A stretch of DNA of 42,348 bases, taken from IMG/VR virus record IMGVR_UViG_3300043411_001400, positions 1 through 42,348 of that record, one strand, 5' to 3'. Positions 1-42,348 of this stretch are shown piece by piece. Positions within the stretch are counted from its first letter, which is position 1, and the number at the start of each line of letters is the position of its first letter. A model generated the notes under the pieces. It made no database searches and was not told the origin of the DNA. It saw only the letters and a program-made list of their open reading frames with translations. Made by a program: the position numbers and the translations under genes. This DNA comes from a virus.

Positions 1-2
1 CT

Positions 3-1229
3 AAAGAAAAAGGTAAAAATCCTGAGAAAGCAAAAAAATGGGAAGAGGAATTTATTCAAGGGTCAATAAATAATGGATTGACTCCAGAACAAGGTAAAGA
101 AGTTTGGGATAGAGTTGTTTTACCAGCTTCAAAATATACTTTCAACAAATCCCACGCCATACTTTATTCCTTCATATCATTTGCTACTGCATATCTAAAG
201 GCACACTTTCCAATAGAGTTCTTGCTAGCTAACTTGATGCAGGAGATAGAATCGAATACACAAGATTCATCTGATAACATACTAAGAATAAAACAAGAGC
301 TTAGAAACCATGGTCTGGAAATATTACCACCAGACATAAATGAATCAGATATTGATTATAAGTTACTACCAGATAATAAATTACTTTCTGGCTTAAAAGG
401 GATAAAGTTTTTAGGAGAAGATGCAATAGAAGATATTATGCAAAAAAGACCATTTCATAGTATAATAGATTTTTTTGACAGAGTAGATTCTGGTAAAGTT
501 AGATCTAACTCAATTCAGGCATTAACTGCTTCTGGAGCTTTTGATAAGTTCTCGATCACTAGGAAGAATTTATTTCAATATTGTTCTGATATACGTAAAA
601 ATCTTACAGTATATAAAAGAAAAAACACAAACATAAATGCTTTTGAGATTAAGTTTGAAAAAGATGATGAAGAATGGTCTGTAAGAGATTTGTATGCATT
701 GGAGATAAAATATCTTGGTGAATCATTTGTGTGTAGACCAGCAATAGCTTATAAGAAGTTTTTCCAAAAAGAGTTTTCCTCTATAAGAGAAATAAGAAAA
801 ATGAAAGATAGATCAACTCTACAATCTTTCAAATTTATTCTTAAAGACTTTATTGAATTAAGAGTAAAAAAGGAAGGGTCTAAGTATTATGGTCAGGCTA
901 TGCTTAAAGCAAACATAGAAGATTCTAATATGGATAATATTTCTCTAACTATATTTCCTGATAAATACGCAGATCTTATGAATAAGCTAAAGAAGAAAAA
1001 TATCAATGAATTAGTTGCTGGTTTAGCTTTTCATATATCTTGTTCTATAAATACCTATGAAAATGAAATAGGTTTGATTTATAATGATATTTATGAACTT
1101 GATTTGCCACCAGAGCCACCAGCGGATTCAAAAATAAAGAAAGTTTTCAGGAAATCTTCTAAAACATTAAAAGATAAAGTTCTAGATGATTTGGTGAAAG
1201 AAAAAGTAATAAATGAAATAAAAGATTAA
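3..1229 (+). CDS. dnaE: DNA polymerase III alpha subunit (C-family), C-terminal part, 5' truncated by window edge
   Basis: The frame is open from the first bases of the window, so the gene begins upstream. The signature NKSHAILYSFISFATAYLKA (about nt 140-205), followed by a 'HFPIEFLLANLM' segment, is the conserved end of the C-family polymerase palm/fingers region of DnaE. Next comes the 'LPPDIN' stretch and a helix-hairpin-helix-like region ('LSGLKGIKFLGEDAIEDI'). The last third, around 'FILKDFIELRVKKEG...YYGQAML', fits the OB-fold that follows in DnaE. The enzyme polymerises DNA at the replication fork. A bacterial-type replicase in a phage is less usual than a family A or B enzyme, but examples exist (for instance the SPbeta prophage). 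I am confident of the family. The catalytic aspartates lie outside the window, so activity cannot be judged. Confidence 0.93.
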   Translation, partial: KEKGKNPEKAKKWEEEFIQGSINNGLTPEQGKEVWDRVVLPASKYTFNKSHAILYSFISFATAYLKAHFPIEFLLANLMQEIESNTQDSSDNILRIKQELRNHGLEILPPDINESDIDYKLLPDNKLLSGLKGIKFLGEDAIEDIMQKRPFHSIIDFFDRVDSGKVRSNSIQALTASGAFDKFSITRKNLFQYCSDIRKNLTVYKRKNTNINAFEIKFEKDDEEWSVRDLYALEIKYLGESFVCRPAIAYKKFFQKEFSSIREIRKMKDRSTLQSFKFILKDFIELRVKKEGSKYYGQAMLKANIEDSNMDNISLTIFPDKYADLMNKLKKKNINELVAGLAFHISCSINTYENEIGLIYNDIYELDLPPEPPADSKIKKVFRKSSKTLKDKVLDDLVKEKVINEIKD

Positions 1230-1241
1230 CTTTTTAAATAA

Positions 1242-1267
1242 AAGTAATATTTGTATATACTTTTATG
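1242..1267 (+). promoter_or_regulatory. Putative phage promoter, motif copy 1 (leaderless start)
   Basis: The block reads TAATATTT, one base, TATATAC, three bases, TATG, and the final ATG is the start codon of the 1265 gene. No Shine-Dalgarno sequence lies between the stop of dnaE (1229) and this ATG. The copy at 32337-32362 matches over 26 bases with one mismatch, and the copy at 20026-20049 keeps the same spacing. If TATATAC acts as a -10 element, transcription would begin at or next to the ATG. The match is seen directly; promoter function is inferred. Confidence 0.6.
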
Positions 1268-1807
1268 GCAATAAAACTTTCAGAGTGGGCAAAGCGTAAT
1301 GGTATAACTTATGCCACTTGTTACAGGTGGCATAAGGAAGGTACCATGCCAGTGAAATCATACTCAACTGCAACTGGTACAATATTTGTTGAAGACGATA
1401 ATAAAGATGGAATTACATCAATAGAATTATTTCTAAAGCAAGTTGTAAAATTTTCTTCAGAGAATAAATCTATTGTGGAATTCTCTGCATTTGTTCTTGA
1501 TAATTTTAATTTATCTATGAAGAATATCGTACATACAGTACATCCATCAGAAGCTCCAGCTATAGCTAAGCAAGAAGTACAAAATCATATTAAGGATTAT
1601 ATAGAATCAGTAATGCCTGAAGAAAAGAAAGAAAAGATCAGGACGCTAAAAGATTCTATAAAAACAAAAACGCTTGAAGCTAGTATAGATGAAAATATCA
1701 AGCTAATGATAATTAATGAAATTGATGCTTCTAATGGTGTTAATGTAAGTGAAGAAGATATAGAAATTATAAATGAAATGAAAGATAAATTAAAGGAAGG
1801 AAAATGA
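1265..1807 (+). CDS. HTH DNA-binding protein with IS607/MerR-type N-terminal domain
   Basis: 180 residues. Residues 1-45 (MAIKLSEWAKRNGITYATCY, then RWHKEG, then TGTIFV) closely follow the N-terminal DNA-binding helix-turn-helix of IS607-family serine recombinases. The recombinase catalytic domain is absent: the remaining 135 residues are helical and charged, with no serine-recombinase motif. This makes it a sequence-specific DNA-binding protein rather than a transposase. The start at 1265 has no SD and sits directly on the TATATAC motif. The end overlaps the next gene by ATGA, so the two are probably translationally coupled. Possible roles are transcriptional regulation, origin binding or terminase-small-subunit-like DNA recognition; the sequence does not decide between them. 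Confidence 0.75.
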   Translation: MAIKLSEWAKRNGITYATCYRWHKEGTMPVKSYSTATGTIFVEDDNKDGITSIELFLKQVVKFSSENKSIVEFSAFVLDNFNLSMKNIVHTVHPSEAPAIAKQEVQNHIKDYIESVMPEEKKEKIRTLKDSIKTKTLEASIDENIKLMIINEIDASNGVNVSEEDIEIINEMKDKLKEGK

Positions 1808-2511
1808 AGTGTACAAATTGTCAAGCTGAAATAGAAGCTAAATGGAAGCACGCAATATCATCGAACATTTGTCCATATTGCGGTGAAAAGATATTTTCAG
1901 ATGAATTAGGTTCATTGCTATCAGCATCAAGAAAATTATTTGACTCTGTAGAAGATGGTTTTAAATATAATTTTGAAGATTGGCTTATGTCAAACTATGG
2001 TTATGTAAATGTTAGAACTCTAAAAGATAAAATGGAAGAAAAGGATAAAGTTTATCTTGACAAAGTTAAATTATTATCAAAAGATTTATTTAACGTAATA
2101 GCTACAGGCTCTATTCAAACTAATGCTTCAAAAGAACAAAGACAACAAAATCAAGTGCCAGTTGAAATGGATGCTACTGCTGCACAGATAAGAAAAAATG
2201 CTGGATTAGATGCAATGGAGCAAAGAAGAAAAGAAGCTGCTAGTAAAATAAAAAGCGGTGGATTAAATGGAGCTTCTAGCTTAGTTGTTGATTCAGAGTT
2301 AACACCAGCTGATTCTGATGAAATAGAAATGGCTGCTGCATTAGTTAATAACTATGGACCAGCTGTGACGATAAACACTAATTCAGATGATTATGAAATG
2401 GAAGGATTATATACACAAGCAATGGCAGCAGGAAGTGGAGGAAGAGATTTAGCTAGAATTCAAGCACAAATGGCAAAATCACAATCAAGAAAAGTTAAGG
2501 GTAAGATTTAA
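1804..2511 (+). CDS. Zinc-ribbon protein of unknown function
   Basis: 235 residues. The N-terminus carries a classic zinc ribbon: C3-x2-C6 and, 16 residues on, C23-PYC-G with C23/C26. The rest is polar, with an Ala/Gln-rich helical middle and a basic tail ending KSQSRKVKGKI. The start overlaps the stop of the HTH gene (ATGA) and the stop overlaps the next start (TAATG), so the three genes form one tight operon. Its place in the replication block, with a metal-binding head and a basic tail, suggests a nucleic-acid or protein adaptor, but no family could be named. Confidence 0.75.
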   Translation: MKCTNCQAEIEAKWKHAISSNICPYCGEKIFSDELGSLLSASRKLFDSVEDGFKYNFEDWLMSNYGYVNVRTLKDKMEEKDKVYLDKVKLLSKDLFNVIATGSIQTNASKEQRQQNQVPVEMDATAAQIRKNAGLDAMEQRRKEAASKIKSGGLNGASSLVVDSELTPADSDEIEMAAALVNNYGPAVTINTNSDDYEMEGLYTQAMAAGSGGRDLARIQAQMAKSQSRKVKGKI

Positions 2512-2831
2512 TGTTAAGAATCATAGATAATAAAAAAATAGAATTGTCAGATGATGAGTGGAGATTATTCAATAAGATATGTGATTCCTATAAAGAATAT
2601 GGAGGTGAATCATTATTTAGTGATCTTTTTGAGACTGATGATAAAGGAATAATACTTTTTATTAAGCCTCCATCAAAAAAGCAATCTACTTTAGAAATAT
2701 TTTTGTTTATAGTATCAGTATTCAATCATCAGCATATTAGACTAATGTATGAAAGAATAGACTATGAAGCTAAGCAAACTTCTAAAAGAATAGATGAGTT
2801 AGAAAAAAAGATAGCAGCCAATGTGTCATAG
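2511..2831 (+). CDS. Small hypothetical protein
   Basis: 106 residues, starting within the TAATG overlap with the zinc-ribbon gene. The N-terminal half resembles a small alpha/beta domain ('LRIIDNKKIELSDDEWRLFNKICDSY'), and the C-terminal end is an amphipathic, possibly coiled-coil helix ('KQTSKRIDELEKKIAANVS'). I do not recognise the family. It is last in the short operon 1265-2831, before the sigma70-like promoter at 2833. Confidence 0.65.
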   Translation: MLRIIDNKKIELSDDEWRLFNKICDSYKEYGGESLFSDLFETDDKGIILFIKPPSKKQSTLEIFLFIVSVFNHQHIRLMYERIDYEAKQTSKRIDELEKKIAANVS

Positions 2832-2832
2832 G

Positions 2833-2860
2833 TTGACGTAAAAAATAATAAACTTATATC
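2833..2860 (+). promoter_or_regulatory. Possible sigma70-type promoter for the recombinase operon
   Basis: TTGACG at 2833-2838, a 16-base spacer, then TATATC at 2855-2860. This is close to the bacterial housekeeping -35/-10 consensus. It is followed by a normal leader with AAGGAG about 8 bases before the ATG at 2882. This differs from the leaderless TATATAC motif elsewhere in the window and could be an early or middle promoter read by host polymerase. Such matches arise by chance in A+T-rich DNA, so confidence is moderate. Confidence 0.45.
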
Positions 2861-2881
2861 TACCTAACCCAAGGAGATATT

Positions 2882-3370
2882 ATGGAAGAAGAATCGACGG
2901 AAGTAGTTAAACCAAAAGTAAGTTTAGGTGATCTAATTGGTTCTGGAATGGAAGATTCGTTTTTAGATTTTGATTTTACAGAGATTCAAGAAATATTAGA
3001 AAATTTAAAAGATATAAATCCAATAGATTTGGCTCATACTGAGTTGCTTCAACAACAAGCACTTAGAGGAGCTGATATTTGTTCAGAGTACATAGGTAAA
3101 ATAATAAAAACAACTTCATATCTAGAGTCAAAACTAAATGTAGAAAAGAACAGAGCTTCATTAAATTATCAAGATCCTAAAGGTGGAAAAGTAACAGCGG
3201 ATGCAAGAAAATACGCTGGTGAAATATCAGAAGAAGTAGAAGATCTTGCTATAAAGATAGCACGGGCAAAAGGCTCAAAAACCTTGCTTGAACGTAAATA
3301 CGAAATATTGATAAAATCACATCATCATTGGAAAGATATAAGCTCTGGCTACAGAAGAAATCTAATGTAA
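2882..3370 (+). CDS. Helical protein upstream of recA; candidate recombination mediator (UvsY-like)
   Basis: 162 residues with a strong AAGGAG ribosome-binding site. The N-terminal third is acidic ('SFLDFDFTEIQEILENLKDI'). The rest is helical, and the C-terminal half is basic, ending with 'LERKYEILIKSHHHWKDIS' and 'YRRNLM'. There are no catalytic motifs. In T4-type phages a small helical mediator, UvsY, loads the UvsX recombinase on SSB-coated DNA. It has similar size and a basic, aromatic C-terminal helix. The gene here ends 14 bases before the RecA/UvsX start, so a mediator role is plausible from context. Sequence identity with UvsY is not evident by eye, so the function is an inference. 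Confidence 0.5.
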   Translation: MEEESTEVVKPKVSLGDLIGSGMEDSFLDFDFTEIQEILENLKDINPIDLAHTELLQQQALRGADICSEYIGKIIKTTSYLESKLNVEKNRASLNYQDPKGGKVTADARKYAGEISEEVEDLAIKIARAKGSKTLLERKYEILIKSHHHWKDISSGYRRNLM

Positions 3371-3383
3371 TAATAAGGAAGGA

Positions 3384-4544
3384 ATGGCAGGAAAAGCAGA
3401 TAAAATATCAGAATTTTTTAAATCATATGCCGAATCAGAAGAACAACTAAATTTTAGATTTGCAGGCGAGCAGTTATTAAATGTACCAGTTACATCAACA
3501 GGATCAATTTCGCTAGACGATGCTCTTGGTTGTGGTGGTCTTCCAAATGGAAGAATAATCCAATATTACGGACCGCCTGGATCAGGTAAATCGGCAATGT
3601 CGATGCTAGCAATAAAAAATGCTCAAGAAAAAGATCCATCAGCTAATCAAGTATTTATTGATGCTGAAAATACATTCTCGCCAATATGGGCTGAAAAGCT
3701 AGGATTAAACCTAGATAAAATAATTCTGATAGATGAAGATCTAGCTGTTAATGGTAGGAGATGCTTTGAAATGCTTTTGGGTGTTCCAAAAGAAGATATG
3801 AAACATGTCCTTAAGGGTAAATCAAAAGAAGGATTACTAGATCAAATAATTAATAAAGAAATAAACATAAATTTAATAGTTTTGGATTCATTAGGTGCAT
3901 TGATACCACCAGGAGAAGATGTTTCTGCTGTAGGTAAATCAAATATGGCTTTGATGGCAAGATTTCTATCAACTTCAATGAAGAAGCTTTCATTGGAGGT
4001 TACTAAAGCCAAGGTTCCATTTATAGTAATAAACCATAAGCGAGATAATATGGATATGTATGGTGGAGATCATACATTCTCTGGTGGAAATAGCTTTGCG
4101 CACTTTCTATCAGCAAATATTTATTTCGAGCCATATGGCGGGAAAACAGGGTTGATATTAAATGAAAATGAAGAAAGGATTGGTCAAAACATAAGAGCAA
4201 CTGTAGAGAAATCAAAATTTGGTCCACATCCTAAAAAATGTGAATTCAAACTAAAATTCGATGAAGGTATAATTGCACAAGAAGAAGAAATTGCAGATTT
4301 AGCAATAGCAAAAGGTATAATAACAAAGCTATCATCAGTATCTTATGAGTACAATGATACTAAATGGACTGGTATAGGTAAATGTTATGAGGGCGTGAAA
4401 ACAATCCCAGGTCTTATGGACGAGCTTAGAGGAAAGATTCTAAGTTTTAATACGAATAAAAAAGAATTGACAACTTCTTCCGAAGATATAAAATCTGTAT
4501 CAGACGACGTAGAAAAAATTCTAAAAAAAGCTAAGGCTAAATGA
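3384..4544 (+). CDS. recA: RecA/UvsX-family recombinase
   Basis: 386 residues, near the length of T4 UvsX and bacterial RecA. Walker A is GPPGSGKS at residues 63-70. The conserved 'VFIDAENTFSPIWAEKLGL' block follows, with the Glu typical of RecA-type ATPases. Walker B is 'INLIVLDSLGALIPP', and the L1/L2 DNA-binding region runs through 'SNMALMARFLS', 'PFIVINHKRDN' and 'TFSGGNSFAHFLSANIYF'. The protein forms filaments on ssDNA and drives strand exchange in phage recombination-dependent replication and repair. AAGGAAGGA lies just before the ATG. The stop overlaps the next start by ATGA. The family is certain; whether it is closer to RecA or UvsX would need a tree. Confidence 0.95.
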   Translation: MAGKADKISEFFKSYAESEEQLNFRFAGEQLLNVPVTSTGSISLDDALGCGGLPNGRIIQYYGPPGSGKSAMSMLAIKNAQEKDPSANQVFIDAENTFSPIWAEKLGLNLDKIILIDEDLAVNGRRCFEMLLGVPKEDMKHVLKGKSKEGLLDQIINKEININLIVLDSLGALIPPGEDVSAVGKSNMALMARFLSTSMKKLSLEVTKAKVPFIVINHKRDNMDMYGGDHTFSGGNSFAHFLSANIYFEPYGGKTGLILNENEERIGQNIRATVEKSKFGPHPKKCEFKLKFDEGIIAQEEEIADLAIAKGIITKLSSVSYEYNDTKWTGIGKCYEGVKTIPGLMDELRGKILSFNTNKKELTTSSEDIKSVSDDVEKILKKAKAK

Positions 4545-4837
4545 CGCAACAATTTGATCAATTCCAGTACAACAATTTAGATACAAGACCGCTTTACTTG
4601 ATTGTTGTAACTGGTCCTTCTAAGAAGACCCTGCATTATATCACAACGACTAAGCCAGATCATTTACCTGGCGGAATAACTGCGAAAGGATTTTATATAA
4701 ACACAGAGGAGGATAGTGCTCCTCAAGAAGAATACAAAGAAATAATTAAAAATACTGCGAAAGAAAATATAAAAGAAATTTTCTTTCCATGGCATAGAAT
4801 ATTAGAAGTTAGAAATATACTATTTAAAGCAAAATAA
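4541..4837 (+). CDS. Small hypothetical protein, beta-rich
   Basis: 98 residues, translationally coupled to recA (ATGA overlap). The first 50 residues alternate hydrophobic and polar residues, as in beta strands ('PLYLIVVTG', 'LHYITTT', 'GITAKGFYI'). The C-terminus has 'EIFFPWHRILEVRNILFKAK', in which a PWHRI core followed by a strand resembles the end of small Sm-like or RNA-repair-type domains. I do not name a function from that. The recombination operon context suggests a DNA-metabolism accessory protein. Confidence 0.6.
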   Translation: MTQQFDQFQYNNLDTRPLYLIVVTGPSKKTLHYITTTKPDHLPGGITAKGFYINTEEDSAPQEEYKEIIKNTAKENIKEIFFPWHRILEVRNILFKAK

Positions 4838-4848
4838 AGGATAAAGAA

Positions 4849-5121
4849 ATGATAACAATGACACAAGCCCAAAAAACACAATTAGCAAACGTTATATCTG
4901 AATTTGTAAAATCAAAGAGCAAGTGGCAAGGTACTACCACTAGATTACTAAAGGCTGTAAACAAATCTCTACCAGAAGATATTAGAACAACATCTGCATC
5001 TATCTTTAGGCAAAGACTTAACCTAACGGTTAATGTAATTAGGCGGCATGGTGTTAAAGTTGCGTTTACCCAAACCCCTGGGAATAACAGCAAGAAACTA
5101 ATACAATTTTCAGTGGTTTAA
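4849..5121 (+). CDS. Stand-alone winged-helix protein
   Basis: 90 residues. 'KWQGTTTRLLKAVNKSLPED', then 'FRQRLNLTVNVIRRHGVKVAF' and 'KLIQFSV' follow the pattern 'W.GT.TELL..LN ... L...LR..GI.V ... I', a winged-helix domain often found at the C-terminus of phage or plasmid primases and primase-helicases. Here it is a gene of its own between recA and ssb. It probably binds DNA, perhaps as an accessory to the Toprim primase at 7481. An alternative in-frame ATG at 4858 exists; 4849 is preferred because AAGGA lies about 8 bases upstream. Domain resemblance is from memory of the pattern. Confidence 0.6.
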   Translation: MITMTQAQKTQLANVISEFVKSKSKWQGTTTRLLKAVNKSLPEDIRTTSASIFRQRLNLTVNVIRRHGVKVAFTQTPGNNSKKLIQFSVV

Positions 5122-5140
5122 GCTAATAAAATAACATTTA

Positions 5141-5167
5141 GATATGGGGGTTTGATATCCCCGTATC
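5141..5167 (+). promoter_or_regulatory. Hairpin in the leader of the gp32-like SSB gene
   Basis: GATATGGGGG pairs with TCCCCGTATC (10 pairs including two G-U) around a 7-base loop. It is not followed by a T-run but by roughly 70 bases of almost pure A/T with no evident structure, leading to AAGGATCAT and the SSB start at 5242. T4 gene 32 represses its own translation by nucleating on a folded element upstream and coating an unstructured A/U-rich leader. The layout here is comparable. It could also be a weak terminator or an RNA processing site. Confidence 0.5.
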
Positions 5168-5241
5168 AAAAATAGATCAATAATAAATTAGAAAAAAATA
5201 ACGTAATAAAGACTGTTAAAATAATAAATAAAAAGGATCAT

Positions 5242-5958
5242 ATGACATATTCATTCGGAGAAGTAGCTTGGGGTTCAGAAGTAGAAATCGATAAAAAGCC
5301 AGCAGCCAAAACCTCAGATTTATACATGAGATTAAAAGATGGCGATAATGAACTTAGAATTGTAACCCCAATGTATCAATATACTTTTCACAAATACAAG
5401 CCCAATGAAACTGATAAGGGTTATGGTACAAAAATTAGATGCTCGGCAACTAAAGAAAACGGTGGGAACTGCGCTTTATGTAAAGCTGGAGAAAAGGTTT
5501 CACTTGGTTGGTATATAGGAGTAATTGATAGGGCTTCAAACTCATATAAAATCCTATCAATGTCTAAACTAGCAATGACTCAACTTCTAGCTCTAGTTAG
5601 AAACATCAAACACTGGGGAGACCCAACAAAGTATGATATTAACATCATACAAAACCCAAATGGTGGACCAACTGCATTTTACAATGTTCAAGGTATAGGT
5701 AAATCACCTCTATCGCCAGAAGATCAAGTGCTAAAAGATAAAGCAGATCTAGAGTTTTTAAAAGCAAGAGTTGTGCCACCAACTCCAGAAGATACTCTAG
5801 ATAAGATGAACAAAGTCCTCTCAGGTGAACCACTATGGTTATCAAAAGAAGAATTTGCCGCTAAGAATAAAAAAGGCGGCGCAGCTGCCACTCCAGCAAA
5901 AAAGAAAACAGTTGTTCCAGTAGTTGCAGATGATGAAGAGTTTGAAGAAGTAAACTAA
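5242..5958 (+). CDS. ssb: Single-stranded DNA-binding protein, T4 gp32-like
   Basis: 238 residues. The core carries a histidine and three cysteines as H50-x16-C67-x9-C77-x2-C80. The C-x9-C-x2-C spacing and upstream His match the structural zinc site of T4 gp32. Aromatic residues suited to base stacking surround it ('MYQYTFHKY', 'LGWYIGVID'). After a Lys-rich linker (KNKKGGAAATPAKKKT) the protein ends in an acidic tail, VADDEEFEEVN, the protein-interaction tail typical of SSBs. It coats ssDNA during replication and recombination and would work with the recombinase at 3384 and the polymerase. AAAAGGATC before the ATG supports the start. A strong terminator follows. Confidence 0.88.
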   Translation: MTYSFGEVAWGSEVEIDKKPAAKTSDLYMRLKDGDNELRIVTPMYQYTFHKYKPNETDKGYGTKIRCSATKENGGNCALCKAGEKVSLGWYIGVIDRASNSYKILSMSKLAMTQLLALVRNIKHWGDPTKYDINIIQNPNGGPTAFYNVQGIGKSPLSPEDQVLKDKADLEFLKARVVPPTPEDTLDKMNKVLSGEPLWLSKEEFAAKNKKGGAAATPAKKKTVVPVVADDEEFEEVN

Positions 5959-5978
5959 CAAAACAATAAACTAATAAA

Positions 5979-6013
5979 AGACCTACAGGACAAATCTTGT
6001 GGGTCTTTTTTTT
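5979..6013 (+). terminator. Rho-independent terminator after ssb
   Basis: AGACCTACAG (5979-5988) pairs with TTGTGGGTCT (5997-6006) around an 8-base loop, followed by eight T residues (6006-6013). It closes the recombination operon. The next start codon is only 20 bases further on. Confidence 0.88.
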
Positions 6014-6020
6014 ATTACGA

Positions 6021-6035
6021 TATAAACCCAATATG
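6021..6035 (+). promoter_or_regulatory. Putative TATAAA element for a leaderless resolvase gene
   Basis: TATAAACCCA at 6021-6030 lies directly before the ATG at 6033, in the 20 bases between the terminator T-run and the start codon. No SD is present. The arrangement resembles the TATATAC-ATG motif at 1265, 20047 and 32360, but the upstream TAATATTT part is not conserved. Confidence 0.4.
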
Positions 6036-6584
6036 AAAAAAATATTGGGTTTTGACGTTTCCTCAACAGTAACAGCATATTGTTGTCTAGAATTAGATGG
6101 TGGTAAAATAATAAACATAAAGCATGGATATATCAAGCCACAAAAAACTGGTAGTATATTTGAAAGACTTGAAAAGTTCTCAAAAGATATATCCGCTATA
6201 ATATCTTCTATTAATCCAGATGAAGTTGCAATAGAAGATATTATACAATTTATGGGGAGAAACTCAAGTGCAAATACAATAATAACATTGGCATTATTTA
6301 ATAGAACAGTTGGATTAGCTTCTCATAAATTAAACCTTACTCCAACAATGTATGCAGTTTCATCTATAAGAAGTAAAATAAAGGTTGGCTCTAAATTACC
6401 AAAAAAAGAAGAGATACCTGAAATACTTGAGTCCAAGTTTAATATAAAATTCCCTTATGTATATGCAAAACCAAAAGCTGGGAGTAATTTAGCAGTAGGT
6501 AAAATAAAACAAGAATCTTATGATTTAGGAGATGCATTTGCAGTAGCAATCTGCCATGCAATTAAGAAAAATGAACTTAAATGA
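6033..6584 (+). CDS. ruvC: RuvC-like Holliday junction resolvase
   Basis: 183 residues from the internal ATG at 6033. An upstream in-frame extension (from 5997) would begin inside the terminator and is rejected. The RNase H fold residues are visible: D8 in 'KKILGFDVSST', E68 in 'PDEVAIEDII', and D164/D167 in 'ESYDLGDAFAVA'. This is the set of four acidic residues used by RuvC to bind two metal ions. The protein would cleave four-way junctions or branched DNA before packaging. It is the first gene after the ssb terminator, has no SD, and overlaps dnaJ by 14 bases. Confidence 0.85.
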   Translation: MKKILGFDVSSTVTAYCCLELDGGKIINIKHGYIKPQKTGSIFERLEKFSKDISAIISSINPDEVAIEDIIQFMGRNSSANTIITLALFNRTVGLASHKLNLTPTMYAVSSIRSKIKVGSKLPKKEEIPEILESKFNIKFPYVYAKPKAGSNLAVGKIKQESYDLGDAFAVAICHAIKKNELK

Positions 6585-7488
6585 AGCTTACAAAATATTT
6601 GAGTTGACACCAAAAGCAACTGATGAAGAGATAAAAGCAAAATACAAACAATTAACGAAACAATATCATCCTGACATAAATAAAGAGCCTGGCGCAGATG
6701 ATAAATTCAAACAAATAAATGCTGCGAATGATCTGTTAAAAACAAGAAATAATTTTTCTAACTTTAGAAAGGTTAATAACCAACCAGAAGAAATTGTATT
6801 TACAAAAACAATAACATTTGCCGAGGCAGTTAAAGGAACAAAGGTTGAACTTAGCTATGATAGGTTTATACAATGTAATAAATGCTCAGGAAATGGTTGG
6901 GTAAGAGACAATGGAGGTAAAGCTTGCGCCAAATGTGGTAACACTGGATTTGTCACCACACGTAACGGTAATATGATTACTCAGTCTACTTGTGTCGATT
7001 GCCATCATAAGCAAAAAACCACATGTGATTCTTGTTATGGTGAATCTTGCATACTTTCAAAGACTTCAATTTCTGTTAAGATACCACCTGGCATAGATAC
7101 TAATTCTGTTATGCGTTTGCATAGTATGGGTAACTACACTAAAAATAATATAATTGGCTTCTTTCAGATAAATAGTGGTGGGTCTTATGAAGACGCATTT
7201 CTAAAAATAGAATACCCATTACATCCAACAATAGATATGCATGAAGGAGATCTTTATTCTACTATAGATATTTCTTTACTTGAAGCAATTAGTGGCTGTA
7301 AAAAAGAAATACCTTATATAGAAGGAACTTTGCCTTTAGAAATACCTAAAAAATCTAATAATGGTAGCCAGGTTGTGATAAAGAATAAAGGTGCTGGAGG
7401 TGTAAATGATTTTCTAGTTAACATTAATGTTATCTATCCTGACGAGGATAAGTTACAAAAGATAGTGAAGATATTGCAAGATGAGTGA
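6571..7488 (+). CDS. dnaJ: DnaJ (Hsp40) co-chaperone, full zinc-finger type
   Basis: 305 residues from the ATG at 6571, which places 'MNLNEAYKIFEL' directly at the J-domain start; an in-frame ATG at 6556 would add five residues. The J domain has the HPD motif at 33-35 ('QYHPDINKE'), which stimulates the DnaK ATPase. The Gly/Phe linker is very short. Four zinc-finger CxxC motifs lie at 102-105, 119-122, 141-144 and 152-155, with repeats degenerated from the usual CxxCxGxG. The C-terminal substrate-binding domain follows. No DnaK is visible in the window, so it probably redirects host DnaK to phage replication or virion assembly. It overlaps the primase gene by 8 bases. Confidence 0.92.
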   Translation: MNLNEAYKIFELTPKATDEEIKAKYKQLTKQYHPDINKEPGADDKFKQINAANDLLKTRNNFSNFRKVNNQPEEIVFTKTITFAEAVKGTKVELSYDRFIQCNKCSGNGWVRDNGGKACAKCGNTGFVTTRNGNMITQSTCVDCHHKQKTTCDSCYGESCILSKTSISVKIPPGIDTNSVMRLHSMGNYTKNNIIGFFQINSGGSYEDAFLKIEYPLHPTIDMHEGDLYSTIDISLLEAISGCKKEIPYIEGTLPLEIPKKSNNGSQVVIKNKGAGGVNDFLVNINVIYPDEDKLQKIVKILQDE

Positions 7489-8236
7489 CTACAATGATTT
7501 GGTTTTATATTTATCATCTCTGTTAGTGGATTATCCTGGAGCCAGAGATACTTTTTCATATCTTAAATCTAGGATATCTCCAGAATCTATATTGAAATAT
7601 AATTTTGGATATTTTCCACAATTGAACGAAATGAATTTATTATCAAATCATTTAAAGTTCTTAATCAAGAGTCATTTGTATTTCAATACAAATAACCCTG
7701 AGATAAAGTCATCATTTTTGTATTTTGAGAATTATAAGCTGGTTATGCCATACAATGATTTGTATAATAATACTTTGGGTCTAGTCGGAAGAACTATGCT
7801 TTCAGAAGAAGATCAGGAAAAATACAAGATATCGAAATATAAGAATACAAAATTTCCCAAATCTTCTAATCTATTTAATTTAAATTTTGAGCATGAAAAT
7901 ATTATAAATAATGATTATGCGATAATTACAGAGGGTCAGTTTGATGCAATTAAAGCTTCAGATATGAAGGTGAAATGTGTCATTGCCGCTGGCACATCTA
8001 ATATCTCACAAGAGCAATTTTTCTTATTAAAAAGATTCACTAATAATATTTATATTTGTTTGGATAATGATAATGCTGGGCTTATGGGCACAGAATCATT
8101 TATTAACAAGTATAGTAAATATGCTAATCTTTATTATATGAAATTACCAAGTGGGTACAAAGATATAGATGAATTTCTTAAATCATACGATAAAAAATCT
8201 TTTGAAGAATTAAGACAGAATAGTGAAAATACATAA
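7481..8236 (+). CDS. DnaG-type primase catalytic core (Toprim), no zinc-binding domain
   Basis: 251 residues. The RNA polymerase core segment 'KLVMPYNDLYNNTLGLVGRT' (residues 86-105) is followed by 'KFPKSSNLFNL'. The Toprim domain then has E151-G152 in 'AIITEGQFDAIKA' and D195/D197 in 'YICLDNDNAG', with 'YKDIDEFL' near the end. These acidic residues coordinate Mg for primer synthesis. The N-terminal CHC2-type zinc finger and the C-terminal helicase-binding domain of bacterial DnaG are missing, so this is a minimal core; template recognition may be supplied by another protein. It is coupled to dnaJ by an 8-base overlap. Confidence 0.85.
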   Translation: MSDYNDLVLYLSSLLVDYPGARDTFSYLKSRISPESILKYNFGYFPQLNEMNLLSNHLKFLIKSHLYFNTNNPEIKSSFLYFENYKLVMPYNDLYNNTLGLVGRTMLSEEDQEKYKISKYKNTKFPKSSNLFNLNFEHENIINNDYAIITEGQFDAIKASDMKVKCVIAAGTSNISQEQFFLLKRFTNNIYICLDNDNAGLMGTESFINKYSKYANLYYMKLPSGYKDIDEFLKSYDKKSFEELRQNSENT

Positions 8237-8293
8237 GTTATATAGAAACATATAATAGATAATAGCTGATATAATGTCCTATTAGGAGAACAT

Positions 8294-8743
8294 ATGAGTG
8301 AAAGAAGGGAAAGAAAGAATAGAAGTGAGAAATATCAATTTTTATTGTTGGAGACAGCTTGCTCGGCTGAAATGATGGAGGCTTTTTCAAATTCAGAATC
8401 TATTGAGCATAGGCTAAATCCTTTTAAATATGATGAAGAGATAGAAGAATTATATGATCAACTAAAAGAAGCTTTTTGGAATATAGTCGATAATAATTTA
8501 ACCACCAGACAAAAGCAAGTGATTAAGCTATATTGTCAAAATAAAACACAAACAGAAATAGCTAAAGAACTTGGAGTAAATCAATCATCTATAACTAAAA
8601 GCATAAATGGTAACGTTGATTATAAAAATGGTAGAAGATGTTATGGTGGGGCGACCAGAAAAGTTGTTAAGCTTGTAGAATCAGATGAAAATATAAAAAG
8701 AATTCTTAAAAGAATAATGGAATTGAAAGAAGAGAAAATTTAA
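8294..8743 (+). CDS. Sigma-70 region 4-like transcription factor
   Basis: 149 residues. Residues 69-105 ('LTTRQKQVIKLYCQNKTQTE', then 'IAKELGVNQSSITKSING') form a helix-turn-helix typical of sigma region 4, preceded by an acidic helical stretch that could touch RNA polymerase. A clear region 2 (-10 recognition) is not evident. The gene has its own leader with TATAAT at 8270-8275 and AGGAGAA before the ATG. It may be a phage sigma factor or sigma-like activator that directs later transcription, possibly from the TATATAC motifs. A general HTH regulator is the alternative. Confidence 0.65.
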   Translation: MSERRERKNRSEKYQFLLLETACSAEMMEAFSNSESIEHRLNPFKYDEEIEELYDQLKEAFWNIVDNNLTTRQKQVIKLYCQNKTQTEIAKELGVNQSSITKSINGNVDYKNGRRCYGGATRKVVKLVESDENIKRILKRIMELKEEKI

Positions 8744-8801
8744 ATCTGGCACTAAATGCTAATAATACTAAATAATAATTAGAATTATGCTGGAGATAAA
8801 A

Positions 8802-9251
8802 ATGAATAAATTTAAAGTTGATTATACTAATTTAGAAAATGCAGTATTGAAGAAAGCTCATAAGTATGAAGAAGTTAAAGATCAACTTGTAAAAGTTGCT
8901 TTTGATGTTTATAAATTCAAATCAGATGAAAAAGCTAAGCTCTGGCAAATGCATTCTGCTGATGATGGAAATTATATTGTAGCATTATATGATTCTGATG
9001 ATGATTTAATTGAAAAGAAAAGTGATTGGCAAGTTATTGTAAATAAATCTGCTAATAATGTAAATTTCTTTTATCAAGATGAATATGTTACTAAACTACC
9101 TTTGGACTCATTCTCGATGAATTCAAAAGATCTAGAAACTATACTACCAAACAAATTAGCCCAAAATAAAAATTTGGTTAATCTACTATTAAAGAATGTA
9201 AATAGTAAAGTTAAACAGAGTTTGTTAACTAAATTTCCAAGTCTTGCTTAA
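8802..9251 (+). CDS. Hypothetical protein
   Basis: 149 residues. The start at 8802 is chosen over the in-frame ATG at 8787 because TGGAG at 8791-8795 sits at the right distance from 8802 and would otherwise be coding. The N-terminal 40 residues are helical and the middle is beta-rich and acidic ('NYIVALYDSDDDLIEKKSDW'). The C-terminus reads 'LLLKNVNSKVKQSLLTKFPS'. I do not recognise a family. It is the first gene after the sigma-like factor and may open the virion-protein block. Confidence 0.6.
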   Translation: MNKFKVDYTNLENAVLKKAHKYEEVKDQLVKVAFDVYKFKSDEKAKLWQMHSADDGNYIVALYDSDDDLIEKKSDWQVIVNKSANNVNFFYQDEYVTKLPLDSFSMNSKDLETILPNKLAQNKNLVNLLLKNVNSKVKQSLLTKFPSLA

Positions 9252-9266
9252 TGGATAAAAAAATAG

Positions 9267-10826
9267 ATGGAATTTACAAAAATAGCTAAAAATTTGCAAA
9301 TACTAGAAAAAACAATACAAGGTAATGAAAAGTTATCTGTAGATTTTCTATTAAATAAAGTACAAAAAATTGCTTCTGTTAATCCAGAAGACAAAACACT
9401 TGGTTCAATTAAGATAATATTGGAAAAAATGTCTGATCATAATCAGATGTTTATTACAAGAAAAGCTTTGAATGATCTATACAATAGACATTACACATAT
9501 CTAAGCAGATTTGCTGAACACTTCAAAGACGAATTAGGTCTAAAGAAAACAGCATATCCAACTGGTGAATCTCAAAAAGTAGAAAATAAAACTATTAACA
9601 TTAATGACTATAGAGAAAGCACAGTGTTAGATTCAGTTCTAGCTTCTGCTTTTAATTCTGATTCTAAGGCTTCAGTTGAATTAATTAGTAATGCTGAGAA
9701 GATTATAAAATTACAAATGGCTTCAATTGGATTAAGCCCAGATAATGTTAAAGTTGTTGATCATAATTTTGATGCTTTAGTTGTTAATGCTAGTTTTATT
9801 ACTCCAAAAGGACCAACTCAAGTATTAATACCTTTAACAAATAAATTACAAACAAGTGTATTTGTTAGCAACGCTGGTGTACAAGATATTACCAGAGAAA
9901 ACATTGTATCATATATAAAAACAAATGCTGGTCAAAAACTAAAAACTTCTCCAGATGCTATACTAAAAACAATAAGCGCATCTTTAAAAAGAGATTTAAG
10001 TGACTCTGAAATTGCTGCTCTAAAAATAAAAACAACTGGGATGCAATCATTTGCTGGATCTATTCTTGGTCAAGAAGTAGAAATAGTATCAGTAACCGAC
10101 GTAAAGCTTCCTAGACTTTCTGAAACCAGTAGGTACGAGGGAAAGCTTGGTTCTTCGAACCTAGAATGTGTAGCTTTATATGGTGAATCTGGGTTGAAGA
10201 AAGCAGCCAGTGCAGTTGTTAATAGTCTTGAGAATGTTGGCATCACAACATCTTCAGTAAAACTATCTAAATCCATAAAAGATGGAGTTATGTTTTCTGT
10301 TGCTTCAGATACCAGATCATTTTCAGTTCCAGTGAAATTCCTAAACAAATCTCCTTTAGCGCCAGAAATAGTTGTATCCAATGGATCTATACTAAAAATA
10401 GATGCTTCACTATCTAATTCTTTATGTGACCATGGATTAGACAAAAAAGCTTTTATAGAAGCAAAAGATATTGCTTATCTATCAATAGAGGATTTAGTTT
10501 CATTTATACAAAAATCAGCAAGTTCAAAAGAATTTGAAAAATATGAAGCTGGTATGATCGTTCTAAAAGATAGAGATGAATCTTTATATAATACAATAAA
10601 CATTAATCTAATAAATAATACATTAAATAAATCAGCAAGTGTAAAACATAAATGTGGTAAAACAATAAAGATGAAAACAAGTAAATATGATATTTGTTCT
10701 CATACTGGATTACCAATAAATAAAATAGCACATGATGAATATGGTAACTGTATACCATTACACAGAACAAAAATAGCTGAGGCTGACGCTGGTGGTTATT
10801 TTATGACAGCTAAAATATTAGGATAA
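9267..10826 (+). CDS. Large hypothetical, probably virion-associated protein
   Basis: 519 residues. It starts 'MEFTKIAKNLQILEKTI', resembling the 'KIA..L' N-termini at 41261 and 41990. The body is Ser/Ala-rich alpha/beta with no recognised motif. The C-terminus has 'KHKCGK' and 'DICSHTGLPI', a possible Cys/His metal site, and ends 'GGYFMTAKILG'. No good SD precedes the ATG. A 12-codon frame starting at the preceding stop (9251) runs across it, so re-initiation is possible. The function is unknown. Confidence 0.6.
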   Translation: MEFTKIAKNLQILEKTIQGNEKLSVDFLLNKVQKIASVNPEDKTLGSIKIILEKMSDHNQMFITRKALNDLYNRHYTYLSRFAEHFKDELGLKKTAYPTGESQKVENKTININDYRESTVLDSVLASAFNSDSKASVELISNAEKIIKLQMASIGLSPDNVKVVDHNFDALVVNASFITPKGPTQVLIPLTNKLQTSVFVSNAGVQDITRENIVSYIKTNAGQKLKTSPDAILKTISASLKRDLSDSEIAALKIKTTGMQSFAGSILGQEVEIVSVTDVKLPRLSETSRYEGKLGSSNLECVALYGESGLKKAASAVVNSLENVGITTSSVKLSKSIKDGVMFSVASDTRSFSVPVKFLNKSPLAPEIVVSNGSILKIDASLSNSLCDHGLDKKAFIEAKDIAYLSIEDLVSFIQKSASSKEFEKYEAGMIVLKDRDESLYNTININLINNTLNKSASVKHKCGKTIKMKTSKYDICSHTGLPINKIAHDEYGNCIPLHRTKIAEADAGGYFMTAKILG

Positions 10827-10828
10827 AA

Positions 10829-12319
10829 ATGCTAAATAAAGTAAATAAACTTGCTGATTATTTTGAGGTTAAGCTTCGCAAAGAAGCACAAACATCTCAA
10901 GATTATAAAAAAGCCTTAGAAAGGGCTTCAGAGAAAATGTATGATATTTTATCAAAAGACTTTCCAGCTACAGTTGGTGGTAAGAGGGCATTAAGTCTAG
11001 AAAAAGCTAGGGCTTCACTTACTAATTCAGATTTCAGGATATTTAGAGATATTGTGAGATCTGAAAAGGTTAATGCTTTTGGTGAATCATTGCTATCAAT
11101 TTTTGATTCAATAAAAAGCTTAGTAGAGACAGAAATAACCAAAGAAGATGTTATGCAAGTAAGAGAATTTGTTTTTGATCTAACAAAAGAAATTCATGCT
11201 TATGCTGGCTCTAGGGAACTTGGTGAAGATTGTTTTAAATCAATTGAAGCTTTCATTGGAGTAAAAAACAATAGAGATTTAACTCAAGAAGTCAAGCCAA
11301 TTCACAATAGTATATCTAAATCATTAAATGGTCTTGTAAGGTTACTAAATGCTAATGTAATAGACAATCTTGATCCATTTCTAAAAGATTTTGGTAAGTT
11401 GCCAAAAGTAAATGTTGGTAGACAACATGATGCTCCTGCTGGTGAGGCATTTAGGAAGACTCAAGTAAATAATGGCTCAACTAATTATGCAAGATGTCTT
11501 GGTATTGAACCTAGATTGTTTGGACAACTAACAAAATTCTTAGTAGCAGCTGGATATTCTGAGTTAGCCGCCGAGGCAGAATCTTTGGTATCTAAAGCTG
11601 TACTAAAAGTAGATCTAGAAAGTTTCATATCTTATGATTTAGAATTTAAACAGTTAAGATCTAAAATAAGAAAATTAGTTGATAGTGAAGAGTTAATGAG
11701 AAAAACTCAATTTGATAGGCTTAGACCAGATGGCTTCCTAAAATCAGAAAGTGTAATACCAAGGGCATACCCAACTTATGAGAAACTAGATCGTCTAGAA
11801 GAACAGTATAAGAAACTTATAGAATCTGGCAAATTAGATAAAGATAAGGGTGAAGATAAGTTAAGAGAGATCCAGGATTTTAGACTAAAAAGAACAGCAG
11901 AAGAAGCTAGATTCGATAAGGCTCCATATTCAAAAGCTACACTAACAACCCCTGAACAAAAACCAGATCCACTTGCAAGAGAAAAACATCTAGATGAAAT
12001 AAGACATAAAGAAACATCTGAAGTTTTATTCTTAGATGAAAAGTTTAGAAAAGTGCAAAAAGCTATAGATCAACTTGAACTAAAAATAGCTCCTCTTGAA
12101 GATAAGAAAAATAAAAATGTTAGTGATATTGCTAAACTAGAAACATATAAGCGTGAAAAAGATAATCTAACTATAAGTTTGGTTGGTATTAAAGAGCAAT
12201 TATCAAAAGCAACGGAACAAAAGAATAAAGTTCATGAAAGAGTTAAAGAAGAATTATCAGAAATCGAAGAAGGCGATGACTACAAGGCTATAACTGGTTT
12301 TGATCCAGATAGTATATAA
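10829..12319 (+). CDS. Hypothetical helical/coiled-coil protein
   Basis: 496 residues, starting directly after the previous stop with AGGATAAAA as the ribosome-binding site. It is almost wholly helical. It contains a two-helix segment around nt 11515-11610 ('LFGQLTKFLVAAGYSELAAE') of the type repeated in other proteins of this window. A long charged coiled coil of about 100 residues ('KVQKAIDQLELKIAPLEDKK') leads to an acidic end, 'EEGDDYKAITGFDPDSI'. It could be a structural or assembly component. I do not recognise it. Confidence 0.6.
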   Translation: MLNKVNKLADYFEVKLRKEAQTSQDYKKALERASEKMYDILSKDFPATVGGKRALSLEKARASLTNSDFRIFRDIVRSEKVNAFGESLLSIFDSIKSLVETEITKEDVMQVREFVFDLTKEIHAYAGSRELGEDCFKSIEAFIGVKNNRDLTQEVKPIHNSISKSLNGLVRLLNANVIDNLDPFLKDFGKLPKVNVGRQHDAPAGEAFRKTQVNNGSTNYARCLGIEPRLFGQLTKFLVAAGYSELAAEAESLVSKAVLKVDLESFISYDLEFKQLRSKIRKLVDSEELMRKTQFDRLRPDGFLKSESVIPRAYPTYEKLDRLEEQYKKLIESGKLDKDKGEDKLREIQDFRLKRTAEEARFDKAPYSKATLTTPEQKPDPLAREKHLDEIRHKETSEVLFLDEKFRKVQKAIDQLELKIAPLEDKKNKNVSDIAKLETYKREKDNLTISLVGIKEQLSKATEQKNKVHERVKEELSEIEEGDDYKAITGFDPDSI

Positions 12320-12327
12320 GGTTAAAT

Positions 12328-13035
12328 ATGAAAATATCAGAAATGTTAATAGCTATAGCTTCTTGGCTAGAAAGTTCAGATAATGAGGCTTTAATTTTAT
12401 CCGAATACAACGAAGATTGTTGCAAAATAGTTGCTGAGTCATGCGTGCAGGCGGCTGAAATTTTAAAAATTGCTGCTCTCCAAACCGATGAACTAGAGCC
12501 TGAACCAGAATCAGTATTGACTGAAGAATCATTATCTGGATTAGCTAGCATAGCAAATGAATTTGATAATTCAGGTGATCCTGAATTAAAGAAACAAGCA
12601 TCTGTAATAGATGAACTTCTTCTAACAATATCAGCTTCTAAAGATTATGTAAAAATAAAAAAAGCTCAAGAAGCTGAAAAGATAGATAGATTAAAAAAAA
12701 ACTATAATGATACAAAAACAAAATCAGATGAGTTAGCTAAAAAAGATGTAGCTGAGAAAAATATAGATAAATCTGATTATTACAAAAAAGTAGATATCTC
12801 ATCTGAACCATTACAAACAAGATATTGTCCAGATCATGCCGGGGTGATGGCTAGAAGAATATCAGATATGGTAATACAATGTCCATTAGATAAAAAACAA
12901 TATGATTTTGAAAATGGTTTTAGTTTAATGGATGGAACAAGAATACCAGGAAGGACTGTATCTAACCAAACAAAGTTAGATACTCATGAACAGGCATCAA
13001 TATTTTCTACAAGACAAGATAAATTAAATGGCTAA
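12328..13035 (+). CDS. Hypothetical protein with C-terminal Cys/His segment
   Basis: 235 residues. The N-terminal 105 residues are helical and contain the clearest copy of the recurring hairpin 'LSGLASIANEFDNSG' plus 'LKKQASVIDELLLT' (residues 69-100). A Lys/Asp-rich linker follows. The C-terminal part has 'RYCPDHAGVMARRISDMVIQ' then 'CPLDKKQYDFENGF' (C167, H170, C185), which looks like a degenerate zinc-ribbon or rubredoxin-like knuckle. It overlaps the next gene by 8 bases. The function is unknown, but the context is packaging or virion. Confidence 0.6.
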   Translation: MKISEMLIAIASWLESSDNEALILSEYNEDCCKIVAESCVQAAEILKIAALQTDELEPEPESVLTEESLSGLASIANEFDNSGDPELKKQASVIDELLLTISASKDYVKIKKAQEAEKIDRLKKNYNDTKTKSDELAKKDVAEKNIDKSDYYKKVDISSEPLQTRYCPDHAGVMARRISDMVIQCPLDKKQYDFENGFSLMDGTRIPGRTVSNQTKLDTHEQASIFSTRQDKLNG

Positions 13036-13789
13036 GACTTTAGATGTAGATAAATTGTTAGAGCATCCAGATAAAGATGAATTAATCTCGATGCTTTCAA
13101 TTGATACTACACCAAAACAAATAAATGATTGGTTAAAATCCAAATATTCAACTGTTGGTGAGAGTAAACTTGTGTTATCAGAAAGATATCTTAAAGAATT
13201 CAAAGAAGAATATCTTGATCTTTATCAAAAAATAAGAGAAGATATATATAAAACAAAATTCAATAAGGCTTCTCCTGAAGAAAAAGTAGCTTTGGCATTG
13301 AATGGTAATTCTGCTTATAAAAACAGAATATTAGAATTAGCTGATAAGAAAATAGATTTAGACCAAATGATGGCTAATTTACTTTTAAATATCGAAGATC
13401 GTGTTGCAGATTACTTTGACCAGACATCAAATATGAGACTAAATGAAAGAACAAGCAGAGCCCTTGTTGAATGGGTTGATGCTATGGGAGCGGCAGTAGA
13501 AAGATTAGATAAGATAAGAAGACAAGATAAACTTGAATTAGAAAAAGGAAGTGTTGTTAACAATACTCAAATAAACATTCAAGTTTTAGATCAGCAAATG
13601 AGTGAAGTTTACGAAGTAATAAAAGAAATATTAAAAGAATTTGATATGGTTAGTTCTATGAAATTTATGGATCTACTAAATTCTAGAATCTCTAGTATTA
13701 AAGAGAATAAAAAAGAATTATCAGTAGATCAGCACTTGGCTGAAGTTAAGTTATTGAGCCAAAGTGTACAAAATAAACTAAATGGATAA
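13028..13789 (+). CDS. Helical protein; weak candidate for small terminase subunit
   Basis: 253 residues. The N-terminus 'DELISMLSIDTTPKQINDWL' followed by 'KSKYSTVGESKLVLSERYLK' looks like an HTH that senses DNA. Long amphipathic helices then run to the end, suited to oligomerisation. Small terminase subunits have this HTH plus coiled-coil layout. The large terminase lies about 4.4 kb downstream with five genes in between, so the assignment is tentative. It overlaps the upstream gene and is two bases from the next ATG. Confidence 0.5.
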   Translation: MAKTLDVDKLLEHPDKDELISMLSIDTTPKQINDWLKSKYSTVGESKLVLSERYLKEFKEEYLDLYQKIREDIYKTKFNKASPEEKVALALNGNSAYKNRILELADKKIDLDQMMANLLLNIEDRVADYFDQTSNMRLNERTSRALVEWVDAMGAAVERLDKIRRQDKLELEKGSVVNNTQINIQVLDQQMSEVYEVIKEILKEFDMVSSMKFMDLLNSRISSIKENKKELSVDQHLAEVKLLSQSVQNKLNG

Positions 13790-13791
13790 TA

Positions 13792-15357
13792 ATGAACGTA
13801 GAAGAGTTAGTATTACTTGCAAAATATGAATACGAAGAATTACAAAAGACTTCTTATCCTAATTATGACATTAAAGAATTAGAAGGTCAGTATGATTCAA
13901 AGAAATGGCTTGCTGCAATGCAGGACATTAATTCTTTGACCTCCAATGGTGAATCTAGATATGATGCTGTCGCTAAGACTACAAGCGGATGGGCTCATAA
14001 AGAGCTACAAAACTTTCTTAAATGGATGAAGTACTATGATAGTGGAGACTATCTAAAGTATAAATTTGCTTCTTTATGGGATGAAAAGAACCCAGGCTAC
14101 TTTTTCTCATTCAAAGATAAAAATTATTCTACTGATTTCACTAAACCAGAAGAACCAAAAGTAGATAGGGCTGTACTTACTGAAAATAACAGAAAGAAAA
14201 TGTTATCAAGACTACAATCTCTAAAGAAAATACTATTATCTAAAGAATCTAGAGAATTAGCTGGTCCAGAATTTGATGCATTGATAGAAGCTATTTATGA
14301 TCTTGAGAAAAGAATCAGTAAATTACAAAAACTATCTGAAACAACTTACATTGATCTTATTATAAGACAAGCAAATGCATTAAAGCATAAAAATAATACT
14401 TTTTCTTCTGAAGTATTGTATAAATTTGCTCAAATAAATTCAACTGAGCCTGTTTCTCCAACTCAAGATAAGAAGATGGAGCAAAACACAACAACAGAGC
14501 TACCTAGTCCAAACCAGAACATTACAACAACACTTCCACCACCTTCGCCCCCAGCACCACCAACGCAAATGCAGGGGGCTCCAGGAAACATTCCTGGAGA
14601 AGCTCCTGGTCAAGTCAATCCTGGTAATAAAGTTGTTAAGCCAACAGATAATATCGAAGGCATAAAAGGGTTTGTTAACAAATTACAAGGTAATATAGAC
14701 GATAATTCATCAGAAGATGAATTATATGTGAGTGATTTTGTTGTAGAAGCTCAAGTTAATGATTCTGTTCCAGAACCAATATCTGTTAAAGAGCCATTGA
14801 ATATAGATCCAAAAGCTCCAGTTCAAAACCCACAGTTATCAAATACTAATTTGGATCAAAAAATAGATGAATTATTTAAAGGAATAACAGTAAAGGATGT
14901 TGTTGTTAAGCTTGAAGAAATCTCTCAAGTATATAAGCAAAGAGAGCTTCCAAGGCAATTAGCAATAGTAGATATGATGTTATCCTCATTAAACTTAAAC
15001 TCTTATTTTGAAGCTTTATCTGAAGCTGAAAATAGAGCCATTGAAAGCAATAACTATATTGCTGTTCGTATTGATGAAATGTTATCTAAACTACGTGGAG
15101 CATTGGATACCAAAGATTTAGATCTAATTAAGAAAGATAGACCAGTTTCACCAGAGGCAGAATCAGTTAGAAAGAATCTTGAGAATCAAGAAGCATTAGA
15201 TGACAAGAAAAAACAAGTAAAGAAAGATCTTGAAAATCAAGCAATAATGTCTCAAATAAAAGAAGAGCCTGAGATAACAGTAAATGAAAATGATCTAAAT
15301 AAACCAGAAGCTCCAAAACCAGCTGCACCACAACAACCAGTTCCACCAGTTAAATAA
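13792..15357 (+). CDS. Hypothetical proline-rich, probably structural protein
   Basis: 521 residues. An N-terminal domain of about 95 residues contains many aromatics ('NFLKWMKYYDSGDYLKYKFA'). It is followed by a helical region, a Pro/Gly/Gln/Thr-rich linker (about residues 225-290, 'TTLPPPSPPAPPTQMQ'), a second helical domain ('LDQKIDELFKGITVKDVVVK') and a Pro/Ala/Gln tail. Similar proline linkers occur in the portal C-terminus and in the protease/scaffold protein. No enzymatic motif is seen. It is probably a virion or assembly protein. Confidence 0.6.
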   Translation: MNVEELVLLAKYEYEELQKTSYPNYDIKELEGQYDSKKWLAAMQDINSLTSNGESRYDAVAKTTSGWAHKELQNFLKWMKYYDSGDYLKYKFASLWDEKNPGYFFSFKDKNYSTDFTKPEEPKVDRAVLTENNRKKMLSRLQSLKKILLSKESRELAGPEFDALIEAIYDLEKRISKLQKLSETTYIDLIIRQANALKHKNNTFSSEVLYKFAQINSTEPVSPTQDKKMEQNTTTELPSPNQNITTTLPPPSPPAPPTQMQGAPGNIPGEAPGQVNPGNKVVKPTDNIEGIKGFVNKLQGNIDDNSSEDELYVSDFVVEAQVNDSVPEPISVKEPLNIDPKAPVQNPQLSNTNLDQKIDELFKGITVKDVVVKLEEISQVYKQRELPRQLAIVDMMLSSLNLNSYFEALSEAENRAIESNNYIAVRIDEMLSKLRGALDTKDLDLIKKDRPVSPEAESVRKNLENQEALDDKKKQVKKDLENQAIMSQIKEEPEITVNENDLNKPEAPKPAAPQQPVPPVK

Positions 15358-15385
15358 TTAGTGCATTTTAATTAATATTTTCATA

Positions 15386-16114
15386 ATGAAATTAATCGAT
15401 GTACTAAATTTAATAGAGGAAGTTTCTATTAAAAATAAAACTTCAAAGCCATATGCCTGCGGTGGAGTTGTAAGAGATAAAGTTTTAAATAGAATAACTA
15501 AAATCAATGATTTAGATATTACAACTGGTGATACTTCAATTTATCTATTAGGGCAAGAATTTTATAATAAGATGTCCAAGATATACAATATAGAAGGAAC
15601 TACGGCTAAAGATAGCCACTACACAATTACTTTTGGTAATTTAAAGATAGACTTTTCTTCTAACTATATTCATCCTAACATAACTCACATCCTAAAATCA
15701 ACAAACTATTCTTCACTAGAGCTTGAAACATATTCAAGAGATTATACTTGTAATTCATTACTATCTGATTTAAAGTTTGAAGAAGTATTAGATATTACAA
15801 AACGTGGAAAGCAAGATATCAATTCTAAAGTAATAGATACTTGTTTAGATCCATCTTATACTTTACCAGTACAAAATAATCGTAGCTTTAGAGCGGCTTA
15901 TCTTTCATTAAAATTAGGTTTTGATATACACCCTAGGGTTATGAAGTGGATAAAAGAAAACGCAATGATTGTTCAAAATTGTAAATTTAAATATCTTGAT
16001 GAGAAAATAGCAATGATGACTGCTTTGGATAAACAAAGAACATCTAAGATATTAAAAGATACAAACATGTATGCCTACATACCACAAGAAATAATTCTAA
16101 GGAATGATCTATGA
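15386..16114 (+). CDS. tRNA nucleotidyltransferase (CCA-adding enzyme)/poly(A) polymerase-like head domain
   Basis: 242 residues. Class II nucleotidyltransferase motifs are clear. The nucleotide-binding 'ACGGVVRD' is at residues 24-31, the metal-binding 'NDLDITTGD' has D42 and D44, and the third carboxylate is in 'LKIDFSS' (D89). 'RDYTCNSL' (118-125) matches the RDFT.N motif, and 'NRSFRAAYLSLKLGF' matches the sugar/base-recognition helix. This is the head and neck of a CCA-adding enzyme; the tRNA-gripping body and tail are missing (bacterial enzymes are about 400 residues). It may repair or mature tRNA 3' ends for phage translation. There is no SD, and it sits between virion-type genes. Confidence 0.82.
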   Translation: MKLIDVLNLIEEVSIKNKTSKPYACGGVVRDKVLNRITKINDLDITTGDTSIYLLGQEFYNKMSKIYNIEGTTAKDSHYTITFGNLKIDFSSNYIHPNITHILKSTNYSSLELETYSRDYTCNSLLSDLKFEEVLDITKRGKQDINSKVIDTCLDPSYTLPVQNNRSFRAAYLSLKLGFDIHPRVMKWIKENAMIVQNCKFKYLDEKIAMMTALDKQRTSKILKDTNMYAYIPQEIILRNDL

Positions 16115-16584
16115 ATTTTCTTCAAAAGAACTATTCTCCAGACGAGAGTTTGTTTTCTAACATGAAGCAGTACAAAAGCGTTAAAGATTTTTTAAAGAAA
16201 AGAAAATCAAAACAAAGGCTAAGAAGATTAGCTATGATAAATTTTATAGCAAGAGGAATAGATTTTGATATTGACCAAACAATAACGCCAATAATAGGCG
16301 ATGGTGGTTCATATCAAGAATCCGTTGCTGTTGGTGGTAGGACAGATAAATATTTATCCATGAATGATTTTGATGATAAAGATGTTTCAAAATTAAATAT
16401 TGGTAGAGATTATGACTCTGAAGAGAAAGATGGTGAAGGTAAGTCAGATAAACCAATTAAAACTGATCATTCTATAAATGGTCTGGAGAGAGAATATAAT
16501 CCAGAAGAATTGGAAGTTAACTTTAATCAAAATAATTATTATGGTATCCAGGACGCTGGCAACAACGCTTATAGCAACATATAA
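16111..16584 (+). CDS. Small hypothetical protein
   Basis: 157 residues, coupled to the nucleotidyltransferase by ATGA. A basic N-terminal 45 residues ('VKDFLKKRKSKQRLRRLAMI') precedes an acidic, glycine- and asparagine-rich, probably disordered remainder ending 'NNYYGIQDAGNNAYSNI'. No family is recognised. The charge pattern would suit a small virion or DNA-contact protein, which is only a guess. Confidence 0.6.
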   Translation: MNFLQKNYSPDESLFSNMKQYKSVKDFLKKRKSKQRLRRLAMINFIARGIDFDIDQTITPIIGDGGSYQESVAVGGRTDKYLSMNDFDDKDVSKLNIGRDYDSEEKDGEGKSDKPIKTDHSINGLEREYNPEELEVNFNQNNYYGIQDAGNNAYSNI

Positions 16585-16610
16585 TTATAATAAATTCATA
16601 TAGGGAATAA

Positions 16611-17555
16611 ATGTCTTTATACAAAGAATCTCAAGAAATATTAATAGATGATGAGCCAGTAAATTTAGTTGGTGATAATGTAATTACAATGACTGGTGAA
16701 GACCCATCAGAAAACTCAGATGTAATACAAGTATCAGAAGGAAATGAATCTTTAAAACAACCAGTGGTTGAAATAGAAATAACATTTGATTCAGATATGC
16801 CAGGTGTACCAAGGAAAGAAGTTGAGAAAATAAAACTTGAACCTGAAGAAAAAGAACTTGAAGTATCAGAAGCAGATGATGAGAAAGATGAAGATAAGGC
16901 AGAAGACAAGAAACCAAATTCTATATGGGATTGGCAAACACAAGGTTTACCAAACTTTCTAAATTGGGTAAATGAAAGATTTCTAAATGTTCCATACCAC
17001 TCAGGTAGAGATACAGCTGGCATTGAAAGAGCAATTTCTTATCTTAAAGCAGTTGATTCAGAAATATCAAAAGCAATGAGATCTGATAAGGATGGACAAT
17101 TAGATTTCGCCAAGATAGTCGATGTAAGATCAAAAATAGAAAATGGAATTCAAGCTCTAAAAACTCAACTAGATAGATTGGTGAAACCAAGAAAAAAAGC
17201 TGACGAAGAAATAGAGTTAATAATAAAAGAAGGTGAAGATACATCTGAACAAATAGTTAAAGAAGCACAAAAAGCTGTTCCGCTTAAAGGTAATTATGTT
17301 AACGTACCTCTACTAATTGCAGGAATAGCAAGAATATGTATTAACTCAACAATATCAGCTGGTCATTCAATGGAAGATTCATTTGAGAAGCTAGCTAAGA
17401 AATTTAAATTAGATGATAGAGAAAAGTTTCAAGTTGTATTACTAATACGAGATATGGGTTTCCCAATAAGAGCGGATAGGTTTTCTTTACTAGAAGAGCA
17501 AATAGATCCAACTGAAAGTCAAGGTTTAGATTATATGACAAATTACCCATCGTAA
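16611..17555 (+). CDS. Hypothetical protein with acidic N-terminus
   Basis: 314 residues with AGGGA before the ATG. Residues 1-105 are highly acidic and probably disordered ('EEKELEVSEADDEKDEDKAE'). A compact helical domain then starts 'SIWDWQTQGLPNFLNWVNER' and continues 'SYLKAVDSEISKAMRSD'. The C-terminal domain includes 'VPLLIAGIARICINSTISAG'. No catalytic signature is seen. It lies two genes before the large terminase and may take part in head assembly or packaging. Confidence 0.6.
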   Translation: MSLYKESQEILIDDEPVNLVGDNVITMTGEDPSENSDVIQVSEGNESLKQPVVEIEITFDSDMPGVPRKEVEKIKLEPEEKELEVSEADDEKDEDKAEDKKPNSIWDWQTQGLPNFLNWVNERFLNVPYHSGRDTAGIERAISYLKAVDSEISKAMRSDKDGQLDFAKIVDVRSKIENGIQALKTQLDRLVKPRKKADEEIELIIKEGEDTSEQIVKEAQKAVPLKGNYVNVPLLIAGIARICINSTISAGHSMEDSFEKLAKKFKLDDREKFQVVLLIRDMGFPIRADRFSLLEEQIDPTESQGLDYMTNYPS

Positions 17556-17570
17556 TTTGTTGAGGAAAAA

Positions 17571-18131
17571 ATGATACGAACATCAAAAGAATCACAAATT
17601 ATATCTGACCTGTTATTTGCTGAGCTTGAAAAGCAATTAAATAAAAATGCAGTTAAGTCTATACAACAAGACAGTGATTTATTTTCTCAAATAAATTCTG
17701 TAATAAAATCTAAGAAAAGCAAGTTTAGTTCTGTAGCTGAAGCCGTAGAAGAAATGAAAGAAAGAAGTGGATTAAATAAATTTCTTAGAAAAGCTCAGGC
17801 TTTAAAGCAAGCTAGTGCAAATGTGGAAATATTTAAAGTAAATCCAGAAGTTCAACAAACTATAAAAAACTATATAGATGAAACTGGTGGTGCTTTACCA
17901 TTACAAGCAATTGTAGAAAAGTTAAAGTCTATATATAAAAACACAATATCAGATGATAAACTTTGGGTAGATGAAAATTTACTAAAATATATTGCTATGG
18001 TAAATACTCAAGTTAGAACTGAAACAGAAAACAAAGAACCATCATTGAATCTTGGTAAGAATTTATTTAAAAATGATACTGATACTTCTGAATCAGATGA
18101 TATTTTCAAATCATTAAACCCATCTAAATAA
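17571..18131 (+). CDS. Small helical protein upstream of terL; alternative small-terminase candidate
   Basis: 186 residues with GAGGAAAAA as ribosome-binding site. It is helical throughout ('ISDLLFAELEKQLNKNAV', 'SVAEAVEEMKERSGLNKFLR', 'TGGALPLQAIVEKLKSIYKN') with an acidic Ser/Asp-rich tail. It lies directly upstream of the large terminase, where small subunits often sit, but no obvious HTH is visible. The function is open. Confidence 0.6.
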   Translation: MIRTSKESQIISDLLFAELEKQLNKNAVKSIQQDSDLFSQINSVIKSKKSKFSSVAEAVEEMKERSGLNKFLRKAQALKQASANVEIFKVNPEVQQTIKNYIDETGGALPLQAIVEKLKSIYKNTISDDKLWVDENLLKYIAMVNTQVRTETENKEPSLNLGKNLFKNDTDTSESDDIFKSLNPSK

Positions 18132-18133
18132 AT

Positions 18134-18155
18134 ATTACTTTCATATACCTATATG
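18134..18155 (+). promoter_or_regulatory. Putative leaderless-start motif before terL (degenerate)
   Basis: ATTACTTTCATATACCTATATG contains ATATAC followed by four bases and the ATG, in a 21-base gap with no Shine-Dalgarno. It keeps the ATATAC-to-ATG distance of the stronger copies at 1242, 20026 and 32337, but the upstream TAATATTT half is degenerate. Confidence 0.4.
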
Positions 18156-20003
18156 GAAGAATTTAATATATTTGACGAATTTAAATCAAAATTACTAAAC
18201 ATAGACCCTGTTAACTTTTGCGAAGAGTATTTAATGTTAGACGGGGAGCATTTTAGTTTGCATGGTACTGGATACAAACCATTTATAGATATTTATAGAT
18301 ATATTGGATTGAAGTCTTTAGAGAAGGATTCAAAACCAGTAGTATTAGTAAAAGGAAGGCAGGTTGGTGGAACAACCATGGCATTAGCTCTTGAAATGTA
18401 TTTCATGGGCTCAAGATTATTTGGCAATGGGAAAAATCCACCAATAAGAATAATACATGCATTTCCTTCATTGGAAATGGCTGGAAGATATACAAAATCA
18501 AAAATGAACCCTATGATTGCAACATCTAAGCAAACAAAGAGTTTAAAGAATGGGAAACCAATATCTTATCTAGAGTCAATGCTCGATCCTAACACATCTA
18601 GCAAAGACTCTTTGAGTTTTAAAGCATTTGCAGGTGGAAGTCATATATGGATAGAATCAACAGGAATAGACGCTTCTAGAATAAGAGGTTTAACAGCTGA
18701 CATTATATTTTTTGATGAAGTTCAATCTACACCAGTAAATGCATTAACAAATGCTACTAAAATTCTACACGCTTCTAAATATGGCAATCCAGGTAAAGGT
18801 GTTCAAGTTTATTTTGGTACTCCATTAAAGAAAGGGTCCGGCTTTCATAATTTATGGAAAGAATCTAATCAACAATATTATCACCTAGGTTGTAAAAAAT
18901 GTAAAAAGCATTTCCCATTATATACTCCAGAATCAGATGAGTGGGAAAATATATGGATAGAAAAATTTGATGTTAAATGTACTCATTGTGGTGAAGTTCA
19001 AAATAAATTAGAGGCAGCTGAAAGAGGTAAATGGGTAGAAACAAAACCACTAAGTGAATGTAAATACATAGGTTTTCATATAAACCAGTTGTTTTCTCCA
19101 AATATACCAAAAGAAAACGTAATAGAAGAGAAACCTGAAAACCATCCAATGAACACAGAACGAGTTTATAGGAATGAAGTTTTAGGTGAATTCCATCAAG
19201 GAGATTCTACGCCGATTTCTCCTGATGAGCTAATGGAAAAATGTGGCGATATTGATCGTGGCACATCTGAAAGAATTCTTTCTTCTGAGAACAAGCTTGT
19301 GTTCATAGGAATAGACTATGGGTTAAAAGGTGATCTAGACCAACAGGCTAATCCTGAGAAAAAGATCCAGGGGCAATCCTATACAACTGCCGTCGTTATA
19401 TCTGTCGAAGGTGCAGGATTAGTTAAAGTAGAATTCGTTAAGAAATTTAAAAAGTCTGATCCAGAAACAAAAAGACAAACCATAGACCAATTAGTTAGAC
19501 AATTCTCAACAAATCTAATAGTTGGAGATATTGGTTATTCACAGGACTTCTCTACAGATTTATCTAAAGTATATGGAGATAAGTATATTGTATCAATGGC
19601 TTCAGGTGAAATAAAAACTCCAGGTAGAGTTAAATATCATCCAGAGTTTATTCCAAAACAAATAAGCTTTGATAAAAACTTTTATATAGCTGAGATGATT
19701 GATAAATTCAAAGCTGGCAAAATAAGATTTCCATACAAAGATTATGAAAAGATTGCTTGGTTAATTGAGCATTGCTGCTCAATGGAAATGAAACCAAAAA
19801 TGTCTAGAGGTGGAGATCATACAACCTCGTATGTAAAAGGTTCTTCTCCTAATGACGGTTTTATGGCATTAATAAATGCTTATCTAGGATATAAGTTTTA
19901 TATTTCTAATGGTTTTGCCGATACAAATGCATTTGTTGATAATAAACCAAAATCAAAAAATATACCAGCTATACTTGGTCACATCAGTAGAAGAATGTTA
20001 TAA
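18153..20003 (+). CDS. terL: Large terminase subunit, GpA-like (packaging ATPase and nuclease)
   Basis: 616 residues. The adenine/Walker A-like motif is 'VLVKGRQVGGTT' (KGRQVGGTT at 67-75) and Walker B is 'ADIIFFDEVQ' (D188-E189). The coupling motif region is 'VYFGTPLKKGSGFHNLW'. A zinc ribbon, C247-x2-C250 and C276-x2-C279, sits between the ATPase and nuclease halves, as in lambda GpA-type terminases. The nuclease domain shows D388 in 'FIGIDYG' and D458 in 'IVGDIGYSQD', the RNase H-like metal ligands. It cuts concatemeric DNA and pumps it into proheads through the portal encoded next door. It has no SD and starts on an ATATAC motif. Confidence 0.92.
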   Translation: MEEFNIFDEFKSKLLNIDPVNFCEEYLMLDGEHFSLHGTGYKPFIDIYRYIGLKSLEKDSKPVVLVKGRQVGGTTMALALEMYFMGSRLFGNGKNPPIRIIHAFPSLEMAGRYTKSKMNPMIATSKQTKSLKNGKPISYLESMLDPNTSSKDSLSFKAFAGGSHIWIESTGIDASRIRGLTADIIFFDEVQSTPVNALTNATKILHASKYGNPGKGVQVYFGTPLKKGSGFHNLWKESNQQYYHLGCKKCKKHFPLYTPESDEWENIWIEKFDVKCTHCGEVQNKLEAAERGKWVETKPLSECKYIGFHINQLFSPNIPKENVIEEKPENHPMNTERVYRNEVLGEFHQGDSTPISPDELMEKCGDIDRGTSERILSSENKLVFIGIDYGLKGDLDQQANPEKKIQGQSYTTAVVISVEGAGLVKVEFVKKFKKSDPETKRQTIDQLVRQFSTNLIVGDIGYSQDFSTDLSKVYGDKYIVSMASGEIKTPGRVKYHPEFIPKQISFDKNFYIAEMIDKFKAGKIRFPYKDYEKIAWLIEHCCSMEMKPKMSRGGDHTTSYVKGSSPNDGFMALINAYLGYKFYISNGFADTNAFVDNKPKSKNIPAILGHISRRML

Positions 20004-20004
20004 A

Positions 20005-20049
20005 AAATAATATTTGTATATAAAACTAATATTTTTATATACAAATATG
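20005..20049 (+). promoter_or_regulatory. Tandem promoter-like motif before the portal gene
   Basis: A full motif (TAATATTT, T, TATATAC, AAA, TATG) ends in the start codon at 20047, and a second half-copy (TAATATTTGTATATA) lies about 20 bases upstream. The whole 43-base gap between terL and the portal gene consists of these elements and contains no SD. Confidence 0.55.
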
Positions 20050-22962
20050 TCAAAATCAGGTGATTATTTAAAAGCTAAGTATGGATCAGAGACAATTACA
20101 CCAAATGTAATAAAAAGTGTATCTCAGTATAGAAGGGGTGAAATAGAAGAATCTCTTCAAACAACATATCCACACAGTGCGCAATCTTCTTCATATACAA
20201 CGGCAACAAGTTTAAAGAAAAACGCTCAAGTCTCATCGAATGGAGGTGGATACAAAGGTACTGGCGATTCAGCTAATCAGGTTCCAAATGTATATTCTCC
20301 ATTATGGCTTGATAGCAATTTAGCATTACCAAGAGATAGAGCAACGATAAATGCTTGGCTTCGTGCATTTTATGCATTGAATCCATTTGTGCATAACTCT
20401 ATTAATTTACATTCAACTTATCCAATTAGTAAATTAAATATAAAATGTAAAAACAAGAAGATAGAGAATTTCTTTAATGATATGTGTGAAGAAATTGATC
20501 TAATGAATGTTTGCGTCCAGATAGCACAAGAATACTGGCTATTAGGTGAAGCATTTCCATTTGTTGAATTAGATGAAGAGAAATTAAAATGGAGTAGGAT
20601 AACAATATTAAATCCTGATTATATGATTCTTAAGAGGACAGTAATTGAAGACGAGCCTCTTATTATGATGAAGCCAGATCAGAATCTTAAAACAATTGTT
20701 ACATCGAATAAAGCCGCTGATATTGAACAGAGAAAACAGTTAAATCCATATATTGTTAATTGTGTACTTAAGGGTCAGAACATACCATTGGATAATTTTC
20801 AAGTTTCACATCTTGCAAGAAGAATTTCTCCATACGAAAACAGAGGAACTGGATTACCAGTTTGTATTTTTCGTCAACTTTGTTTGCTTGACAAGTTAAG
20901 GGAATGTTATGATGAAGATACAGAAGTCCTAACACAAAATGGATTTAAGAAAATAAACGAAATTCTTGAATTTACTACCAACCAAAATGATAAAATTGTT
21001 GGTCATTTTAATGGTCTAAATGTAAAATTGCAAGACGATATAAAAATAGCTTGTTATGACGAAGCTACAGATTCTATAAAATATCAATCTCCAAATAATT
21101 TTACATTGGGAAATTATTCTGGCGAAATGTATCATTTTTCTGGAAATAAAGTTGATGTTAAAGTTACCCCCAATCATAAAATGTATTTTAGAGAAAAATT
21201 ACAAAAAAATTATAAAGGATATTACTCAGATTTTCAAGCGGGTTCGGCAGAATATATTGCGTCAAAGAAGAAATATTTCAAATTTAAAACACTTGCAAGA
21301 TTCGAAGATGGTATTACTCCAGAGTATACTAAAGTACTTGGCACTAATATTCCAACAAAATTATATCTAAAAGTACTAGGCTATATTCTATCGGAGGGAT
21401 GTGTATATCAAAATTATGATAAGAAAAGATATGATAATTCAATAAGTATTTCGCAAGCAACTGATTCAGATTGCTACGAGGACATCAAGAATTCATTTAA
21501 TGAATTTGGAAATTTATTATCATTAAAAGTTCATAATAAAACATCAGACAAAACAGATAAAAATAAAGAAAAATGGGAGGGTAGAATTGGTAGTAAAGAT
21601 TTAACAAATTATTTTATTAAAGAATTAAGCTATGATTTGAATAAAAAATGTAATTCTTTTAATAAAAAAATACCAAGACAAGTATTTAATTATAAAAAAG
21701 AAGATATGAAGATTTTACTGGATGCATTAGTAAAAGGTGATGGCAATGAAAATGTTAGTAAATACGGTACCGATACCATAGGATATTCATATTGCACTGT
21801 ATCTAAACAATTATGTGAAGACGTTTACGAATTAGTTTATAAATGTGGATATTTACCTAATATAGTAACACATCTAAGAAAAACTAAAAATGATCAAAAA
21901 GAATATTATGTTACTTGGTCAAATTGTTCATATGGCGACGAACCCATTTTAAATATTGGTGGGTCATTACGTAATAAGAAAAATAATGGTGCTGATGTAA
22001 AAAAAGTAAATTATGAAGGTGCAGTTTGGTGTTTTGAGGTTCCAACAGGTTATTTTGTTACTAGAAGAAATGACAAGATTACTATTCAAGGAAATTGTAA
22101 ATTTGCTCAAGCTGATAATATGATTAATCCATTAACTGTTGTTAAGATAGGTAATGATAATTATAAACCAACTCCTGATGTATTAGAATCATGGAGGCAA
22201 TTATTTGAAGCCGCTCAGTATAATAAAGATTTTAAGATTTTCACAAATGAAGCTGTAGATATTTCTGCTGTTGGTAAGGGTGCTGCAATATATGATACAT
22301 CTGGTGATGTTACTCAATTGATAAAAGAAATATTAATTGGTTTACAAGTTCCATCTGTATTAATGGATGGTGGATCTGATACTACATATGCTAATGGTGG
22401 TGTTGCATTAGATGTACTAAGACAAAGATATATGCAATTTAGAAACATGTTAGCTTCTTGGTTAAAGAGAAAGATATTTGCACCAATATCAAAAATGAAT
22501 GAATTTTACGAATATCAAGATAAAGAAAAAGTTCTAATAATACCAGAAGTTGATTGGAATCACATGTCATTATTTGATGCTGGTGATTATATTCAAAATC
22601 TAGTTGGGCTAACAACTGGTGGTGAAGAAGGGAAAAGAGTAGCAGTTCAAGAGCTACATAGAAGTATGGGTTTAGATTACAATGATCAGTTAAGAAAGAT
22701 AAAGAAAGAAAATATTTCAAATGCTATTTTAAAGAAAGAGCAAATAGCATTGGATGCAATGACATTAAGTGAGCTTAGGGCATTAACAGAAGAAGATGAA
22801 ATTCAAGAAAAGGAAGGACAACAAGAAGCTAAGGCAGGTGAAGAGGGTGGTGGAGGATTACCAGGAATGCCTGGATCAGATTTTGGTCCACCAGATTTAG
22901 GTGCTCCACCATCTCCTGGACCTTCTGAACCACCTCCTTCACCAGAGCCACCAAAACCCTGA
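20047..22962 (+). CDS. Portal protein, interrupted by an in-frame intein
   Basis: 971 residues as translated. The ATG at 20047 ('MSKSGDYLKAKYG') is preferred to a TTG at 20014 that lies inside the promoter motif. Removing the intein (20905-22095) leaves 574 residues, a normal portal size. N-extein features include 'NAWLRAFYALNPFVHNSINL', typical of portal crown/wing helices. The C-extein has 'EILIGLQVPSVLMDGGSDTT' and 'LRQRYMQFRNMLASWLKRKI', as in phage portals. The C-terminus is a Gly/Pro-rich tail ('GAPPSPGPSEPPPSPEPPKP'). It forms the dodecameric DNA entry ring that docks the terminase encoded just upstream. Confidence 0.88.
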   Translation: MSKSGDYLKAKYGSETITPNVIKSVSQYRRGEIEESLQTTYPHSAQSSSYTTATSLKKNAQVSSNGGGYKGTGDSANQVPNVYSPLWLDSNLALPRDRATINAWLRAFYALNPFVHNSINLHSTYPISKLNIKCKNKKIENFFNDMCEEIDLMNVCVQIAQEYWLLGEAFPFVELDEEKLKWSRITILNPDYMILKRTVIEDEPLIMMKPDQNLKTIVTSNKAADIEQRKQLNPYIVNCVLKGQNIPLDNFQVSHLARRISPYENRGTGLPVCIFRQLCLLDKLRECYDEDTEVLTQNGFKKINEILEFTTNQNDKIVGHFNGLNVKLQDDIKIACYDEATDSIKYQSPNNFTLGNYSGEMYHFSGNKVDVKVTPNHKMYFREKLQKNYKGYYSDFQAGSAEYIASKKKYFKFKTLARFEDGITPEYTKVLGTNIPTKLYLKVLGYILSEGCVYQNYDKKRYDNSISISQATDSDCYEDIKNSFNEFGNLLSLKVHNKTSDKTDKNKEKWEGRIGSKDLTNYFIKELSYDLNKKCNSFNKKIPRQVFNYKKEDMKILLDALVKGDGNENVSKYGTDTIGYSYCTVSKQLCEDVYELVYKCGYLPNIVTHLRKTKNDQKEYYVTWSNCSYGDEPILNIGGSLRNKKNNGADVKKVNYEGAVWCFEVPTGYFVTRRNDKITIQGNCKFAQADNMINPLTVVKIGNDNYKPTPDVLESWRQLFEAAQYNKDFKIFTNEAVDISAVGKGAAIYDTSGDVTQLIKEILIGLQVPSVLMDGGSDTTYANGGVALDVLRQRYMQFRNMLASWLKRKIFAPISKMNEFYEYQDKEKVLIIPEVDWNHMSLFDAGDYIQNLVGLTTGGEEGKRVAVQELHRSMGLDYNDQLRKIKKENISNAILKKEQIALDAMTLSELRALTEEDEIQEKEGQQEAKAGEEGGGGLPGMPGSDFGPPDLGAPPSPGPSEPPPSPEPPKP
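20905..22095 (+). mobile_element. Intein with LAGLIDADG homing endonuclease, inserted in the portal gene
   Basis: 397 residues, in frame. Splice block A starts at Cys1 ('CYDEDTEVLTQNGFKKINEI'). Block B is 'VDVKVTPNHKMYF', with the T..H motif. The two LAGLIDADG helices are 'LKVLGYILSEG' and 'ILLDALVKGDG', whose acidic residues bind metal. Blocks F/G are 'AVWCFEVPTGYFVTRRN' and 'ITIQGN', ending in Asn followed by Cys+1 of the C-extein (22096). The usual penultimate His is replaced by Gly, as in a number of phage inteins. Self-splicing would join '..LDKLRE' to 'CKFAQADN..'. Both endonuclease motifs look intact, so homing may be active. Confidence 0.92.
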
Positions 22963-23006
22963 CATAAAACAATATTATCATATAGGTTTGAATAAACAGG
23001 GGCTAT

Positions 23007-24026
23007 ATGATAAAAGAGTCACAGAAAAGAGATTTGTCTGATAGAATATCAGATCACGGACTTAGTTCTGTAAAGGAATGGTTTAATAAGCCATTACAAA
23101 GAAAAATGATGGAACTAAAATCAACCGATGATAAAATTCGTTCTATTATTTACAATAAAAAAGTTGGCAAAGAAGAAAGTGGATTAGGCGTTGCTGGCGG
23201 ATTAAAAGAATTAATATCATTAATGAGAAAAAACGCTGGCAGAATGGAGTATATCGAAGTTTTCACTTTGCTAGGTGATTTTCATAAGATAATGTCCGAG
23301 CTTAAAGTTATTTCTGCAAAAACATATGAGAAATTTAAAGGTGACTATAAAGAAGTTTTGACTCAAGATGTAGATTCAGAAAAACGAAAGAAGTTATTAG
23401 AAATAGGTGAGCGCCTAAGAAATGCAACTTACACCAACTATACTATGACTAAAGAAGCTGGTATAATGGATTGGTTTAAGTCTATATCTAAAGGGTTTAA
23501 GCGTGGTAGAGAGTTAAAATACTGGGCTGAAAACAATAAGAAAGAAGCCGAGCGTTTAAAATCAGACACGACCAGATTATTAAATTACTCAGAAAAACTA
23601 TTTGAGATGATAGAAAATAAGATGAAGGCAATGTCAACAGATTTAGTAAGAAGAAATACTGTTCAATATGCTAAAAATTGTGCTGAAATAGTAAAAATAA
23701 CAGTTGAGTTTGATAGGCAATTCAAAGAGTATTCAAAAGTAAACATTAGCCCAATACTTGAAGATCTAAGAAAGGCTCATGAGGCTGAAGAAAAAGAGCA
23801 AGAAGCTGCTAAAATAGAAAAGCAAAAAGCTGAAGAAGAAGAAAGAAAGGCTTTAGAAAAAGCTAGGGTGAAATTAGATAGACCTAAAACACCAGAAGAA
23901 GTTCAAAAAGCACTTGAAGAATTATCTGGAGGTAAACCACCAAAAGAAACTACTAAGAAAAGCGAGTCTGAGTATAAAGAAATAATGAAAGGAATAAGAA
24001 AACTAGCGCATATGAATATAAAATGA
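23007..24026 (+). CDS. Hypothetical coiled-coil protein
   Basis: 339 residues with AGGGG before the ATG. It is helical and strongly charged. Residues 1-140 form a bundle, followed by a short hydrophobic-aromatic 'AGIMDWFKSISKGFKR'. The C-terminal third is a Lys/Glu/Ala coiled coil ('EAEEKEQEAAKIEKQKAEEE') ending 'GIRKLAHMNIK'. It lies between the portal and the transglycosylase, overlapping the latter by ATGA, so it is likely a head or connector component. No family is recognised. Confidence 0.6.
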   Translation: MIKESQKRDLSDRISDHGLSSVKEWFNKPLQRKMMELKSTDDKIRSIIYNKKVGKEESGLGVAGGLKELISLMRKNAGRMEYIEVFTLLGDFHKIMSELKVISAKTYEKFKGDYKEVLTQDVDSEKRKKLLEIGERLRNATYTNYTMTKEAGIMDWFKSISKGFKRGRELKYWAENNKKEAERLKSDTTRLLNYSEKLFEMIENKMKAMSTDLVRRNTVQYAKNCAEIVKITVEFDRQFKEYSKVNISPILEDLRKAHEAEEKEQEAAKIEKQKAEEEERKALEKARVKLDRPKTPEEVQKALEELSGGKPPKETTKKSESEYKEIMKGIRKLAHMNIK

Positions 24027-25006
24027 ACTTAGATAATAATTTTTATAAGAAGTTAATAGAAGTATGTGCTAGGTCTGGTGTTAAACCAGAAGATGCTTTA
24101 GCTATTATGACGCTTGAGTCTGGTCTTAAACCAAATGCTGTTAATAAAGATGGTGGTGCGGCTGGTTTAGTTCAATTTATGCCATATATTCTAAAATCAG
24201 TTGTTAAATACGATCCAGCTAGGCATGAGAATAAAAAATTTAATGATTTATCTGGCTCAGAACAATTAGATTATATAGAAGGTCATTTTAAAAGACTATC
24301 ATCAATGGTTGGTGGGCAGGTTAAATCAGCTGCTCAACTATACATAGGTAATTTTTATCCTGTAGCGCTTACGAAAGGTGATATTAAAGCCGGCATAGCA
24401 TCGGCTCCTATAGTTAGAAAAAACCCTGTTGGTCAATTATATAAACAAATTACACCAGAAAAGGAAGCCAAAGCTTATAGCCAAAACTATGGCTTAGATG
24501 CTGATAAGGATGGAGTAATAACATATGGTGATATACAAAAAAAAATGGCTGGTGCTATGAATTCCGCTATCTATAAAGAAGCTATAAAGAAATTAAATGC
24601 CGCTAGGGCTAATCAAGGTGAAGAATTAGATGATAAACCAAATCAAGAAGACCCTATGGTCTCTGGATTGCTTGAAGCACTAAAAACAGCCGGAAATGGT
24701 GTTTTAATGATTGGTGATAGATCTGAATCATTCCAATTTGCAAGAGTTTTAAAATTTGCAATACAAGAAAACTTCAAAAAAGACTGTGATATATGCTGTG
24801 ATAATGAAAATGTTGGTTTGTATACCGCAGCAAAGATAGATGATGAATTTATTAATATGGTTAAGTCAGAATTTGAAGAAAATCTTAATACAAAAATGAG
24901 TTTTGTCAATGATGTTAAGCTAAATTTAAATAAAATAAGTGTAGATAAAGAATTATCTGAATATAGATTGTTTTTACTTAAAAGGTTAAATGGAAACATA
25001 CGCTAA
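24023..25006 (+). CDS. Lytic transglycosylase (SLT fold) with an EF-hand-like loop
   Basis: 327 residues. The catalytic domain starts at the N-terminus: 'ALAIMTLESGLKPNAVN' with catalytic Glu at E32, then 'GGAAGLVQFMP', the conserved GLMQ..P-type motif, and 'AAQLYIGNFYP' further on. It cuts peptidoglycan glycan strands. Residues 159-170 (DADKDGVITYGD) fit a DxDxDG calcium-binding loop as in EF-hands or dockerins. The C-terminal 150 residues are unrelated helices. There is no signal peptide and no holin next to it. Its place between portal and small structural genes suggests a virion-borne enzyme that opens the wall during DNA entry. Confidence 0.85.
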   Translation: MNLDNNFYKKLIEVCARSGVKPEDALAIMTLESGLKPNAVNKDGGAAGLVQFMPYILKSVVKYDPARHENKKFNDLSGSEQLDYIEGHFKRLSSMVGGQVKSAAQLYIGNFYPVALTKGDIKAGIASAPIVRKNPVGQLYKQITPEKEAKAYSQNYGLDADKDGVITYGDIQKKMAGAMNSAIYKEAIKKLNAARANQGEELDDKPNQEDPMVSGLLEALKTAGNGVLMIGDRSESFQFARVLKFAIQENFKKDCDICCDNENVGLYTAAKIDDEFINMVKSEFEENLNTKMSFVNDVKLNLNKISVDKELSEYRLFLLKRLNGNIR

Positions 25007-25343
25007 ACCACAATCAAATACATATGCTGAAAGCCTAGGTTACCTTTTAAGTGGACAAATAGTTGAAATATACTTAGGTGAAACTTATGAACAGATAAAA
25101 ATGGAGCAGTCAGATGAAAACAATCCAGCTATTCTTGTTGGTAAAATACTAGAAGGGTATGGAAATGTTTTAGTCGTTGAAGCTGCTGCATTTAGAAATA
25201 GAAGAATAGATCACTATAGAAAAGTATATATAAATGATTATTCTATCAAATTTATATGTGTTTTAGAGCCAAGTAACGTTGGTGCAACAAATATATTCAT
25301 GGATTCCAGAGAAGCTGGGAGAATCTATAACGAGATAAAATGA
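24990..25343 (+). CDS. Small beta-rich hypothetical protein
   Basis: 117 residues, overlapping the transglycosylase by 17 bases. The pattern 'GQIVEIYLGETYEQI...AIL', 'GKILEGYGNVLVVEAAAF' and 'YRKVYINDYSIKFICVL' suggests five or six strands, as in a small SH3- or Sm-like barrel. Its C-terminus 'MDSREAGRIYNEIK' is helical. I do not recognise the family. Size and place would suit a head-tail connector or decoration protein. Confidence 0.6.
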   Translation: METYAKPQSNTYAESLGYLLSGQIVEIYLGETYEQIKMEQSDENNPAILVGKILEGYGNVLVVEAAAFRNRRIDHYRKVYINDYSIKFICVLEPSNVGATNIFMDSREAGRIYNEIK

Positions 25344-25816
25344 ATAGATACAAACAAGCATCTAAATCTTTAGATTTATCTGAACTAGATGAATTTAGCT
25401 ACTCCTCAGTATTAAGAGAGGTTAGGTCTCAATTATCACCTGAAGAATATATTGATTTTATCAAAATATATAAAGGATTTTTCGATAAAGCATATTTATC
25501 AGACAAAGAAAATGTAAAGCAGGTATCTATGTGCAAAACATTACTTCAATTTGGCAAAAAAATAACAATAGACTTAGATAAAAATCTTTTTAAAGAATAT
25601 ATGGGTGAGTCTATAGCTAAGGATGCAGCAAATAAATACTTTAATCTTATAAAATCTGGGTTTAATATAAACGAAAGAACGATAAATATAGTTAAAGCAG
25701 AATTAGTGGATATGGAAAACTCTAATATGCCAGTTGTTATTTATATAAACTCAGATATTAACAAATATGGCGCTTTAAAAGAAAAAATAGTGGATATACT
25801 TTTGGAGCACGAATGA
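25340..25816 (+). CDS. Small hypothetical protein
   Basis: 158 residues, ATGA-coupled on both sides. It is helical in the first two thirds ('SSVLREVRSQLSPEEYIDFI') and ends with a strand-helix unit ('MPVVIYINSDINKYGALKEK'). No family is recognised. Tight coupling to the phosphatase gene suggests co-expression. Confidence 0.6.
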   Translation: MNRYKQASKSLDLSELDEFSYSSVLREVRSQLSPEEYIDFIKIYKGFFDKAYLSDKENVKQVSMCKTLLQFGKKITIDLDKNLFKEYMGESIAKDAANKYFNLIKSGFNINERTINIVKAELVDMENSNMPVVIYINSDINKYGALKEKIVDILLEHE

Positions 25817-26568
25817 TATATAGATTTAAAAAAGTTTGTAAAGGTGTATATCGTGGGTCTGCTCCAAGAAAAAAAGATATTGCTGAATTAAAGAATAAAT
25901 ATGGAATAAATAAAATAGTTTCCTTGGATGAACCAGAGGGTGAAAGAATATCTAATGATTGCAAAAAAAACGGGATAAAGCAATTAAAGTTTTATCTTGA
26001 TTTAGAAGATGAAAGCATAGATAAAGTTTTAGATGCGGATCTAAAAAAAATATTTATAGATGATGGACCAGTATTTATTCATTGTAGGGCTGGGAAGGAT
26101 AGGACTGGTTTTGTTTCATGCTTAATAGAAACAAGATATTTGGGAAAATCTTGTACTTCTGCGATTAATCATGCTAAATCACTTGGATTTGGATCTTTTG
26201 TTGATAAAAAAATAATAGATAGGATGATAAAAGAAGTTTGCAAATCATGCAAAAAAGATCATAAACATTATAAGCAAGATTCGAATGATGCAGATATAGT
26301 TGGTAATTCAAGACAATATCATGGTGATAATCATGATAGTTATTTAGATAGTGGTCAGTTAGGTAGTTTTTCACCACATCTAAGCCCAACAAGACAATAT
26401 CCAGTAGATTTAGTATATAATCCATTGGATGATGCTTCTGATAACAAACGAATATCTCCAGTTAAGAATAAGAATAATGCTGTACCGAGAGTTGGTGAAT
26501 ATGATAATGCAGCTGGCTTAGCTGGTGCTGGACCAACTGAAAATTATGGAGGGTTTTTACATGATTAA
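25813..26568 (+). CDS. Dual-specificity/tyrosine-type protein phosphatase with long C-terminal extension
   Basis: 251 residues. The domain begins 'GVYRGSAPRKKDIAELKNKY', the usual start of DSP-like phosphatases. The signature HCRAGKDRTG (H90, nucleophile C91, R97) is a complete CX5R P-loop. Asp residues in 'FYLDLEDESID' (62-70) are candidates for the general acid. The domain ends near residue 160 with 'CKSCKKDHKH', a possible metal knuckle. The last 90 residues are Asn/Asp/Ser/Pro-rich, probably disordered, ending 'TENYGGFLHD'. It would remove phosphate from Ser/Thr/Tyr or from another phosphorylated substrate. It is embedded in virion genes by 4-base overlaps, so it may be packaged or act during assembly. 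Confidence 0.85.
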   Translation: MIYRFKKVCKGVYRGSAPRKKDIAELKNKYGINKIVSLDEPEGERISNDCKKNGIKQLKFYLDLEDESIDKVLDADLKKIFIDDGPVFIHCRAGKDRTGFVSCLIETRYLGKSCTSAINHAKSLGFGSFVDKKIIDRMIKEVCKSCKKDHKHYKQDSNDADIVGNSRQYHGDNHDSYLDSGQLGSFSPHLSPTRQYPVDLVYNPLDDASDNKRISPVKNKNNAVPRVGEYDNAAGLAGAGPTENYGGFLHD

Positions 26569-27238
26569 AAAATCTTATTTGGTTACTATGGCTTATACTT
26601 CTTTTACTGAAGAAATTTCAAAAGAAGAATGTAGCAGAGCAAATATGTTATTATCATATCTTGATTATGCTAGGAAAACATTAGATGAAGCTTGTAAATA
26701 TCTTGATACAATAGCTGTTCCATTTAAAAATTCAAAAGAGTCTGGCACAGCAATAACATCAGATCAAATATTAAAAGATAGAGCGCATCTAAGACAATTT
26801 AAAGAAGAAGTAATTAAAAAGTTCAATCACTTTAAAGTGTATGCTGGATATGCTTATGGTGGATTTGAGTATTTCTCTTCAGACCCACAAATATTAGGGT
26901 TATCAAAAAGTTTATTTACCTCTATAGATACACTTGAAAATAAGGTGAATGGATTTATTGCTTTATTTGATAATTTAGATAGCGCTGATTTCGTTGATAA
27001 TATATTAAAAATGATTGGAGATGATTCTGAGGAGTCTAAAGGTAAAGATTCTATAAAGAAGCATTGTGAAACTATAAAGACATTAATTGAAGACAGGATT
27101 CAGCATCATATAGCAAAACATGTTCTTGGTAGTAGCTGGCTTGACTCTGTATCAGGTAAAGTCAGTATAACTCCACAGAAGAGAGTTCCAAAGATAACTA
27201 AGTACTATGAAGATCTAAAAAGTAATAAAAATGTTTGA
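26561..27238 (+). CDS. Hypothetical helical protein
   Basis: 225 residues from the ATG at 26561, chosen because GGAGGG lies 7 bases upstream; a longer in-frame start at 26525 lies upstream of this RBS. It overlaps the phosphatase stop. It is mostly helical ('ANMLLSYLDYARKTLDEACK') with an aromatic patch 'HFKVYAGYAYGGFEYFSSD'. A basic tail ends 'ITKYYEDLKSNKNV'. No known family is recognised. It is likely part of the virion or assembly block. Confidence 0.6.
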   Translation: MIKKSYLVTMAYTSFTEEISKEECSRANMLLSYLDYARKTLDEACKYLDTIAVPFKNSKESGTAITSDQILKDRAHLRQFKEEVIKKFNHFKVYAGYAYGGFEYFSSDPQILGLSKSLFTSIDTLENKVNGFIALFDNLDSADFVDNILKMIGDDSEESKGKDSIKKHCETIKTLIEDRIQHHIAKHVLGSSWLDSVSGKVSITPQKRVPKITKYYEDLKSNKNV

Positions 27239-27251
27239 GATTAGGAGATAA

Positions 27252-27362
27252 ATGTTAATAAAGCATGGTGATGTAAAGATAGTTAAGGTATATACAGAAG
27301 AAGAAAAGAAAGAATTAGAGAAAGATGATCTTGAAGAGAAGAAAGACAAAACTAAAAAATAA
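27252..27362 (+). CDS. Very small charged protein (36 aa)
   Basis: ATG at 27252 with a strong TTAGGAGA ribosome-binding site 4 bases upstream, 14 bases after the previous stop. The product 'MLIKHGDVKIVKVYTEEEKK' continues as a Glu/Lys/Asp-rich helix ending DKTKK. The SD, operon position and coding-like composition support a real gene. The function is unknown. Confidence 0.6.
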   Translation: MLIKHGDVKIVKVYTEEEKKELEKDDLEEKKDKTKK

Positions 27363-27547
27363 TTTTGTTTATATTAATAAGTGAATATAAAAATGTAAAT
27401 ATTGTTCAATTAAATTAGAAAGATCATATTATGCCTCTAAGAAAGTTTGGCTGACATACGAGTAAATTTAATGCCAATATGTTATAGATATAAATTTAAG
27501 CACAAGAATTTAAAACTACTAAATGTATGGCTTAAAGATAAGGTATA
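27363..27547. other. Intergenic region before the protease/scaffold gene
   Basis: 185 A+T-rich bases without a strong hairpin. They hold a 7-codon frame (27431) and a 25-codon frame, 27471-27548 ('MPICYRYKFKHKNLKLLNVW' then LKDKV), whose TAA overlaps the ATG of the large gene as TAATG. The 25-codon frame has no evident SD. It may be a leader peptide for translational coupling or may be chance. Confidence 0.4.
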
Positions 27548-30500
27548 ATGTTTAAAAAATTTGGCGAATCTACAAAATGCAAGATAGAGGAATCTGATTC
27601 TTGCACTTCTTTTATAAACGAAACAATATTAAACGAATTTAAAAAAACAGCTAAAGAATTAAAAATATTAGCTCCTTCTTCAGAAGATTTTCTTTATTTT
27701 TCTACAATTATGATGCACGCTGCCGAATCATCTGCAATAAATGATGATGGTACACCAAAACTAACAAAATCCGGTGAAACTGTAAATGTTGGTTGGGACA
27801 CAAGCGAAGGGACATGGAAGTGGAAAACTAATGATCCCACTATAAAACCATATAAAAATGCTAACGGCGATATTTTCCCTGAGAAAGAGCTAGTAACAGC
27901 ACATAAATTATGGATTAGTAAACCATTGTGTATAGATCATAAATCTTCTTCTGTAGACCATGTGCGTGGTTACATAGTTGATACTTATTATGATAGAGAG
28001 CTAAAAAGAGTTGTTGCTTTGTGTGCATTGGATAAAAAGAATTATCCTGATTTAGCTCATAAGGTATCTGCTGGAATTACACCAAATGTATCAATGGGTA
28101 CTGGTGTATCAATGGCTGTATGTACAGAACATGGTTGTCATAAAGTTGCAAGAGTTGAACAAGACTTTTGTAAGCATATGAAAGCAAAGTCAGGATACGG
28201 TGAAATTAACATAGGATTAAATCCAATTGAGTTATCAATTGTTGTTAATGGAGCTGACCAGAAGGCTAAGATAAAGCATATAATCGCCGCTGCAAATGCG
28301 CTAAATAATTATGTTGAAATGAAAGAGAATCAACTAAATAAATTAGCAAAAGAGAATTTTTCAGCTTCTCTTAATTATAGTAATGATGGAGTTGAAGGAT
28401 CAAAATCAGCTGGTGGATCTATTAATTTTAATACAAACTCAATTGAAGAGTTTAAGGCAGAGCTTGAAAAAGCACTAGAACAACTAGAATCAATTTCAAA
28501 AGAAGAAGTTGAAATAGAAAAAGAAATGAGTAAGGATTCTGGTGATGCTGGTAATAATAATGAATCTGATTCAAATACGGATTTCAATATTGCGGCTCCT
28601 GGACAAAAATTGGCAAGCAAAGATAGTTTAGAGTTGAGCGCAGAGCTTGAAGAAGCAAAGAAAGCAATAGCTTCACTAGAAGGCAAGCTAGAGAATCTAA
28701 AAAACAATTTTAACCAAATGTTAAATAGGGATGAAATGTCTGAATTAAAAAAGAATAGCTATTATCAAGGTACAGTAGAGCCAACCCCAGGCAAGCCACA
28801 ATATGCCAGAGAACCAGAAAACGAAAAACTTCGTGAAGATGGTGATAGACATATGCAAGTTGATGATCTAGGTGGCACTGAAGGTATGCACCCAGGCGTT
28901 AAAAGCGTCTCTATGTCTGAACTAGAACGAAAGAAACTATTAGCAAGAGCTGAGTCAGAAGAACGCGCAATGAGGAGAAACGCAATATTGGAAAATGCAA
29001 AAAAAGCCCTAAAAACTGAAGCATACTATCAAGGTGGTGGTGGTGTTAATGAACCAACTCCAGGTAAACCAAAATATCCAGTAGACAAAACAAATGTTGA
29101 TCTAAGAGATGATGACAAACATATGAATGGTCAAAAACCATTTCCAGATGTTGGCAGCGTTGATGGATTACATCCAAGTCCTTCTTCAGTTCAACAAAAA
29201 GATGAACTAAAAAGAAAAGAAATGCTTCATCGCGCTGGTCTAGAAGGTAAGTTTGTTAAAGTTACCAATGCTAATGGCTCAGTAAATTTTGATAAGACAG
29301 CTTGGGAAATATATAATGATGGCTCCCTAATACTAAAAGCTTCAGTACATGAACTAACAGGCGGAAGATCAGATCTATTCTATGATTCGATTGCTACAAA
29401 AGAATTCGGCAAAAGCCTCATTTCAAAAATTAAAGTTGAAGGATCAGATTCAGTTGCTAGACTATATAAATCAGCTCAAGAAATGCCAGTTCCTCCAGCT
29501 CCTCCAGCACCACCCGCAGACGGTGGACAACCACCAATGGATATGCCACAAGATCCAAATGCAATGCCAGCCACACCAGAACAAGATCTAAGCGATCCAA
29601 AGACAAAAGCCCTAGTATTATCAGAAGAAGTTAGAGATAAATCTTCAGATTTACATGAAGCTGTTAAAGCACTAGCAGGCGAAAAAGACGAAATAGGTGC
29701 TGCTGATCAAGCTACCAAGTCAGCTTCCTTTACACTAAAAAGACTACAAGCTAGCAGAAAAGAAATAAATGAAGAACTAATTTCAGCATTTAAAGAATGC
29801 ATTGCTAATCTAGATGACCATTCAAAAGAACTAGATATGGTAAATGAAATATGCGGAAGAAAAATAGCTAAGACAGTAGACTCAAATTTTGTTAACTATA
29901 TGAAAGATGAATTTGATGTTGTTTTCAAAGAAGCAAAAGCTTCACTAGACAATGCAGACGAGCTAATCGGCGCATTTGTTAGATATGCAAGAGGAACAGA
30001 TTATCTAGTCAAGCAAGCTCAACTAGAAGGATCAGAATCCGTTGATGCTCTAGGTGAATCATCTGGAGAATCTGAAACAGTTGAATCAGCAATCCAATCA
30101 GCACTAGAAGATGTTGGTGGTGCAGAGGATCTAGATATGTCTTGGGATGCATCTGATGCAGATGATAAAGACAAAGATGATGAAGACGATTGTGACGCAG
30201 ATGATAAAGAAAAAGATGACGAAGACGATTGCGATGCAGATGATAACGATGCAGACATTACGGCTACAAAGGAAGAATTAGCGAAAGTAAAAGCAAACCC
30301 AGGTGACAAAGTGACAGTAAAAGCTTCATTAGCAACAAGAGAAGGAAGAGATGCTCTAAGAGCAAAACTAGCAGCTGACACTCTAAAGGTTAGCCCACTA
30401 TTACACGATGCACATCCAAAAGGTGGCACTGTAATGATCAAAGATGTATCAGATAATCTAGGTAAAGTTGAAGATCTAGAAGAAATACATGATGTAATGA

Positions 30501-31036
30501 TGGATGTAGCCAAGGCTCCAGTTAAAGTTAGAAAAGAAGCTGAAACAATCAGAGCACTAGTTGCTGAAGGTTCAATAACAGAAGAAGACTTCCCAAGCCT
30601 AATAGCTGAAGGTGTTGATAAGGCTGCAATTGAGTATTACAAGAAATATTGGGCAGATTCAGATAAAGAAGGAAAAGAATTTGCTGCTGCTCTAGTAAGC
30701 GACGTAAAGAAATCAAAAGCAAGTGATGATTTCGAGGCTGAAAAAGTAAAACTATCAAGAGCCTATGAACTAGCTTATGAAATGGTTTCAAAGGGTCTAT
30801 GTGGAAGCGATAGAAAATCAATTGGCGAAAAAGTAGCTGAATTGGTTAAGGTTAATGATGATGGTTTTGAAACAGTTAAAAATGTTGTTGCTTCATACAA
30901 GCCAGTTGTAAAAACAGCAATGAGAATTCCATCAGTAGGTCATGTGGATTCACTTGGTGGCGAAAAAGTTGAGAATGAAGATCTAACTTCACAACTATCA
31001 GCAGCTCTATCAAGTGTTTCAAAAAGAATGTTCTAA
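27548..31036 (+). CDS. Prohead-protease-like domain fused to a large scaffold-like protein
   Basis: 1162 residues. Residues 60-250 resemble phage prohead maturation proteases: 'YKNANGDIFPEKELVTAHKL', 'PLCIDHKSSSVDHVRGYIVD' with candidate catalytic H131, and 'VSAGITPNVSMG' with candidate serines S174 and S182. A Cys/His cluster follows (C192, C197, C208, H210), then 'IGLNPIELSIVVNGAD'. Residues 290-400 are coiled coil. Residues 404-560 hold a duplicated 'YYQG..PTPGKP' unit. A 'WEIYNDGSLILKASVHELTG' domain, a proline linker, long helices, an acidic Asp-repeat, the AHP module (953-992) and a conserved-looking end 'RIPSVGHVDS' follow. It probably acts as scaffold and processes head proteins, possibly itself. 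The N-terminal protease call is by pattern and not certain. Confidence 0.7.
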   Translation: MFKKFGESTKCKIEESDSCTSFINETILNEFKKTAKELKILAPSSEDFLYFSTIMMHAAESSAINDDGTPKLTKSGETVNVGWDTSEGTWKWKTNDPTIKPYKNANGDIFPEKELVTAHKLWISKPLCIDHKSSSVDHVRGYIVDTYYDRELKRVVALCALDKKNYPDLAHKVSAGITPNVSMGTGVSMAVCTEHGCHKVARVEQDFCKHMKAKSGYGEINIGLNPIELSIVVNGADQKAKIKHIIAAANALNNYVEMKENQLNKLAKENFSASLNYSNDGVEGSKSAGGSINFNTNSIEEFKAELEKALEQLESISKEEVEIEKEMSKDSGDAGNNNESDSNTDFNIAAPGQKLASKDSLELSAELEEAKKAIASLEGKLENLKNNFNQMLNRDEMSELKKNSYYQGTVEPTPGKPQYAREPENEKLREDGDRHMQVDDLGGTEGMHPGVKSVSMSELERKKLLARAESEERAMRRNAILENAKKALKTEAYYQGGGGVNEPTPGKPKYPVDKTNVDLRDDDKHMNGQKPFPDVGSVDGLHPSPSSVQQKDELKRKEMLHRAGLEGKFVKVTNANGSVNFDKTAWEIYNDGSLILKASVHELTGGRSDLFYDSIATKEFGKSLISKIKVEGSDSVARLYKSAQEMPVPPAPPAPPADGGQPPMDMPQDPNAMPATPEQDLSDPKTKALVLSEEVRDKSSDLHEAVKALAGEKDEIGAADQATKSASFTLKRLQASRKEINEELISAFKECIANLDDHSKELDMVNEICGRKIAKTVDSNFVNYMKDEFDVVFKEAKASLDNADELIGAFVRYARGTDYLVKQAQLEGSESVDALGESSGESETVESAIQSALEDVGGAEDLDMSWDASDADDKDKDDEDDCDADDKEKDDEDDCDADDNDADITATKEELAKVKANPGDKVTVKASLATREGRDALRAKLAADTLKVSPLLHDAHPKGGTVMIKDVSDNLGKVEDLEEIHDVMMDVAKAPVKVRKEAETIRALVAEGSITEEDFPSLIAEGVDKAAIEYYKKYWADSDKEGKEFAAALVSDVKKSKASDDFEAEKVKLSRAYELAYEMVSKGLCGSDRKSIGEKVAELVKVNDDGFETVKNVVASYKPVVKTAMRIPSVGHVDSLGGEKVENEDLTSQLSAALSSVSKRMF
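28757..29240 (+). repeat. Internal tandem duplication in the protease/scaffold gene
   Basis: Two diverged units of about 65-75 residues: copy 1 from 28757 (SYYQG, EPTPGKPQY, LREDGDRHM, GMHPG, ERKKLLARA) and copy 2 from 29021 (AYYQG, EPTPGKPKY, LRDDDKHM, GLHPS, LKRKEMLHRA). The order of landmarks is identical. The divergence shows an old duplication kept by selection. Confidence 0.85.
30158..30247 (+). repeat. 39-base acidic tandem repeat
   Basis: About 2.3 copies of a 39-base unit starting at 30158, 30197 and 30236, coding for 'ADDKDKDDEDDCD', 'ADDKEKDDEDDCD' and 'ADDN'. The units differ mainly at third positions. The result is a poly-acidic linker with one Cys per unit inside the protease/scaffold protein. 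Confidence 0.85.
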
Positions 31037-31045
31037 AATAAACCA

Positions 31046-31086
31046 ATGAATGGGGAGATTATGTCTCCCCATTCATCAACATTTTT
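31046..31086 (+). terminator. Strong hairpin after the scaffold gene; possible attenuating terminator or mRNA 3' stabiliser
   Basis: ATGAATGGGGAGA (31046-31058) pairs perfectly with TCTCCCCATTCAT (31064-31076) around a 5-base loop. The T5 run begins 5 bases after the stem, which is not ideal for termination, so partial read-through into the 31103 gene is likely. Confidence 0.6.
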
Positions 31087-31102
31087 AAAAGGTTAATAAA
31101 CT

Positions 31103-31708
31103 ATGAAAAAAAACGAAATTTCAGATATGCTTGCAGAAGGGATGAATACTTACCTAGAAAGTCCAGAATTTAAGTTCTTATTTAGAAAAGCTGATTTAGA
31201 TCTAGAAACTCCAGTTGAAGAGCTAGATGGTTTAGGTGGTGGTTCTGAATCAGTTGATGATGTTGCTGGTGCTAGCTCACTAGATGATCTAGATCTAGAA
31301 CAAGAACTAAATGATCTAGGAACAGAAGAAGCTGGTCCATCAGATCCATTAAGCGAAGAACTAAGCGAATATTCAGCTAATTCAAATATGGCTGTAGATG
31401 GTTTACTATCTGCTTCAGCAGCTCTAGATGAACTAGGTGCAGTTCAAGCTTCAGCAGATTTACTAAAACTAGCATCTATGGTTGTAGAAGCCAAGAAAAA
31501 GAAAGTAAAAGAAGTTGAAGATAAGAAAAAAGGTAAAGACAAGAAAGAAGAAAAAGAAGAGAAGAAAGCCAAAGAAAAAGCTAAGAAAGACGAAGCTGAT
31601 GCTCGTGATAAGAAAATGAAAGAAAAAGAAAAGAAAGCCAAAGAGAAAGAAAAAGAAGAAGAGAAGAAAGCTAAAGAAAAAGCAAAAAAAGAAAAGGCTA
31701 AAAAATAA
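31103..31708 (+). CDS. Hypothetical protein with acidic middle and Lys/Glu repeat tail
   Basis: 201 residues with a weak AAGG ribosome-binding site. Residues 30-95 are acidic ('SSLDDLDLEQELNDLGTEEA'). Residues 99-131 form the recurring two-helix segment ('SASAALDELGAVQASADLLK'). Residues 131-201 are almost only Lys, Glu, Ala and Asp, with 'EEKKAKEKAKK' occurring twice, predicted as a single long charged helix. Leucines near the start of the gene are mostly CTA, as in other putatively abundant proteins here. It may be a scaffold or internal head protein. No family is recognised. Confidence 0.6.
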   Translation: MKKNEISDMLAEGMNTYLESPEFKFLFRKADLDLETPVEELDGLGGGSESVDDVAGASSLDDLDLEQELNDLGTEEAGPSDPLSEELSEYSANSNMAVDGLLSASAALDELGAVQASADLLKLASMVVEAKKKKVKEVEDKKKGKDKKEEKEEKKAKEKAKKDEADARDKKMKEKEKKAKEKEKEEEKKAKEKAKKEKAKK

Positions 31709-32265
31709 TGTTTAAAGAGGATAGCTTTGAGGAAGAACTATATTCTTCCATGAAGAAAAATTTAACTAGTAACTCTAAAACTGAAGATTTAAAGGTTAGA
31801 GCAAGCAACCTTAAAGTTATCCAATCTTTAAATTTTGTTGCTGAGATACTAGAGAAAAATAAATTCACTAAACAAGCTGAAGCAATAACTTCTTTCATGG
31901 GTAAAAGAATTGGTCTTAAAAATGTGCTAAGTTCTTTTCAAGATAAAGAATTCATAGAAAGGCTAGATAAAGATACTTCAGATATAATAAGCTTTCATTT
32001 CAAAAATGCCGGCATAGATAGCTCTAAATTTATAAATAAAAAATACTTTAATGAATATGAGCAGCTATTGGATGTTAAGTATTCAAGAGCAAGCAAGCCA
32101 AGTATGACATCTGAAAAACCACCAGTATTATATAAAGGTGAAATTTACAAAGATAATAAATATTTAGAGAACATAAAAAACATAATAGCTAATTCAACAA
32201 AAAATCAAGAGATAGATGGCGCTGATAATATTAGTGTCACATCAGAAGATTTTGAAGACGAATAA
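31708..32265 (+). CDS. Small hypothetical protein
   Basis: 185 residues, coupled to the previous gene by TAATG. Residues 38-68 ('IQSLNFVAEILEKNKFTKQA' and on) match the recurring two-helix segment. The C-terminal part is polar and ends acidic ('NISVTSEDFEDE'). It is the last gene before a strong terminator. No family is recognised; it is possibly an assembly protein. Confidence 0.6.
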   Translation: MFKEDSFEEELYSSMKKNLTSNSKTEDLKVRASNLKVIQSLNFVAEILEKNKFTKQAEAITSFMGKRIGLKNVLSSFQDKEFIERLDKDTSDIISFHFKNAGIDSSKFINKKYFNEYEQLLDVKYSRASKPSMTSEKPPVLYKGEIYKDNKYLENIKNIIANSTKNQEIDGADNISVTSEDFEDE

Positions 32266-32291
32266 TAAAATCTAGTATTCTTAACTTTATG

Positions 32292-32317
32292 GGAGCGATA
32301 CACTCGCTCCTTTTTTT
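32292..32317 (+). terminator. Rho-independent terminator
   Basis: GGAGCGA (32292-32298), a TACAC loop, TCGCTCC (32304-32310), then seven T residues. This is a canonical intrinsic terminator ending the 27548-32265 transcription unit. Confidence 0.92.
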
Positions 32318-32336
32318 ATTTAATAAAAGTATATAA

Positions 32337-32362
32337 AAGTAATATTTATATATACTTTTATG
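32337..32362 (+). promoter_or_regulatory. Putative phage promoter, motif copy (leaderless start)
   Basis: Identical over 26 bases, bar one position, to the motif at 1242-1267: TAATATTT, A, TATATAC, TTT, TATG. It sits 20 bases after the terminator T-run, and its final ATG starts the 32360 gene. An extra ATATAAAAG lies just upstream. There is no SD. A promoter is required here because the upstream unit is terminated. Confidence 0.65.
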
Positions 32363-33049
32363 TTCAAAACAATATTTTATGGTAAAGCTATGCCATATAG
32401 CTTTCCTTTAGATCCAAGCGTAGAATTTTTACCTGGAATGGTAGCACAGTTAACAGTTATTGGTGGTCAGCAAATGGCTACTGTATCTGATGGAACTGCG
32501 CCTATTGGTATTATAGATGATATTAGGACAAGAAGCTTTACGGCTGTATCTTGGAACGAAGTAATAATAGTTCCTGCTAGTGGTTCTTTTAATGGTGCTC
32601 AGTATGTAAGTGTTACTGACATAAACGCTCCATTGGCACATCCAAGTATAATAGCGGGAAGTTTTACATCTACTGTTAGGGCTGTATTAAATCCAAATAA
32701 TGGTATTCTTACATTTTTAACTGGAACTCCGTTGAACTATGACTTGACCGGATCTGGTATACCCAATGCTATTAAGGCTGTAGTTAATTATACATATAAC
32801 ATTCCAAACATTCCGGGCGATGACTCAACAATGGGCTCTGGGAAAGTTACAGTTTGGTATGAGCGGTTTATGTTTGAGACAGCGCAATTCGAGACAAATT
32901 GTAGTTATGCAATGAATGCAAATTTATATGTTTCAGAAAAGGGATTTTTAACATCTAGGAAACCTTCTAAATATCATCCATCAGTTGGTATGGTTATTAA
33001 TCCACCAAATCCAATTGGCAACAGCATGTTACAAGTATTATGGTGGTAA
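32360..33049 (+). CDS. Beta-rich probable virion protein, related to the 40032 product
   Basis: 229 residues with no SD, starting on the promoter-like motif. Strand-rich throughout, with a 'TAPIGIIDDIRTRSF' segment seen in decoration-type phage proteins. The C-terminal part has 'MGSGKVTVW' (about 158-166), 'NANLYVSEKGFLTS' (186-199), 'VGMVINP' and a final 'MLQVLWW'. The same landmarks occur in the same order in the 40032 protein (GSGKVTCW, LYATSAGLLTP, VGMVTAL, VVLHF). It is probably a capsid decoration or tail-tube-type beta-sandwich; the exact role is unknown. Confidence 0.65.
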   Translation: MFKTIFYGKAMPYSFPLDPSVEFLPGMVAQLTVIGGQQMATVSDGTAPIGIIDDIRTRSFTAVSWNEVIIVPASGSFNGAQYVSVTDINAPLAHPSIIAGSFTSTVRAVLNPNNGILTFLTGTPLNYDLTGSGIPNAIKAVVNYTYNIPNIPGDDSTMGSGKVTVWYERFMFETAQFETNCSYAMNANLYVSEKGFLTSRKPSKYHPSVGMVINPPNPIGNSMLQVLWW

Positions 33050-33090
33050 TAGGATATAATCTTATATTTGTATTAAAATGAGGATATTCT

Positions 33091-34431
33091 ATGACCTATA
33101 AGAATATAAAATTTTCTGAATCTGATGTAATGAAAGAGTTTGAGAAAATAGCTTTAGACAAAAAAATAATACAGCCTAAGATAAAAAAGAAAGCTTCAAA
33201 AATAGAGATTTCTGCAAATCTTGATGTTAATATTTGTAATTTGATAAACAAATTATCAGAGTCGGGGAATTTTAGTTTAGCTGAAGAAGTTAGATCAAAT
33301 TTTCTTGAGTACAAGAAAGCACAAGTAGAAGATGCAAAAAATGAACTAAAGATGAAGAAACTTGCTTCAGAAGTAACAAATGATATGAAGAGGTTTTATG
33401 ATTCAGCGCATCCAGAGGGAAGTGTTAAGGTGGATGATGATTCAGAAAGCGTTGTTGAAGATTTGTATGATAGCCATGATGCTATTATGAAGATTGTTAA
33501 TAAAGTTAATCTAAAAAAAAAAGCTAACTTAATTAAAAAAGCAAATGATCCAGAATATTATGAAAAGAAAGTAAATGCTATTCTTAATCAAATGTATTCT
33601 TTGATTTCATCAGAGATAAGTAAGATTCAGGCTGCTAAAGATTCTAATATTTACAGCGATTCTGAAAAATCAAGTAAAAAAAATGAAGCTCTTACCAATA
33701 GAGCTATGCAATTTTTATCTAGAGTAAAAAATATAACAAATACTTTTGGTGGATTGGGTAGTGGATTTGTTGCTTCAAATATAACAGACCCAATAACTCA
33801 AGAATCTATAGGGTCAAAAATTACAACAATAATAAATCAAGTACATGGTTTATATAATTTCAATGATCCTGAAGTTAGTACGAAATTCCCAGATGTAGCT
33901 AGAAATATACAAAATATAATAGAGTCCTCTAAAATAAAATTGAATCAAGTTGTTGCTGAATCAAATAAATCTGGAAACAATACGGTAAATCTTGGTGAAT
34001 TTAATACAAATAGCCCTGACCATTCTGTTGTAACAGATTTAGGCGAAGTTAATGTTCAGTCTACACCTGAGTCTAATAAAATGTATAGCGTATTAAATAG
34101 TTGGACCATGACTAACAAAACATTAAAAGCATCCATTAATCAAGCAAGACAGCGATTAAATTCAATAATTGAGGAAGATAATAGTGAAGATGCTGAATGG
34201 GTAACAAAATCAGAAGAATATATCAATGCTTTGTTTTCAGATGCTAGTAAGATAGATTCATTACTAAATACAATAGCTAATGAAGCTTATGATGATGATA
34301 ATCAATCTAGAGTTCATGGGGCTTTAAATGATTTTGGTTTTTCAGGTGAAGCCTTGAATGATTTCAATAATCTATTAGGATTTAGAAAAGCAGTTAATGA
34401 AGCCAAGGCAAATTTAGGGGCAATAAAATGA
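33091..34431 (+). CDS. Hypothetical protein carrying the AHP module
   Basis: 446 residues with TGAGGA before the ATG. Residues 47-77 are a recurring two-helix segment ('ICNLINKLSESGNFSLAEEV'). Residues 90-145 hold the AHP module ('KLASEV', 'SAHPEGSVKVDD', 'VVEDLYDSHDAIMKIVNK') also found in the 27548 and 38722 proteins. The rest is helical and Asn/Ser-rich ('FLSRVKNITNTFGGLGSGFV'), ending 'NEAKANLGAIK'. There are no catalytic motifs. It overlaps the next gene by ATGA. Probably an internal head or virion protein. Confidence 0.65.
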   Translation: MTYKNIKFSESDVMKEFEKIALDKKIIQPKIKKKASKIEISANLDVNICNLINKLSESGNFSLAEEVRSNFLEYKKAQVEDAKNELKMKKLASEVTNDMKRFYDSAHPEGSVKVDDDSESVVEDLYDSHDAIMKIVNKVNLKKKANLIKKANDPEYYEKKVNAILNQMYSLISSEISKIQAAKDSNIYSDSEKSSKKNEALTNRAMQFLSRVKNITNTFGGLGSGFVASNITDPITQESIGSKITTIINQVHGLYNFNDPEVSTKFPDVARNIQNIIESSKIKLNQVVAESNKSGNNTVNLGEFNTNSPDHSVVTDLGEVNVQSTPESNKMYSVLNSWTMTNKTLKASINQARQRLNSIIEEDNSEDAEWVTKSEEYINALFSDASKIDSLLNTIANEAYDDDNQSRVHGALNDFGFSGEALNDFNNLLGFRKAVNEAKANLGAIK

Positions 34432-36161
34432 TTGATAGAGATATAATCGATAGAATTAAAAATGCTCAAAAAGTTACTTTTCCTGGAGGAAGAGGTGGAT
34501 CAAAAGCTCCAGGTAAATCTCAAGGCACTCCTAGTGCATCAACTAAACCATCACAAAATAAAACCACTAATCAATCTCAATCAAAAACTGCCATAAAACA
34601 AATGCAAACTTCTATGATAGCATTTAGAACTGCATTCAATCAATTGGCTATTGGTTCTAATGAAGTTGGTAGAAGATCTACTGGTGAAAATTTAGATAAT
34701 AGCAAACCTGACTCCAAATTAGATTTAATTGATGATAAAATAAGATCTGTAAAAACAAAATTGTTTAATGATCCAGAAAACAAACAATTAAAAGCAGAAT
34801 TAGATTCATTAGATAGTGAGAGATATTCTATAGCTAATAAAAAGGGTCCAGAGAAACAAACAAAAGATGTTCATGGCTTACGCCCAATTGGTCAGATTCT
34901 TCTAAATGATTATATTGGAAAAGATACATTACAAGGAATGACTTTTGCTGATGTAGATATGAAACAACCAGGAAGAATGGGGCAAGGAACTGGCGCGCAG
35001 GATAATGTTAGTTTCGTTGGGGTAATAGATTCAATTGGTAGAGTTGGAACTCCTGTTGATAGACAAAAAACCAAACAAGAACTAGATCTAGAAAAACAAA
35101 TAGCACAGTTAAATGATAGAATAACAAAAGAATCTAGAACATCACAAGCTATAAATTCCGCCAAGACACAATTAGCAAAAGAATATTCTCAATCTAAGGG
35201 TACGCAAGTAACTCCAGCATCTATTCCACAACAAGAAGCTGAATCTAAATCATTTGAAATGGTTAAGGCAAAATATAAACCACAATCTTTAAAGTTAAAT
35301 CAAAGCTTAAGTCAAGCCACTAGATTTGCTGTACAAGATCAGCCAGATAAGCCAGGTGAAGAAAAAGAAGATGGTATATGGGATGTCAGAACAAATAATT
35401 CATTGAAAAACATAGCTGGTATTACTCAAGGTGTACTAGGATTTTCTAAAGATATGGAAATCAATGTTCCTGGGTATACCCAATCAAATCTAGAATCATT
35501 CAAGAGCGGAATACCAGATGATCCAGAATTACTAAGATCTGAAGAACTACAACCTGGATACGAGTCTAGCATAACAAAACTATGCAATGCTTTAACTGCT
35601 CACATCAAAGCCCAAGCTAGGTATATTGAGTTGTTAAGAAAAAATCTTTTTGAAAATCCAGAATATCAAAGTTTCATGAAGCAAGAGAAATCTTTATTTG
35701 ATTTTAATAAGACAGATCAAGAAGGTATGAATAAAAAACATGAGCAAGATAGAAATAATCAAGTGAGTAATGAAAGAAATCCAACATCTGAAATGGATAA
35801 TGATACTGCTGAGTATTACTCAAATCATAAATTTAAATTTGACTCAAATTATCATGGTGCAGGTATTCAGGTAGGAATAAATAATAAACAATGGATAGTA
35901 AGGTTTCAAGATTTAGACTCAGTTACTTCTTTTGAAAATCTATATAAAAGAATAAATGGTGGAAATGAACCAACAAAAGAACAAATGCTTGAGTTCTATA
36001 ATCAAATAAACAATTCCATACAGCAATTTAACCAAAGTAAAGATTATCTAGCGCCAGTGGATGAACCATTAACTCAATCAGTGCCATATAGAGTTAAGGT
36101 TCCTTCTAAATTACCATGGGATAGGACTGAAACTAGATATAAAACCGTACCTAAAAATTAA
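34428..36161 (+). CDS. Large hypothetical, probably virion protein
   Basis: 577 residues, ATGA-coupled. A low-complexity Gly/Ser/Thr/Gln/Lys N-terminus (about 18-60) is followed by coiled coil ('KTKQELDLEKQIAQLNDRIT'). 'EKEDGIWDVRTNNSLKNIAG' near residue 320 resembles the DG.WG..T..AL core of peptidoglycan-binding repeats but lacks the full pattern. A C-terminal alpha/beta region follows ('GAGIQVGINNKQWIVRFQDL'). The function is unknown; the wall-binding resemblance is only a hint. Confidence 0.6.
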   Translation: MIDRDIIDRIKNAQKVTFPGGRGGSKAPGKSQGTPSASTKPSQNKTTNQSQSKTAIKQMQTSMIAFRTAFNQLAIGSNEVGRRSTGENLDNSKPDSKLDLIDDKIRSVKTKLFNDPENKQLKAELDSLDSERYSIANKKGPEKQTKDVHGLRPIGQILLNDYIGKDTLQGMTFADVDMKQPGRMGQGTGAQDNVSFVGVIDSIGRVGTPVDRQKTKQELDLEKQIAQLNDRITKESRTSQAINSAKTQLAKEYSQSKGTQVTPASIPQQEAESKSFEMVKAKYKPQSLKLNQSLSQATRFAVQDQPDKPGEEKEDGIWDVRTNNSLKNIAGITQGVLGFSKDMEINVPGYTQSNLESFKSGIPDDPELLRSEELQPGYESSITKLCNALTAHIKAQARYIELLRKNLFENPEYQSFMKQEKSLFDFNKTDQEGMNKKHEQDRNNQVSNERNPTSEMDNDTAEYYSNHKFKFDSNYHGAGIQVGINNKQWIVRFQDLDSVTSFENLYKRINGGNEPTKEQMLEFYNQINNSIQQFNQSKDYLAPVDEPLTQSVPYRVKVPSKLPWDRTETRYKTVPKN

Positions 36162-36172
36162 TTATCAATCTT

Positions 36173-36188
36173 AACTTATATAGTTATG
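36173..36188 (+). promoter_or_regulatory. Possible TTATATAG element before the 36186 gene
   Basis: The 24-base gap after 36161 contains AACTTATATAGTTATG, with the ATG of the 36186 gene three bases after TATATAG and no SD. This is a degenerate relative of the TATATAC motif. The similar strings AAGTTATATAG (8238 region) and AACTTATATC (2851) precede other genes. Confidence 0.3.
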
Positions 36189-37652
36189 GATTTTATAAGA
36201 AAAGATAAAGATTTATACAATATATTAACAAAATTAGGTCAACAAGCCGAATCTGGTGGGTTAGATCCTAATAAAAATGCAAAGGTTCTCCAGGTTTTAT
36301 CTAAAAATTTAGGAGAAGCTTTGCAATCTTATGTTCCTCCCAAGCCATCAACACAAGAAGGATTTCATGGAGGGGATAAAGAAAATCCTAACCCAAAACT
36401 TTATCTTGAATCTCTACAAACAGATATTGATTTTCTTGATTATTTAAGCTTTGCAAACATTAAACATGGATCAACTCAATTAGTTTATCTAAATGGTATG
36501 TTACCAGAAACAATAGATAAATCTGAATACGTCAAGTATCCAAAACCAAAAGATAATCAAGGTAAAGAATTTAAATACTGGATACATAAAAGATATATTA
36601 GATATCTATTGGAAGATTTACAAAGCTCTGGTCAAAGTAATAAGTTGCTAGCAACTAGAGTTGGTAAATTAATCAAACAATTTAGTGATAACTCTGGCGA
36701 ATCATTTGATCCAGCTGATAAATCTGGTCAATCACAGCAAATTGATGCTCTTCCAAAATTAATAAACCCAGAGAATCCAATGGAGCAGGGAAATATTTAT
36801 TTGTTTACTACAGATTTAAAATCAGATAATGATTTTAATGATTGGCTTAACCGAGCGCAATTACAATTAGCTAAAGGTGGTAAAAATGTTCCAGTTGCAG
36901 ATATGAATAATATTTGTGACTTTATTTCATACCTATATCGTAGAGCTTATAATTACGCAAATCTATCTGGAAATAATAAAGAGAGAATTGGGCTTGGTCA
37001 GTATTATGCAAAACAAATATATAGCATTGCCCAAACACATTCTTGCCCCATCGGTAAACCAGCTGGTCAACCTAATCAAGGAGGTTCGCCAGATAAAGAT
37101 AAACAACAAGGCGGTCGCGAGGGTCTAACTGATAATGAAGTCGTTGCCCAACTACGAAGCATAGTGCCTAATCTTCCACTAAATACTAGAACAATAGATT
37201 TTAGGAAAATATCTGAATGGGCTTTACTAATAAATAGAGTATTACCAAAACAAGAGCAATTCCCTACTGGTGATATGGATGGATTAAGGGAAAATATAGT
37301 AAACTATTTAAAATCCGGAGCTAATCCAGCAGGTTACCAATATGATTTAAGCAAATCACCTGATGATGTTCTAGCTTTATTAAAAGAGCCCGGACAATCA
37401 CTTAAGTTTCTTTCTTTATTAAGACAACTTGTTGATAATGTAGCTGAATCAGTGCAACAAATAATAAGCGTATATGGATCTAAACTAGAAGCAGATCGTC
37501 AAGCATATCAATACATACTAAATCAAGTCGGACATGATGCAAGCTCATATTCAATTGCTCAACAAAACAAAACACGCTTATCAAGCGTAATGAGAAGCTT
37601 ACAATCCACTTTACCAAGGTATATGCAGCAAATGCAACAAAAAGGTAAATAA
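36186..37652 (+). CDS. Hypothetical, probably virion protein
   Basis: 488 residues. It is helical, with an aromatic-rich central region ('ESLQTDIDFLDYLSFANIKH', 'FKYWIHKRYIRYLLEDLQSS', 'NICDFISYLYRRAYNYANLS'). A Gly/Gln/Asp/Lys linker follows near residue 300, and the C-terminal helical domain ends 'LPRYMQQMQQKGK'. No catalytic motif is seen. It starts without SD, and its stop overlaps the next ATG (TAATG). It forms a tight group with 34428, 37652 and 38722, perhaps internal or tail proteins. Confidence 0.6.
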   Translation: MDFIRKDKDLYNILTKLGQQAESGGLDPNKNAKVLQVLSKNLGEALQSYVPPKPSTQEGFHGGDKENPNPKLYLESLQTDIDFLDYLSFANIKHGSTQLVYLNGMLPETIDKSEYVKYPKPKDNQGKEFKYWIHKRYIRYLLEDLQSSGQSNKLLATRVGKLIKQFSDNSGESFDPADKSGQSQQIDALPKLINPENPMEQGNIYLFTTDLKSDNDFNDWLNRAQLQLAKGGKNVPVADMNNICDFISYLYRRAYNYANLSGNNKERIGLGQYYAKQIYSIAQTHSCPIGKPAGQPNQGGSPDKDKQQGGREGLTDNEVVAQLRSIVPNLPLNTRTIDFRKISEWALLINRVLPKQEQFPTGDMDGLRENIVNYLKSGANPAGYQYDLSKSPDDVLALLKEPGQSLKFLSLLRQLVDNVAESVQQIISVYGSKLEADRQAYQYILNQVGHDASSYSIAQQNKTRLSSVMRSLQSTLPRYMQQMQQKGK

Positions 37653-38695
37653 TGTATACAAAAATAAATTTCATAAATGATACATTGTTAATCGAATCAT
37701 TTAGTACCAATAAAATGGTTAAACAAGCTCAATCAATGCCACCATATGTTGGTTCGGTTATGGACTCTGTTACCAGTTATGTAAATAAAGAATTTGCAGG
37801 TGTAGATAAAACAAAAGCTGTTGTTAATTTATTAGCACCAGGAACGGTTTTCTTTATTTTAAATGCTGCTGGATTAACATGGATAGGGTTACTTGCTGGT
37901 CTTTTGATGCGTATGTTTAAGTTTGACGCATCAAAAGCAATTGATTCATTAAGATCAAAAATAATGTCTAAGGTTTCATCTGGTGAGAAATTTACTTCTA
38001 ATGAAGTAAAATCATTAGTTGATTCAGTTATTCCATCAATGCAATCAAGTGAGCCAAAGTTAGAAACAACTTCTAGTGAAATAAACGAAATAATAAAATT
38101 AGCTTATTCTTCAGAATCGTTGAAAGATATATTGGACAAAGCTCAAGAAGCAATAAAAGGTAAATCTTATAAGCAAGGCGTAATAATGAGGTTGTTTAGA
38201 ACAGTATTATCTTGGTTTGCAATTATAGCATTAGCTTCCACTGGATTCATGGTTGCAGGAGATGGAATAGCTTCTTTGGTAAATAAAGGAAAAGAAATAA
38301 TATCACCAGGATCTCAACCAGTATTCCCAACCAAACCAGAGAAAACTGAACAAGTATTACCAAAACTACCAACAGGAAAGCCAGTACAACCACAGTCTAG
38401 ATTTACAATAAATCCAAGATATACAGAAGAAAATTATCAAGGCAAAATCTGGCAAGTTAATAAACCAAATACTACCAACAATATAATAAATACTATATTT
38501 GATTATATTGAAGACGTATACCCTGAGCTAGCAAAGAAAGAATCTGAAGTATCTAATACACCAGGATTTAAAGCTATGTTGGAACATATCAAAGAATACA
38601 ATGATGACATTAAAGGATCTAATCTATTCTTTATGCCACCTAATTATAAGTCAAAAAAACAAATTGCAGATCTTATAGTTAAAGATCTAGTATAA
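37652..38695 (+). CDS. Hypothetical membrane-segment protein, possibly virion-internal
   Basis: 347 residues, TAATG-coupled. There are two hydrophobic stretches: residues 57-88 ('AVVNLLAPGTVFFILNAAGL' and on, long enough for one or two helices) and 184-203 ('TVLSWFAIIALASTGFMVAG'). Between and after them are soluble helical regions and a Pro-rich linker ('FPTKPEKTEQVLPKLPTGKP'). No signal peptide precedes the first helix. Candidates are an ejection or pore-forming virion protein; a holin is less likely at this length and place. Confidence 0.6.
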   Translation: MYTKINFINDTLLIESFSTNKMVKQAQSMPPYVGSVMDSVTSYVNKEFAGVDKTKAVVNLLAPGTVFFILNAAGLTWIGLLAGLLMRMFKFDASKAIDSLRSKIMSKVSSGEKFTSNEVKSLVDSVIPSMQSSEPKLETTSSEINEIIKLAYSSESLKDILDKAQEAIKGKSYKQGVIMRLFRTVLSWFAIIALASTGFMVAGDGIASLVNKGKEIISPGSQPVFPTKPEKTEQVLPKLPTGKPVQPQSRFTINPRYTEENYQGKIWQVNKPNTTNNIINTIFDYIEDVYPELAKKESEVSNTPGFKAMLEHIKEYNDDIKGSNLFFMPPNYKSKKQIADLIVKDLV

Positions 38696-38721
38696 TATTC
38701 ACCAATAATTATAGGTTAACA

Positions 38722-39954
38722 ATGAGTAATTACGTCCTAGAGAATTATATTAAGATGGCAGAAGAAAGAGAAACAAAAACAACAAAGCTTTATAAAAAAC
38801 AAGAAGAAAAAAACATAGTGGATGAAGCGCATCCTGAAAAGGCTATTGTTCAAAATTCTTATGATTCTATCCAAGGCTTGGTTGAGAATGTAAATGAACA
38901 ACAAAAAATACTATTAAATATAGTTAATAAAAAACCTGATGGTCAGCTATCGAATAAAAAATATTCTGAAACGAAATTAGCTTTATCTTTGCTTAAAGTT
39001 GCTAATACTACTAACAATGAAGACTTAAAAACATTAGCTGAAACCTGCAACGAGCAAATAAAAAAAAAAGCATCGTGGGCACTAGTTGGTAAGATAGCAT
39101 TATGGGGCATCCCAACTTTGATATCCCTAATCTATGCCCAACAACATCTTCCAGGTATACATGAGGGGCTTATCATAAGCCATAAAGAACTAATAGAGTC
39201 ATTAGATGATCTACTTGCATCGGATGATTCTAATCCATTATTATATGGAGCTAGCTATAGTACCGAGTTAATTAAATTATGCAATGAATTAAAAGTAAAC
39301 GCAAATAATCTAAAAGAAAAATTTGATTTGGTTGTGCAATTTGTATCCAAGATACAAAAACCAAAAGATGGTCAATCAGCAATTGATATTTTAGAAAATG
39401 AAAAATTTAAAAATGGCGTCGAATCTTCTTTCAAAGAATTTGATGAGTTGAGAACAAAATTAATACCAACTTTTACAGAAAAAGCCAAATTATTCTCAGA
39501 TAAAGCATTTAAAGCAATGAATGTGAAAGATAAAGGCTTTTTAACTAAAAAAATAGATAACACCCACGTATTAAGTGGCGGATTTGGTTTACTTAAAGAT
39601 AAGTTTGATGAAGTTTCTAAATCATTAGAGAAGTTTAACAAATCTCTTTACTCTATAGATAAATTATCTTTCACTGTTTCAGAAACAGCATCACAAGTTC
39701 AAGCCAAACTAGAATCAGCAGGAAACAAAACCCCTGATCAGTCAGGTCAAGTAAAATTAACCCCTCAAGAAGAAGCTGAGTTGAAAGATAAACTAAAAAA
39801 AGATATTACAACTGATATGAAGAAAAGGTTTGGATTAGATGAACCAGAAAAAACAACTAAACCAACAACTCCTACAGCTAAAAAACCAATTCCACAAAAA
39901 TCATTAAAAGAAATAGTTGATAGAATACATTATGGCGAACCACCAACATTATAA
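38722..39954 (+). CDS. Hypothetical protein with AHP module and one membrane segment
   Basis: 410 residues with weak SD (AGG). The AHP module is near the N-terminus (residues 34-72: 'DEAHPEKAIVQNSYDSIQGL', 'ILLNIVNKKPDG'). A two-helix segment follows (86-118, 'LALSLLKVANTTNNEDLKTL'), then a single membrane-like stretch at 119-139 ('WALVGKIALWGIPTLISLIY'). The remainder is helical and charged, with a Lys/Thr/Pro C-terminus. Co-occurrence of the module with the protease/scaffold protein suggests incorporation into the head. The function is unknown. Confidence 0.6.
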   Translation: MSNYVLENYIKMAEERETKTTKLYKKQEEKNIVDEAHPEKAIVQNSYDSIQGLVENVNEQQKILLNIVNKKPDGQLSNKKYSETKLALSLLKVANTTNNEDLKTLAETCNEQIKKKASWALVGKIALWGIPTLISLIYAQQHLPGIHEGLIISHKELIESLDDLLASDDSNPLLYGASYSTELIKLCNELKVNANNLKEKFDLVVQFVSKIQKPKDGQSAIDILENEKFKNGVESSFKEFDELRTKLIPTFTEKAKLFSDKAFKAMNVKDKGFLTKKIDNTHVLSGGFGLLKDKFDEVSKSLEKFNKSLYSIDKLSFTVSETASQVQAKLESAGNKTPDQSGQVKLTPQEEAELKDKLKKDITTDMKKRFGLDEPEKTTKPTTPTAKKPIPQKSLKEIVDRIHYGEPPTL

Positions 39955-40031
39955 AATATTTTTTTAAAATATGGAATATTAAATAATATTTTTTAGTTAA
40001 TTAGGTGTAAGTCAATTAATAGGAAATTAAA

Positions 40032-40706
40032 ATGTCTCTAAAACCACTATCAGCCCAACAACCACTAGGTCAATTTGACGGTGTTGACTCAGAACTAACT
40101 TCACTAAAAGGTGGAGAAGTTGTTACCGTAACTTCAGTTGCTACAACTGGATCAAGTTTAGACAAAGCTGCCCCAGATGCTTTTGATGGATACATGATAC
40201 CATCACTAGTTCAAAAAAGACCAGCTATCACCAAGACACTAACAGCCGGTAAAAAACCACTATGGCTAGCCGATGAAGGTATTACTGGTTATGGCACCAT
40301 CCTAGGTTCTCTAGTAGGTGGAACAGTAGGTCAATCAGTATCAGGAACCGTTTTCGGACCTCATACAACTTCAGGTTCAGGCAAAGTTACATGCTGGAAT
40401 CAACCCGGTCTATACGCAGTATCAGTAGACGCAGTTGACACCACAGTTTCAACAGGTCTAATCGTATCAAATACATCACTAGATGCTGGTTCAGCTCTAT
40501 ATGCAACTTCAGCTGGTCTATTAACCCCCACAGTTGGTTCAGCTTTTGAAAGCGTTGTTGTTGGTAGATTCCTAGAATTCGCCACAAACGGTTCACTAGT
40601 AACTTCAAATGTCGGCATGGTTACAGCCCTAAATTCACCTTCAGGTGCAACTGATCCAACAAGATCACCAACATTCGTAGTTCTACACTTCAATCCAGCT
40701 GTCTAA
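40032..40706 (+). CDS. Beta-rich, probably abundant virion protein, related to the 32360 product
   Basis: 224 residues with AGGAAA before the ATG. It is rich in Gly, Ser, Thr and Val, as in beta-sandwich virion proteins, with few Lys/Glu compared with its neighbours. Landmarks GSGKVTCW (115-122), LYATSAGLLTP (156-166) and VGMVTAL near the C-terminus match those of the 32360 protein. Of 22 leucines, 20 use CTA and 2 use TTA, unlike the neighbouring genes, which suggests high expression. It is a single-gene unit with its own terminator. A decoration protein or other major structural subunit is likely; it is rather short for an HK97-fold capsid protein. Confidence 0.7.
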   Translation: MSLKPLSAQQPLGQFDGVDSELTSLKGGEVVTVTSVATTGSSLDKAAPDAFDGYMIPSLVQKRPAITKTLTAGKKPLWLADEGITGYGTILGSLVGGTVGQSVSGTVFGPHTTSGSGKVTCWNQPGLYAVSVDAVDTTVSTGLIVSNTSLDAGSALYATSAGLLTPTVGSAFESVVVGRFLEFATNGSLVTSNVGMVTALNSPSGATDPTRSPTFVVLHFNPAV

Positions 40707-40733
40707 TTTAGCTTAGACATCTTATAAATAACT

Positions 40734-40760
40734 GGAGAGGCTTTCGCCTCTCCTTTTTTT
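40734..40760 (+). terminator. Rho-independent terminator after the 40032 gene
   Basis: GGAGAGGC (40734-40741), a TTTC loop, GCCTCTCC (40746-40753), then seven T residues. The next ATG is only 23 bases downstream, in a gap containing TTTATATATTAA and no SD. Confidence 0.93.
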
Positions 40761-40782
40761 GTTTATATATTAACATTTATTT

Positions 40783-41256
40783 ATGGATTCAGATAAAATA
40801 ATAAAAGCAAGTCTTTTGTACATAGATAATGCTGTTGTAAAATTTGATTATAATTTGATTGTTAAGATAATTGTAAAACTTGGATATCATTGTTCTGACA
40901 AGAAAAAGTTAGAAGGTTATTTAACAACACATTTAATATTAGACCTTATGGCTAATCCGGATTTGATTTATATTCTGATATCTAGAATAATAATGTTTAA
41001 ATTTGCGGCAGGGTTTGCTGCTCTTTATAAGCAGACTATGGATATTTCATATGCTAAAGCTTCCAAGTTTTATTCAAACAAAGCTGGAGCTATGAAGAAT
41101 CTATCTGATAAAAAAATAGATGAGCTGAATAGTATGCTTAAGAATGTGGAAGATTTAAAAGCATCTAGGATAAATATTAGTTATTCAGATTTAGAGGGTC
41201 TTATAAACAATAGGGTTACTCAAATATTCGATAGGTTTGTTAATAAATTAAAATAA
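40783..41256 (+). CDS. Hypothetical protein
   Basis: 157 residues, starting 23 bases after the terminator without a Shine-Dalgarno. It is helical with many Ile/Leu ('NLIVKIIVKLGYHCSDKKKL', 'PDLIYILISRIIMFKFAAGF'). The central hydrophobic patch (about residues 58-80) might touch a membrane. It ends 'NNRVTQIFDRFVNKLK'. No family is recognised. Confidence 0.6.
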   Translation: MDSDKIIKASLLYIDNAVVKFDYNLIVKIIVKLGYHCSDKKKLEGYLTTHLILDLMANPDLIYILISRIIMFKFAAGFAALYKQTMDISYAKASKFYSNKAGAMKNLSDKKIDELNSMLKNVEDLKASRINISYSDLEGLINNRVTQIFDRFVNKLK

Positions 41257-41260
41257 TTGT

Positions 41261-41869
41261 ATGTTTAACTTTACTAAAATTGCAAACGAATTAGGTCTAG
41301 TGGAAAAAGTTCTTGATAATGATAAAATCAATAAATTTATTGATTTTTTATTAAACAAACCAGAGATACAGAAGTTTAAAAATGAATATGTAAATAGGTT
41401 TAATGAGATTGATAGTTTATTATTGGAAGAAATAAAAAATGTATTGCCGGAAAAACTTTACATTAAAAATGAAGAGGTAATCAAAGGTTTATTGTTTATT
41501 CATAAGCTTACGAATTTACTAACCAATATAAACTTTTCCTCTAGATTCGATAATTTTATAAAATTTAAATTAAGCATGTGTTATTTAGATCCAAACAAAC
41601 CTTCTTGGAAGAATTTAGATTATGATTATGCTATGTCTTTCTATGAACAAAATCATAAAGATTGTGAAGTGCTTAAAATTTTATCTGATGAAATATTAAA
41701 AGAATGTGATTTAAGTAGGTATCAGGAAGAGGTGTACCATGCTATGCGCAGGATATTTAATACTTTAATCAAACCAATTGATTCATATTTGATTTCTCAA
41801 GATAACTCTGAGACTGATAATTTCTTTACTAATTCATTAACAGAATTTCTTGAGAATTCACAAACATAA
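41261..41869 (+). CDS. Hypothetical protein, first of a tandem pair
   Basis: 202 residues, starting 4 bases after the previous stop with no SD, so it is probably expressed by re-initiation. The N-terminus MFNFTKIANELGL matches the start of the downstream 41990 gene (MFNFRKISQELDL). The body is helical and Leu/Asn-rich ('FLLNKPEIQKFKNEYVNRFN') with an acidic C-terminus. Only two of its 26 leucines use CTA, in contrast to the 40032 gene. The function is unknown. Confidence 0.6.
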   Translation: MFNFTKIANELGLVEKVLDNDKINKFIDFLLNKPEIQKFKNEYVNRFNEIDSLLLEEIKNVLPEKLYIKNEEVIKGLLFIHKLTNLLTNINFSSRFDNFIKFKLSMCYLDPNKPSWKNLDYDYAMSFYEQNHKDCEVLKILSDEILKECDLSRYQEEVYHAMRRIFNTLIKPIDSYLISQDNSETDNFFTNSLTEFLENSQT

Positions 41870-41900
41870 TATTATAATAAATAACTTCTTTTATATATAG

Positions 41901-41931
41901 AATGAAATAACTCCTTCGTCGTCATTTCATT
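41901..41931 (+). other. Weak hairpin between the tandem pair
   Basis: AATGAAAT (41901-41908) pairs with ATTTCATT (41924-41931) around a 15-base loop. A T-run exists only about 20 bases later, so this is not a convincing terminator. The 120-base gap contains nothing else recognisable apart from TATATA at 41892. Confidence 0.25.
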
Positions 41932-41989
41932 TCTTCAATTTAACAACATTTTTTGCGATGTCAATGGGTCAATAAAAAATAATTTTAAT

Positions 41990-42348
41990 ATGTTTAACTT
42001 TAGAAAAATATCACAAGAACTTGATCTATCTGATGAAAATTTAAAAATGGCTGACAATTACGTAAACGAGTTTGCCAACAAAATGAACCCTGAGACTTTC
42101 CAAAATTTCCTGTCGGAGTGTGGGGTGGAAAATTCGCTAAAGAATCCTGAAGATTCAGCTAAGTTTCTTAAAATGATAGGCTACAAAGTGCTCGGGACTA
42201 GGATTCTTGAAGTTGCTGAAGATAAGATAAATCCAGATGTTCAAGGTCCATTAAAGATATTAGGAAGACAATTATTAATGGAAAGATTTATGGAATTACA
42301 ACCAGAAGTTGATTTATTATTGGATTTGGATAAATATTCAAAATCAAG
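41990..42348 (+). CDS. Hypothetical protein, second of a tandem pair, 3' truncated by window edge
   Basis: The frame is open from the ATG at 41990 to the end of the window (119 residues seen). It begins MFNFRKISQELDLSDENLKM, paralleling the 41261 protein, with no SD. It continues helical ('FANKMNPETFQNFLSECGVE', 'LGRQLLMERFMELQPEVDLL'). A section near 42100-42205 uses more G/C-rich codons (CTG, TCG, GTG, CTC, GGG) than the rest of the window. The function is unknown. Confidence 0.6.
   Translation, partial: MFNFRKISQELDLSDENLKMADNYVNEFANKMNPETFQNFLSECGVENSLKNPEDSAKFLKMIGYKVLGTRILEVAEDKINPDVQGPLKILGRQLLMERFMELQPEVDLLLDLDKYSKS

Follow-up and report, generated by a model that had tools for sequence, protein, structure and literature searches.

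A 42,348-nucleotide fragment of a phage genome (the window; IMGVR_UViG_3300043411_001400, ~31% GC) carries a sequence block that recurs on the start codons of three genes, and at two of these, the portal gene and a gene starting at 32360, the block makes up one half of a palindrome that ends within the ATG. The best explanation, to which we assign a probability of about 0.5, is that the block represents an AUG-adjacent promoter of a giant-phage clade, supplemented at the portal gene and at 32360 by a hairpin that hides the start codon. We posit that this promoter initiates at the AUG or within ~8 nt of it, which would leave no room for a Shine-Dalgarno (SD) sequence and would give rise to a leaderless message or one with an ultra-short leader. 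At the portal gene and at 32360, the promoter would be nested in the palindrome, with its TATATAC core inside the 3′ arm. RNA that reads through from upstream would fold, the 3′ arm would hold the AU of the AUG, and translation would be poor; RNA made from the nested promoter would lack the 5′ arm, leaving the AUG free. Production of the protein would then depend mainly on the activity of the gene's own promoter, which is probably a late promoter. The presence of a palindrome with the AUG in a hairpin arm shifts the likely function of these sites from that of a plain leaderless promoter to the promoter-gated release of a hidden start. The components of this proposal differ in strength: the block sites are very probably promoters, a transcription start at the AUG or within 8 nt of it is probable from the position of the elements, and a functional hairpin lock, which draws on predicted folds, stands at even odds. 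We infer the start of transcription, its timing, leaderless translation, repression by the hairpin, and the unity of the promoter class alike.

The block, TAATATTT-N-TATATAC-NNN-TATG, occurs exactly three times in the window, every copy lying on the forward strand and on a start codon: at 1245–1267 (ATG at 1265, a gene for a helix-turn-helix (HTH) protein), 20027–20049 (ATG at 20047, the portal gene), and 32340–32362 (ATG at 32360). These copies bear out the first-pass annotation of this DNA, which had described one block with identical spacing at the three starts. The annotation had also pointed to degenerate relatives of the block; this holds for terL, which is preceded by a copy with three mismatches (18133–18155, forward strand) and whose orthologue in the related contig C has TAATATTTTTACATAGAAATATG at equal spacing with two mismatches, but not for the gene at 36186, where TATATAG-TT-ATG differs in spacing and is a weak relative. 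A comparison with chance frequency, which the annotation had proposed as a check, favors the whole block: with up to three mismatches allowed, there are seven matches in the window versus 0.13 ± 0.34 expected from dinucleotide shuffles, whereas TATATAC-NNN-TATG alone, with up to two mismatches, is not enriched (33 versus 28.7 expected in the window), so the signal resides in the block as a unit. A search of 2.9 million viral contigs for the exact block returned three contigs with one match each, and the same system is not evident in these three.

Two giant phage contigs are collinear with the window: C (JAIXLO010000160.1, 383,427 bp), which was binned with a Chitinophagales MAG and has counterparts of 41 of the 44 window ORFs, and D (IMGVR_UViG_3300010403_000705 from IMG/VR, 432,844 bp). 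The three window start codons are credible because the C orthologues of the portal and 32360 genes begin at the identical codon and that of the HTH gene begins two codons away. The contrast drawn in the annotation between these three SD-less genes and the many others that have an SD sequence stands (0/3 versus 21/41 window genes by our own criterion). The 1265 protein has an N-terminal HTH by sequence, with a weak profile match; tblastn finds its homologues only in C and D, and a pattern scan found none. The 32360 protein is poorly predicted structurally (mean pLDDT of 33), so a virion role for it is suggested by gene order only. The portal gene (20047–22962) contains a ~400-codon insertion that is missing from the C and D portals and is probably an intein; in C, the recA (~139–140 kb) and terL (~156–157 kb) orthologues are each split by ~1 kb, and these interruptions are probably introns or inteins.

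An intrinsic terminator with a T-run (32291–32318, forward strand), missed in the earlier reading, lies just 5′ of the third block copy, and the promoter of 32360 must therefore fit into the ~40 bp before the ATG; no terminator was detected in the terL–portal interval. A standard σ70 −35/−10 scan did not detect the sites at 20047 and 32360 and gave one match at 1265, at chance level. Transcription from the window sites could start on the A of the ATG, or up to ~8 nt upstream if a TAATAT at −20 acts as the −10 element; TAATA at −20 is found 13 times in C plus the window versus 2.25 expected, an excess that includes the window genes and is weak after correction for multiple testing. The C orthologue of the HTH gene is preceded by TATAAT, 6 nt, and ATG, and that of 32360 has a related block ~50 nt upstream, followed by a leader with a weak SD. 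Elsewhere in the window, an SD-less start at 40783, separated by 23 bp from the preceding terminator and with TTTATATATTAACATTTATTTATG present (40733–40782), is another candidate short-leader start.

Strong, if indirect, evidence for the promoter comes from relatives of the window, which include three further large contigs (E, 447 kb; F, 452 kb; H, 394 kb). Among relatives that share the portal locus, TGATATAT is the most over-represented intergenic 8-mer (29 versus 2.7), and TGATATA forms a sharp peak before the ATG in D, E, F, and H. Across C, D, E, F, and H, TG[A/T]TATA lies 15–17 nt before the ATG at 39 of 2826 predicted starts, as compared to 3 of 8402 internal Met codons, and the spacing peaks at exactly 16 nt (24 of the 39). 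With the window added to the five relatives, the odds ratio is 30 (p 1e-19); the 15–17 nt range and the [A/T] choice were made after the profile had been seen, so this p errs on the low side, though the peak would easily withstand any reasonable correction. Genes in the relatives were called crudely, from the first ATG of each long ORF; this introduces noise yet would not by itself produce a peak at 16 nt. In the usual σ70 geometry, TG-n-TATATN plus 6 nt places +1 on the A of the ATG. A pyrimidine at −1, found at 35 of the 39 TG[A/T]TATA starts and at about half of starts overall, and the lack of an SD are both what initiation on the AUG would predict. TG[N]TATA at 15–17 nt precedes 34 genes without an SD and none with one in D, E, F, and H, an exclusion that is partly trivial because both elements would occupy the same bases. 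The products of the TG[A/T]TATA genes include nucleases (HNH, LAGLIDADG, and GIY-YIG homing endonucleases, endonuclease VII-like proteins, and RuvC-like resolvases) as well as DNA methyltransferases, glycosyltransferases, and peptide deformylase; for several of them, the match to a family profile begins with the first residues, lending support to the start codons assigned in the relatives. In E and F, the genes for RuvC-like proteins sit directly behind a terminator-like hairpin, as 32360 does in the window.

The window itself lacks TG[A/T]TATA at 15–17 nt before any of 43 starts (one of 230 internal Met codons has it), and its TATATAC core, at −11 to −5, is shifted ~2 nt toward the ATG compared with the element of the relatives; the two may therefore, but need not, form one class. 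The annotation's idea of a promoter class that delivers SD-less, leaderless or nearly leaderless starts is partly supported: it gains from the relatives and not from the spacing in the window. TGATATAAT, the extended −10 form of the relatives, does occur in the window (8267–8275, forward strand), 27 nt before the ATG of the 8294 gene, with a leader and an SD; this gene (8294–8743, forward strand) encodes a small protein with a σ70 region 4-like HTH that is conserved in C and D, and its product is no more than a candidate promoter-specificity factor.

The palindromes, also overlooked in the earlier reading, are near-perfect and 39 bp long, and each has the block as its right half and extends up to and including the AT of the ATG. 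The portal palindrome (20010–20048, forward strand) is 95% complementary, with a predicted RNA fold of −14 kcal/mol (z −4.27), a long AT stem, and a 7-nt loop; that at 32360 (32323–32361, forward strand) is 89% complementary, with a fold of −11.2 kcal/mol (z −2.87). They rank second and third in length among the inverted repeats of the window, and the predicted RNA hairpins at both genes pair the AU of the AUG. At 1265, a 29-bp inverted repeat (1238–1266, forward strand) with 9-bp arms, ATAAAAGTA and TACTTTTAT, gives a weak RNA fold (z −1.07) and looks as though 10 bp had been lost compared with the 32360 site. When stems that close on the start codon are ranked over 41 genes, portal, 32360, and 1265 come out on top, all terminating on the T of the ATG. 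Start-region accessibility over 41 window genes is lowest at the portal gene and third lowest at 32360, and replacement of the 5′ part with sequence from other genes frees the start at the portal gene (p <0.005) and at 32360 (p 0.005), with no such effect at the HTH and terL genes. The predicted accessibility of the AUG is ~0.2 in read-through RNA and 0.5–0.7 in RNA that begins at −8 or 0. A search with Rfam gave no window matches above the gathering score.

Accessibility is likewise low at the C starts of the portal gene (rank 17 among 563 genes) and 32360 (rank 2), and the same replacement frees the start of 32360 (p <0.005) and, more weakly, of the portal gene (p 0.045), pointing to partial conservation of predicted sequestration in read-through RNA at these two orthologues. 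Pair-by-pair covariation between the window and C portal hairpins is unsupported; the C hairpin is shifted and bulged in the alignment, which limits the claim to both starts being sequestered. The case for a lock is weakened by the weak repeat at 1265 and by the D orthologues of these genes, which have no palindrome and no start sequestration; in addition, less read-through RNA would reach a lock at 32360, given the terminator upstream. The hairpin as a property of the promoter class throughout the clade was rejected on an arm-swap control, in which 6 of 40 swaps were as low. The most far-reaching form of our proposal, a clade-wide set of leaderless mRNAs made via one AUG-fused extended −10 in which, in some members, the transcription start, the start codon, and the lock are a single 39-bp element, is tentative, and we hold it to be somewhat improbable.

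A simpler reading, close to the earlier one, is that the sites form a plain leaderless or short-leader promoter class and that the palindromes are functionless by-products of self-complementary AT elements. TATATA and AATATT are indeed self-complementary, a 19-bp tandem repeat of the unit could yield part of each palindrome, and the signal seen throughout the clade is that of a promoter, with no general hairpin. We nonetheless consider this reading unlikely: the outer arms lack self-complementarity and change in concert between the sites (ATTTG/CAAAT at 20047, AAAAG/CTTTT at 32360), both palindromes finish at the same position within the ATG, and sequestration is seen again at two C orthologues. 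The palindrome could instead act at the DNA level, as the operator of a dimeric regulator; the 1265 HTH protein might fill this role and control its own gene, the portal gene, and 32360. That one of the three genes encodes a putative HTH protein and that the palindromes overlap the promoter would suit an operator, for which, however, neither an end on the AUG nor joint variation of the two arms would be required; C and D have HTH orthologues, yet D is without the palindrome and C has only an altered form, and we regard this reading as quite improbable. Still more doubtful is an RNase III-type processing hairpin on a long mRNA, in which cleavage and not a promoter would create the short 5′ end: the long AT stems, the loop at 20047, and a terL–portal interval in which no terminator was found are compatible with processing, but 32360 sits behind a terminator, and the −10-like element and the pyrimidine at −1 in the relatives fit initiation rather than cleavage. 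Chance, for which the AT-rich composition and the lack of enrichment of the short core might speak, is scarcely credible given the excess of the block, the placement of all three exact copies on start codons, the palindromes, and the related copy before C terL.

The proposed AUG-adjacent promoter with a start-hiding hairpin resembles a known arrangement. In the T4-type late genes I-TevI, segB, soc, and e and in Aeh1 mobE, a late promoter is nested in a hairpin that hides the initiation site (PMC2988022). As in that arrangement, read-through RNA from the portal and 32360 loci would have its initiation site covered, the RNA of the nested promoter would lack the 5′ part of the hairpin, and homing endonuclease genes are prominent among the promoter-fused genes of the relatives. 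The T4 cases differ in hiding the SD and keeping a leader, whereas the window genes are SD-less and place the AUG itself within the stem. Pairing of the initiation region is predicted at the portal gene and 32360 of the window and at C 32360; it is weaker at the C portal gene and weak at 1265. The window element is not the T4 late element TATAAATA, which is read by gp55, and only a σ region 4-like protein was found, so the window system would work like the T4 late system without being a member of it.

In mycobacteria, Deinococcus, and other bacteria, leaderless genes are known whose −10 element immediately precedes the start codon. The relatives share with them the absence of an SD and a −10-like element spaced for +1 on the A of the ATG; here, in contrast, the lineage is a giant-phage clade, and a palindrome is added at two genes. 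A phage-encoded multisubunit RNA polymerase recognizes the late promoters of phiKZ/AR9-type phages; phiKZ transcripts start on the G of TATG, and AR9 leaders span 26–491 nt (PMC5312081). Giant phages, a short late element, and the letters TATG are common to both settings, but we rejected this type of promoter for the relatives, as the RNA polymerase beta profile (PF00562) has no match in the D, E, F, and H records.

If the promoter-and-hairpin proposal is true, promoter choice would be coupled to translation without SD sequences, a compact natural element would restrict translation to promoter-specific RNA, and mobile endonucleases and other stand-alone genes, which in T4 are of the sort guarded by hairpins, would be expressed from leaderless messages in giant phages. 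Within the incompletely covered literature, no account of leaderless promoters in huge phages was found.

Other recurrent elements were seen in the relatives. A region at ~294–363 kb of C (loci L034–L038) holds a dense array of σ54-type promoter sequences, TGGCA-N6/7-TTGC[A/T], of which the contig has 35 forward and 11 reverse as compared to one in a reversed-sequence control; this end of the contig may be host contamination. Many of these sequences are followed by a conserved box, GATNNTGGATCGCATCTWAGTAAG, and then a gene, and more copies of the box occur at 9–86 kb of C without the σ54 part. In D, at ~243–330 kb, a CCCATC box stands 25–140 nt before many genes, at more than 40 intergenic sites, and is perhaps the counterpart of the C box.

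What the first reader, a model, noticed from the sequence alone, without database searches (positions are those of the whole stretch)
27548..39954. A shared 'AHP' module in three different proteins
The 27548 (residues about 940-1004), 33091 (about 90-150) and 38722 (about 34-72) proteins share AHP followed by K/E, then a Val/Asp-rich strand, VED or VEN, a helix with H or Q pairs, M or L, and a V-x-K ending. The first two also share an upstream KLA and a downstream basic helix. The hosts otherwise differ: a protease/scaffold fusion, a soluble helical protein and a membrane-segment protein. A plausible meaning is a head-targeting or scaffold-docking tag, or a processing site for the prohead protease.
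Basis: partly seen in the sequence, partly recalled or inferred. Interest (0 to 1): 0.75.

Follow-up and report, generated by a model that had tools for sequence, protein, structure and literature searches.

The report
Shared docking module in huge-phage head proteins
Three different head-assembly proteins of a huge bacterial virus carry the same short protein module, inherited from one ancestor and kept in exactly these three proteins in every related giant virus genome searched; it is probably a plug that lets them dock onto the same place while the virus head is built.

Summary
The three segments are homologous copies of one ~50-residue module: a helix end, the tripeptide AHP, a flexible loop, then V-E-[D/T/N]-x-x-[E/D], a helix-capping box that opens a ~14-residue amphipathic helix. 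Profiles started from any one segment converge on the same 168 proteins in 80 related contigs, all in three orthologous genes: the protease-scaffold fusion (A) and two proteins (B, C) encoded between it and the major capsid protein. Profile-profile probabilities are 96% (A-B), 97% (B-C) and 66% (A-C), against at most 4.5% for shuffled controls. In 19 huge-phage records (112-459 kb) the module occurs exactly three times. The copies are an old triplication. In B and C the module sits in a conserved N-terminal leader (about 50% identity) ahead of a fast-diverging body (15-25%), which is how a targeting tag looks. No Pfam or PDB relative was found. Most likely it docks B and C where the scaffold docks, on the capsid protein or scaffold core; the precedent is 80alpha scaffold and SaPI1 CpmB. 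Docking is inferred, not shown. The processing-site idea is weaker: the only candidate P1 glutamate is lost in 12 of 151 copies while the helix cap is mostly kept.

The parts
27548..31036 (+). Protein A (1162 aa): prohead protease fused to a scaffold-like remainder; carries module copy A near its C-terminus
   Evidence: PHROG head maturation protease E 2.7e-11; phage G gp19 E 3e-16; 80 loci with full or partial orthologs in huge phages
27644..28261 (+). Protease domain of A (about residues 33-238)
   Evidence: tblastn to phage G gp19 and to Rhodococcus, Gordonia and Burkholderia phage proteases
30383..30556 (+). Module copy A (residues 946-1003; AHP 955-957, V-E-D 974-976, capped helix from 977)
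   Evidence: HMM and hhalign; model of the C-terminal 277 residues puts the helix start right after VED
30725..30892 (+). Helical domain of A after the module (about residues 1060-1115), shared with phage G gp21, which lacks the module
   Evidence: hmmsearch of the A C-terminal profile, phage G gp21 E 3e-8
33091..34431 (+). Protein B (446 aa): helical head-cluster protein
   Evidence: 57 orthologs by its N-terminus; its body (res 161-446) finds no ortholog
33091..33540 (+). Conserved N-terminal leader of B (residues 1-150), about 50% mean pairwise identity against 15-17% for the body
33379..33540 (+). Module copy B (residues 97-150; AHP 106-108, V-E-D 122-124)
38722..39954 (+). Protein C (410 aa): long helices with one hydrophobic segment (about residues 117-140)
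   Evidence: ORF; AlphaFold2 helices; 104 confirmed relatives in viral contigs, 80 fetched
38722..39051 (+). Conserved N-terminal leader of C (residues 1-110), 42-56% identity against about 25% for the body
38800..38970 (+). Module copy C (residues 27-83; AHP 36-38, V-E-N 54-56)

Best explanation
SHOWN: an ancient ~50-residue module was triplicated in the ancestor of a clade of huge, phage-G-related myophages and has since stayed in exactly three head-cluster proteins: the protease-scaffold fusion A (near its C-terminus) and proteins B and C (in N-terminal leaders). INFERRED: it is a shared docking element. An AHP-containing flexible arm plus an N-capped amphipathic helix folds onto a common partner, most likely the inner face of the major capsid protein shell, or else the scaffold core. 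The scaffold's C-terminal region uses it during prohead assembly, and B and C use it to be recruited into the prohead at the same sites, carrying their fast-evolving bodies inside as minor scaffold, internal or ejected proteins. The leaders may later be trimmed by A's protease, but that step is optional in this model.
For: Homology of the three copies. Three groups on the module tree with the fewest possible label changes (A and C fully supported, B weakly), hence an old triplication rather than recent exchange. Exactly three copies in each of 19 records of 112-459 kb. Synteny: in C loci with enough flank, B lies upstream in 49 of 49 and the major capsid protein downstream in 57 of 57. Tag-like conservation: leaders about 50% identical, bodies 15-25%. 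B and C keep AHP whether or not A has lost HP, which fits a common third partner better than an A-B or A-C pairing through AHP. Helix-capping signature in 148 (N-cap) and 141 (N3) of 151 copies. One relative (L079) has three tandem copies in B, as expected of a self-contained binding unit. Precedent: 80alpha scaffold and SaPI1 CpmB share a helix-and-hook RIIK motif that binds the same capsid-protein cleft (PMC5644958). The domain after the module in A is homologous to the separate phage G protein gp21, which lacks the module, so the module is an addition to, not a necessary part of, that domain.
Against: No direct evidence of binding, of the partner, or that B and C are in the virion. The structure predictions give only low confidence over the AHP loop (pLDDT about 34-55), and no complex could be modelled. 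In A the AHP part has decayed in most orthologs, so the A copy may no longer do the same thing. The scaffold role of A outside the protease is inferred from position and the fusion, not shown.
Confidence: 0.5

Rival explanations
1. Processing signal: the module, or the leader containing it, is recognised and cut by the prohead protease, as with the long N-terminal propeptides of phiKZ-like phages; the cut would be after Glu in V-E|[D/T/N] or close by.
For: One carrier is the protease itself; prohead proteases of giant phages cut C-terminal to Glu, and their N-terminal propeptides are mostly 111-254 residues long (SPN3US, PMC10052503), similar to the 110-150 residue leaders of B and C; VE is nearly invariant.
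Against: Glu is missing in 12 of 151 distinct copies (8 of 51 in B), replaced by M, H, P, L or D, while the helix cap is kept in 10 of them; the residues before it are variable and do not fit the SPN3US S/A/G-x-E rule; conservation extends ~25 residues beyond it into a helix; only three proteins carry it, and the major capsid protein does not.
Confidence: 0.2
2. Mutual assembly module: the copies bind each other (hetero-oligomer of A, B and C) and build the internal core, rather than binding a separate partner.
For: Homologous copies in three genes of one cluster, an amphipathic helix, and tandem copies in one relative.
Against: AHP is lost from A in most genomes while B and C keep it regardless; no sign of joint change.
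Confidence: 0.2
3. Remnant of gene duplication without a shared present function: a structural element (capped helix) kept for folding in each host protein separately.
For: The three copies have diverged into separate groups with different downstream signatures.
Against: In B and C the module is about as conserved as any other part of the protein (53-56% identity) while the bodies are free to change; AHP is kept at 88% or more in B and C.
Confidence: 0.08
4. Chance resemblance of charged helical segments.
For: The window-only E-values are modest (1e-5 to 9e-3).
Against: Convergence of HMMs from each seed on the same three ortholog groups; shuffled profiles never exceed 4.5% against 66-97%.
Confidence: 0.01

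Closest known systems
80alpha scaffolding protein SP and SaPI1 CpmB (shared RIIK helix-and-hook motif)
   Same: A scaffold and a second internal protein share a short helix-plus-loop element; there it binds the same cleft of the capsid protein (PMC5644958).
   Different: That motif is C-terminal, about 16 residues, and shared between a phage and its satellite; this module is ~50 residues, sits in three proteins of one phage, internal in A and in N-terminal leaders of B and C, and sequence similarity to RIIK was not seen.
T4 capsid targeting sequence and giant-phage (phiKZ, SPN3US) N-terminal propeptides
   Same: N-terminal leaders on head proteins that can target them into the prohead core, associated with a prohead protease (PMC10052503).
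   Different: SPN3US cuts at S/A/G-x-E; here no such motif is conserved, the carriers are only two head proteins plus the protease-scaffold itself, and cleavage is unknown.
Bacillus phage G head genes (gp19 protease, gp21, gp27 major capsid protein)
   Same: Protease, C-terminal domain of A = part of gp21, major capsid protein of the clade 54% identical to gp27.
   Different: In phage G protease and gp21 are separate proteins, and no module was found anywhere in the 497 kb genome.

Membership tests
HK97/phage-G-type prohead (head maturation) protease, for protein A | Sequence match to known head maturation proteases over the protease domain | tested here: met
   phrog_18299 E 2.7e-11, residues 104-214; phage G gp19 E 3e-16 and annotated maturation proteases
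HK97/phage-G-type prohead (head maturation) protease, for protein A | Position between portal and major capsid protein genes | tested here: met
   Portal at 20014 upstream; major capsid protein downstream of C in relatives
Scaffold-type shared capsid-protein docking motif (80alpha SP / CpmB kind) | Same element in the scaffold and in another head-assembly protein | tested here: inconclusive
   Module present in A, B and C; but that A beyond the protease is the scaffold, and that B and C act in head assembly, is inferred from position
Scaffold-type shared capsid-protein docking motif (80alpha SP / CpmB kind) | Element binds the major capsid protein | not testable with these tools
   No complex prediction or binding data available
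Giant-phage N-terminal propeptide cut by the prohead protease | Conserved S/A/G-x-E cleavage motif in the module | tested here: not met
   P3 is variable and P1 Glu is absent in 12 of 151 copies
Giant-phage N-terminal propeptide cut by the prohead protease | Mature virion protein lacks the leader | not testable with these tools
   Needs virion mass spectrometry
Any Pfam family or solved structure | Significant profile match of the module | tested here: not met
   No Pfam match below E 0.05 in 40 members; best PDB chain E 0.48

The most novel reading that the evidence does not exclude
A single docking module, given once each to the scaffold-protease and to two minor head proteins, lets the three compete for or share the same lattice sites inside the prohead, so that their ratio sets the composition or size of very large (400 kb class) capsids: a within-genome version of the competing-scaffold principle known from phage satellites.
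Probability: 0.2. Interest if true: 0.75.

Novelty: new variant of a known kind. Interest (0 to 1): 0.55.

Why it matters
How huge phages build and fill very large heads is largely unknown, and most of their head-cluster genes have no assigned role. A module shared by the scaffold-protease and two otherwise unassignable proteins ties those proteins to prohead assembly, gives a profile for spotting them in any related genome, and makes a specific, cheap binding test possible. It may also serve as a cargo-loading tag for very large capsids.

Tried and rejected
Close-relative search with protein B alone: no match in isolated phages or viral contigs. Tblastn of the module in isolated phages: only chance hits. 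No relatives of A found in bacterial or archaeal genomes. Other head-cluster families tested by hhalign for hidden copies: none above 1% probability. Helical hairpins before (B) or after (C) the module as a second shared element: not supported. Metal site from the histidines: rejected, because the helix His is N or Q in many copies and HP is lost in many A copies. Recognisable cargo domains in B bodies by Pfam: none convincing. Foldseek of both models: no significant match.

Full report
WHAT THE WINDOW IS. The window is a 42,348-base virus record without a named host. It encodes a DNA polymerase part, UvsX-like recombinase, RuvC-like resolvase and primase, a large terminase subunit and a portal protein, and from 27548 a head-gene cluster. 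Its nearest characterised relative by portal, protease and capsid protein is Bacillus phage G; the clade's major capsid protein is 54% identical to phage G gp27. The major capsid gene itself is not in the window; in relatives it lies just downstream of protein C.

THE OBSERVATION. The three segments exist as described. Using one as query against the window's proteins recovers the others first, with E-values of 1.5e-5 to 9e-3, except that the A segment alone finds B but not C convincingly. This alone would be suggestive; orthologs settle it. An alignment of A with a first relative brought in 80 contigs of related phages, several over 400 kb. In these, iterative profile searches started from the A, B or C segment separately converge on the same 168-169 proteins, all members of three ortholog groups: A 75, B 57, C 37. 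Family-specific profiles align with each other at 96.0, 97.4 and 66.2% probability; 90 shuffled controls stay at or below 4.5%. A caveat: the segments compared had been cut out with a joint profile, but the ortholog groups were defined mostly from regions outside the module (five C members by elimination).

ANATOMY. From 151 distinct copies (alignment): a hydrophobic residue three before the A, A-H-P, a loop of 10-20 residues, V, E, then D, T or N (148 of 151 with S included), two residues, and E, D or Q (141 of 151). The last pattern is a classical helix-capping box (textbook knowledge), followed by an amphipathic helix of about 14 residues; in B and C it ends near K-x-P-x-G. The AlphaFold2 model of A's C-terminal 277 residues starts this helix exactly after V-E-D (window residue 977), with pLDDT about 71-83 in the helix but only about 52-55 in the AHP loop. 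The model of C has the helix but starts it earlier, in a low-confidence stretch. So the predictions agree with a flexible arm plus helix, but they do not establish a fold. HP is dispensable in A (kept by about a third) and nearly invariant in B and C.

DISTRIBUTION. In 19 records of 112-459 kb the module occurs exactly three times each, consistent with A, B and C by the lengths of the open frames, and not in phage G, Rhodococcus phage Finch or Burkholderia phage BcepSaruman. A scan with C alone gave 104 relatives, of which 80 were fetched; B with its module lies upstream in 49 of 49 with enough flank, and the major capsid gene downstream in 57 of 57. Other head-cluster families hold no hidden copy. 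A module tree separates A, B and C with the fewest possible label changes (A and C fully supported, B weakly), so the three copies predate the clade. One relative carries three tandem copies in B. The stretch after the module in A is homologous to phage G gp21, a separate protein two genes after the phage G protease and without the module (E 3e-8); A therefore looks like a fusion of a gp19-like protease and a gp21-like protein that gained the module.

WHY A DOCKING MODULE. In B the leader (residues 1-150) averages about 50% pairwise identity while the rest averages 15-17%, close to background, and the length after the module varies from 9 to 925 residues; in C the leader is 42-56% against about 25%. 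A conserved front end on a freely changing body is what a targeting tag looks like. That the same element sits in the C-terminal part of the protease-scaffold suggests that all three go to the same partner. B and C keep AHP in genomes where A has lost HP, which speaks for a separate common partner. The best precedent is the 80alpha scaffold and SaPI1 CpmB, which share a helix-and-hook motif occupying the same cleft of the capsid protein (PMC5644958). The partner, the binding and the presence of B and C in proheads are inferences.

WHY NOT A CLEAVAGE SITE. Giant-phage prohead proteases cut after Glu (SPN3US: S/A/G-x-E; PMC10052503, motif letters partly from my own knowledge). The only nearly invariant Glu in the module is the one before the helix cap; it is replaced in 12 of 151 copies, including 8 of 51 in B, and 10 of these keep the cap. 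The leaders as a whole could still be removed, since their lengths (110-150) resemble SPN3US propeptides (111-254); no data here decide that.

VERDICT. Real, new, conserved; function inferred. The family has no Pfam or PDB relative. I file it as a new variant of a known kind (shared docking elements of phage scaffolds), not as a member of any tested family.

Noticed in passing
window 20014-22962: The portal gene carries a probable LAGLIDADG intein (about residues 295-707...LREC|YDEDTEV ... TIQGN|CKFAQ); intein-like matches to other phage genes and a weak Pfam LAGLIDADG_3 hit.
   Followed up: partly
L108, L109, L110 (records G009 and G005): The major capsid gene is split into two pieces about 1 kb apart in two huge phages, as by an intron or intein.
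   Followed up: no
records G002, G006, G007, G012, G014: Second, partial major-capsid-like matches far from the main capsid gene.
   Followed up: no
L079:7605-8975: Protein B ortholog with three tandem copies of the module.
   Followed up: partly
window 27548-31036, residues about 405-560: Two imperfect repeats in A (YYQG..EPTPGKP.Y...LR.D.D.HM...G..HP), kept in relatives.
   Followed up: no
window 31103-32265: The two small proteins after A may share a helical hairpin (hhalign 64%).
   Followed up: partly
window 32360-33049 and 40032-40706: Two proteins that look like capsid decoration proteins may be related to each other (hhalign 50%).
   Followed up: partly
L004 (phage G gp21): gp21 shares the C-terminal domain of protein A (E 3e-8), suggesting gp21 is phage G's scaffold-like protein.
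   Followed up: partly
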